Of a stretch of DNA of 40,642 nucleotides, positions 1-40,642 are shown in pieces. Source of the DNA: an uncultured Mucilaginibacter sp. Lineage in GTDB: Bacteria; Bacteroidota; Bacteroidia; Sphingobacteriales; Sphingobacteriaceae. The position numbers and the translations under genes were made by a program. Below the pieces are notes generated by a model. The model was not told the DNA's origin. It made no database searches and was given only the letters and a program-made list of their open reading frames with translations. Location of the stretch: assembly GCA_903891475.1 (NCBI GenBank), contig CAITEP010000001.1, positions 1 to 40,642 of the forward strand, read 5' to 3'. Position 1 is the first letter of the stretch. The number at the start of each line of letters is the position of its first letter.

Positions 1-995
1 ATTTCAGCCATCGCTGCCAATAACTTTAGGTATTTATTAATCAAAGATGTGCATGCTTCTTTATGGGCTGTCCTTGTCTTGATATTATTATCCTCTGTGT
101 CCTTAGGGTTTGCCTTCCATTTCCAAAATGGGAATAAGGCAAGGTTATTTTGATTAGTGTATTTATCAATAATTGCTTTAGCAGGTAAAATTAAGGACAT
201 ATCATAACCAGTTTCAGTTTTATTTGAAGTATAAACAAATCGGTCGGCTTTGAAATTATCCGGTGTTGATTGCAATAAGTCACCTACACGTACACCTCGA
301 AGATAAACTTGGAGGATGAAAAAATCTCGTACCGATTCTAATATATCGCCTTTAGGTAATTTAAGACCTATAATTTTGTCTAATTCTGTTTTGGTCAGTT
401 TTAATTTCATTTTATCTTGAACTGGAACTTTGAATTGTTTCACTTCATTGGAAATGGATTTACCATATAAATTTATGACACTCTTTAAACGTTTTATCTT
501 TTTATGGATGGTTGAAGAGCCGTTATTTAGTTCGGATTTTAGATAAAAAGAAAAACTTTCTAACCAATTCCTATCTACTTTATCGATTGAAATATCTTTA
601 AAATCTACCACTTGATTAAATAATGCATAATAAACCTTTGAGGATGCAAACATTTTTCGATCCTCCATCCTAGTTATATATAATTTTACAGCAGAGGATA
701 CCTTCAATACCTTAACCTCATCAAATATTTCTTTGGTAATTGATTCTTTTTCCTCGGTTACATTATATAGTGCCTTTTGATAAAAACTTAGCTTCGCACT
801 TATCATTTGATTGATTTCAAAACTATTAGGCGCATTTGTTTTCAATTTTGACTGTTTGGCATCCCAATTTTTTGCAAGGCACCTGTGAATTACCTTTTTA
901 ACAATCTTTCTGTTTTCAATAATTTGAATTATAACAGGATTAGTACCATCAGAATAGGTTTTGCCGGAATAGAGTAGAACTTTTATAGATGCCAT
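1..995 (-). CDS. Tyrosine recombinase/integrase, partial (C-terminus outside window)
   Basis: Reading from an ATG at 995 towards the left edge, 331 codons are open without a stop; the gene continues outside the window. The N-terminus looks like the arm-binding and SAM-like core-binding regions of Bacteroidota integrases. The catalytic domain begins near residue 200 and contains LRGVRVGDLL, which carries the first catalytic Arg, and a KTETGYD segment that probably holds the beta-hairpin Lys. The HxxR and Tyr motifs would lie outside. Such enzymes integrate and excise mobile elements at tRNA 3' ends, and the tRNA-Lys 3' end does lie just upstream, at 1156-1170. The start is supported by the 173-bp upstream region, which is duplicated almost exactly at the right edge of the window. 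Family assignment is solid; the type of element (ICE, prophage or island) cannot be seen. Confidence 0.88.
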   Translation of the reverse strand, partial: MASIKVLLYSGKTYSDGTNPVIIQIIENRKIVKKVIHRCLAKNWDAKQSKLKTNAPNSFEINQMISAKLSFYQKALYNVTEEKESITKEIFDEVKVLKVSSAVKLYITRMEDRKMFASSKVYYALFNQVVDFKDISIDKVDRNWLESFSFYLKSELNNGSSTIHKKIKRLKSVINLYGKSISNEVKQFKVPVQDKMKLKLTKTELDKIIGLKLPKGDILESVRDFFILQVYLRGVRVGDLLQSTPDNFKADRFVYTSNKTETGYDMSLILPAKAIIDKYTNQNNLALFPFWKWKANPKDTEDNNIKTRTAHKEACTSLINKYLKLLAAMAE

Positions 996-997
996 AT

Positions 998-1170
998 TTG
1001 AGTTTGGTGTAAACAACGGTGTAAACTGGGTGTAAACAATTGTGATGAAATTCGGTTTTTAACGGTTGTTACCGTTCTCAAATATAACAAAAAACCGCCT
1101 AAAAACAAAAAGGAAACGGTTTTTGAACCGCTTCCTTCTATTTGTCTTCGATTTTGTGATCCCGCTGGGA
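998..1170 (-). repeat. Integrase upstream region with tRNA-Lys 3' end (att-like), inverted copy of 40470-40642
   Basis: Read on the minus strand, this matches 40470-40642 with no indel and about five mismatches in 173 bp. It holds the last 14 bases of tRNA-Lys (TCCCAGCGGGATCA, down to 1157), a terminator-like hairpin (1112-1135), a 6-bp inverted repeat AACGGT/ACCGTT, and three GTTTACACC direct repeats 11-12 bp apart just before the integrase start. Identity with the right copy ends at 1170, before the T-loop, so there is no intact tRNA here. The direct repeats are plausible arm-type integrase or excisionase sites (inference). Confidence 0.85.
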
Positions 1171-1303
1171 TTAAAAACCAATCCGAAGGATTGACATGTT
1201 TATAGCATAAATGAATTATAAAAGGTACGACCCCGAATGGGGTCGCGTAAATAGGGTATCATAAAGGCTATAAACATTTAATCCCTCCGGCTCCACAAAA
1301 TAA
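1159..1303. repeat. REP-like palindromic repeat, copy 1, fused to tRNA-Lys 3' end
   Basis: The segment from about 1168 matches 36668-36790. Shared parts are AATCCGAAGGATT, ATGTTTATAGCATAAATGAATT, a GACCCC/GGGGTC hairpin and GCTATAAACATTTAATCCC. The outer ATGTTTATAGC and GCTATAAACAT are inverted repeats. Its left terminal palindrome is ATCCC-GCT-GGGATT, with the tRNA-Lys middle triplet, where copy 2 has TCC. Its right terminal palindrome is broken. The whole looks like a hairpin repeat of the REP or MITE kind; that the genome holds many copies is a guess. Confidence 0.75.
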
Positions 1304-1322
1304 CTAATTGATTTTCAAATAG

Positions 1323-1378
1323 TTACTTAAAATAAGAAGAGTCTGACTAAATAGTTAGACTCTTCTTATTTTAAGTAA
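1323..1378. terminator. Strong inverted repeat, possibly a bidirectional terminator
   Basis: A perfect 22-bp inverted repeat (1323-1344 against 1357-1378) is extended by four further pairs, one of them G-T, around an AAAT loop. The stem ends in an A-rich tract on one side and a T-rich tract on the other, as in bidirectional intrinsic terminators. It lies just inside the REP copy and may instead be a remnant of a mobile element. Confidence 0.5.
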
Positions 1379-1380
1379 AT

Positions 1381-1989
1381 GACATAGACATCGAAAAATA
1401 ATGACTCCCTGGCTTGCGAAAGTTATTAGCCATAAATAAAAATGATATTATTGATCGTTTAATTAACTCGTTAATGAAAAAGAATAGTTTTTTCTAAAAA
1501 CTGATGTTATTTCTTAGAAATGTGTTGCTTTAATGACCGAAATCCATTTTTTTTTGAACATAAGTTCTCAGTTCAACTATAGAACCATGGATGATAACAC
1601 AAAATTAGTTGTTGTAATTTTAGCTCACTGCAAATGGAATTGGTTTATTCGGCATCAATTTGTTTCATGGTAAAAGCCATCCTCCATAATTGAGATATTT
1701 TGTAAACAAAATATAAAACACTATGCTCATTGATAGAGTGGAATTAAAAATGTATTGATAAATCATTTAGTATATAGGATTCGATTAACGGTTAAATTAT
1801 AGCTAAATTAAGCATGAGAGAATGTTACTTTAAGGAAATACTTTTAGTGATTGTCAATAGATTGAGCGTTTAAATATGAAAGAACCTGTGGATATAAACT
1901 CCGAATAGCGATGTTTATTAGGAAGATTTTTTTTTAGGGAAATATTCTTTTTTAGTCAATAAAACAAATTAAAACAGGATAGCTTCATT
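1381..1989. other. Gene-free stretch
   Basis: About 600 bp of AT-rich sequence between the hairpin and the peptidase gene. I see no open frame with protein-like composition longer than about 28 codons, no copy of the island promoter motif and no RNA gene. Confidence 0.6.
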
Positions 1990-2802
1990 TTGTCTTATAC
2001 CTTAATGATACTGTTAATAATTATACCATTGATCGTCCTTGCTGTTTATTTCTTGTTTCGACCCAAAAGAAAGATTAATTTATTGGATTACACAAAGCCA
2101 TCGGACAATTATCAATCGATTCTGAATAAAGAGGTGGTTTATTACCAAAAATTAAGCGAAAGCAATAAATTGCAATTTATAAGGTTGATCAACGAATTTT
2201 TGCAATATGTAAGAATAGAAGGTGTAGAAACCACGATCACTGACTTAGATCGTGTACTTATTGCTTCCAGCGGCGTCATCCCAATTTTCGGCTTTCCGGA
2301 CTGGAAATATAAAAATCTTACAAATGTTATTCTTTATCCAGATACATTCGACAAACAGTTTCAATTTGAAGGTGAAAACCGAAACATTATGGGTATGGTT
2401 GGTTCCGGTTATTTGAATGGTCAGATGCTTTTGTCGAGAACCGCTTTGATCAAAGGATTTTCAAAATCTGCCGGCAAAGGAAATACGGCTATTCATGAGT
2501 TTGTTCATCTACTAGATAAGTCAGATGGAGAAACAGACGGCTTACCTGAAAATCTGCTGGAACACAAATATGTAGTTCCATGGCTTAAAATGATGCATCA
2601 GGAAATGCACCGGATAAACGAGGGTAAGTCTGATATCAACCCGTATGCTTCAACCAATGAAGCTGAATTCTTCGCTGTTGCATCAGAGTACTTTTTTGAA
2701 AAACCTGATCAATTGAAACATAAACACCCCGACATTTATCAAATGCTGAGTCACTTATTTGGGCAATATCATTCTTCCTCGCCAGCATCCGAGATAGTTT
2801 AA
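1990..2802 (+). CDS. MtfA-like zinc-dependent peptidase (M90 type)
   Basis: The 270-residue product has one N-terminal hydrophobic segment (about residues 4-22) followed by basic residues, so it is probably membrane-anchored with a cytoplasmic catalytic domain. HEFVHLLDKSDGETDG at about 169-184 contains the zincin HExxH helix typical of the MtfA/YeeI family (MEROPS M90). E. coli MtfA is a peptidase that also binds the Mlc repressor; no Mlc is visible here. The start is TTG at 1990, with AGGA about 10 nt upstream; ATG at 2005 (residue 6) is the alternative. The gene stands alone, convergent with the AraC gene at 28 bp, and lacks the island promoter motif. Confidence 0.82.
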   Translation: MSYTLMILLIIIPLIVLAVYFLFRPKRKINLLDYTKPSDNYQSILNKEVVYYQKLSESNKLQFIRLINEFLQYVRIEGVETTITDLDRVLIASSGVIPIFGFPDWKYKNLTNVILYPDTFDKQFQFEGENRNIMGMVGSGYLNGQMLLSRTALIKGFSKSAGKGNTAIHEFVHLLDKSDGETDGLPENLLEHKYVVPWLKMMHQEMHRINEGKSDINPYASTNEAEFFAVASEYFFEKPDQLKHKHPDIYQMLSHLFGQYHSSSPASEIV

Positions 2803-2829
2803 GAAACCGTTTTATTATAATTAAAATTA

Positions 2830-3390
2830 TCAAGGATTTACGAGTCCCATTTGCCTGTTCTCTCGGAATTTTTTGAAATGCGAAGGCGTTAAACCAGTGA
2901 TCTTTTTAAATTGGTTAGACAAATGTGCAACACTGCTATAATGCATTTGGTATGATATCTCGGTAACAGAAAGTTCATCATAAACTAACAATTCTTTTAC
3001 TTTTTCAATTTTATGCATAATGATATAATGCTCAATGTTTATACCTTCAACTTCGGAAAATAAATTAGCCAGATAGGTATAATCATGATTTAATTTTTCA
3101 CTCAGGTAATCAGAGAAGTTTATTTTTGTTGGTTCATCAGCGTAGTGAATCAGTTCGACAATCACTTTTTTTATTTTTTCAATTAAAATACTTTTTTTAT
3201 CGTCAAGCAACTCCAAGCCATATTTTAAAAGTAAGGTCTTAAATTCAGCTAATTGAACTGCCGAAATAGTCTCTATTATTTCAATTTCTCCTAATTCAAC
3301 TCTTGTATAATTTAACGACAGCTTTTTAAGTTGTTGTTTTACAACCATTTTACATCTGATACAAACCATGTTTTTTATGTAAAGTTTCAT
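2830..3390 (-). CDS. AraC-type regulator with N-terminal MxCxxC (HMA-like) domain, copy 1
   Basis: The 186-residue protein has two parts. Residues 1-70 look like a ferredoxin-fold heavy-metal-associated domain with MVCIRC at residues 8-13. The C-terminal ~85 residues form an AraC-family DNA-binding domain with two HTH units; SVTEISYQMHYSSVAHLSNQ is the first recognition region and ITGLTPSHFKK follows. It is clearly paralogous to the protein at 28489-29043 in both domains. The cysteines could bind metal or sense redox state (inference; no ligand is visible). It lies next to, and divergent from, the carbon operon whose promoter carries the composite motif at 3666-3731, and its own upstream region lacks that motif. 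It is therefore a candidate activator of the island. Confidence 0.85.
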   Translation of the reverse strand: MKLYIKNMVCIRCKMVVKQQLKKLSLNYTRVELGEIEIIETISAVQLAEFKTLLLKYGLELLDDKKSILIEKIKKVIVELIHYADEPTKINFSDYLSEKLNHDYTYLANLFSEVEGINIEHYIIMHKIEKVKELLVYDELSVTEISYQMHYSSVAHLSNQFKKITGLTPSHFKKFRENRQMGLVNP

Positions 3391-3665
3391 GTTATTTAGG
3401 GGAAATATGTCCGTAAAATGATGTTAATTAATATTACTAAAGGTTCTACATGGAACAGGCTTTCATTATTGAAATCGTATTTAAATATTCCTTAAAAGGC
3501 TAATTGCTGTTTTCTGTCCTCAAGCACTGCACCTGTTATTAAAAGCAATAAAGGCTGTTTTAGTTTTAAAGTACTTGTTAAAAAAACAAATCACGCGTTA
3601 CCCGACTTTTAAACATTCTTAAATAGACTTTACCCGTTAGTTTGGGTTTTATTGTTTGCACTGAT
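3391..3665. other. Spacer upstream of AraC copy 1
   Basis: About 275 bp between the divergent AraC gene and the composite promoter at 3666. I found no open frame of note and no copy of the island motif in the minus orientation that could serve the AraC gene. Confidence 0.5.
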
Positions 3666-3731
3666 GTGTGAAAGATGTAACTTATTTAAAAAGTTATGTA
3701 ATAATTGAAGTACAAAGGAACCCCATCTTTA
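3666..3731 (+). promoter_or_regulatory. Composite island promoter, site 1 (cupin/HAD/ackA/xfp/fba/tpi operon)
   Basis: Box 1 is GTGTGAAAGATGTAAC (3666-3681). After 14 nt comes box 2 ATGTAATAATT (3696-3706), and after a further 17 nt a -7-like CATCTTTA (3724-3731). The spacing is identical to most other copies in the window. It lies 108 bp before the first codon of the broken cupin gene. Confidence 0.8.
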
Positions 3732-3839
3732 CTCTATTGAATACGACATCTCAAAATCCCGTTCAATTTGAATGAATTCTTAATAGGCTCATATATTTAA
3801 CAAGTATCTATTTTAAAAAAGGCAGATAAAATTCAGGTT

Positions 3840-4193
3840 ATGGAAAAAAACATGCCAGATAATACTGAACTGGAAACGGGAAAGGCACATATAATAGTTG
3901 AAATAATAGAGTATGTACCAAACTCTGTAGTTATTAAAACGATCATTAAAAAATCAACAGGAAACATCAGTATCATGTCTTTTGATAGCGGTTAAGGCCT
4001 CACTGAAAAAACCAGCCCTTTTGATACTTTCGCGCAGATAATTGAAGGAAAAGCAGAAATCGTAATTGATAATGTTTCAAATCATCTCGCATCCGGGATG
4101 GGTATTATCATACCTGCACACCTACCCAACTATATCAAACCAAACGGCCGTTTTAAAATGATCCAAACCATAATTAAAAGTGGATATGAATAA
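3840..4193 (+). pseudogene. Cupin-domain protein interrupted by an in-frame stop
   Basis: One frame runs from ATG 3840 to TAA 4191-4193 (117 codons) with a single internal TAA at 3993-3995, codon 52. Protein-like sequence continues on both sides: SIMSFDSG before it, then GLTEKTSPFDTFAQIIEGKA and a cupin-like IIPAHLPNYI. There is no frameshift, so a G-to-T change in a GAA codon is the simplest explanation. Small cupins of this kind bind ligands or metals in a beta-barrel; the role here is unknown. It is the first gene after island promoter site 1 and overlaps the HAD gene by 8 bp. A sequencing error, stop readthrough, or restart within the second half cannot be excluded. Confidence 0.8.
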
Positions 4194-4836
4194 CAATATG
4201 GAAGGCATCACAACCCTGTTCCTCGATATTGGGGGTGTTTTACTTACGGCCGGCTGGGACCGCGCAGCACGAAAAAAAACATACTCACATTTTCATTTGG
4301 ATCATGATGTGTTGGAAGACAGGCACCATATTACGGTGGAAGCTTTTGAGTTAGGTAAAATAACACTCGATGAATACTTGAACAGGGTAGTTTTTTGCGA
4401 TTTGCAGGACTTTGCTTCGGAAGATTTTAAAGAATTCATGTTTGCCCAATCCTCCGCTTACCCCGAAGTGATTTCTTTCATAAGTGAATTAAAAAAAGTG
4501 CATGGTTTAAAAGTAGTGATCGTAAGCAACGAAAGCCGCGAACTTAATGAGTACCGGGCAAAAAAATTCCGGCTCAACGAATTAGCGGATTGTTTTATAT
4601 CTTCTTCTTTTGTGCGCCTTCGTAAACCCGATACTGATATTTTTCAGCTTGCACTGGATATTTCGCAAGCGGCACCACAACAAATTGTCTATATCGACGA
4701 CCAAATAATGTTTGTTCAACTGGCAGAAAATTTTGGGATAAATGTCATTCATCATACAGATTACGAATCGACAAAAACAAAATTAGCATCTTTTGGCCTG
4801 GGCATAAATAAATTTAGCCATAATGAAACCAGGTAA
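4186..4836 (+). CDS. HAD-superfamily phosphatase (HAD-IA, YihX-like)
   Basis: About 216 residues. Motif I is LFLDIGGVL, with the nucleophile Asp and Gly at the +2 position as in some HAD-IA members. Motif II is VIVSNES, the motif III Lys is in RLRKPDTDIF, and motif IV is YIDDQIMFV. The family dephosphorylates small phosphate esters, often sugar phosphates; the substrate cannot be told from sequence, but the sugar-phosphate genes downstream suggest one. ATG 4186 is preferred; GTG 4180 and ATG 4198 are also in frame. It overlaps the cupin end by 8 bp and the acetate kinase start by 14 bp, so the cluster is tightly coupled. Confidence 0.85.
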   Translation: MNNNMEGITTLFLDIGGVLLTAGWDRAARKKTYSHFHLDHDVLEDRHHITVEAFELGKITLDEYLNRVVFCDLQDFASEDFKEFMFAQSSAYPEVISFISELKKVHGLKVVIVSNESRELNEYRAKKFRLNELADCFISSSFVRLRKPDTDIFQLALDISQAAPQQIVYIDDQIMFVQLAENFGINVIHHTDYESTKTKLASFGLGINKFSHNETR

Positions 4837-6016
4837 AAACCATGTTCTTATCATAAATGGTGGTTCATCAAGCATCAAGTTCGCTTTATATGAAAATTGT
4901 GAATTACTTAATTTGTTGCTTTCGGGCCAGATAGAAAACATAGGTGCAAAAAACATTTTGTTCTATTTTTTAACGGGTGAAAATAGTAAAAAAACTAATA
5001 TTGATATCCAGGCAACCGGATTTGATTCAGCGATCAAAACCCTGATAACGTGGCTGGAAAATCAAGTAGATTTTGATTCGATAAAAGGGATTGGCCACAG
5101 GGTGGTTCATGGAATGGAACATACTGAACCCGAAATAATAACAGCAACTTTATTGGATGATTTAAAGGAGATAAGTAATTATGACCCGGATCATCTACCC
5201 GAAGAAATAAAGTTGATCTCCACTTTTCAAAAACGATTCCCCGGACTAACTCAAATAGCCTGCTTTGACACGTCCTTTCACACTACCATGCCAAAGGTTG
5301 CAAAATTGTTGGCAATTCCGCGCCGGTTTAACAGAATGGGTATACATCGGTTTGGTTTCCATGGCATTTCTTATGCCTACCTGATGGAACAACTTAAACA
5401 GGTTGAAGGCGACCCTACGCTCAGGGAAAAAGTAGTCTTGGCGCACCTCGGCAGTGGGGCGAGCCTTGCCGCAGTAAAAGATGGAAAAAGTATAGACACC
5501 AGTATGGGGTTTTCACCTTCGTCAGGTATACCGATGGGCACACGCACCGGGGACCTTGATCCGGGTGTCGCCTGGTATTTAATGAAGGCCGAAAAGTTAA
5601 GCCTCAGCCAGTTTAACGACCTTATTAATCACCGATCGGGTCTGCTGGGTATTTCTGAAACCAGTTCAGATATGCATCAATTAATACGAATACAAGAAAA
5701 GGACAATCGTGCCAAAGACGCTGTTGAACTATTTTGCTACCAGGCTAAAAAATGGGTCGGTTCGTTTGCGGCAGCACTCAATGGAATAAACACCTTGGTA
5801 TTCTCGGGAGGCATAGGTGAAAACTCACCCGAAGTTCGGGAACGGATATGCGAAGGCCTCCAGTTTTTAGGAATTGAACTAAATAAAGAAGAAAATTTAA
5901 GGAGTGGGCCTATTATCTCTGCCGACGCCGGTACAGTATGCGTCCGTGTTATTAAAACCAACGAAGAATTAATGATAGCAAAGTCAGTTTGCAATATATT
6001 GAACAATAACATTTAA
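4823..6016 (+). CDS. ackA: Acetate kinase
   Basis: The 397-residue length is normal for the family. It has the N-terminal phosphate-binding [11 protein letters not shown], the acetate kinase signature region [14 protein letters not shown] near residues 230-245, and [16 protein letters not shown] near the C-terminus. It converts acetyl phosphate and ADP to acetate and ATP in the cytoplasm. Phosphoketolase, 13 bp downstream, makes acetyl phosphate, so the pair forms the ATP-yielding end of a phosphoketolase shunt. No phosphotransacetylase is present in the window, which fits acetyl-P coming from phosphoketolase rather than acetyl-CoA. Confidence 0.96.
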
Positions 6017-6029
6017 AATAAAAACACCT

Positions 6030-8420
6030 ATGGAAACAGAAACAATGAACCCCGAAGTTGAAACACTATCACCAGAGTTATTGCGAAAAATGAACGCTTA
6101 TTGGCGGGCGGCGAATTACCTTTCTGTCGGTCAGATCTATCTTTATGATAATCCGCTGCTGAAAGAACCCTTGAAACTATCACACGTTAAACCCCTGGTG
6201 GTAGGGCATTGGGGAACCACACCCGGCCAGAATTTTATTTATGTACACCTGAACAGGGTTATAAAAAAGTATGACCTGGATATGTTCTATGTTGCGGGAC
6301 CGGGCCATGGTGGGCCCGCTATTGTCGGTAACGTCTATCTGGAAGGAACTTGGACCGATGTTTATCCAAATATTACGAAGGACGAAGCCGGCTTGAAAAA
6401 GCTATTTAAACAGTTTTCATTTCCGGGCGGGATATCAAGTCATGTGGCGCCAACTACACCAGGATCTATTCATGAAGGTGGTGAATTAGGTTATTCCCTC
6501 AGCCATGCATTTGGTGCAGTATTTGATAATCCGGAATTGGTGGTTGCCTGCGTTATTGGCGATGGTGAAGCCGAAACCGGCCCTCTGGCGACAGCATGGC
6601 AATCAAATAAATTTCTTGACCCCATTACAGATGGGGCTGTCTTGCCTATTTTACATCTCAATGGTTACAAGATAAGCAATCCAACTATTCTTTCGCGTAT
6701 TGAGCACGATGAACTGGAGCAATTTATAAGGGGCTGTGGCTGGACCCCCTATTTTGTTGAAGGAGACGATCCAGAAACAATGCATCATTTAATGGCTTTA
6801 ACGTTGGAAAGGGCTATTGAAGAAATAAAGGCCATCCAGGAAAATGCAAGGAAAAACAACGACAGTACACGCCCACGCTGGCCAATGATTGTTTTAAGAT
6901 CGCCTAAAGGGTGGACCGGGCCAGTGAAGGTGGATGGTCTGCAGATCGAAGGTACGTTCAGGGCTCACCAGGTGCCGATTCTTGTTGATGAAAATCATCC
7001 TGACCATGTAAGGTTGCTTGAAAACTGGATGAAAAGTTATAAACCTGAAGAATTGTTTGATGAAAATGGACGTTTATTGCCTGAATTGGAAGAACTTGCT
7101 CCAAGAGGCAACAGGCGTATGGGCTCAAATCCTCATGCAAACGGAGGGATATTATTAAAAGATCTGGTGATGCCGGATTTTCGTGATTATGCCGTTCATT
7201 TAACTTCTCCGGGCGCTGTAATGGGCCAGGACACGATGGTGCTTGGCGTCTTCTTAAGAGACGTTACTAAACTTAACCCAGACAACTTTCGCACATTTGG
7301 GCCAGATGAAACAGTTTCTAACCTGTTGGATGCTGTATTCGAGGTGACCAACCGCCAATGGGATGCCCGTGAAATAAGCAACGATGAATTTCTTGCACCG
7401 GCCGGTCGCGTGCTTGATTCCCAGTTAAGTGAACACCAGTGTGAAGGCTGGCTGGAAGGTTACCTGTTGACCGGAAGGCATGGATATTTCAATAGTTACG
7501 AAGCGTTTATCCGTATTGTTGACTCCATGTTCAGCCAGCATGCCAAATGGCTGAAGGTTACGCTTGAACTACCGTGGCGCCGCAAAATATCGTCGCTTAA
7601 CTATCTTCTGGCTTCGCATGTGTGGCAACAGGATCATAACGGCTTCACTCACCAGGACCCCGGTTTTCTGGATCACGTGATCAATAAGAAAGCCGACATA
7701 GTACGTGTTTACCTGCCACCTGATTCCAATTGCTTATTATCGGTATTTGATCATTGTTTACGTAGCCGCCATTATGTGAACGTAGTTGTGGCCGGTAAAC
7801 ATGCGCTGCCGCAATGGCTTACTATGGATGAGGCTGTTGTGCATTGTACCGAAGGACTCGGTATCTGGAAATGGGCCAGTAATGACCAAAATGAAGAACC
7901 GGATGTGGTAATGGCCTGTTGCGGTGATACACCCACATTGGAAATACTGGCTGCCGTTTCCATTTTGCGGGAATATCTGCCTGATTTGAAAATAAGGGTA
8001 ATAAATGTAGTTGACCTGATGAGGCTGCAGCCAAGTACAGAACACCCTCATGGATTAACCGAGGAAGATTTTGATTCGTTATTTACGAAAGATAAGCTTA
8101 TTGTATTTGGCTTTCATGGATACCCCTGGCTGGTGCACCGTTTAACTTACAGTCGCAGCAATCGCAATATCCACGTAAGGGGCTATAAAGAGGAAGGTAC
8201 CATAACTACACCGTTTGATATGCGAGTACAGAATGACCTGGACCGGTTTCACCTGGTACAGGACGTTATTGACCGCGTACCGGGCTTAGGCACAAAAGGC
8301 GCATACCTCAAACAACTGATGCAAACCAAACTGATAGAACATAAAGCTTATATCGATGAAAATGGAAAAGATATGCCGGAAATTCTTAACTGGAAGTGGA
8401 GTATAATTAACCATGAATGA
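6030..8420 (+). CDS. xfp: Xylulose-5-phosphate/fructose-6-phosphate phosphoketolase
   Basis: The 796-residue, ThDP-dependent enzyme is full length. Hallmarks are [19 protein letters not shown], the [19 protein letters not shown] segment with active-site His residues, and the ThDP/Mg motif [16 protein letters not shown]-terminal parts include [12 protein letters not shown] and the [10 protein letters not shown] region. It splits xylulose-5-P or fructose-6-P with inorganic phosphate into acetyl-P plus glyceraldehyde-3-P or erythrose-4-P. Substrate preference cannot be decided by eye. It sits between acetate kinase and aldolase, with the aldolase start overlapping its end by 8 bp. Confidence 0.97.
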
Positions 8421-9450
8421 GCAAGCACTTATAGCTACTGCCAGGGCTATGGTCGCGGACGATAAGGGCCTGCTGGCAATGGATGAAAGTAATGGTACTT
8501 GTAATAAACGGTTTGCGGCACTTGGAATTCCGCAAACCGTAGATCAACGTAGGTCGTATAGAGAGCTCATCATTACTACGCCGGATCTTGGAAAGTACAT
8601 TAGCGGGCTGATACTTTATGATGAAACTATCCGCCAGCAAAAGAAAGATGGTACGCCTTTCATCAAAGTAATACTTAATGCGGGTATTATACCAGGCATA
8701 AAAGTTGACATAGGCTCTAAAGACCTTGCAGGGCATCCCGGGGAGAAAGTTACTGAAGGCCTTGACGGGTTACGCGACCGGATTAAGGAATATGCCCTAA
8801 TGGGCGTGCGTTTCGCCAAATGGCGCGGAGTGATATGCACTGATGATAGTTTGCCCAGCCGTGGCTGTATAGCGGCTAATGCCCAGGCTCTTGCGCGGTA
8901 TGCTGCGTTATGCCAGGAAGCCGGTTTGGTGCCGATAGTTGAACCTGAGTTGTTGATGGATGGAGACCATACGATCCATCAATGCTCAGATGTAACCGAG
9001 GAGACACTAAGGGCAGTTTTCAAAGAATTGTATCTGCAGAACGTGATGCTTGAAGGGATTATATTGAAACCAAATATGATACTTCCGGGTTTAACCTTCA
9101 AAGTTCAGGAATCCGTTGACGATGTGGCAGATGCTACCATAAAATGCCTGCTTCGAAATGTCCCTGCTGCTGTACCTGGCATTGCGTTTTTATCAGGAGG
9201 CCAAGCAGCTGAACTGGCAAGTTCAAGGCTGAATGCAATGAATTTACGGTTCAAATCCAGGTTGCCCTGTGGTGTTGCTTTTTCTTTTGCACGTGCCATT
9301 CAGCAACCAGCACTGGAAATCTGGAAAGGTGATGAAGCGAACGTTCTGGAAGCACAACGGGCTCTGCTTCACCGCGCAATGTGCAATGCTGCCGCACGGC
9401 GCGGTGAATATAATGCTGATTTAGAAAGTTGTGTTCAAAGTAATAGTTAA
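8413..9450 (+). CDS. fba: Class I fructose-bisphosphate aldolase
   Basis: The 345-residue protein matches class I (Schiff-base) aldolases. It has the N-terminal [19 protein letters not shown], the RFAKWRGV and [12 protein letters not shown] segments, the Schiff-base Lys in GIILKPNM near residue 217, and FLSGGQ. It interconverts fructose-1,6-bisphosphate with dihydroxyacetone-P and glyceraldehyde-3-P. ATG 8413 overlaps the phosphoketolase end, indicating translational coupling. With TIM downstream it can feed phosphoketolase-derived glyceraldehyde-3-P back towards hexose phosphates or take hexose down glycolysis. Confidence 0.95.
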
Positions 9451-9469
9451 GCATACAATAAAAGACCAT

Positions 9470-10237
9470 ATGATCCGAAGAAAGATTATTGCCGCAAACT
9501 GGAAAATGAATGAAGATTATGACCAAGGAATCAAGTTGTTTTCGACAGTTATTAATTTGATGGATGATGAGATAACCGGTGATCAGCAGGTTATTGTATG
9601 CCCTCCTTTTATTCATTTGCATTCGCTTGCTGAGCTATCAAAAAATCACCTTCAAATATCAATTGGCGCCCAAAATGCACACCAGGCAGAGTCGGGTGCA
9701 TACACTGGTGAGATCTCCGCGAGAATGATCAGGTCAACAGGTGCAGAATATGTAATACTTGGTCATTCAGAACGCAGACTTTATTTCAATGAAACCAATG
9801 AACTGATTGCAAAAAAGATCGATACAGCACTATTGAACACCCTTAATATTATTTGTTGTGTCGGCGAAAGCAAAAAGGAAAGAGAAGCGGGACAGCAATT
9901 TGAAGTTTTAAAAAAGCAGTTGACAGAAGGCCTTTTTCATCTTGATGAAATGCAGTTTGCGCATTTAACCATTGCCTATGAACCTATATGGGCAATAGGA
10001 ACAGGAGTTACAGCGACAGCAGCCCAGGCACAGGAAATACATCAGTTTATCCGGCAACAAATAAACACGAGGTACAACGAACAAATAGCGGACAATATTA
10101 TCCTGTTATATGGCGGAAGCTGCAACCCTAAAAATGCTGTTGAACTATTTTACCAGAAAGATATTGACGGTGGCCTTATTGGTGGCGCATCATTAAAGGC
10201 AAGGGATTTTGTTGATATTATAAAAGTTTGCAATTGA
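9470..10237 (+). CDS. tpiA: Triosephosphate isomerase
   Basis: From ATG 9470 the product is 255 residues, normal for TIM. It starts MIRRKIIAANWKMN with the catalytic Lys, and has the catalytic His in VILGHSERR, the catalytic Glu in AYEPIWAIGTG, and the phosphate-binding LLYGGSC and GLIGGASL. It interconverts dihydroxyacetone-P and glyceraldehyde-3-P. The frame is open back to a GTG at 9431 inside the aldolase gene, but those 13 extra residues match nothing in TIMs, so ATG 9470 is preferred. It is the last gene of the plus-strand carbon operon, convergent with the glucan phosphorylase gene. Confidence 0.95.
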   Translation: MIRRKIIAANWKMNEDYDQGIKLFSTVINLMDDEITGDQQVIVCPPFIHLHSLAELSKNHLQISIGAQNAHQAESGAYTGEISARMIRSTGAEYVILGHSERRLYFNETNELIAKKIDTALLNTLNIICCVGESKKEREAGQQFEVLKKQLTEGLFHLDEMQFAHLTIAYEPIWAIGTGVTATAAQAQEIHQFIRQQINTRYNEQIADNIILLYGGSCNPKNAVELFYQKDIDGGLIGGASLKARDFVDIIKVCN

Positions 10238-10306
10238 ATAAAAAAAGCCAATCCGAACAAATCAAAACCAGTAAATGATGCACCAACAGCATATGCTAAG
10301 GTTGGG

Positions 10307-12847
10307 TTAGCCCTGCCATAAAATATGGTTATCTTCCAACGGTACACTAATGCCTTCATAATTTGGAATAATACGTACCGTGAAATCCGTTGCAGGTCTT
10401 TTGGTTATGACTTGAGTTTTGTAAATTGTTTCAGCACCTGTATTTTCAGCTTGATCGGCTTGCAATTTTATCTTTTCAATCGGTTCGCCATTAATGCTAT
10501 CAGCGTAAAGTTCCACGGCAATGGCATCGCGGCTTATGCCATTAAGCCCAATGCTAACATGAAATGAATAGCCATTTTCTATGGCATCTTTTTGTATTTC
10601 CCCGAATTTAATTTTATCCCATTTGTTAGCCAACTGGTGGCGTTTATTGCTAATTCTTGTACCTATAGCGCCCTTTTCTGCCGCTCGTTTTAAATAATTT
10701 TCGGCTGCCGGCAGATAACGTTGTTCAGTATATTCCCGTACAGTACGGTTTGCTGAAAATTGAGGGGTTAACGTTGCCATGCTTTTGCGCATCCGTTCTA
10801 TCCAGCGCACCGGCGTCCCGTTTTGGTCGCGGTTATAAAATTCAGGGATAACTTGTTTTTCCAAAAGGTCATATAAAGCTTCTGCTTCTAATGAATCCCA
10901 GGCAGGGTCGTCGCCGTGCTCTTTTCCATCGCCGAGTGCCCACCCTACTTCAGGAGTATATGCTTCGGCCCACCAGCCATCCAGTTCCGATAAATTGAGG
11001 CCACCGTTTACCAGTACTTTCATTCCACTTGTTCCGCAGGCTTCCCATGGGCGTCTTGGTGTATTGAGCCACACGTCTACCCCTTGTACCAGTTGTGCAG
11101 ATAATGACATATCGTAATCGCTTAAAAAAACGACATGCTGGTATAGATCATTCTTTTGAATAAACTGGATCCATTGCCTGATCAAAGACTTGCCAGGTTC
11201 ATCAAAAGGTGGAGATTTGCCGGCAAGTACCAATTGCACAGGATGCTCATGATTGGTGAGTATTCGGATAAACCTTTGCTCGTCATGCAGTAAAAGGTCG
11301 GTTCGCTTATAAGGCACAAAACGACGCGCAAAACCCAATGTGAGTATATTGGGATCAAATACCTCCTTTGCGAGCCCGGTCATTTCCTGCTGCCCGGAAA
11401 CTCTAAATTGCTGTTCGAGCTTTTTGCGGGTATATAAAACCAGGTTATTTCGCGCATTGTTTCTTAATTCCCAAAGTGTTTTATCCGGTGTTTTATAAAT
11501 GTCCTGCTCAACCGTTTCCAGGTTACCTTTCCAGCGATCTTTACCACATGCACCAGTCCAGGTATTGTCGGCAAATTCAGAATCCCAACTGGGCATGTGA
11601 ACGCCATTTGTTACCGACCCTATGGGTACTTCTTCGTTTGGCCAGCGGTTAAAAAGAGGCTCAAAAAGATGTCTGCTCACTTTGCCGTGTAAAAGGCTTA
11701 CACCGTTTACCGCCCCGCTCCCGCGAATAGCGAGGTTGGCCATATTAAAGCTTTCTGAATAATTATTGGGATAGTTCCTGCCAAGGGCCATCAATTCGTT
11801 AAATTCTATACCAATTTCGTTTTTAGCATAATCAGCCAGAAATTGTTCCATCAATCCGGGGTTAAAGTAATCGAACCCGGCAGCAACAGCAGTATGCGTG
11901 GTAAATATATTCCCAGCCCGAGTTATAGCTAATGCAACTTCAAAAGAAACACCTGTATCTTTCATAAAATCGCTGGCCCGCTCCAGTACCAAAAAAGCAG
12001 CATGGCCTTCATTCATATGGCAAACCTCAGGTTTAATATCAAGCGCCCTTAGCAGTTTATAACCACCGATCCCTAAAATGATCTCCTGCTGGATACGCAA
12101 ATCAGATCCGCCGCCATAAAGTTCATTAGTGATTTCTCTGTGGGCTGGCAGATTAGCCGCGTCGTTGCTATCCATCAGGTAAAGCTTAACATTACCTACC
12201 TGCACTTCCCAGGTACGCAGCCAAACCGGATTACCTGCAAGGTATATTTTTAGGCGCAACCAGTCGCCATTTGGCAAACGCAGAGGTGTGATGGGCAATT
12301 GTCCGGGATCGTTGTATGGGAATATAGCTTGCTGCGTGCCATATTGATCAATATCCTGTCGAAAATATCCCTGCTGGTAAAGCAGCCCTATTGCTACAAC
12401 CGGGACCCCCAGGTCACTGGCTGATTTTAGTTGATCGCCAGCCACGTTACCTAATCCGCCAACATAAATTGGCAGCGCTTCGCTTAACATAAATTCCATG
12501 CTAAAATAGGCGATGCAAGTAAGTGCTGTTTTTGGATGATTTCTTTGAAACCAGGCTGGATTTGATGCCGCAAGCGCCTTTGATGCCTGCAACGATTTTA
12601 TTTTTTCAATAATGGCAGGGTCTGCTAATTTTGCTTCAAGCTGACTGCGTTTGATTGTTTGTAAGATTACCCAGGGATTATGAGTACTTTCCCATAATTC
12701 GGTATCCAATTGTTGCCATAAATCATCAGCGGCATGGTTCCATGACCAGCGCATATCCAGTGCAAGTTCGGCAAGCTCTTCTAATCCTTCAATATTTGAA
12801 GGCAAAAAACCATATAGTCTATCTGTATTAAATGTTTGCTTTTTCAT
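10307..12847 (-). CDS. glgP: Alpha-glucan (glycogen/maltodextrin) phosphorylase
   Basis: About 846 residues of the GT35 family in the form with an N-terminal DUF3417-like region (LPSNIEGLEELAELALDMRW). The PLP-binding region EACGTSGMKVLVNGGLNLS lies near residues 600-620, and substrate-loop segments such as GLGNVAGDQLKS and NEGHAAFLVLERA are visible. It releases glucose-1-phosphate from storage glucan using inorganic phosphate, saving ATP. ATG 12847 (MKKQTFNTD) is preferred over TTG 12856, which would leave only 4 bp after atpG. It is the last gene of the SPFH-to-N-ATPase run, and no transcription start is apparent in the 13-bp gap from atpG. Confidence 0.95.
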   Translation of the reverse strand: MKKQTFNTDRLYGFLPSNIEGLEELAELALDMRWSWNHAADDLWQQLDTELWESTHNPWVILQTIKRSQLEAKLADPAIIEKIKSLQASKALAASNPAWFQRNHPKTALTCIAYFSMEFMLSEALPIYVGGLGNVAGDQLKSASDLGVPVVAIGLLYQQGYFRQDIDQYGTQQAIFPYNDPGQLPITPLRLPNGDWLRLKIYLAGNPVWLRTWEVQVGNVKLYLMDSNDAANLPAHREITNELYGGGSDLRIQQEIILGIGGYKLLRALDIKPEVCHMNEGHAAFLVLERASDFMKDTGVSFEVALAITRAGNIFTTHTAVAAGFDYFNPGLMEQFLADYAKNEIGIEFNELMALGRNYPNNYSESFNMANLAIRGSGAVNGVSLLHGKVSRHLFEPLFNRWPNEEVPIGSVTNGVHMPSWDSEFADNTWTGACGKDRWKGNLETVEQDIYKTPDKTLWELRNNARNNLVLYTRKKLEQQFRVSGQQEMTGLAKEVFDPNILTLGFARRFVPYKRTDLLLHDEQRFIRILTNHEHPVQLVLAGKSPPFDEPGKSLIRQWIQFIQKNDLYQHVVFLSDYDMSLSAQLVQGVDVWLNTPRRPWEACGTSGMKVLVNGGLNLSELDGWWAEAYTPEVGWALGDGKEHGDDPAWDSLEAEALYDLLEKQVIPEFYNRDQNGTPVRWIERMRKSMATLTPQFSANRTVREYTEQRYLPAAENYLKRAAEKGAIGTRISNKRHQLANKWDKIKFGEIQKDAIENGYSFHVSIGLNGISRDAIAVELYADSINGEPIEKIKLQADQAENTGAETIYKTQVITKRPATDFTVRIIPNYEGISVPLEDNHILWQG

Positions 12848-12860
12848 TTTACTCAATTTT

Positions 12861-13757
12861 TTATTTTATAGGTTTTGCATTTAACGCTTCAAACCCGGAA
12901 ACCACATCAAATAGTTCTTCGTCAATAGAGCTTTGTCTCAACCTGTGAAATTTATGGCCAAGACTTTCCAGTAAATTCCCTATATTCTTATCTGCCCGCT
13001 GCATTGCCTCCAGCCTGCTGGCGTTTTCACTGGCTAACGACTCTGCGCAAGCTTTAAACAATGAAACAAAAAGGTAGGCATTGATAAGCGCCAGCAAAGC
13101 AGCACTGATTTTTCCAATAATTTCAGGTATGTAATTTGTTGGCCATTTAATTTCGGTGAAATCATGGCGCCATTGTTCGTCAAGGGGCAATAAGCGCTGC
13201 ATAACGGGTTCATACCCAGTATCAGGCTTAGGCTGGTTATGAAAAATATAAAACTCCATTTCCGGTTGTTTTTCGTTAAGCTCTTCAATTGCAACTAAAA
13301 TTTGCCCTATTAGCGGCGTGATCGCATCAATTGAATTTGGGACAGCAAAACTTTTATCCGCAACTAATCCGGCATCAGCCAGTAAAAGCTTCACACGGTC
13401 ACCAATTACCCAAATTTGTTTTGAACCTCGTAAATTCGGCAATGAATGTCCAACATATTCCGTCATTACATTGTTAAACCGGCCTACCAGGCCCTGGTCC
13501 GACCCAAAAACGATTGCGCATATTGATTTTTCATCCCATTTTGGGGATATTTGATTTTCAATTTTGCCTTGTATTTTCTCCTGCTTTAAATAAGCAACAA
13601 TGCCTAATGATACCGTATGGTAATAGTCACCAAGTGAAGCAACGGCGGCTTCATATTGCGCAATATTTGAGGCAGCCATAGCTTTCATAGCCTTAACCAC
13701 CGATTTAATATCCTTCGCCCCGGATAATTTTTTGCGCAGATCCTCCAGCGTATCCAT
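12861..13757 (-). CDS. atpG: N-ATPase gamma subunit (central stalk)
   Basis: The 298-residue protein has the gamma-type N-terminal coiled coil (SVVKAMKAMAASNIAQYEAAV) and a C-terminal helix with SENASRLEAMQRADKNIGNL, which form the rotor shaft. The middle Rossmann-like part is diverged, as is usual for N-type gamma subunits. It is last in the order atpDCQRBEFAG, and its ATG overlaps the atpA stop by one base (TAATG). The assignment rests on both sequence and position. Confidence 0.93.
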   Translation of the reverse strand: MDTLEDLRKKLSGAKDIKSVVKAMKAMAASNIAQYEAAVASLGDYYHTVSLGIVAYLKQEKIQGKIENQISPKWDEKSICAIVFGSDQGLVGRFNNVMTEYVGHSLPNLRGSKQIWVIGDRVKLLLADAGLVADKSFAVPNSIDAITPLIGQILVAIEELNEKQPEMEFYIFHNQPKPDTGYEPVMQRLLPLDEQWRHDFTEIKWPTNYIPEIIGKISAALLALINAYLFVSLFKACAESLASENASRLEAMQRADKNIGNLLESLGHKFHRLRQSSIDEELFDVVSGFEALNAKPIK

Positions 13758-15304
13758 TAGGTTTGTGATTGAGCCGGTACTGGTTTTTCCTTAAATGGAG
13801 CAATCAATTCACCGGCAATTTTCAAAATAGCATCGTGGTCCTGATCATTTAGCGGTTTATCAGAAAGTAACCCTTTAAGTATTTCTGCAGAAAATTTATT
13901 CATGTTACTAAGCAATGCGGTTTCCGCATCTTGTATTTTTTCAATAATGATATCATCAAAAAGTCCACTGGTTAGGCTCAATAAAATAATAATCTGTTCA
14001 GGAACCGATAAGGGTGTTAATTCATTTTGCTTCAAACATTCGCGGATGCGGTTACCGTGGTTTATAGTTTTTTGTGTATTCTCGTCGAGGCGTGTACCGA
14101 ACCGGGCGAAAGATTCCAGTTCTTCAAACTGTGAATATTGAAGTTTCAGGTCGGATATTGAACGAAATGCAGGTAGTTGCGCGTTCCCTCCTACCCGCGA
14201 TACAGATTTACCAACATCCACCGCAGGTAAAATACCCGACTCAAACAAAGTTGGGGAAAGATAAATCTGTCCATCGGTAATTGAGATCAGGTTGGTGGGA
14301 ATGTATGCTGAAATATCCTGGGCCTCTGTTTCAATAACGGGCAAAGCGGTAAGGGAACCTCCTTTTAATGCTTTACTTAAATGTGTAGCTCTTTCCAATA
14401 ACCTTGAATGGATGTAAAAAATATCACCCGGAAACGCTTCACGTCCTGGTGGCCGTTTCAGCAACAGGGATAATTCACGGTATGAACGGGCATGTGCGGT
14501 AAGATCATCATATATAATAAGTACATCCCTGCCTTGTTCCATAAAATACTCCCCAATACTGGTAGCCGCATAGGGGGCTATATATTTTAAGCCCGCTGAG
14601 TTGTTGCCTTCTGCCACAACAACAACAGTATATTCCATTGCCCCTTTAGCTTGCAGGTTAGCCACTACTTTTGCTACAGCCGATGCTCGTTGCCCAATGG
14701 CACAGTAAATACAAAGCACTTTTTTATCATGCTGATTAAGAATTGTATCTATCGCAATGGCAGTTTTACCTGTTTGCCGGTCACCCAGTATCAGTTCGCG
14801 CTGCCCGCGCCCTATTGGGATAAGGGCATCTATAACTTTTAAGCCGGTTTGCAATGGTGTATTTACCGGCGAGCGGTCCATAATGGCATGTGCCGGACGC
14901 TCAATTGGCAGGCGTTCGTTATACGCTATTTCTCCTTTTCCATCAATAGGTTCGCCTATGGGGTTGATCACTCTACCAATCAAAGCATCTCCCACCGGTA
15001 TATCCATTACGCGGCCTGTCCGTTCCACTTGGTCGCCGGCATTTAATAGGGTGTCTTCACCTAATAGTATCGTGCCTATTTCATCTTTATCGATATTATA
15101 GGCTATGCCGAACAGATTTCCGGGAAACTTCAATAACTCTTCAAAGCCGGCACCCGGTAACCCGGAAACCTTGACAATGCCAGTAGCCACACCGGTAACA
15201 TAACCAACCTCGCGCGGGGTAAAAGGATAATCAAAGTCTTTGATACTTTCATCCAGCCGGCTAAATATGCTTTTTATACTTTTATTCAAATCATTTGACG
15301 GCAT
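13757..15304 (-). CDS. atpA: N-ATPase alpha subunit
   Basis: The 515-residue protein has the alpha-type P-loop GDRQTGKTA at about 174-182, the segment GLKVIDALIPIGRGQRELILG before it, and SVSRVGGNAQ with the conserved Arg/Ser region near 365. Alpha subunits form the non-catalytic nucleotide sites of the F1 hexamer. It overlaps atpF by 14 bp and atpG by one base. As in other N-ATPase operons, alpha is encoded far from beta, on the other side of the membrane-sector genes. Confidence 0.96.
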   Translation of the reverse strand: MPSNDLNKSIKSIFSRLDESIKDFDYPFTPREVGYVTGVATGIVKVSGLPGAGFEELLKFPGNLFGIAYNIDKDEIGTILLGEDTLLNAGDQVERTGRVMDIPVGDALIGRVINPIGEPIDGKGEIAYNERLPIERPAHAIMDRSPVNTPLQTGLKVIDALIPIGRGQRELILGDRQTGKTAIAIDTILNQHDKKVLCIYCAIGQRASAVAKVVANLQAKGAMEYTVVVVAEGNNSAGLKYIAPYAATSIGEYFMEQGRDVLIIYDDLTAHARSYRELSLLLKRPPGREAFPGDIFYIHSRLLERATHLSKALKGGSLTALPVIETEAQDISAYIPTNLISITDGQIYLSPTLFESGILPAVDVGKSVSRVGGNAQLPAFRSISDLKLQYSQFEELESFARFGTRLDENTQKTINHGNRIRECLKQNELTPLSVPEQIIILLSLTSGLFDDIIIEKIQDAETALLSNMNKFSAEILKGLLSDKPLNDQDHDAILKIAGELIAPFKEKPVPAQSQT

Positions 15305-16082
15305 GATGTTTTTTTTCTGTTACTGGTATTTGCTGATTTGATGCTGCGATACTTTTTTCAAATGAACTGACGTATTCGGTGATACTCCAGGCAAGTTTAT
15401 AACCATTTGTTGTTAATTCTATACCGCCTAAAAGTGCAGTTGAGGTTTTAAATTGGAATGAAGGGTTCGATCCCAGCATTTTGATTACCGCGCTTTTGAT
15501 TCCGCTTTGTTGTTTTTCAGACAAATCAAATGCACTTTGTACCAGGATTGACCCCGATGCCGAAAGGAGGGCCTTTTTAAACAGATCCTTTTCATCGTCT
15601 TTTATATTACTTATCTGTTTTACAAATACGTTGACTGACTGTTCTTCAAAATTAACGTCAGCCAAATCAGCAAGCACCTTTTTGGTAATGGCAAAAACCC
15701 CCTGTTCAGTTTTTTGCTGCAGTTGTTTATTTAAATCTGCCTGTTGTTCCTGCACAGTTTTTTCCAGTTTATCCTGTAAATTTTTAGCCTTAGTTTTTGC
15801 ATCATCCTGCAGCTTTTGGCTTAGCACTCCGGCTTCCGCCGTGGCTTTATCCATCATGTCCTTCTTTTGCTGCTCAAAAACCTCGTTTTTTTTGTTAAAT
15901 TCATCCTGTTCGGCTTTTGCTTCATTCTTTTTAGTTTTCGCGTCGGCAAGTTGACCAGCTATTTTTTTTTCCCGATCATCTATCATGCTGAGGATAGGCT
16001 TATAGAGATAGCGTTTCATCAACCATACCAAAACAAGAAAATTCAGTATTTGCGCTATTACAGTGAACCAGTTAATTTGCAT
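15291..16082 (-). CDS. atpF: N-ATPase b subunit with C-terminal delta-like extension
   Basis: 263 residues: one N-terminal membrane segment (about 5-22), a long charged, Gln/Lys-rich coiled coil to about residue 130, then a C-terminal region that could take the place of the delta subunit. No separate atpH is present, which agrees with the known N-ATPase gene set, where b is enlarged and delta is missing. It forms the peripheral stalk. It is 7 bp after atpE and overlaps atpA by 14 bp. Confidence 0.9.
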   Translation of the reverse strand: MQINWFTVIAQILNFLVLVWLMKRYLYKPILSMIDDREKKIAGQLADAKTKKNEAKAEQDEFNKKNEVFEQQKKDMMDKATAEAGVLSQKLQDDAKTKAKNLQDKLEKTVQEQQADLNKQLQQKTEQGVFAITKKVLADLADVNFEEQSVNVFVKQISNIKDDEKDLFKKALLSASGSILVQSAFDLSEKQQSGIKSAVIKMLGSNPSFQFKTSTALLGGIELTTNGYKLAWSITEYVSSFEKSIAASNQQIPVTEKKHHAVK

Positions 16083-16089
16083 GGGATAA

Positions 16090-16359
16090 TTATTTGGCGA
16101 TAACGTGATTCCAAAAAGGATTAGCGAAAATCAGGATCATGGAAACCACGAAACAATAGATTGCTGTAGATTCGATCATCGCTAAACCGACAAATAACGT
16201 CCTGGTTATAGTTGGTGCCGCATCAGGCTGCTGTGCAATTGAACTCAAAGCTGTTGCTACAGATTTCCCTTCGCTCAATGCCGGGAACATACAGCCTATA
16301 CCTGTTGTTAACCCTGCTGTTATAATTGATGCTATTGCTATTGCTGTATCTTTATCCAT
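16090..16359 (-). CDS. atpE: N-ATPase c subunit (rotor ring)
   Basis: The 89-residue hairpin has two membrane helices joined by the polar loop AQQPDAAP. Helix 2 has the ion-binding Glu63 in IESTAIY; Glu-Ser-Thr and Tyr68 match the Na+-binding pattern known from Ilyobacter-type c subunits. Helix 1 carries a second carboxylate, Glu30, in PALSEGK, as is typical of N-type c subunits, whereas the Ilyobacter Gln32 position is different. Na+ specificity was proposed for N-ATPases from such motifs, but the Burkholderia pseudomallei N-type c17 ring was reported to be H+-specific, so the ion is left open. Confidence 0.95.
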   Translation of the reverse strand: MDKDTAIAIASIITAGLTTGIGCMFPALSEGKSVATALSSIAQQPDAAPTITRTLFVGLAMIESTAIYCFVVSMILIFANPFWNHVIAK

Positions 16360-16373
16360 TTGGTATTCTCCTT

Positions 16374-17081
16374 TTAGTTAGTAGTTAATTTTTTTTTGAT
16401 TTTTTTATCCTTTTTTACACTTTCCTGTACTGCAGCGGCAATATAAACTGTTGCCAGAATGCTGAATATATACGCCTGTACCATACCCGTAAGCAAACCC
16501 AGCGCTTTCATTACCAATGGAATAAAAAGTGGTGTTATACTTAATAATATCCCAATGATCATCACACCGCTCATGATATTGCCGAATAACCTGACGGCTA
16601 AAGCCAGCGTCCTGGATAGTTCACTGATGATGTTAAATGGAAGCATAATGAAGGTAGGCTGAATATAAGTTTTGAGATAACCACCGATACCGCTTTTTTG
16701 TATCCCAAAGTAGGGCACTGACAGGAATACACAAAGCGCAAGTGCCGTTGTAGTTGATAGCGAACCAGTTGGCGGCTGGTACCAGGGCAAAATAATCCAG
16801 AAATTGCACATGGCCACAAATAAGAATAGTGTTCCGATAAAGCCGATATACAATTCGGATTTAGGCAAACCCAAATCATTTATTTGTTCATTTATACTTG
16901 TAACAATTATTTCCAATACACATTGCCAGCGTGATATCTTGTTGTTTGATTTCAGATCACGTGTAATTAATTTGGCCCCTACGACCATAAAAAGCATAAT
17001 TGCCCAGGTTGTAACCAGTGTGAGGTTGATGGTTACGAAACCATGGCTCCAAAAAACTGTTTCATCAGGGGTCATTTTCAT
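16374..17081 (-). CDS. atpB: N-ATPase a subunit
   Basis: The 235-residue, multi-spanning membrane protein (five to six predicted segments) has the stator Arg in LAVRLFGNIMSG at residue 164, which faces the c-ring carboxylate, and a C-terminal VQAYIFSILATVYIAAA segment typical of subunit a. It forms the two ion half-channels. Its ATG overlaps the atpR stop (ATGA, 4 bp). Confidence 0.95.
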   Translation of the reverse strand: MKMTPDETVFWSHGFVTINLTLVTTWAIMLFMVVGAKLITRDLKSNNKISRWQCVLEIIVTSINEQINDLGLPKSELYIGFIGTLFLFVAMCNFWIILPWYQPPTGSLSTTTALALCVFLSVPYFGIQKSGIGGYLKTYIQPTFIMLPFNIISELSRTLALAVRLFGNIMSGVMIIGILLSITPLFIPLVMKALGLLTGMVQAYIFSILATVYIAAAVQESVKKDKKIKKKLTTN

Positions 17082-17386
17082 GATGGATCGGTTTTATTTA
17101 TTTGTAGTTGCTTCTGATCATAATATTTCGTCAGGAACATAACTATGAATCGGGCTGTCACGAACCCAAGTAAGCAAGCGAGGAACTTTTGCCAGCTACC
17201 TTCAGCTACAAAATAAAATCCTGCTAGCGCTATAATTGTTCGTATCAACGAACTGACTGAAACCCATAGTGCAGCATAATTTGATCCAACTGCTTTTTTG
17301 ACAGTTAACCAAAGCCCTCCAAAAAACAAGGTTCCAAGGACTATTCCTGCAATTAAGGACAGTATTACGTTAGAAGCTATTACCAT
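17078..17386 (-). CDS. atpR: N-ATPase accessory membrane subunit AtpR
   Basis: The 102-residue protein has three predicted membrane segments. Conserved-looking Arg residues lie within or at the ends of membrane segments (SSLIRTIIALAGF and GFVTARFIV). AtpR is restricted to N-ATPase operons, and its arginines have been proposed to contact the extra c-subunit carboxylate during ring assembly. Position between atpQ and atpB and the size both fit. Confidence 0.88.
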   Translation of the reverse strand: MVIASNVILSLIAGIVLGTLFFGGLWLTVKKAVGSNYAALWVSVSSLIRTIIALAGFYFVAEGSWQKFLACLLGFVTARFIVMFLTKYYDQKQLQINKTDPS

Positions 17387-17392
17387 TTTTTT

Positions 17393-17683
17393 CTAATCTT
17401 CTGTTTTTATCCAGTTCCAGGCAATAATGCAACCTATTATCAACCCGGATATTAAACAGGTTAATGTCCAGGAAAATGTTTGAGGGTAACTTTTATCAAG
17501 CCATATCCCTAATGCAGTGCCCAATAATACAGGAACCGAGACAGACCAACCTACCATTCCAAACATCCCAAAACCCATCAAAGCGCTTTCTTTTTTTTCC
17601 TGTTGCGCCTTCAATTTCCGGTTTTCTTTTTCAGCAATTTGCTGACGAAACCCTACCTTACTATTTTTACCCGATGCCGGCAT
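17393..17683 (-). CDS. atpQ: N-ATPase accessory membrane subunit AtpQ (AtpI/AtpZ-like)
   Basis: The 96-residue protein has a charged N-terminus (about 1-33) and two membrane segments. GTALGIWLDKSYP and CLISGLIIGCIIAW give the pattern of AtpI/AtpZ assembly factors. The position after atpC and before atpR matches AtpQ of N-ATPase operons. The exact role is unknown; AtpI-type proteins help to assemble the c ring or handle Mg2+. Confidence 0.87.
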   Translation of the reverse strand: MPASGKNSKVGFRQQIAEKENRKLKAQQEKKESALMGFGMFGMVGWSVSVPVLLGTALGIWLDKSYPQTFSWTLTCLISGLIIGCIIAWNWIKTED

Positions 17684-17684
17684 T

Positions 17685-18080
17685 TTATTGATCGAATTTC
17701 TTCAAACTGTTCATCAAACCGCCTTCCAGTTTTTCCACCACGTAACGGATGTTTTTTTCACTATCATCTACCTTCAAAAACTCATTATTTACTGCTTCTC
17801 CCAATTTACCAAGGTCAACTCCACCAATCGCGTTTCGAACAGAAACCAATATCTGCGATCCGGTTTTTATCAAAATCCCGGCATCAACAGCCAAATAATG
17901 AACTCCATCGGTTTCGTACGAAAAAATTCCGGGAACCAATATGGCTACGCAATCAAGCCTCTGTGGCAAAAAACCATAGGACCCAGCATTTGTGTCAGCC
18001 GTAACCGCTTTTACATTCTTTACTTCGGCAAAGACTTTGTAAGGCAGCAAAATTTTCAAGTCCATTAGTATGCCTTCCAT
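17685..18080 (-). CDS. atpC: N-ATPase epsilon subunit
   Basis: The 131-residue protein has the N-terminal beta-sandwich of epsilon (DLKILLPYKVF, then GSYGFLPQRLDCVAILVPGI, which corresponds to the usual G-x-x-G-I-L-P segment) and a short C-terminal helix. It belongs to the central stalk. The ATG at 18080 directly follows the atpD stop; ATG 18065 is a possible alternative. Confidence 0.9.
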   Translation of the reverse strand: MEGILMDLKILLPYKVFAEVKNVKAVTADTNAGSYGFLPQRLDCVAILVPGIFSYETDGVHYLAVDAGILIKTGSQILVSVRNAIGGVDLGKLGEAVNNEFLKVDDSEKNIRYVVEKLEGGLMNSLKKFDQ

Positions 18081-18081
18081 T

Positions 18082-19584
<1,503 letters not shown>

Positions 19585-19598
19585 TTATATGAGCATAT

Positions 19599-20342
19599 TC
19601 AGAACAGTCGGTTTTTTATATTTTCCGGGCTTGCAGAATAGACCAGATCACCGTTGTTTGAAAGTGCCTTCTCATCTTTATGAGGGTAATCTGATCGATC
19701 GAGCAGGTGTGTGATCAGGCTGATATGTGTTTCATCTTTGTTGTCAGCATTAATAATAAACCAGGGTGTTTGATCAAAACTTGTTTTCAGCAACATTTCA
19801 TCCCGTGCTAATGAGTAGTCTTTCCAGTATTTGGTTGCTTCTTTGTCTATTGGGCTTATTTTCCATTGCTTCAAGGGGTCTTTCTCACGATCATCTAACC
19901 GCTCTTCCTGTTCTTTTTTACTTATATCGAGGTAATATTTAAAAATGATAAAACCAGCATCTACCAGCATCTGTTCAAATAATGCCACATCTTTAAAAAA
20001 TGCTTTGTATTGCTTGTTGGTACAAAAACCCATTACCTTTTCAACACCTGCGCGGTTATACCAGCTTCGGTTAAAAATTACAAATTCGCCCGATACTGGT
20101 AAATGAGAAGTGTAACGCTGAAAATACCATTCCCGTTGCTGCAGATCAGAAGGCTTGGCAAGGGCCACGACCCTGGTTTCGCGGGGGCTGAGATGTTTTG
20201 TGATGATCTTTATTGTACCATCTTTGCCAGCCGCATCCCTGCCTTCTAAAATAACTAATAGTTTAAGACCAGCGGCTATCACTTCCTTTTGAAGTTTTAC
20301 CAGCTCTACATATAACTCGTGTAAAACTTCTTTTTCTTTCAT
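19599..20342 (-). CDS. ppk2: Polyphosphate kinase 2 family enzyme
   Basis: The 247-residue, single-domain PPK2 has the Walker A motif EGRDAAGKDGTIK at about 33-45, the lid-type segments SPRETRVVALAKPSD and YFQRYTSHLP, and NRSWYNRAGVEKVMGF at 91-106. Many family members have Asp where Asn91 stands; the alternative is tolerated in some homologs as far as I recall. PPK2 moves phosphate between polyphosphate and nucleoside di- or triphosphates. The preferred direction and nucleotide cannot be read from sequence. Its ATG overlaps the PRC-barrel stop by 4 bp, and the N-ATPase genes follow, so it may buffer ATP for or from that enzyme. Confidence 0.93.
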   Translation of the reverse strand: MKEKEVLHELYVELVKLQKEVIAAGLKLLVILEGRDAAGKDGTIKIITKHLSPRETRVVALAKPSDLQQREWYFQRYTSHLPVSGEFVIFNRSWYNRAGVEKVMGFCTNKQYKAFFKDVALFEQMLVDAGFIIFKYYLDISKKEQEERLDDREKDPLKQWKISPIDKEATKYWKDYSLARDEMLLKTSFDQTPWFIINADNKDETHISLITHLLDRSDYPHKDEKALSNNGDLVYSASPENIKNRLF

Positions 20343-21061
20343 TGTTTTGCTATTTGTCGATTAATAAAGTCAGATTCTGCGAATAATTTGCATTGTTCAA
20401 TAGCGCCAATGGAGATATCTAAAATAATTTTAGAATCATTCCATGTCATTTTATTGACATGTGCTACCGGAACCAGAACTTTTTTGCCGCCAAACCAGTT
20501 GTGTGTATCTACTACTATATGAGTTATTTGCCAGGTATTATCATCGATAATAAAATCGTTCACATGTCCTATATCACCATCTGATGCATGGATATGGTAG
20601 CCATTGATGCGTTGTGTACTACGTAAATGAAGTTCAGCATTTGCTTTTTTATCATTTACAACTTCTAATGGTGGTTTTTCATCCATTTTGGGAAAAGGAA
20701 TGCTAACACCCAAATAGCCACCCGGATAAAGGCCGCTTAACCAATACCCTTCCCAGGCATAATGTTCATATAGCGCGATCTCCTGCTGACGGGAAACAGG
20801 TTTATTTGTATCGATATCCGGACTGTTTCTTATTTGTTCTTTTGTAAGATTAACAGGAAAAAACTCGTTTTTCCAACACGTATTTACTAATGCTGCGGGC
20901 GAAATCAATACTTCTTTGCCCGATAACCAACTACCTGTTTTCACTATGAGGTAGCGAATATCCCAGGTTTGGTCGTCGAAGTAAAAATCTTTCACCTCGC
21001 CAATATCTCCGTCTGTAGCTTCTATGCTGTTGTTTATTAAGCTATTTATGTTGTGTTCCAT
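20339..21061 (-). CDS. Protein with two PRC-barrel domains
   Basis: 240 residues with two repeats: residues ~8-65 (SIEATDGDIGEVKDFYFDDQ...RYLIV) and ~150-215 (HIHASDGDIGHVNDFIIDDN...THIVVDT). Both end in a W-x-x-x-x-(I/V)-x(3)V pattern with GGKKVLVP or GKEVLISP. PRC barrels mediate protein or RNA contacts, for example in RimM and photosynthetic reaction centre H. Stand-alone twin PRC proteins are common in stress loci, but their function is unknown. There is no signal peptide. It overlaps ppk2 by 4 bp and follows the SPFH gene by 46 bp. Confidence 0.85.
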   Translation of the reverse strand: MEHNINSLINNSIEATDGDIGEVKDFYFDDQTWDIRYLIVKTGSWLSGKEVLISPAALVNTCWKNEFFPVNLTKEQIRNSPDIDTNKPVSRQQEIALYEHYAWEGYWLSGLYPGGYLGVSIPFPKMDEKPPLEVVNDKKANAELHLRSTQRINGYHIHASDGDIGHVNDFIIDDNTWQITHIVVDTHNWFGGKKVLVPVAHVNKMTWNDSKIILDISIGAIEQCKLFAESDFINRQIAKQ

Positions 21062-21107
21062 TGAATAGATAATTAGGAAATTCAGTTACTTCAATTGCCC
21101 CTTTTTA

Positions 21108-22034
21108 TTAAACCTGTTCGCTCTCCTTTACAGTTTCGGTACCATTTTTTATTTTATCCTGACCAATGCCCATAGTTAACGCGGTTAAACCGGCCATGCT
21201 GCCCAAACCCATGGTTTCAACCGCCGAACTCGGAACAATAACTATTGTAGAATTTTGCTTTAACCCTTCGTACAACATATTCATAGCACGTAAATGCAGA
21301 GCAACCGGATTATTGGCGTAGGTTTTAGCCGCTTCGCCAAACTTCTCTGCTACCTGTCTTTCTGAATCTCCGAGAATTACGCGGGCCTGTCTTTCCCGTT
21401 CTGCTTGTGCCTGCATTGACATGGCATTTTCTAATGAAGCCGGTATCAGCACATCTTTTACTTCCACGGAGTTCACGTTAATGCCCCATGGTTCGGTGCG
21501 TTCATCAATAATTTTTTGCAATACACTACTGATCTTATCCCGCCCTTCAAGCATATCTGACAACATAGTTTTTCCAATAACGTCGCGTAAGGCAGTTTGA
21601 GAAGCCCAACTAATAGCGCTGATATAATCGGCCACCTCCAATGCTGCCTTTTGAGGGTCAAGCACTTTCCAAAACAATACGGCATCCACGTCAACCGGCA
21701 CTGTGTCTTTGGTTAATGTTTTTTCTGCTTTAAATGAAGTAGTGATTACCCTTGTATCAATCCAGTAAGGTATGGTGTCAAGAATAGGAATTATGAAAAA
21801 CAAACCGGGACCCCGAAGTGCCTGAAATTTGCCCAGGCGCAACACTACAGCCTTATCCCAGGGATTGGCAATATTAATTGATGAGGCCACAAAAGCAGCT
21901 AAAATTAAGCCCCCTGCTGAAATGATGATGCCTTCCGCGGAAGTAGCTATCCCACGCATGGAATAAGCAATTGCTATTGCTGTTCCAAAAATTATAACAA
22001 ATATGACGCTGGATAGAAAGCTTTTATTTTGCAT
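21108..22034 (-). CDS. SPFH/slipin (stomatin-prohibitin) membrane protein
   Basis: 308 residues. Two hydrophobic segments (about 9-26 and 32-50) precede a PHB/SPFH domain containing AVVLRLGKFQALRGPGLFFIIP, DTIPYWIDTRVITT and WGINVNSVEVKDVLIPASL. A helical tail with AQAERERQARVILGDSERQVAE follows, then a Gly/Thr-rich end. Slipins form membrane scaffolds, often paired with NfeD proteases; no NfeD is present here. First gene of the 13-gene minus-strand run ending in glgP, and directly downstream of island promoter site 2. Confidence 0.92.
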   Translation of the reverse strand: MQNKSFLSSVIFVIIFGTAIAIAYSMRGIATSAEGIIISAGGLILAAFVASSINIANPWDKAVVLRLGKFQALRGPGLFFIIPILDTIPYWIDTRVITTSFKAEKTLTKDTVPVDVDAVLFWKVLDPQKAALEVADYISAISWASQTALRDVIGKTMLSDMLEGRDKISSVLQKIIDERTEPWGINVNSVEVKDVLIPASLENAMSMQAQAERERQARVILGDSERQVAEKFGEAAKTYANNPVALHLRAMNMLYEGLKQNSTIVIVPSSAVETMGLGSMAGLTALTMGIGQDKIKNGTETVKESEQV

Positions 22035-22079
22035 TTGAGATCTCCTGTTTTATAAGTGTAAATAGTACATCAACACTAA

Positions 22080-22145
22080 CGAAGATACTTGCATTTGCCA
22101 CTTGAATTGTTATATAACTATGGGTATTAGTTATATGATTCACAC
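22080..22145 (-). promoter_or_regulatory. Composite island promoter, site 2 (SPFH-PPK2-N-ATPase-glgP run)
   Basis: On the minus strand, box 1 is GTGTGAATCATATAAC (22145-22130), box 2 ATATAACAATT (22115-22105), and the -7-like box TATCTTCG (22087-22080). The 14-nt and 17-nt spacings are conserved. It lies 45 bp before the SPFH start codon and divergent from site 9. Confidence 0.82.
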
Positions 22146-22184
22146 ATTTTTTTTTAAATAAAATTGCATAAGCCTATTTGAAAC

Positions 22185-22225
22185 GTGTGAATAATGTGAT
22201 CTATTGATAGGATTATGTAGTAATT
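22185..22225 (+). promoter_or_regulatory. Orphan copy of the composite boxes, site 9
   Basis: Box 1 GTGTGAATAATGTGAT (22185-22200) and box 2 ATGTAGTAATT (22215-22225) have the conserved 14-nt spacing on the plus strand, but no CAnnTTTG-like box stands 16-17 nt further on. No convincing gene follows; only a 28-codon frame at 22282. It may be a decayed promoter, an operator for site 2, or a start for a small RNA. Confidence 0.55.
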
Positions 22226-22281
22226 TCGGCAAATTTTATAATTCTAAACAGGGAGATACTGCCTAAAGCATTTAGATTAAT

Positions 22282-22368
22282 TTGGAGGTCCAAAAAGAGG
22301 ATGTTAATTGTGCTAAATTTTATGGAAAAACGATTGAATATGATATCCCCTATAAATTTGAGGCATAG
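22282..22368 (+). other. Possible 28-codon frame or gene remnant after site 9
   Basis: From TTG 22282 to TAG 22366-22368 the translation ends NCAKFYGKTIEYDIPYKFEA, which has protein-like composition. An overlapping ATG frame at 22301 gives only 23 residues. No family is recognised and no start is convincing. A dyad AAAGGT...ACCTTT at about 22373-22393 could end a short transcript. This may be a remnant or part of an RNA gene. Confidence 0.25.
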
Positions 22369-22404
22369 GTAAAGGTAGTTTGTAAACCTTTGTTGTTGCC
22401 CTGA

Positions 22405-22800
22405 TCATACTAAAAATAACCGCTTTGAAAAATAATCTCTAACAAAAGCATGTTGCTGATTTTCAGTCATTTTATCTGCGGGTTTGGTCTCTATCACTAT
22501 ATCCGTAAATCGATTATCCTTCCTTAAAAAATTATATAACTCAACTTTCGCATTGGTCGGACCGAAAAGAATTACGTCATTATAGTTTCTGATTACCTCT
22601 CCGAGCGCTTTGTAATAATCAGCTTCCTCGTGCTGCTCTTTGTTGTGCATCAGCTTTTCACTCCTGCCGAGCGTTTGTTCTTTTTCTTCATGCGTAAAAC
22701 TTGACTCAATGGTTTTTGTTTCGATTGGATCAACCGTAAATTCCATCAAATGGGCTTCCTGATGATCCATCCAAATGCCTAAACTTTTTTCTATGTTCAT
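22405..22800 (-). CDS. eRF1-domain-3-like (bacterial RF-like) protein
   Basis: 131 residues. It begins LGIWMDHQEAHLMEF, then has a charged middle (HEEKEQTLGR...EEADYYKALGEVI), then DVILFGPTNAKVELYNFL and DIVIETKPADKMTENQQHAFVRDYF. This W-x-D-H...GP-x-x-A-K...T-x-x-Q pattern resembles the small bacterial proteins related to eRF1 domain 3 ('translational machinery' or baeRF-like). Those may act on ribosomes, but no activity can be assigned here. A terminator at 22866-22900 separates it from the BON gene upstream, and I see no island motif, so it probably has its own promoter. Confidence 0.7.
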   Translation of the reverse strand: MNIEKSLGIWMDHQEAHLMEFTVDPIETKTIESSFTHEEKEQTLGRSEKLMHNKEQHEEADYYKALGEVIRNYNDVILFGPTNAKVELYNFLRKDNRFTDIVIETKPADKMTENQQHAFVRDYFSKRLFLV

Positions 22801-22865
22801 TTCGCGAATTTTATAAAATGGAGGTTTATTAATTACTTAATTTTTATCACAACATTATAAAAAAT

Positions 22866-22900
22866 AAAAACCAGCGGAAGATTTTCCTTCGCTGGTTTTT
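22866..22900. terminator. Bidirectional intrinsic terminator
   Basis: An 11-bp perfect stem, AAAAACCAGCG (22866-22876) against CGCTGGTTTTT (22890-22900), has a short extension and A/T tracts on both sides. It lies 5 bp after the BON gene stop on the minus strand, so it ends the SHOCT-cupin-BON unit. Confidence 0.85.
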
Positions 22901-22905
22901 AATTA

Positions 22906-23559
22906 CTAATATTCTATAACCAGTTCATTATCAACTGTCCACACACCAGGTGCGTTCCAGGCGATTTGCTCAGCTTCATCCTTCGCATAAAAGGAATTAA
23001 CAGTGCCTGTTAAAGTCACATTATTTCCAGCAACATCAACCTGGATTCCAAGTTCATCAATTGATGAGTTGCGTTCAAGCGCGCATTGTATATCCCTTTT
23101 TTCTACAGCATCGTGAGATTCAGATTTGATCTTAATATTATTACTGACACCCATTACACCAGAAAGGTTTTTTATTGCATTTTTTGCTGCCTCTCTTTGA
23201 TAATTCCATTCCAATTCACCTTCCAAAGTAACCCAGCCATTTTCAACTTTAACTTTGATCTTTTCTTCAGGAACTTCCCAATTCCATTTCCAGGCATTTA
23301 ACACTTCGTGGGAGATCTCAGCATCATTCTTTTTACCATAATCCCCGTATTTGATGGTAATTTCTTCGGCAACAGCCTTTACGCCCGATACATTTTTAGC
23401 CGCTTCTTCCGCTTCTAATTTTTTTGAGTAACTGTCAACTGTTCCGGTCAAAGTAATTACACCATCTTTAGCAGTTACGCCAATTTCAGCTGCATTTAAA
23501 AGTGGTTCCCATTTAATGGCATCCTGAACATCTTTCTGTAAATCCTGATTAGTTTTCAT
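22906..23559 (-). CDS. Triple BON-domain protein, copy 1
   Basis: 217 residues forming three BON domains at roughly 5-70, 80-145 and 150-217. Each has the alpha-beta pattern with VTLTGTV or WVTLEGEL and a G-V-x-x-V end (SGVKAVAEEI, SGVMGVSNNI, PGVWTVDNEL). BON domains usually bind phospholipids or membranes in the periplasm (OsmY, Kbp), but this protein has no signal peptide and appears cytoplasmic. It is paralogous to the protein at 31381-32070. Last gene of the SHOCT-cupin-BON unit behind promoter site 3. Confidence 0.93.
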   Translation of the reverse strand: MKTNQDLQKDVQDAIKWEPLLNAAEIGVTAKDGVITLTGTVDSYSKKLEAEEAAKNVSGVKAVAEEITIKYGDYGKKNDAEISHEVLNAWKWNWEVPEEKIKVKVENGWVTLEGELEWNYQREAAKNAIKNLSGVMGVSNNIKIKSESHDAVEKRDIQCALERNSSIDELGIQVDVAGNNVTLTGTVNSFYAKDEAEQIAWNAPGVWTVDNELVIEY

Positions 23560-23672
23560 TTTTGTTTTATTTTATAGATATATAAAAATTGTAGATTATG
23601 ATTATTAGAACCAGGAAACTGTACCTAGCATTAAAAACAGAAGGCTAATTTATTCCGACGAATTAAAACGCG

Positions 23673-24104
23673 CTATTCAGTTGTCTCTCCGTCGTATTTC
23701 TCCGGATTACTTTCCGCATCCGCTTTAGAAGGTCTGATAATACCATCCTTATGATGTGGTGGCCCATAAATGGTGTACATTTTTAGTTCATTTTTGCTAT
23801 CAGTATTGATAACATTATGTTTCGCTCCAGCCGGTACAACTATAGCATCGCCATCTTTAACATGATATTCGTTTTCGTTGATGATGCATTTTCCTTTTCC
23901 ACTTTCGAAACGAAAGAACTGGTCATTTGCATTATGTATTTCTTCACCTATCTCTTCGCCCGCTTTAAGGGTCATCAATACCACTTGCAGGTGTGTACTT
24001 GTATATAACACCCTTCGAAAATCAGTATTCTCCATCACATTGGTTTGAAGATGGGTACTGAATCCTTTCATTACCTCTATCGGTAGTTCTATGCTGTCTT
24101 TCAT
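23673..24104 (-). CDS. Cupin-domain protein
   Basis: 143 residues forming one cupin barrel. Motif 1 region LKAGEEIGEEIHNANDQFFRFESGKG has His and Glu residues that could bind metal. Motif 2 region DGDAIVVPAGAKHNVIN carries the last His ligand. The tail GIIRPSKADAESNPEKYDGE is polar. The ligand or substrate is unknown. It is 38 bp downstream of the SHOCT gene and 113 bp before the BON gene on the same strand. Confidence 0.9.
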   Translation of the reverse strand: MKDSIELPIEVMKGFSTHLQTNVMENTDFRRVLYTSTHLQVVLMTLKAGEEIGEEIHNANDQFFRFESGKGKCIINENEYHVKDGDAIVVPAGAKHNVINTDSKNELKMYTIYGPPHHKDGIIRPSKADAESNPEKYDGETTE

Positions 24105-24143
24105 TTTATTTTTATTTAGAATAGTATTATTTTCAATTATTGA

Positions 24144-24386
24144 TCAGGCAGAGGGGCTTTGATGCTGTTTTATGAAATCCATTTCAATAGCTTTTTTTCT
24201 TTCCTGATATTCAGCTGGCTCTATTTCACCCGCTGCAAATCGTCGCTGCAAGGCAAGCAATGGGTTAACCGATCTGTTTCGCTGACCTGGAATATCATAA
24301 GGCACAGCGAAGATCCAGACCAGCATCAGGCCCATCAAAAACCACCAAATGAAATCCATACCCCAGTAATTATTATAGTAAAACAT
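24144..24386 (-). CDS. Small membrane protein with SHOCT domain, copy 1
   Basis: 80 residues: one membrane segment (about 8-28, FIWWFLMGLMLVWIF), a YDIPGQR linker, then a SHOCT domain (LLALQRRFAAGEIEPAEYQERKKAIE). SHOCT is a short C-terminal module thought to mediate oligomerisation. It is paralogous to the protein at 32117-32338 over almost the full length. First gene after island promoter site 3. Confidence 0.9.
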   Translation of the reverse strand: MFYYNNYWGMDFIWWFLMGLMLVWIFAVPYDIPGQRNRSVNPLLALQRRFAAGEIEPAEYQERKKAIEMDFIKQHQSPSA

Positions 24387-24423
24387 GTTTTTGTTATTTA
24401 AAATTTATTGAATTATAACATTG

Positions 24424-24489
24424 CAAAACTGATGGCTTTTACTTTGAGAATTGTTATGCAATTCTCTTAATTAGTTACATGATTCACAT
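24424..24489 (-). promoter_or_regulatory. Composite island promoter, site 3 (SHOCT-cupin-BON unit)
   Basis: Minus strand: box 1 ATGTGAATCATGTAAC (24489-24474), box 2 GCATAACAATT (24459-24449), -7-like CAGTTTTG (24431-24424), with spacings of 14 and 17 nt. It lies 37 bp before the SHOCT start and is divergent from site 6. Confidence 0.85.
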
Positions 24490-24606
24490 GTTTTGTTAAA
24501 TACAGTACATAACGGAATTTGTATTAACATTTCGTATCACAATTCTCAAAGTTATTTCCAGACATAATTTTTCAACTTAAAATTGTATTGACATCCCTTT
24601 GTCTAT

Positions 24607-24672
24607 GTGTGAATTATGTAAGCAATTCCCAATATTATATAATACTTACATTGAACAAAGGCAACACCTTTA
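24607..24672 (+). promoter_or_regulatory. Composite island promoter, site 6 (small-protein/oxidoreductase unit)
   Basis: Plus strand: box 1 GTGTGAATTATGTAAG (24607-24622), box 2 ATATAATACTT (24637-24647), -7-like CACCTTTA (24665-24672), with spacings of 14 and 17 nt. It lies 47 bp before the ATG at 24720. Confidence 0.82.
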
Positions 24673-24719
24673 GGCAATAATTAATCTGATAAAAACAAAC
24701 GCTCAATAAGTATACAGCT

Positions 24720-25025
24720 ATGATGAAAATTGCATTAAATGAACCCGGAACCGGTACGTTATTGGAACTTGAAGTAAGTAAAATCGATACCGCAAGCGGA
24801 CAGGGTTGGTCAGTGATCACACCAGGAGGAAGAGTAGTGGTTATTAAATTCCGCGAAGGAGAATGGAAAACGGATAGTGAAAGCAATATTAGTTATGAGT
24901 TTTGGCAAACTGTTGGAAATGAAATAACCAGTTTGATTGGAAGAGAACGACAATCCCAAAATTCTCTTAAAACTAATACTTCGGAACCGAGGCCCAAAAG
25001 ACCAAGAATATGGTTAGAATTTTGA
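24720..25025 (+). CDS. Small protein of unknown function, family member A
   Basis: 101 residues, soluble, no signal peptide or membrane segment. The core GWSVITPGGRVVVIKFREGEWK followed by FWQTVGNEI shares a pattern with the third protein downstream (25326): G-W-x-(V/I), a G in a turn, a beta-strand, (E/D)-G-x-W and (V/I)-G-N-x-I. That suggests a small shared beta-rich fold. No known family is recognised. ATG 24720 is followed by a second ATG. It is first in a unit of five plus-strand genes behind promoter site 6. Confidence 0.75.
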   Translation: MMKIALNEPGTGTLLELEVSKIDTASGQGWSVITPGGRVVVIKFREGEWKTDSESNISYEFWQTVGNEITSLIGRERQSQNSLKTNTSEPRPKRPRIWLEF

Positions 25026-25046
25026 CTTGATTATCTTAACTAATAT

Positions 25047-25313
25047 ATGATAAGTGTTGAAATAGTTATTTGGGTTTACAATTTATCCTTGTGCCTGGTT
25101 GTAACCCCTATTGACGCTAAGTTTCGTCGTTTCAAAGTTGAAACAATTAATAGCACTCAGAATGCGATGATTGTAAAGTATTCTCCCGGTCATTCATGGG
25201 TTGCTGAAAAAGCAACGATGAAGTTTTTTACAAAAAAACATATTCGCAAATTGGGTAAATTAATAAAAATTGAAAGACCAGAATGGTTTGGACCAAAAGC
25301 ATCGATCCAATAA
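25047..25313 (+). CDS. Small basic protein of unknown function
   Basis: 88 residues with a hydrophobic N-terminal stretch (VEIVIWVYNLSLCLVVTP) that could be a membrane segment or part of a fold, and a basic C-terminal half (KKHIRKLGKLIKIERPEW). No family is recognised. Its position between two related small proteins, 21 bp and 12 bp from its neighbours, supports it as a real gene, although codon evidence alone is modest. Confidence 0.55.
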   Translation: MISVEIVIWVYNLSLCLVVTPIDAKFRRFKVETINSTQNAMIVKYSPGHSWVAEKATMKFFTKKHIRKLGKLIKIERPEWFGPKASIQ

Positions 25314-25325
25314 ACTTTTAATAAA

Positions 25326-25595
25326 ATGAGTTATGAAATTTTAATGATAGAAGATGTTTTAAGCATTCTTCATATTACTGAAGCAAGGTTCAATTCGCAC
25401 CAGGGTTGGCGCATTCAATTTGATGACGGCAAGGAAGCCTTGTTGTACAATTGCATTGATGGATGGATACAATACGGCGAAGCATGGTTATATAAACCTG
25501 CATTGGTAGCAATTGGAAATGCCATCGATAGTAGAATAATGGAAAAAACATCAAGAGCAACCGATCATTTCTTTTACGATATATTAGTTAACTAA
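25326..25595 (+). CDS. Small protein of unknown function, family member B
   Basis: 89 residues, soluble. The segment HQGWRIQFDDGKEALLYNCIDG followed by W and later ALVAIGNAIDSRI aligns in pattern with the protein at 24720, so the two look like distant paralogs. No named family is recognised. It ends 5 bp before the oxidoreductase gene, so co-expression is likely. Confidence 0.7.
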   Translation: MSYEILMIEDVLSILHITEARFNSHQGWRIQFDDGKEALLYNCIDGWIQYGEAWLYKPALVAIGNAIDSRIMEKTSRATDHFFYDILVN

Positions 25596-25600
25596 AATTT

Positions 25601-26596
25601 ATGAATAAAGTAATTGTGTTATATAGAAGGCCAATTGGAAAACCGGTATTGGGCGACTTTAGACTTAATATTGAAGAGGTTCCTGTACCAGATGACGGAG
25701 AAATATTGTTAAAAACACGTTATGTTTCGGTAGACCCATATTTGCGCGGAAGAATGAACGATGCTGCATCGTACGTACCACCTTTTCAGTTAAATAAACC
25801 TATACAATCGGGTATTATTGCCGAAGTGGCAGATTCTAATCATAGCGGGTATAAAATTGGTGATATTGTATCCGGCAATTTGGTATGGAAGGAATATCAA
25901 ATATCTTCGGGAAAAGGTTTGCAGCTTATAGAAACCCCCGATATTTATTTGACTGCCAATTTGGGTGTATTAGGAATGACCGGGCTTACTGCCTATTTGG
26001 GCTTAACCGAAATTGGTGTCCCAAAACCCGGGGAGACTCTTTTGGTTTCGGGAGCTGCAGGAGCTGTCGGAAGTATTGTTGGGCAGATCGGAAAAATAAT
26101 GGGATGCCGGGTGGTGGGTATCGCAGGCTCAGGCCAAAAGGTCGAGTTGCTGAAATCAAAATTCAATTTTGACGAAGGCATTAATTATAAGACTAACGTT
26201 GATTTAGACAAAGCTATCAAAACAGCTTGTCCTGATGGTGTGGATATTTATTTTGATAACGTTGGAGGTAAAATTTCAGATGCTGTTTTAAAAAATATAA
26301 ATAAACATGCCAGGATACCAATATGCGGGGCTATCTCTTTGTATAATGAAACCGAAGAAGAATCAGGGCCTTATGTGCAACCTTTACTTGTGAGAAAAAG
26401 TGCCTTGATGCAAGGTTTTTTAGTATCTGACTATTCAGAAAAATTCTCTGAAGCAAAAAAGCAATTATTTAATTGGTTAAAGGAAGGAAAACTCACCTAT
26501 CACGAAACTATTATTAATGGATTTGACCAAATTCCGCATGCTTTCATTGAATTATTTGAGGGGTTGAACGAAGGTAAAATGATCGTCAAGGTTTAG
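25601..26596 (+). CDS. NADP-dependent oxidoreductase, MDR family (leukotriene B4 dehydrogenase/curcumin reductase-like)
   Basis: 331 residues. It has the zinc-free MDR pattern: RYVSVDPYLRGRMND at the N-terminus, GMTGLTAYLGL, the nucleotide-binding SGAAGAVGSIVGQIGKIMGC near 150-170, and YFDNVGGKISDAVL. Enzymes of this group reduce alpha,beta-unsaturated aldehydes and ketones with NADPH, so detoxification of reactive carbonyls is a plausible role (inference). It is the fourth gene of the unit behind promoter site 6. Confidence 0.92.
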   Translation: MNKVIVLYRRPIGKPVLGDFRLNIEEVPVPDDGEILLKTRYVSVDPYLRGRMNDAASYVPPFQLNKPIQSGIIAEVADSNHSGYKIGDIVSGNLVWKEYQISSGKGLQLIETPDIYLTANLGVLGMTGLTAYLGLTEIGVPKPGETLLVSGAAGAVGSIVGQIGKIMGCRVVGIAGSGQKVELLKSKFNFDEGINYKTNVDLDKAIKTACPDGVDIYFDNVGGKISDAVLKNINKHARIPICGAISLYNETEEESGPYVQPLLVRKSALMQGFLVSDYSEKFSEAKKQLFNWLKEGKLTYHETIINGFDQIPHAFIELFEGLNEGKMIVKV

Positions 26597-26631
26597 GTCC
26601 GGTTGAAAAATCAAAAAAATAAATAATAATC

Positions 26632-27309
26632 ATGAAAGTATTAATGGTATTAACATCACACAGCGAATTGGGGAAAACCGGAAAGAAAACCGGGTTTTGG
26701 ATTGAAGAATTTGCTGCCCCCTATTATGTTTTGGCTGATGCCGGAGCAGAAATTACACTGGCATCGCCTAAAGGTGGCCAGCCACCGGTTGACCCTCAAA
26801 GTGAGATCCCCGGCGCACAGACACCTGCTACCCTTAGGTTTGACCATGACAAAATCCTAAAAGAAAGGTTAGCCAATACGTTGCCACTAAACACAATTAA
26901 CGAGATGCACTATGATGCGGTTTTTTACCCGGGCGGACATGGACCTTTATGGGACCTGGCCAATGACAGCGATTCAATCACATTAATTAAAGATTTTTAC
27001 GCACATCATAAGCCTATTGCTTTTGTTTGCCATGCGCCGGGTGTGTTAATGAAGGTAAAATTGCCCGATGGCAGCCCCTTAGTAAAGGGAAAAGAAGTTA
27101 CCGGCTTTTCTGACACTGAAGAAGAGGCTGTTCATTTAACAAATGTGGTTCCCTTCCTGGTGGAGGATGAACTGAAAAAACTTGGAGGTGTCTATAGCAA
27201 GGGACCTGACTGGGGTTCATATGTAAAGCAGGACGGCCTACTGATCACAGGACAAAATCCGGCATCATCAGCAGAAGCAGCGAAGTTGTTGCTAAAATCC
27301 ATTAGCTAA
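26632..27309 (+). CDS. DJ-1/PfpI-superfamily protein (Hsp31-like type 1 amidotransferase domain)
   Basis: 225 residues. The nucleophile elbow FVCHAPGVL has Cys133, and Glu25/Glu26 in WIEEFAAPYYVL and YPGGHGPLWDL are typical of the Hsp31/glyoxalase III branch. Members act as glyoxalases, deglycases or chaperones in carbonyl stress; which applies here is not visible. It is 35 bp after the MDR oxidoreductase, and a shared carbonyl-stress role is a reasonable inference. Confidence 0.9.
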   Translation: MKVLMVLTSHSELGKTGKKTGFWIEEFAAPYYVLADAGAEITLASPKGGQPPVDPQSEIPGAQTPATLRFDHDKILKERLANTLPLNTINEMHYDAVFYPGGHGPLWDLANDSDSITLIKDFYAHHKPIAFVCHAPGVLMKVKLPDGSPLVKGKEVTGFSDTEEEAVHLTNVVPFLVEDELKKLGGVYSKGPDWGSYVKQDGLLITGQNPASSAEAAKLLLKSIS

Positions 27310-27348
27310 ATCAAGTAAATAGTTTCCCTTGCGCAGGTTTCAGTTTAA

Positions 27349-28386
27349 CTACATAACCAAAACAGCAGCACCATGTATTTCACCTTTGCGAAGAGCGGCA
27401 AGTGCTTCATTTGCCTCTTGCAAAGGAAATAAGCGGGTTTCGGTTTTTAGTTGAATTTCCGATGCCAGATCAAAAAAGTCATCTCCGTCTTTTCGTGTAA
27501 GGTTTGCTACAGAACGGACTAACCTTTCTTCCCACAATAGCTGGTAAGGAAAAGATGGAATATCGCTCATGTGAATACCAGCACAGATCACACTACAGCC
27601 TTTATCAATGTCTTTGAGTGCTTTTGTGACAAGATCACCAACCGGTGCAAAAATAATAGCAGCATCCAATTTTGAAGGAGGTGTAACTCCAGAATCACCA
27701 GCCCATGTGGCACCTAACCCTGTTGCAAATGCCTGTGCGCCTATATCGCCATCCCTGGTGAAAGCATAAATTTCTTTCCCCTGGTGCAAAGCAATTTGTA
27801 TAAGTATATGGGCTGCCGCACCAAAACCATAAAATCCCAATTGCTTTGCATGGGGTTGTATCATTTTATATGATCTGTAACCGATAAGGCCGGCACAAAG
27901 CAAAGGCGCGGATGAAGGACTACCATACTGTGGAGACAAATGAAAGCAGTATTTTTGGAATGCAACTGTATATTCCGCATATCCCCCATCTATTGTATAT
28001 CCGGTGAACAACGCATTTTCACAAAGGTTTTCCTGCTCTCTCAAACAGTATTTACAATAGCCGCAGGTATACCCCACCCAGGGAACACCTACCAAATCTC
28101 CCGTTTTGAAATTAGCAGCCCCGCTACCTGTTTGGACTACTGTTCCGATGATTTCGTGGCCTGGTATAAGCGGTAATTTTGGATCAGGCAACTCACTATC
28201 CATAATGTGCAAGTCGGTACGGCAAACCCCGCATGCAATTATCTTAATTAATACCTGATCTGCTGCTGGTAACGGTATAGGAAGTGTTTTGCTTACCAAT
28301 GGTTTGCCTGCAACATCCATTACCATCGCCTTCATCGATTTTGGCAACGATGTCTGAATATTATTTGCCGAAAAATTATTTGTCAT
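27349..28386 (-). CDS. Zinc-dependent alcohol dehydrogenase
   Basis: About 345 residues. Catalytic-zinc ligands lie in IACGVCRTDLHI and PGHEIIG. The structural-zinc lobe is CGYCKYCLREQENLC. The coenzyme-binding motif is GFGAAAH, as in the single-domain AdhA-like group, in place of the usual GxGGxG. It would interconvert alcohols and aldehydes with NAD(P). The start ATG 28386 is firmly preferred: the further in-frame TTG 28410 falls inside the -7 box of promoter site 5. Transcribed towards the DJ-1 gene (convergent). Confidence 0.93.
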   Translation of the reverse strand: MTNNFSANNIQTSLPKSMKAMVMDVAGKPLVSKTLPIPLPAADQVLIKIIACGVCRTDLHIMDSELPDPKLPLIPGHEIIGTVVQTGSGAANFKTGDLVGVPWVGYTCGYCKYCLREQENLCENALFTGYTIDGGYAEYTVAFQKYCFHLSPQYGSPSSAPLLCAGLIGYRSYKMIQPHAKQLGFYGFGAAAHILIQIALHQGKEIYAFTRDGDIGAQAFATGLGATWAGDSGVTPPSKLDAAIIFAPVGDLVTKALKDIDKGCSVICAGIHMSDIPSFPYQLLWEERLVRSVANLTRKDGDDFFDLASEIQLKTETRLFPLQEANEALAALRKGEIHGAAVLVM

Positions 28387-28407
28387 ACCTATTCCTGATT
28401 TTTCAAA

Positions 28408-28472
28408 CAAATCTGCCAGATTTTAAGGTTTAAGTGTTATGTAATTAGATTAATTTGTTACATCATTCACAC
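28408..28472 (-). promoter_or_regulatory. Composite island promoter, site 5 (alcohol dehydrogenase)
   Basis: Minus strand: box 1 GTGTGAATGATGTAAC (28472-28457), box 2 ACATAACACTT (28442-28432), -7-like CAGATTTG (28415-28408), with spacings of 14 and 16 nt. It lies between the AraC copy 2 stop and the ADH start, so ADH is not simply read from the AraC transcript. Confidence 0.85.
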
Positions 28473-28488
28473 TAATAAACAGCTTAAT

Positions 28489-29043
28489 TTAGCCGGTTTG
28501 CACACAATTGTCGTACCTTGATCTTTTAAAATCTGCTGGCGTTTTGCCGGTGATTTTTTTAAATTGATTACATAAGTGAGCTACGCTGCTATAATTCATT
28601 TTATAGGATATTTCAGTTAGTGTCAGCTTGTGGTAAACCAACAATTCTTTAACCCGTTCCACCTTATGCTTAATTAAATAGTGTTCAACATTTATACCCT
28701 CCACTTCAGAAAATAAATTGGCCAGAAAAGTGTATTCATGATCTAATTTTTTACTTAAATAAGTTGAAAAATTTATTTTCAAAGGTTCATCTTCGTAATG
28801 TACCATTTCAATGATTACTTTTTTTATTTTATCAATAATCAGGTTTTTCTTATCATCAAGTACAACAAGACCGAACTTTAGCAATCCGGTTTTAAATTCA
28901 TTTAATTGAGCATTAGTAAGCGTGTCAACAACTTCAACTTCTCCAAGTTTAACAATGGTATTATTTGACGTTATTTTTTTTATTTGCTCTTTCACTATCA
29001 TTTCACAGCGAATACAAACCATATTCTTTATGTAAATCTTCAT
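28489..29043 (-). CDS. AraC-type regulator with N-terminal MxCxxC (HMA-like) domain, copy 2
   Basis: 184 residues with the same two-part build as the protein at 2830: MVCIRC at residues 8-13 in an HMA-like domain, then an AraC DNA-binding domain containing TLTEISYKMNYSSVAHLCNQ and ITGKTPADFKR. The first recognition helix is nearly identical between the copies, so both may bind the same DNA. An extra Cys stands in the recognition region. It overlaps the upstream 85-residue gene by 4 bp (ATGA). No island motif is seen upstream of either gene, as expected if it is an upstream regulator. Confidence 0.86.
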   Translation of the reverse strand: MKIYIKNMVCIRCEMIVKEQIKKITSNNTIVKLGEVEVVDTLTNAQLNEFKTGLLKFGLVVLDDKKNLIIDKIKKVIIEMVHYEDEPLKINFSTYLSKKLDHEYTFLANLFSEVEGINVEHYLIKHKVERVKELLVYHKLTLTEISYKMNYSSVAHLCNQFKKITGKTPADFKRSRYDNCVQTG

Positions 29044-29297
29044 AAAGTTGCAGGGTTGAAATCAGGGTGCACGTTTACCTCAAATTCGTGTTGGTAGATA
29101 GGAAAACGATCATCTTTTTCCCAACTTAGAGTGACGTTGTATTTGCCATTTTGAAAATGGCCTAATAGTATTTCGATAAGACTACGTCCTTTGCTATCAA
29201 AGGAAAATTGTTTACAGAGGAAATTTGGCTGTGCCCACATGTTTAGCAGGGCAGTTCCTTTAAAGGGGTGGGTAAAATTAAATTTTAAAGTTTTCAT
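29040..29297 (-). CDS. Small protein of unknown function coupled to AraC copy 2
   Basis: 85 residues, soluble: FNFTHPFKGTALLNMWAQPN at the N-terminus, GRSLIEILLGHFQNGKYNVTLSWEKD in the middle, YQHEFEVNVHPDF at the end, suggesting a beta-rich fold. No family is recognised. The ATGA overlap with the AraC gene indicates translational coupling. AraC copy 1 has no such partner, so it could be a specific modulator (inference). Confidence 0.6.
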   Translation of the reverse strand: MKTLKFNFTHPFKGTALLNMWAQPNFLCKQFSFDSKGRSLIEILLGHFQNGKYNVTLSWEKDDRFPIYQHEFEVNVHPDFNPATL

Positions 29298-29724
29298 AGG
29301 AAATTACGTTGAAAATGAGGCTAAATAGATGTAGACTCTAAGTTCAATGAAATTAACTGATTAATAAATGACGACCGACACTTATGTGCAGATATTGAGC
29401 ACTTTAATACATTGTCAATAAAAATTATGATAATAACTGATTTGAAAATTAAAGGCAGGATTGTACTGAAATAAGTGTTACCCGCTAACCGAAAACGCCC
29501 GGGTTCTTTATTTTGATAGATTTAGCCACTGCTTTTAATAAAATACCGAATAAACAACGGAAGAAACCTTTTTGTAAGCACTAAGATTTACCCTTACCAA
29601 TCTAATGTTTTCTTTGGGAGACGGCTTTAAAATATGATTACTTTTCAGATGAACATAATTTTTTAACAATACGCGAATCAACATTCAATTCAAGCAGTTA
29701 TCATTTACAGTAAGAATACTATTT
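29298..29724. other. Spacer without recognised genes
   Basis: About 430 bp of AT-rich sequence between the 85-residue gene and oleate hydratase (both minus strand). I see no open frame worth calling and no copy of the island motif. The promoter of the small gene/AraC pair should lie here, but I cannot place it with confidence. Confidence 0.5.
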
Positions 29725-31329
29725 TTAAGTTAGTGTTGTTTTAAGGGCATCAAATAATACATCAATATGATGATCGCCTTTATATAAGGGAATTGGTTTT
29801 TTGTCCAGCTCTAACAATCCATAAACAGCAGTTTGGGCCGTTCTCACTGAATATTCTACTGTAAATACAACATCATCCGGCACTTCGGCAAACTGGCCAA
29901 TAAAAGCTAAGTTTTCTGATATTTCAGGTATAACCTGCGGTCTGTCACCCGGCGCCCTCGTTAAAAACTGACTGGTGATGTAGGGTAGCATACAAGGTAT
30001 GCAGTTTGAAGCTTTTAGCAGTTCATCTATAAATTCGTCAAATTCAAGATGGGTAAACAGCTCGGTGAGTATTTCGGTACCTGTGCAGTCGGACATTTTC
30101 TTTTTTACGAAATTCCCTGCTTTGTCCGGATATAAACCGTATCCCCAAAAAACAGTTACATTATCCGGTTGACCAATAAAGTGAGGTTGAAAAGCTAATA
30201 CTATTGACATCAACCAATTGGAGTCCTTAAAAGTAACCAATCCGCCTGTTCCAGCTTTATTGCCGGAAAATTCTTCCATCAGGGCAAAGAATTTTGTACC
30301 CTGACAGGTTACCGTAAACGACTCCCACTTTGACTCATCCACACGGTTGTCAAATACAGCGGGATGCCCAAATTGCTCACTCTTTTTAGCGATCGTCTCC
30401 CATAACTGCCAGCATCCATCTCTTTTATCAGAAATCAGCAGCGGCGCCGAATGCATCGAACCCAAACTTGAGTCCGCGGTCATCGACCCAATAGTCACGA
30501 GTACCATATCATTGACGCGAATATTGATGGATTTCTTTTGTCCATCCTTAACCAACTGAATCTGTTCAACTGTTTTCTTTTCACCTGTCAGTGAAAAATC
30601 CAGATCTGTTACCCTAACACCCATTTCAAATTGAACCCCTCGCTGTTTTAACCATTCAATTAATGGCTTAGCCAGTGAATCAAATTGATTGTAAGGCGTA
30701 CGATCTACTCCCGCTAATGTGTTAATCCGTTTAAACTCATGAATAAAACGGTGCAGGTATCGTTTAAATTCTACAGCGCTATGCCAGGGTTGAAAGGCAA
30801 ACATGGTATCCCACATAAACCAGAAATTAGTTTTGAAGAATTCTGGTTCAAACCATTCATTGATACGTCTTGTGCCGAGGTGACTTTCACTTACCGCCAT
30901 AATTTCGATCAAATCAAGCCTGTCTTTATTACTAAATCCCATCGACGAAACATCCAATATTTGCCCTCCTTCTACAAGACGAGCCAATGAATGCGTTTTG
31001 AGGTTCTGATTAAAAGCTTTTATTTCATCAAGAACTGTTATGCCAGGATCGGCAAGCGATGGAATAAACGAAAAAAGGTCATAGGTACACAAGTAGCTGA
31101 AATTAAGCATCCGGCCACCGCGCATAACATAGCCATCTTCGGGTGATCCTGAACCATCAAGACTGCCACCGGCAATATTGAGCTCCTCGTATATCGTTAT
31201 GTTAGCCGGGTTAATTTGACCGTCTTTTATAAAATACGCCGCACTCGCTAAAGACGCAATACCGCCACCTATGAGATAGACTTTTCTATGCTGAATTGGA
31301 TTGTTAGCATTTATATAGAGATCGTTCAT
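29725..31329 (-). CDS. ohyA: Oleate hydratase (FAD-dependent fatty acid double-bond hydratase)
   Basis: 534 residues. The Rossmann FAD motif is GGGIASLASAAYFIKDG near 22-38, followed by YEELNIAGGSLDG, RGGRMLNFSYLC, and the family segments FWFMWDTMFAFQPWHSAVEF and MLPYITSQFLTRAPGDRP. The family (myosin-cross-reactive antigen) adds water to cis-9 double bonds of unsaturated fatty acids, giving 10-hydroxy acids, and is linked to detoxification. It is shorter than the ~580-650 residues of several characterised members, but both ends look intact. It follows BON copy 2 by 51 bp and is probably read from promoter site 4. Confidence 0.94.
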   Translation of the reverse strand: MNDLYINANNPIQHRKVYLIGGGIASLASAAYFIKDGQINPANITIYEELNIAGGSLDGSGSPEDGYVMRGGRMLNFSYLCTYDLFSFIPSLADPGITVLDEIKAFNQNLKTHSLARLVEGGQILDVSSMGFSNKDRLDLIEIMAVSESHLGTRRINEWFEPEFFKTNFWFMWDTMFAFQPWHSAVEFKRYLHRFIHEFKRINTLAGVDRTPYNQFDSLAKPLIEWLKQRGVQFEMGVRVTDLDFSLTGEKKTVEQIQLVKDGQKKSINIRVNDMVLVTIGSMTADSSLGSMHSAPLLISDKRDGCWQLWETIAKKSEQFGHPAVFDNRVDESKWESFTVTCQGTKFFALMEEFSGNKAGTGGLVTFKDSNWLMSIVLAFQPHFIGQPDNVTVFWGYGLYPDKAGNFVKKKMSDCTGTEILTELFTHLEFDEFIDELLKASNCIPCMLPYITSQFLTRAPGDRPQVIPEISENLAFIGQFAEVPDDVVFTVEYSVRTAQTAVYGLLELDKKPIPLYKGDHHIDVLFDALKTTLT

Positions 31330-31380
31330 TTTTTAGCAATTGATTTGGATAATATCCAGAGGAAAAAAGCCGATTACAAC

Positions 31381-32070
31381 TTAAATATCGTCAACTTTGT
31401 TATTTGCATAGTCTATGATTATTTCATTTTTTACTGTCCTGACTCCTGGTGCATTCCAGGACATTCTTTCGGCCTCTTCCTTTTGATAAAAGGAGTGTAC
31501 TATTCCATGAAGGGTAACCTCATTTTTCGAAACATATACCTGCACATCATGATTGTTCATTGCCCAGTTGCGCGCAATAGCTTGTTCGATGGCTGCTTTT
31601 TCAACTTCATCAGGACTTATGACTTCAATTATGATATTATTTGTAAGTACTTTAATGCCGTCAATGTTACTTGCCGCTTTTTGTGCTGCATTCCTTTGAT
31701 AGTTCCATTCCAGATTCCCATCAAGAATTACGTGGCCATTTTCAACTTCAATCTGCAAACGGTCAAAGGGAATACTGGTGTTAGCTTTCAAAGCCCTTAG
31801 TACATCGCATGCAATTTCAACATCACTTTTTTCATCCTCAGTATTTATTTTGACTTCTATTTTTTCAACCACTGCTTTAACACCTGCTATTTTTTTCGTA
31901 ACATCCTCGGCTATTGATTTCTTGATATAACTTTCAACAATTCCCGAAAGCGTGATTATGCCTTCAAAAGCTTCAACGGTGTTCTGTTTCGGTTTCAGTA
32001 AAGGCTCCCAATTTATAGCTTCCTGTACTTCGTTTTGAAGTTGAAGATTCGTTTTCATTGAAGTAATCAC
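31381..32070 (-). CDS. Triple BON-domain protein, copy 2
   Basis: 229 residues, three BON domains at about 8-75, 83-150 and 155-220, with GIITLSGIV, HVILDGNLEWNYQRNAA and VTLHGIVHSFYQKEEAE. It aligns over its length with the protein at 22906, including WNYQR and AWNAPGV or SWNAPGV. No signal peptide. The start could be ATG 32070 or ATG 32058 (MKTNLQLQNEV), and the latter matches copy 1 (MKTNQDLQKDV) best. Confidence 0.93.
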   Translation of the reverse strand: MITSMKTNLQLQNEVQEAINWEPLLKPKQNTVEAFEGIITLSGIVESYIKKSIAEDVTKKIAGVKAVVEKIEVKINTEDEKSDVEIACDVLRALKANTSIPFDRLQIEVENGHVILDGNLEWNYQRNAAQKAASNIDGIKVLTNNIIIEVISPDEVEKAAIEQAIARNWAMNNHDVQVYVSKNEVTLHGIVHSFYQKEEAERMSWNAPGVRTVKNEIIIDYANNKVDDI

Positions 32071-32116
32071 GGGTTTTAGAAAAATCTATATTTAAATTTT
32101 CTTAATTAATATGTTT

Positions 32117-32338
32117 TTAGCCCGCTACATCAGTTTTAAGTATTCTTTTACTTTCCTGATATTGATCATTCGTAATTTCTCCGGAAGCAAAGCGCTTTTG
32201 AAGAATATCTAGTGGAGCATCCTTTCTCCTCCGCTGACCTGGAATATCATAGGGTGTAGCAAATATCCAAAAGATCATAATCATCCAAATGAACCACCAA
32301 ATAAAGTTCATTCCCCAGAAATTATTATAATACATCAT
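32117..32338 (-). CDS. Small membrane protein with SHOCT domain, copy 2
   Basis: 73 residues with one membrane segment (about 9-27) starting MMYYNNFWGMNFIWWFIW, a YDIPGQRRR linker and a SHOCT domain (LDILQKRFASGEITNDQYQE). It is nearly colinear with the protein at 24144. First gene behind promoter site 4, followed by BON copy 2. The SHOCT-BON pairing occurs twice in the island. Confidence 0.9.
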   Translation of the reverse strand: MMYYNNFWGMNFIWWFIWMIMIFWIFATPYDIPGQRRRKDAPLDILQKRFASGEITNDQYQESKRILKTDVAG

Positions 32339-32375
32339 GATTTAGTTTCTTAATTGTGAATTGATTTTCACATCA

Positions 32376-32440
32376 CAAAGTTGCTGGCCTTTGGAAAAAA
32401 AATGTTATTCAATTCTGTCTATTAGTTACATCATTCACAC
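32376..32440 (-). promoter_or_regulatory. Composite island promoter, site 4 (SHOCT-BON-oleate hydratase)
   Basis: Minus strand: box 1 GTGTGAATGATGTAAC (32440-32425), box 2 GAATAACATTT (32410-32400), -7-like CAACTTTG (32383-32376), with spacings of 14 and 16 nt. It lies 37 bp before the SHOCT start and is divergent from site 7. Confidence 0.85.
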
Positions 32441-32479
32441 ATTTAGTGATGCCATTGGTTCTTATGCGGTTTAAGAAAT

Positions 32480-32545
32480 GTGTGAATTATGTAGATTATT
32501 TCCATTGTTGTGTAACAAATTAACTCTTTGCTGTATACACATTTG
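32480..32545 (+). promoter_or_regulatory. Composite island promoter, site 7 (universal stress protein)
   Basis: Plus strand: box 1 GTGTGAATTATGTAGA (32480-32495), box 2 GTGTAACAAAT (32510-32520), -7-like CACATTTG (32538-32545), with spacings of 14 and 17 nt. It lies 69 bp before the USP start. Confidence 0.85.
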
Positions 32546-32614
32546 CTGCTGCAACTTTTTTAGTTTACAATTTGAGGGTCTTTTGTTTATTAAAATAAGC
32601 GCTATTATTAAAAA

Positions 32615-33472
32615 ATGAAAACTTTACTTTTTTCGACAGATTTTTCTGAAAACGCGACTCACGCTATCAGATATGGATATTATTTAGCAAGTGAAATCAA
32701 AGCGAACATTTTGTTATTTAATGATGTCCTGGTTCCAACGGAAGCGACTTATTCAGGTTTGTTGGGCTGGCCTGTGGACGAATTTGATATAATTTTGAAA
32801 GACAGTACAAAAGAGTTGATCAAGCTTAAAACTTTACTCGAAAAAGGCGGACAAACAACAGGCTTTCATCCTGCTGTTAACTATTTAAACCAATCAGGAA
32901 TCTTAACGGATATAATCAACAATATTATTGCCGATAAAAAAGTAGATCTCGTTGTTATCGGCACACATGGCGGCGGTGAACTTAGTACTTTATTGTTGGG
33001 GAACCATAGCAGAAATTTAATAGATGGTATTAGCGGTCCATTATTACTGATACCGCCTGCCGCCAAACTATTTCAGATAAAAAAAATAGCTTTTGCCAGT
33101 GACTTTACAGACCCGGAAGAGGACATCAAATCAATTGCTTTATTAACAGGATTGGCAAATCCACTAAAGGCAGAAATATTATTAAAACATATCTATGAAG
33201 GAGAGGATCAATTGCCAGAATTTGAAAAACGGATCAATCAATTTATAAATGATCTCGCTGTTAAGGTAAGTTTTTCAAAAATAAAATATACTTTGTACAA
33301 AAGTAACGGTGCTCAATCGGGTTTGGAATGGCTTTGTGAAAACGGGGATATTGATATCCTCGCCATGATGCATCGTTCACATACCTTTATTGATAGTCTT
33401 TTCAGGGGAAGCCAGACTCAAAAAATTGCTGGCCAAATTCCTATTCCATTGCTGGTATTTCCCTGTAAATAA
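32615..33472 (+). CDS. Universal stress protein, tandem UspA domains
   Basis: 285 residues made of two UspA-like domains (about 1-148 and 150-285). Domain 1 begins TLLFSTDFSENATHAIRYG and has the ATP-loop-like GTHGGGELSTLLLGNHSRN followed by PLLLIPP. Domain 2 has IAFASDFTDPEED and MMHRSHTFIDSLFRGSQTQK followed by PLLVFP, with a less complete nucleotide loop. Such proteins respond to starvation or low oxygen. Monocistronic, behind promoter site 7. Confidence 0.94.
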   Translation: MKTLLFSTDFSENATHAIRYGYYLASEIKANILLFNDVLVPTEATYSGLLGWPVDEFDIILKDSTKELIKLKTLLEKGGQTTGFHPAVNYLNQSGILTDIINNIIADKKVDLVVIGTHGGGELSTLLLGNHSRNLIDGISGPLLLIPPAAKLFQIKKIAFASDFTDPEEDIKSIALLTGLANPLKAEILLKHIYEGEDQLPEFEKRINQFINDLAVKVSFSKIKYTLYKSNGAQSGLEWLCENGDIDILAMMHRSHTFIDSLFRGSQTQKIAGQIPIPLLVFPCK

Positions 33473-33558
33473 AAAGCGTAATCGTTGCAAGTTGGTTTAA
33501 TTAAATTCATTTTGCTCAATTTCTAACTTTACCGCACAGGCAAATTTCGAATACTGAT

Positions 33559-33624
33559 GTGGGAATGATGTAACTTTTTTCTTGTTTTATATAACAGCAA
33601 CAAACACTATCGAAGCAATCTTTG
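33559..33624 (+). promoter_or_regulatory. Composite island promoter, site 8 (aldehyde dehydrogenase)
   Basis: Plus strand: box 1 GTGGGAATGATGTAAC (33559-33574), box 2 ATATAACAGCA (33589-33599), -7-like AATCTTTG (33617-33624), with spacings of 14 and 17 nt. It lies 23 bp before the ATG at 33648, so the leader is very short. Confidence 0.8.
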
Positions 33625-33647
33625 CTAAATAATATTTATCTTAAATT

Positions 33648-35030
33648 ATGGCAATTCAAACAGTCAATCCAAACACAAACAAGGTTGTAAAATCTTTTGA
33701 AGAAATGAGTGATAATGCAGTTGATGCAGCAGTAGCAAAAGCAGAAAGTGCTTATACTGACTGGCGTAAAACCAGTTACGAACAGCGGAGCGTTATATTG
33801 CATAAAGTTGCTTCCCTGATGCTCGAAAAAAAGGAACATTTGGCTACATTAATTACATTAGAAATGGGCAAGTTATTTGCCCAGGCAGAAGCAGAAGTCG
33901 TTTTAAGCGCTAATATTATTGACTATTACGCTACACATGCCAAAAAATTCCTTGCTGATAAGCATTTAAATCCTGATCACGGTAAAGCATTTATACGCCA
34001 CAGCCCGATAGGTGTGTTATTTGGGGTTGAGCCATGGAATTTTCCATTATATCAGGTAGCTCGTTTCGCAGCACCAAATATCATGATAGGAAATACCGTT
34101 TTAGTAAAACATGCTTCAATTGTTCCACAATGCGGTATCGCTATTGAAGAATTATTTAAAGAGGCGGGTGCACCTACCGGGCTTTATACCAACTTATTGA
34201 TTTCGGGTAAACGTGCCTCCGCACTGGTAGCAGATGAAAGAATAAAAGGTGTATCACTAACTGGAAGTGAGGAAGCTGGTGCTAGTATAGCTTCAGAAGC
34301 TGGAAAGCATTTGAAAAAATCGGTTTTGGAATTAGGTGGAAGCGATGCATTTATAATTCTCGAAGATGCCGACATTGACCAGGCTGTAGAATGGGCAGTT
34401 GTAGGCCGTTTAAATAATAACGGGGAATGCTGTGTAGCCTCGAAAAGGTTTATAGCGGTTGAATCTATCGCTGATGAATTCCTGAGTAAATTCAAAAATA
34501 AACTATCAGCAATAATTGTAGGTGACCCAATGGATCCGAAAACACAATTGGGCCCTTTGAGCAGCGAGGCTGCTGCGGTCCAGTTAGCTGAACAGGTTAA
34601 AAAAGCTGTAGCAGAAGGAGCAACGGTGTTGTTGGGTGGAAAAAGACCTGATCGTGCTGGAGCATTTATGGAACCAACGATTTTAACTAATATAAAACCC
34701 GGAATGGCCGCTTATCACGAAGAATTATTTGGACCTGTGGCTGCTTTCTACCGTGTAAAGGATGAACAGGCAGCTATTAAACTAGCCAATGACTCTCCAT
34801 TCGGTTTGGGAGGGTCTGTCTTTACACAGGACATAGAACGGGGCAAGCGCGTGGCAGATCAGATAGATACTGGAATGGTATTTATCAATCACCCAACCTG
34901 GACACAGGCTGATTTGCCTTTTGGCGGCACCAAGGGTTCAGGATATGGTCGTGAACTTTCCGAATTAGGTATTGACGAATTTGTAAACAAAAAATTGATT
35001 CGAACAAGTGCACTTTCAGATCCATTTTAA
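33648..35030 (+). CDS. NAD(P)-dependent aldehyde dehydrogenase (succinate-semialdehyde dehydrogenase type)
   Basis: 460 residues, ALDH superfamily. The order is LITLEMGKLFAQAEAEV, the cofactor-binding GVEPWNFPLYQVARFAAP, VSLTGSEEAGASI, the general-base Glu in LELGGSDAFIILEDAD, and the catalytic Cys in NNGECCVASKRF (about residue 261). It resembles GabD/Sad-type enzymes of about 455-460 residues that oxidise succinic semialdehyde and related aldehydes. The substrate is not certain, since no other GABA genes are near, so I give no symbol. It is the last clear target of the island promoter motif. Confidence 0.9.
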   Translation: MAIQTVNPNTNKVVKSFEEMSDNAVDAAVAKAESAYTDWRKTSYEQRSVILHKVASLMLEKKEHLATLITLEMGKLFAQAEAEVVLSANIIDYYATHAKKFLADKHLNPDHGKAFIRHSPIGVLFGVEPWNFPLYQVARFAAPNIMIGNTVLVKHASIVPQCGIAIEELFKEAGAPTGLYTNLLISGKRASALVADERIKGVSLTGSEEAGASIASEAGKHLKKSVLELGGSDAFIILEDADIDQAVEWAVVGRLNNNGECCVASKRFIAVESIADEFLSKFKNKLSAIIVGDPMDPKTQLGPLSSEAAAVQLAEQVKKAVAEGATVLLGGKRPDRAGAFMEPTILTNIKPGMAAYHEELFGPVAAFYRVKDEQAAIKLANDSPFGLGGSVFTQDIERGKRVADQIDTGMVFINHPTWTQADLPFGGTKGSGYGRELSELGIDEFVNKKLIRTSALSDPF

Positions 35031-35060
35031 TCTATATTTTGATATAAATAAATTAGATTT

Positions 35061-35102
35061 GCAGGTATTGCTTTACCACTTTTCAGTCGAAGTGAAACCT
35101 GC
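35061..35102 (+). terminator. Possible terminator after the aldehyde dehydrogenase gene
   Basis: GCAGGT (35061-35066) can pair with ACCTGC (35097-35102), with an inner CACTT/AAGTG pairing, followed by T-rich sequence. The interrupted stem makes this a weak call. Confidence 0.35.
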
Positions 35103-35160
35103 TGATTTATTTTCCTTATAAAGTCAAATTAAACGACATAGTTGAACAATCGGAATAAAT

Positions 35161-35500
35161 TTATTTAAGTCTTCTCCCAATTTTATCAGATTCTACATCG
35201 ACGATAAGATCGATTTTTAGCTGTAAAACTGTATTTTTTTTGAGAATGTTTAGATTATTTTGGTTCTCTTTCATCCATGCTGCTAATTTAAAACGTGATT
35301 TGGAATTAGCTGGATCTCCTAACAGAGGACAATGATTTCCTTGTTTAATACTTGTATTTGATTCAGCTTTCAGTTCTACTGCAATAAATAAAAACTTTAC
35401 CACCGTGTTTTAAGAAATCTAAAGTAAAGGAGAGGCCAATTCCAGAAATGCCGCCGATAATTAAAATGGTGTTTACTGTTAATTTTATTTTTAAAGAACT
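35161..35500 (-). pseudogene. Degraded short-chain dehydrogenase (DltE-like SDR) fragment
   Basis: Reading the minus strand from about 35500, one frame gives NTILIIGGISGIGLSFTLDF and then LKHGGKV, the SDR cofactor motif (usually TGGxSGIG), and soon stops. An overlapping frame (35403-35161) continues with RFKLAAWMKENQNNLNILKK and a degraded version of the usual INNAG segment. No clean start codon is present, a frameshift joins the halves, and only about 110 of ~245 residues remain. The remnant lies between the aldehyde dehydrogenase and NmrA-like genes and shows local gene decay. Confidence 0.8.
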
Positions 35501-35540
35501 AAGGCTTCTGAAAATAGTTTAACCTATATAAAAAAATCAT

Positions 35541-36413
35541 ATGAAAGTATTAGTTGTCGGAGCAACAGGCAAATTTGCTGGGTTGGTCATTCCTGAATTA
35601 AAAAAAAGAGGTGTGACTGTTTATGGTCTGTTGCATAACAAAAATAAAGCTGAGGAAGCTAAAAAACGTGGTGCAGATGAACTTGTTACGGGCGACCTGA
35701 ACGATATACAAAGCTTAAGATCTGCTGCTGAAGGGATGGATGGAGTATTTCATATCAATCCCGCTTTTCTAGAGAACGAGGCGGAAGCTGGCATAAACAT
35801 GGTGAACGCAGCAATTAGTGCCGGCGTAAGGAAATTTGTTTTCAGTGGGGTTTACCATCCTTCATTGTCACTTATCAATCATGCAGGTAAACGTCATGTT
35901 GAGGAAGCTCTTTACTATTCTGATTTGGTATTTACGATTCTACAGCCATCAAGCTTTATGCAAAACCTGGATGCCGGCTGGGACCAGATGATGGAATCCG
36001 GGAAACTGATGCAGCCATTTAGCAAATATTCCAAAATGACCTATATTGACTACAGAGATGTCGCAGAAGTAGCTGCTATTGCTATGACTGGAGACCACTT
36101 AAACTATGGCACTTTCGACCTGAGTTTTCGTGGAATGTATAACCGCATTGAGATTGCAAAGCAAATCAGCGAAGTCTCCGGCCGGATAATAGAAGCGGAA
36201 GAAGTGCCATTCGAAGATTGGGCTTCCTCTGCCAAAATCCCTGAGGGGCCGATAAAGGAAGGTCTGAAAGCGATGTACGCAAACTATAATAAAAATGGAT
36301 TCAAAGGCGGCAATGATATCATTCTTCGGGCTTTATTGAATAGAGAACCAAGAACACTACAAGATTATTTACGGGAAATGGCTTACAAAGAAGAAATCAC
36401 CCAGCCGAATTAA
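35541..36413 (+). CDS. NmrA/atypical SDR family NAD(P)-binding protein
   Basis: 290 residues. The N-terminal Rossmann motif is VVGATGKFAG, with the strand-2 region VYGLLHNKNKAEE and GDLNDIQSLRSAAEGMDGVF. VRKFVFSGVYHP follows, where the catalytic Tyr pattern of classical SDRs is altered, and LQPSSFMQNL is typical of NmrA-like proteins. Members act as NAD(P) sensors or reduce quinones or small carbonyls; the function here is unknown. No island motif is seen upstream, so it may not belong to the regulon. Confidence 0.88.
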   Translation: MKVLVVGATGKFAGLVIPELKKRGVTVYGLLHNKNKAEEAKKRGADELVTGDLNDIQSLRSAAEGMDGVFHINPAFLENEAEAGINMVNAAISAGVRKFVFSGVYHPSLSLINHAGKRHVEEALYYSDLVFTILQPSSFMQNLDAGWDQMMESGKLMQPFSKYSKMTYIDYRDVAEVAAIAMTGDHLNYGTFDLSFRGMYNRIEIAKQISEVSGRIIEAEEVPFEDWASSAKIPEGPIKEGLKAMYANYNKNGFKGGNDIILRALLNREPRTLQDYLREMAYKEEITQPN

Positions 36414-36579
36414 GCTAAACAATCTAACTGTATTTTATATCTTCAGGTATATAAAAGTAATATCTGAGTTTTAAGACTGCTTTACTTTTAGGTCTATTTA
36501 TTCCTTTTGTCTTTTATCCTGCACAATATGTTATTTAGCCTGGACTCAACAAAAAAATTTAATAACAAAAGACTTCTAA
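36414..36579. other. Start of the 1.4-kb repeat-rich spacer
   Basis: 36414-37818 has no gene that I can support. It contains, in order, an 11-bp tandem repeat, a REP-like copy, a short hairpin repeat and several imperfect direct repeats, each listed separately. An open frame over 36584-36802 is just the REP sequence. Confidence 0.6.
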
Positions 36580-36601
36580 ATATTTACACCATATTTACAC
36601 C
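36580..36601 (+). repeat. Tandem ATATTTACACC repeat
   Basis: Two exact adjacent 11-mers (36580-36590, 36591-36601). The TTTACACC core at 11-bp spacing resembles the repeats upstream of the integrases at both window edges (11-12 bp spacing). It lies 57 bp before REP copy 2. Confidence 0.6.
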
Positions 36602-36658
36602 AAGGCGGTTAATAACTTTGCAACTATTTGATATAAAAAATGTTATAAATTCAAATCG

Positions 36659-36794
36659 AATCCCTCCGGGATTATAACCAATCCGAAGGATTGAAATGTT
36701 TATAGCATAAATGAATTGTAGGAGGTACGACCCCGCATGGGGTCGCCTAAATAACGTATCATAAATGCTATAAACATTTAATCCCTTCGGGATT
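36659..36794. repeat. REP-like palindromic repeat, copy 2 (complete)
   Basis: The copy is bounded by terminal palindromes AATCCC-TCC-GGGATT (36659-36673) and AATCCC-TTC-GGGATT (36780-36794). Inside are AATCCGAAGGATT, the inverted pair ATGTTTATAGC/GCTATAAACAT, and a GACCCC/GGGGTC hairpin. It matches copy 1 at 1168-1290 at high identity. No transposase or RAYT gene is near. Confidence 0.8.
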
Positions 36795-36988
36795 ATAACC
36801 AAGCACCAGGCGGTCTAACCTTTATCAAATCAGACAACTCTGGATGGAGATTACATCTTCACTAAAAAAATTGCTAATAAAATGATGCGGAACTACTTAA
36901 CTCAATCAACTAAATAAACCCAATCAACCATTCACCCAAAAAAAGTATCAAGTAGCTAGTAAAAACCTTAAAGAAGAAAAATCTAGCA

Positions 36989-37007
36989 CCCTCTCCTTTG
37001 GAGAGGG
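36989..37007. repeat. Short hairpin repeat CCCTCTCC-TTT-GGAGAGGG
   Basis: A perfect 8-bp stem with a TTT loop is followed by a G-rich tail (GGGGGGTGAGGC). Its base composition differs sharply from the AT-rich surroundings. From memory such palindromes recur in Bacteroidota genomes; that needs a genome scan. Confidence 0.6.
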
Positions 37008-37061
37008 CGGGGGGTGAGGCATTTCGAATTGTGAAAAAATTCCCTTCTCAAACTTTCAATC

Positions 37062-37607
37062 TCCTACCAAAACCAGTTTCAAAACAACCAAAAAACCGCT
37101 AAAATTTAATTGTTGATTGATTTGGATTTGTGATAAAACCAAAGCATGAAAAACTCAAGCAACTAAATCACACTAAATCAACTAAACCAAAGGCACCCAA
37201 TTTTTCAAGATGCAAATAGGTATATCGTTTTTTTGATGGATTTGGATTTGTGAAAAATGAAGATCAATAAACTTGCAAGCTCATACAAAAACATGTAGGT
37301 AAACAACCCTTTTAATTTCTTTTCGGAAATTTTCAATTTTTCAAACTCATACAAAAACGTGTATTTAAACAACCCCATTAATTTCTTTTTTCAAATTTTC
37401 AATCTTTCAAACACACACCAAAACCAGTATCAAAACAACAAAAAAAACCGCCCAAATTTAATTGTTGATGGATTTGGATTTGAGATAAAACCAAAGCATA
37501 AAAAACTCAAGCAACTAAATCACACTAAATCAACTTAATCAACCACCCTAAAGGCACCTAATTTCCTAAAATTTAATTAGGTGTATCGAAATATTACAGA
37601 ATTGGAT
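37062..37607 (+). repeat. Imperfect ~200-bp direct repeat, 352 bp apart
   Basis: 37062-37255 and 37414-37607 align with a constant offset of 352 bp over most of their length. Shared landmarks are ACCAAAACCAG (37066 and 37418), GGATTTGGATTTG or near, and CAAGCAACTAAATCACAC followed by TAAATCAA. This is a diverged tandem duplication with no coding frame. Confidence 0.7.
37276..37407 (+). repeat. Imperfect 66-bp tandem repeat
   Basis: CTCATACAAAAACRTGTA, then AAACAACCC and TAATTTCTTTT, occur twice, about 66 bp apart, between the two halves of the larger repeat. Non-coding. Confidence 0.6.
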
Positions 37608-37705
37608 TTGGAAAAAAAATTTCAAGGAAAAAGGCCAAAAAAACACGAAAAAGTAGGCTGTTTTGAGCCAAAATGATAGTTTGGACTATAGTTAATTATA
37701 ATAAA

Positions 37706-37778
37706 ATTATAATTTGGAGGGTTGAAATTATAGTTTATTATAAAATAATTATAATTTGAAGGGTCAAAACTATAGTTT
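37706..37778 (+). repeat. Imperfect 31-bp repeat, period 42
   Basis: ATTATAATTTGRAGGGTY, then AAAYTATAGTTT, occurs at 37706 and 37748, with flanking copies of GGCCAAAATGATMGTYTGGA before and after. The sequence is AT-rich and partly self-complementary. It lies just beyond the end of the lipoprotein gene on the minus strand. Confidence 0.55.
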
Positions 37779-37818
37779 CAAAAGGCCAAAATGATCGTCT
37801 GGAGCAATAAGAAAATCT

Positions 37819-38406
37819 CTACTTAAACTGTAGACTAAAACTACCTTCCACTTTAATGGAGGTGTTGGCTAGTCCATCATTTTTGGTGAGGTAGGTAACA
37901 AAGCTGCCCATGGTGAGCAGGCTATCCTTAGCAAACCGGTTAAAATTCAGGCTCCCAACCCCGGTTTTTAAACTTGCGGTACTTAATGAATAAGCTGTAA
38001 CAGGCTGTTTATCAGCAGATAAAACCAATAACTGACTACCGGCTATGCTACTGCCACCACTTACATGCAATACCCCTGCCGAGGTAATGCCAAAACTAGC
38101 CGTATGCGCTTTGTTAATGGCACTAAGGCCGTAAAAATGTTTGTTACCTACGGTAGTAAGGTTCACTAAGGCGATAGAATCGGTGGTAGCGTTGAAATTG
38201 AGTATGGTACCGTTCACTTTTAGCTCCAGTATGCCGGAGGTAGCCAAATAATTGCCCGGGTTGGTAAAAAAACTGTTGATGGAGGTGCTGTCGGCCTTGG
38301 TAGTGGTGGCGGCAAGGCTATCGTCTTTTCGGCATGCAGTACCAAAAATGAGCAAAGCCATCAGCATAAGGGTATAAGCAAGTAATAATTTGGAATGCCT
38401 CATCAT
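37819..38406 (-). CDS. Putative lipoprotein of unknown function
   Basis: About 195 residues from ATG 38406. An N-terminal signal (RHSKLLLAYTLMLMALLIFG) ends in the lipobox GTAC, followed by RKDDS, so the protein is probably a lipid-anchored envelope protein. The mature part is Ser/Thr/Leu-rich with beta-strand pattern (ILELKVNGTILNFNATTD, GKVEGSFSLQF-like end). No family is recognised for certain. The frame is open to ATG 38424, but those residues would disturb the signal peptide. Confidence 0.75.
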   Translation of the reverse strand: MMRHSKLLLAYTLMLMALLIFGTACRKDDSLAATTTKADSTSINSFFTNPGNYLATSGILELKVNGTILNFNATTDSIALVNLTTVGNKHFYGLSAINKAHTASFGITSAGVLHVSGGSSIAGSQLLVLSADKQPVTAYSLSTASLKTGVGSLNFNRFAKDSLLTMGSFVTYLTKNDGLANTSIKVEGSFSLQFK

Positions 38407-38572
38407 AAATATTTTCGCAACCATAACGGTAGTAAGTTAAAAAAATTGGAGATCGGCCGGGTATAGCATACCCATTTAACATTGTTTAACTTTAATTTGT
38501 AAAAAAGGTTTAATGACGCGAAAAATAAAGTTACAGCCACCGGGATTGGTAGCCAAGAAACAAGAAAATGTG

Positions 38573-38656
38573 TGCCCGGAACGAGATTCGAACTCGTACA
38601 TCCTTACGGAAGCCACCCCCTCAAGATGGTGCGTCTACCAATTTCGCCACCCGGGC
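38573..38656 (-). tRNA. tRNA-Leu (anticodon GAG)
   Basis: 84 nt on the minus strand without an encoded CCA. The acceptor stem GCCCGGG pairs with TCCGGGC, the D-arm contains AAATTGGTAGACGC, and the anticodon stem CCATC/GGTGG surrounds the loop TTGAGGG. A class II variable arm follows, and the T-arm contains GTTCGAATC. The structure agrees with leucine tRNAs. Confidence 0.95.
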
Positions 38657-38800
38657 TATGGGTTATAATTAATTGATTACTAGCTTATTAACGATAAATA
38701 AATAGATTATACTTCTGCAAATATCAAAGCCCTAACCTGTTGATAACCAACTAAAACCAATGCGCAAATATAAATTTTTATGGTAAAAACATTGTATTTT

Positions 38801-38830
38801 TTGTAAAAGCAAAGCATAATTGTAAATTCG
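38801..38830 (+). promoter_or_regulatory. Bacteroidota-type promoter of the DUF2147 gene
   Basis: TTG (38801-38803), 19 nt, TAAATTCG (38823-38830), close to the TTG/TAnnTTTG consensus of the phylum. It lies 16 bp before the ATG at 38847. Confidence 0.55.
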
Positions 38831-38846
38831 AGTTAAATTATAAACT

Positions 38847-39284
38847 ATGCTGAAAAAAATCATTCCCGCATTGCTGCTGTTAACTAGCTTATGCACAATT
38901 ACTTATGCGCAAAATGCCGACGCTGTTTTGGGCAGTTGGGTTAACCCAAGCGGCGAAGACCATATCCTGATTTATAAAAAAGGGAACAAGTATTTTGGCA
39001 AGCTGGATTGGATAAAACATCCGAATGATGAGCATGGCAATCCAAAAACCGACTATAAGAACCCGGATAAGGCCTTACAAACACGGCCCGACCTAGGCCT
39101 GGAGCTGCTAAAAGATTTTACTTACAAAGGCGACCAAGTGTATGAGGATGGCACCATTTACGATCCCAAAAGCGGAAAAACGTATAGCTGTAAAATGACA
39201 CTTGAAGGCAACAATTTAAGAATTCGGGGTTTTATCGGCATCGCGTTATTAGGTAGAACAGAAGTTTGGACACGCTTAAAATGA
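38847..39284 (+). CDS. DUF2147-domain secreted protein
   Basis: 145 residues. A signal peptide (MLKKIIPALLLLTSLCTITYAQ) is followed by a typical DUF2147 domain: ADAVLGSWVNPSGEDHILIYKKGN, YFGKLDWIKHPNDEHGNPKTD, GTIYDPKSGKTYSCKMTLEGN, LRIRGFIGIALLGRTEVWTR. The family is common in Bacteroidota and proteobacteria and probably adopts a lipocalin-like barrel; its function is unknown. It overlaps the next gene by 4 bp (ATGA). Confidence 0.93.
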   Translation: MLKKIIPALLLLTSLCTITYAQNADAVLGSWVNPSGEDHILIYKKGNKYFGKLDWIKHPNDEHGNPKTDYKNPDKALQTRPDLGLELLKDFTYKGDQVYEDGTIYDPKSGKTYSCKMTLEGNNLRIRGFIGIALLGRTEVWTRLK

Positions 39285-40297
39285 GAAAAGTATCAACAAT
39301 ACTAGTTTTAGCAGGCTTCCTACTAAATACGGCGTCATCCATTGCGCAAAGTATTACATTAGTTCCTCTAAATAAGGCAGTTAGCATCCGGGGGCTTTCG
39401 GTGGTGGATGATAGCGTTGCTTGGCTGAGTGGTACCAAAGGCAGTATTGCCATTACCAAAAACGGTGGCAGAACCTGGGATTGGAAAACCGTAAAAGGGT
39501 ATGAGAAAGCCGATTTTAGGGATATCGAAGCGTTTAACGATAAGGAGGCCGTCATCATGTCGTCGGGAACGCCGGCCTTAGTCATGAAAACTACTGATGG
39601 TGGCGAAAACTGGGAAGTGAAATACAATAACCCAGATTCGGCTTACTTTTTTGATGCCATGGACTTTTCCGACAAAAACCCCAAAGAGGGTTGGATTATG
39701 GGTGATGCAATTAAGGGTAAAATCCTGCTGTTGCATACCAGCGATGGTGGAAACAATTGGCAATCAGCTAATTATATGCCTGATGCCAAGCCTGGCGAAG
39801 GTGCTTTCGCGGCCAGCGGCACTTGCTTGCGAACCATTAACAAACATGTTTACATGGTTACCGGAGGCTTTGCCACCAACTATTTTGATCTTAAACTGCC
39901 TGATAATAAGTGGGTTATTACCCCACTGCCCTTCCCTAAGAGCAAGGCTAGTCAGGGAGCGTTCTCTGTGGCCATCGGTAAAAATGGCAAAGTAATTGTA
40001 GGCGGCGACTATAGTAACGACAAGCGCTCCGACTCAACTGCCTGTTATTCAATGGGTAATGGAGCTGATTGGCAGCTTGCTAAGAAATCTATAGCTGGCT
40101 TTCAATCATGCGTGGAGTATTTGGGTGGCAATGTTTTCTTGGCAACCGGTACCCCCGGAAGTAACATTACTACCGATGGCGGCATCAGCTGGACACAAAT
40201 TAGTACCACTAGTTTCAACGTTTGCCGTAAGGCTAAGCACGGAAAATTGGTGTTACTAGCAGGATCCGGAGCAAATATCGGCATCTTCAAAATGTAA
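39281..40297 (+). CDS. YCF48/BNR-type beta-propeller secreted protein
   Basis: About 338 residues from ATG 39281, with a signal peptide (RKVSTILVLAGFLLNTASSIAQ). The repeats carry Asp-box-like T-x-D-G-G-x-x-W or N-G-G-R-T-W motifs (KNGGRTWDWK, TTDGGENWEVK, TSDGGNNWQSA, TTDGGISWTQI), typical of YCF48-like photosystem-assembly-factor or BNR propellers. The frame is open to TTG 39266, but the ATGA overlap and signal peptide favour 39281. The role is unknown; these proteins are often annotated as oxidoreductases without evidence. Confidence 0.88.
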   Translation: MRKVSTILVLAGFLLNTASSIAQSITLVPLNKAVSIRGLSVVDDSVAWLSGTKGSIAITKNGGRTWDWKTVKGYEKADFRDIEAFNDKEAVIMSSGTPALVMKTTDGGENWEVKYNNPDSAYFFDAMDFSDKNPKEGWIMGDAIKGKILLLHTSDGGNNWQSANYMPDAKPGEGAFAASGTCLRTINKHVYMVTGGFATNYFDLKLPDNKWVITPLPFPKSKASQGAFSVAIGKNGKVIVGGDYSNDKRSDSTACYSMGNGADWQLAKKSIAGFQSCVEYLGGNVFLATGTPGSNITTDGGISWTQISTTSFNVCRKAKHGKLVLLAGSGANIGIFKM

Positions 40298-40349
40298 AAT
40301 ATTCATTTTTAAGTGCTTATATAATATTGAAAATAAATTACTTTTTGGC

Positions 40350-40380
40350 TTGCACAGCAAAATCAATAAGCGTATATTTG
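40350..40380 (+). promoter_or_regulatory. Promoter of tRNA-Lys
   Basis: TTG (40350-40352), 20 nt, TATATTTG (40373-40380) matches the phylum consensus very well. It lies 30 bp before the tRNA. It serves as a reference for a normal housekeeping promoter, in contrast to the CAnnTTTG boxes of the island. Confidence 0.7.
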
Positions 40381-40410
40381 CACCACTTTAAACAAAAGGG
40401 TTTAAGGTTC

Positions 40411-40483
40411 GATTTCGTAGCTCAGCCGGTAGAGCATAACACTTTTAATGTTGGGGTCCTGGGTTCGAGTCCCAGCGGGATCA
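40411..40483 (+). tRNA. tRNA-Lys (anticodon TTT)
   Basis: 73 nt without encoded CCA. The acceptor stem GATTTCG pairs with CGGGATC, the D-arm is GCTCAGCCGGTAGAGC, and the anticodon stem TAACA/TGTTG surrounds CTTTTAA. The T-arm is CTGGG-TTCGAGT-CCCAG. Its 3' end is the sequence duplicated at 1156-1170, so this is the likely attachment site of an integrative element. Confidence 0.96.
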
Positions 40484-40642
40484 CAAAATCGAAGACAAAT
40501 AGGAGGAAGCGGTTCAAAAACTGCTTCCTTTTTGTTTTTAGGCTGTTTTTTGTTATATTTGAGAACGGTAACAACCGTTAAAAACCAAATTTCATCACAA
40601 TTGTTTACACCCAGTTTACACCGTTGTTTACACCAAACTCAA
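40470..40642 (+). repeat. tRNA-Lys 3' end plus integrase upstream region, inverted copy of 998-1170
   Basis: Near-identical (about five mismatches, no indel) to the reverse complement of 998-1170, up to the last base of the window. It includes the AACGGT/ACCGTT inverted repeat and three GTTTACACC repeats starting at 40603, 40614 and 40626. In the left copy the integrase start codon follows three bases beyond the matching end, so a second integrase is expected just outside the window. Confidence 0.88.
40505..40539 (+). terminator. Intrinsic terminator after tRNA-Lys
   Basis: The stem GGAAGCGGTT (40505-40514) pairs with AACTGCTTCC (40519-40528), with one G-T pair and a CAAA loop, followed by a T-rich tract TTTTTGTTTTT. 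The same hairpin is present in the left copy at 1112-1135. Confidence 0.85.

Follow-up and report, generated by a model that had tools for sequence, protein, structure and literature searches.

A two-box promoter-like motif and a small HMA-AraC protein as its candidate regulator in Bacteroidota

Do the stress and energy genes that crowd one stretch of Bacteroidota DNA answer to a single regulator, and if so, to which? For the 40,642-nt stretch analysed here (the window), the original prediction described eight operons, each behind the same composite promoter, and ascribed them to an activator of the AraC family. We found all eight sites at their positions and on their strands (Table 1), each with box 1 (16 bp) and box 2 (11 nt) separated by 14 nt and with a -7-like box 16 or 17 nt further on (8/8 sites, gaps by eye). 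The number eight was incomplete, as a ninth site at 22185(+) had been overlooked; no intact gene was found 3' of it. The gene content also needed revision. The first gene after site 1 carries an in-frame stop, and an intact paralog of this 'CLU0' family gene lies on contig C15 of the same genome (L010:15425-15790). A hand count with inferred operon ends puts about 32-35 ORFs, instead of some 28 intact genes, in the same-strand runs that follow the eight sites. The operon of site 6 perhaps reaches on to the same-strand MCRA, an 85-aa ORF and regulator copy 2.

Table 1. Regulator genes, composite sites and mapped gene runs of the window.
Feature	Position	Strand	Description
Regulator copy 1	2830..3390	-	186 aa, predicted HMA-like N-domain and AraC HTH
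Composite site 1	3666..3731	+	Box 1 3666-3681, box 2 3696-3706, -7-like box CATCTTTA; followed by the broken 'CLU0' gene, then HAD, AckA, phosphoketolase, FbaB, TpiA
'CLU0' family gene	3816..4190	+	Interrupted by an in-frame stop (seen in tblastn match and DNA)
HAD hydrolase, acetate kinase, phosphoketolase, class I FBP aldolase, triosephosphate isomerase	4180..10237	+	AckA, FbaB and TpiA named by sequence alone
SPFH, PRC, PPK2, nine alternate F1F0 ATPase genes, alpha-glucan phosphorylase	10307..22034	-	ATPase beta subunit tested, other ATPase genes named by sequence and order
Composite site 2	22080..22145	-	Followed by SPFH, PRC-barrel, PPK2, alternate F1F0 (N-)ATPase genes, alpha-glucan phosphorylase
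Ninth composite site	22185..22250	+	28.2 bits, weaker, poor -7 box
Composite site 3	24424..24489	-	Followed by a SHOCT-like membrane peptide (under the Pfam cut-off), cupin, BON protein, 131-aa protein
Composite site 4	24607..24672	+	Followed by three small proteins (no Pfam match), ADH_N_2 oxidoreductase, DJ-1/PfpI
Composite site 5	28407..28472	-	Followed by an ADH_N alcohol dehydrogenase
Regulator copy 2	28489..29043	-	184 aa, predicted HMA-like N-domain (residues 1-62) and AraC HTH
Composite site 6	32375..32440	-	Followed by SHOCT peptide 2 and BON-like protein 2 (named by sequence)
Composite site 7	32480..32545	+	Followed by a universal stress protein
Composite site 8	33559..33624	+	Followed by a 460-aa ORF resembling aldehyde dehydrogenase, a name given by sequence; its homologs in L113/L115 are 74-77% identical

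The motif stands out clearly from the genomic background. With up to 3 mismatches, the composite pattern matched 13 times in the 3.96-Mb genome and 0 times when reversed, and a looser pattern returned 19 sites against 0 for its reversed form: nine in the window and ten on contigs C15 and C20. A matrix scan of the genome and its relatives, which the original prediction had proposed, gave these 19 own sites and a further 101 distributed over 53 of 80 Bacteroidota loci (matrix width 41 bp; relative loci scored at at least 20 bits; near-copies such as L027/L028, L092/L094 and L103/L104 included). Controls on the 80 loci at the same threshold were empty: neither the reversed matrix nor any of three Markov-1 simulations yielded a site. 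In 27 of the 80 regulator loci, some of which are short contigs, there was no match at 20 bits. The spacing is rigid: 97 matches occur in these loci at the true gap and at most 7 when the gap is altered by 1-6 nt, with 1-2 remaining after a change of one base. Only 7/101 relative sites fall within an ORF of at least 100 aa, although 81% of bases do. Equal frequency inside genes or random spacing had been named in advance as grounds for giving up the prediction, and it survives this genomic check because the motif is strongly non-coding and its spacing fixed. The self-similarity of the column profile peaks at lag 21 (lags 8-39 compared), confirming the direct repeat at 21 bp. Matches to box 1 alone on C11, C31, C16 (two), C30, C38 and C15:117100 are not counted as sites, as they lack a proper box 2.

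Such regularity might in principle be inherited, with the sites being remnants of a recent duplication of one promoter region and under no common regulation. The window and C15 do carry paralogous gene sets, as this would predict, but conservation is largely limited to the boxes, flanks and spacers being variable, and the same layout recurs before unrelated genes in other Bacteroidota. We consider a mere duplication hardly credible.

A candidate binding protein is encoded twice in the window and a third time elsewhere in the genome. The C-terminal double-HTH domain of this small protein matches HTH_18 (E 3e-16 and 6e-14) and HTH_AraC over the cut-off, and its AraC-type DNA-binding character is also matched by a PDB profile and by fold. 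For the N-terminal domain, Pfam HMA (PF00403) gave no match at 1e-3 in either window copy and none in the precomputed domains among the 120 homologs listed, and a CopA HMA profile matched weakly (E 2.7e-4), no single stretch passing alone. The AF2 model of the regulator (mean pLDDT 91, pTM 0.69) displays a beta-alpha-beta-beta-alpha-beta fold with an MxCxxC motif, and Foldseek matched HMA-type chains weakly (E 0.04-0.46). Both window copies carry MxCxxC, at C10/C13 in copy 2. The homologs listed include a 77%-identical one from M. paludis. Predicted fold and motif resemble the HMA domains of CopA, CopZ and Atx1, from which the regulator differs in that its N-domain is fused to an AraC DNA-binding domain and in that the first cysteine is often replaced (33/89 regulators). 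Pumps are associated with 22/56 regulators retaining this cysteine and with 0/33 of the others, a comparison uncorrected for kinship, and the unrooted regulator tree has pump and stress branches.

Motif and regulator gene are physically tied. Within the own genome, a site lies no more than 340 bp from each of the three regulators (rough p 2e-7); site 1 is divergent from copy 1, and site 5 is placed 17 nt beyond the stop codon of copy 2. Across the 80 loci, box 1 overlaps and thereby supplies the regulator's stop codon in 24, in 23 of these at the identical offset, and 13 sites precede a regulator copy, by 70-103 nt in 10 cases. In a scan of 90 other genomes of the family by DNA pattern alone, 12 of 22 sites begin 19-36 nt beyond the aligned end of a regulator gene, where a rough expectation is 0.0002. 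These observations support the AraC-family reading of half-sites 21 bp apart over a promoter, as the small HMA-AraC regulator adjoins the motif in many Bacteroidota. LytTR proteins, too, recognise direct repeats with a period near 21 bp, and TGTGA is like a CRP half-site, so that a LytTR response regulator or a CRP/FNR protein might bind the boxes and the AraC gene be a mere neighbour. Box 1, however, is non-palindromic (best palindromic identity only 0.46), which rules out the CRP/FNR palindrome TGTGA-N6-TCACA, and another factor would leave both the stop-codon overlap and the genome-wide co-location with the AraC gene unexplained; we find this highly improbable.

At the level of whole genomes the link holds across the phylum, where the regulator was present in 21/24 motif-bearing genomes against a base rate of 91/198 (p=1e-5, kinship uncorrected). 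At 3 mismatches, however, the phylum scan returned 12 control matches alongside its 80 matches. The family scan is uninformative in this respect: all 17 of 17 motif-bearing genomes carry the regulator, but so do 81/91 genomes of the family sample. No strong site was detected in 64/81 regulator-bearing family genomes (up to 2 mismatches) or in 70/91 of those in the phylum sample (up to 3 mismatches), and the motif of these genomes may differ from our consensus. In one genome, G192, a perfect site occurs without a regulator match at E 1e-5; both strong sites of this genome are about 220 bp or less from contig ends.

Downstream of the boxes, a -7-like box at a gap of 16 or 17 nt was detected by script at 17/19 own sites and 91/101 relative sites, against 19/505 random positions. 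The predicted octamer CAnnTTTG holds for the own genome, with CA at 15 of 18 scored sites, but not for relatives in general, whose 97 scored boxes open with CA (44), GA (25), TA (23), AA (4) or TC (1). The A..TTT core keeps a fixed place and the first T is mostly replaced, being found at 1/18 own sites and about a quarter of relative sites. TTG in the -33 zone is seen at 6/120 sites versus 150/1200 random controls, a deficit partly forced by the matrix, as TAAC sits there. The Bacteroidota sigma-ABfr promoter is given as -33 TTTG and -7 TAnnTTTG in PMC7366714; the composite sites share its A..TTT(G) core in their -7 box, but rarely have the -33 TTG and mostly begin the -7 box with a base other than T. 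The same paper describes no identifiable -33 motif at all for Flavobacterium johnsoniae, so the absence of a -33 element is perhaps less special outside Bacteroides. Box 2 and the -7 box could also be the -35/-10 pair of an alternative (ECF) sigma factor, box 1 serving a co-regulator, and the rigid 16/17-nt spacing between them would suit this. Yet the -7 box retains the core of the main sigma-ABfr promoter (consensus from PMC7366714), the core of box 1 recurs in box 2 at 21 bp, which is unexpected of a sigma element, and no sigma gene was noticed by eye in the ORF list of the window, making such a factor very unlikely.

Taken from sequence, the nine composite sites quite likely serve a small AraC-family activator whose N-terminal domain is predicted to be of HMA type. 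Each box would take one of two subunits, the boxes forming a direct repeat with a period of two helical turns, in which box 1 is a complete half-site and box 2 keeps only the 3' half, near TTRTRTAAC. In the arabinose operon of E. coli, AraC at araI1-I2 occupies a pair of direct half-sites spaced by about 21 bp, of which the proximal lies over the -35/-33 zone. Our sites share this arrangement and the regulator shares the DNA-binding fold, whereas it is much smaller, has an HMA-like domain in place of the arabinose-binding cupin, and would serve a Bacteroidota promoter and many operons. Box 2 likely replaces the -33 element, and the regulator therefore probably activates as AraC does at tandem half-sites: the promoter-proximal subunit would stand in for the missing element and contact sigma-ABfr RNA polymerase. 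An activator would then be required, and transcription would be expected to begin 5-10 nt beyond the -7 box. The same protein might conversely act as a repressor, box 2 blocking the promoter until a signal lifts it and turns the operons on. Box 2 does overlap the -33 region, and metal-pump genes are among the neighbours seen, such pumps being often under derepression in other bacteria. Upstream tandem direct half-sites at a fixed gap to the -7 box, though, are what a polymerase-touching activator needs, and most sites deviate from consensus in the -7 box, so a weak basal promoter is predicted; repression is thus unlikely. For the activator, basal expression would be held low by the first base of the -7 box, which often departs from consensus. 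Least secure is the signal, for which the MxCxxC HMA domain hints at Cu(I) or another soft metal, or at thiol redox; in other species, variants with one cysteine may have lost or changed such an input.

The regulators would control their own genes or neighbours together with one stress and energy-shortage regulon. The claim of a single regulon is supported, and its site set extends beyond the window to C15 and C20. Genes behind sites are either of stress type, encoding CsbD-like, SHOCT and OmpA proteins, catalase, SOD or dehydrogenases, or encode CopA-like pumps, and own-genome operons behind sites also hold phosphoketolase, N-ATPase and PPK2. Homologs of genes from the own island are preceded by a site in 20/115 cases, compared with 19/1096 for other genes (kinship uncorrected); this test omits, from both groups, 150/1361 genes, namely regulators and the relatives' target families (pump, CsbD-like, catalase etc.), and relies on greedy gene calling that misses overlapping short genes. 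By gene content alone, the window resembles the lxa (low-oxygen-activated) locus of Burkholderia cenocepacia, a large cluster of stress genes including universal stress proteins, as described in the main text of PMC6127331. That locus belongs to a different phylum, a CRP-type regulator (BCAM0049) is suggested for it, and phosphoketolase, acetate kinase and alcohol dehydrogenase have 0 occurrences in the main text of that paper. In the open-access literature, with subscription papers mostly outside coverage, we found nothing on the motif or on an HMA-AraC regulator, and six motif strings had no occurrence in the open-access papers searched.

To our knowledge, the general stress response of Bacteroidota, which do without the sigma factors of other phyla, is poorly understood. 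We tentatively put forward, as a possibility short of an even chance, that HMA-AraC proteins are a phylum-wide one-component switch, an environmental Bacteroidota counterpart of the RpoS/SigB general stress response in which a copper-chaperone-like sensor is joined to an AraC domain replacing the -33 element; one branch would govern copper pumps, while genes for stress, dormancy and fermentative energy supply would fall to other branches, some of which have a changed metal-binding motif. Many Bacteroidota share a link between one particular protein, one particular DNA site and a recurrent set of genes, which makes the proposal testable in one strain. It suggests a route by which a Bacteroidota promoter may manage without a -33 element, and it points to the metal-chaperone fold as a possible sensor of transcription factors.

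The composite site (16-bp box 1, 14-nt gap, 11-nt box 2 and, 16-17 nt on, a -7-like box) was found at all eight window positions named by the original prediction. Aligned on box 1 and counted from 0, the eight share invariant columns 1, 2, 4, 5, 6, 9, 10, 12 and 13; TT at 28-29 and TAA at 33-35 are likewise constant, and within the -7 box so is TT at 62-63. A 41-bp position matrix built from them picked up a ninth window site and ten extra sites in stretches of two other contigs of this genome (C15, n=8; C20, n=2). Scanning the entire 3.96-Mb genome by pattern, using a consensus composed after these 19 sites were known, returned the same 19 versus 0 for the reversed pattern. Six back-to-back divergent pairs occur in the genome (table); the sequence downstream of the weaker ninth site is perhaps a decayed target.

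Composite sites and associated features in the window and related sequences
Feature	Location	Remarks
Predicted sites	window 3666, 22145, 24489, 24607, 28472, 32440, 32480, 33559	
Divergent pair	window 22145/22185	
Divergent pair	window 24489/24607	
Divergent pair	window 32440/32480	
Divergent pair	C15 18199/18231	
Divergent pair	C15 29119/29163	
Divergent pair	C20 211543/211564	
Ninth site, 22185(+)	window 22185-22400	poor -7 box; no intact gene found downstream of site
M90-type metallopeptidase	window 1990-2802	adjoins regulator copy 1; no composite site in front
Third regulator copy	C15:36219	
CLU0-family gene	window 3816-4190	first behind site 3666; interrupted by in-frame stop; intact paralog on C15
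Nine genes resembling alternate F1F0 (N-type) ATPase operon	window 12861-19572	downstream of site 22145; PPK2 and glucan phosphorylase alongside
Strong sites of genome G192	L110:7108, L111:5037	0 and 2 mismatches; both no more than about 220 bp from a contig end

Across 80 related loci (1.30 Mb), the matrix gave 101 matches of at least 20 bits in 53 loci, and none came from the reversed matrix or from any of three first-order Markov simulations; genome-wide site density cannot be read from these loci, because they were picked by presence of the regulator and include near-copies. Altering the gap between the boxes by -6 to +6 nt left 0-7 matches, against 97 at the true gap, and 7 of the 101 sites lie within ORFs of at least 100 aa, though such ORFs cover 81% of bases. 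The genome-scan check proposed with the original prediction thus came out in its favor, the motif being neither equally frequent inside genes nor randomly spaced. The -7-like box also held up, lying 16 or 17 nt past box 2 at 17/19 own and 91/101 relative sites versus 19/505 random positions. TTG occupies the -33 place in 6/120 sites versus 150/1200 control positions, a lack partly built into the matrix, and according to one study a -33 motif was not found in Flavobacterium johnsoniae (PMC7366714).

In many Bacteroidota the site is physically joined to the gene for a small AraC-family regulator. Box 1 overlaps the regulator stop codon in 24 of the 80 loci, at an identical offset in 23, its six leading bases (GTGTGA, GTGTAA and variants) forming the last codon plus stop; 17 of these 24 regulators end in Val-stop (hand count). 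More broadly, 37/89 regulator genes have a site of at least 12 bits located from -15 to +70 relative to the stop. Each of the three own regulators has a composite site within 340 bp. Thirteen sites in the 80 loci precede a regulator copy on their own strand, and in ten of these cases the longest ORF begins 70-103 nt after the start of the site. Where regulators stand in tandem (L039, L051, L055), the first gene has a site at its stop and the second begins 70-91 nt beyond that site, an arrangement suggestive of a relay or of autoregulation.

Scanning with the DNA pattern alone avoids selection by regulator. Among 91 genomes of the family, at up to two mismatches, this gave 41 sites, 19 of them own, with 1 in the control; 12 of the 22 others begin 19-36 nt beyond the aligned end of a same-strand regulator gene (rough expectation 0.0002). 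Among 198 genomes of the phylum, at up to three mismatches, the pattern occurred in 24, of which 21 carry the regulator (base rate 91/198, p=1.2e-5); some three-mismatch sites are chance matches, because 12 control matches stand against 80 (hand sums). At up to two mismatches the regulator was present in 10/11 motif-bearing genomes (p=0.003). G011 and G016 carry strong sites together with regulators of only 32-35% identity. In f16, the family with most genomes in the phylum set (43/198, hand count), both regulator and site were absent.

Several observations cut against a strict pairing. A strong site of this consensus was absent from most regulator-bearing genomes (64/81 in the family sample, 70/91 in the phylum sample) and from 27/80 regulator loci. 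G192 yielded no regulator at E 1e-5 despite strong sites.

The two window regulators both carry an AraC HTH and are 68% identical. Their residues 1-62 had no Pfam match; a profile of 67 relatives searched against PDB matched a CopA HMA domain (E 2.7e-4), although no individual stretch passed by itself. The AF2 model (mean pLDDT 91, pTM 0.69) has a beta-alpha-beta-beta-alpha-beta order, and Foldseek gave weak matches to HMA-type chains (E 0.04-0.46) that included Atx1 and a CopA domain. C13 is invariant in 67/67 relatives; C10 is substituted in 33/89 regulators. In a protein search that scored 8,000 candidates, at least 7,990 qualified as relatives with E of 1e-20 or lower, and the 120 relatives listed bore no name more specific than AraC, YesN/AraC, transcriptional regulator or helix-turn-helix.

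Genes behind the window sites encode HAD, acetate kinase, phosphoketolase, aldolase and TIM; SPFH, PRC, PPK2, the alternate F1F0 (N-)ATPase and alpha-glucan phosphorylase; and SHOCT peptides, cupin, BON, DJ-1, dehydrogenases and universal stress protein. The ATPase beta subunit scored above the TIGR03305 cut-off, and its other subunits were assigned from sequence and gene order. Those behind C15 sites encode a second aldolase, HAD/PMM-like, TolC-type efflux, GH130, MlaD, nitroreductase and paralogs of the window set. One genome thus holds paralogous stress-gene sets in two places (the window; L009 and L010 on C15), and each set has a regulator copy and sites of its own. In relatives, first genes encode CsbD-like proteins (labeled from sequence; no Pfam match), OmpA, ice-binding proteins, Mn catalase, Fe/Mn SOD, DUF892, CLU0 members, second regulators and heavy-metal pumps. 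In 12 cases the first gene after a site belongs to CLU0, a family whose C15 member had no match in Pfam or NCBIfam. Sites are present at 20/115 homologs of own island genes versus 19/1096 other genes (p=1e-11). A pump follows the regulator in 22/56 cases with both cysteines versus 0/33 without both; 21 of the 22 pump-associated regulators fall in one supported tree branch of 31 rows, although the pump label requires 8 changes on the tree. L071, the single pump tested, passed the copper-translocating subfamily model and did not reach the CopA equivalog cut-off.

Lag 9 is the second-best self-similarity of the site column profile. From its sequence, box 1 resembles a full half-site in which GTGTGA and ATGTAAC are separated by about one turn, and box 2 appears to retain the second part only. 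AraC at I1-I2 binds with a 21-bp period and overlaps the -33 zone; the composite sites agree in both respects. The component parts are of known kinds, and searches of open-access literature brought up neither the regulator-site pair nor its spread or associated genes. The pairing has strong sequence evidence and is open to direct testing. The regulator would likely activate sigma-ABfr polymerase where a promoter lacks the -33 element. Judging from gene names, cells without respiration may draw ATP from stored glucan via phosphoketolase and acetate kinase, with dehydrogenases removing reducing power and the N-ATPase maintaining the ion gradient.
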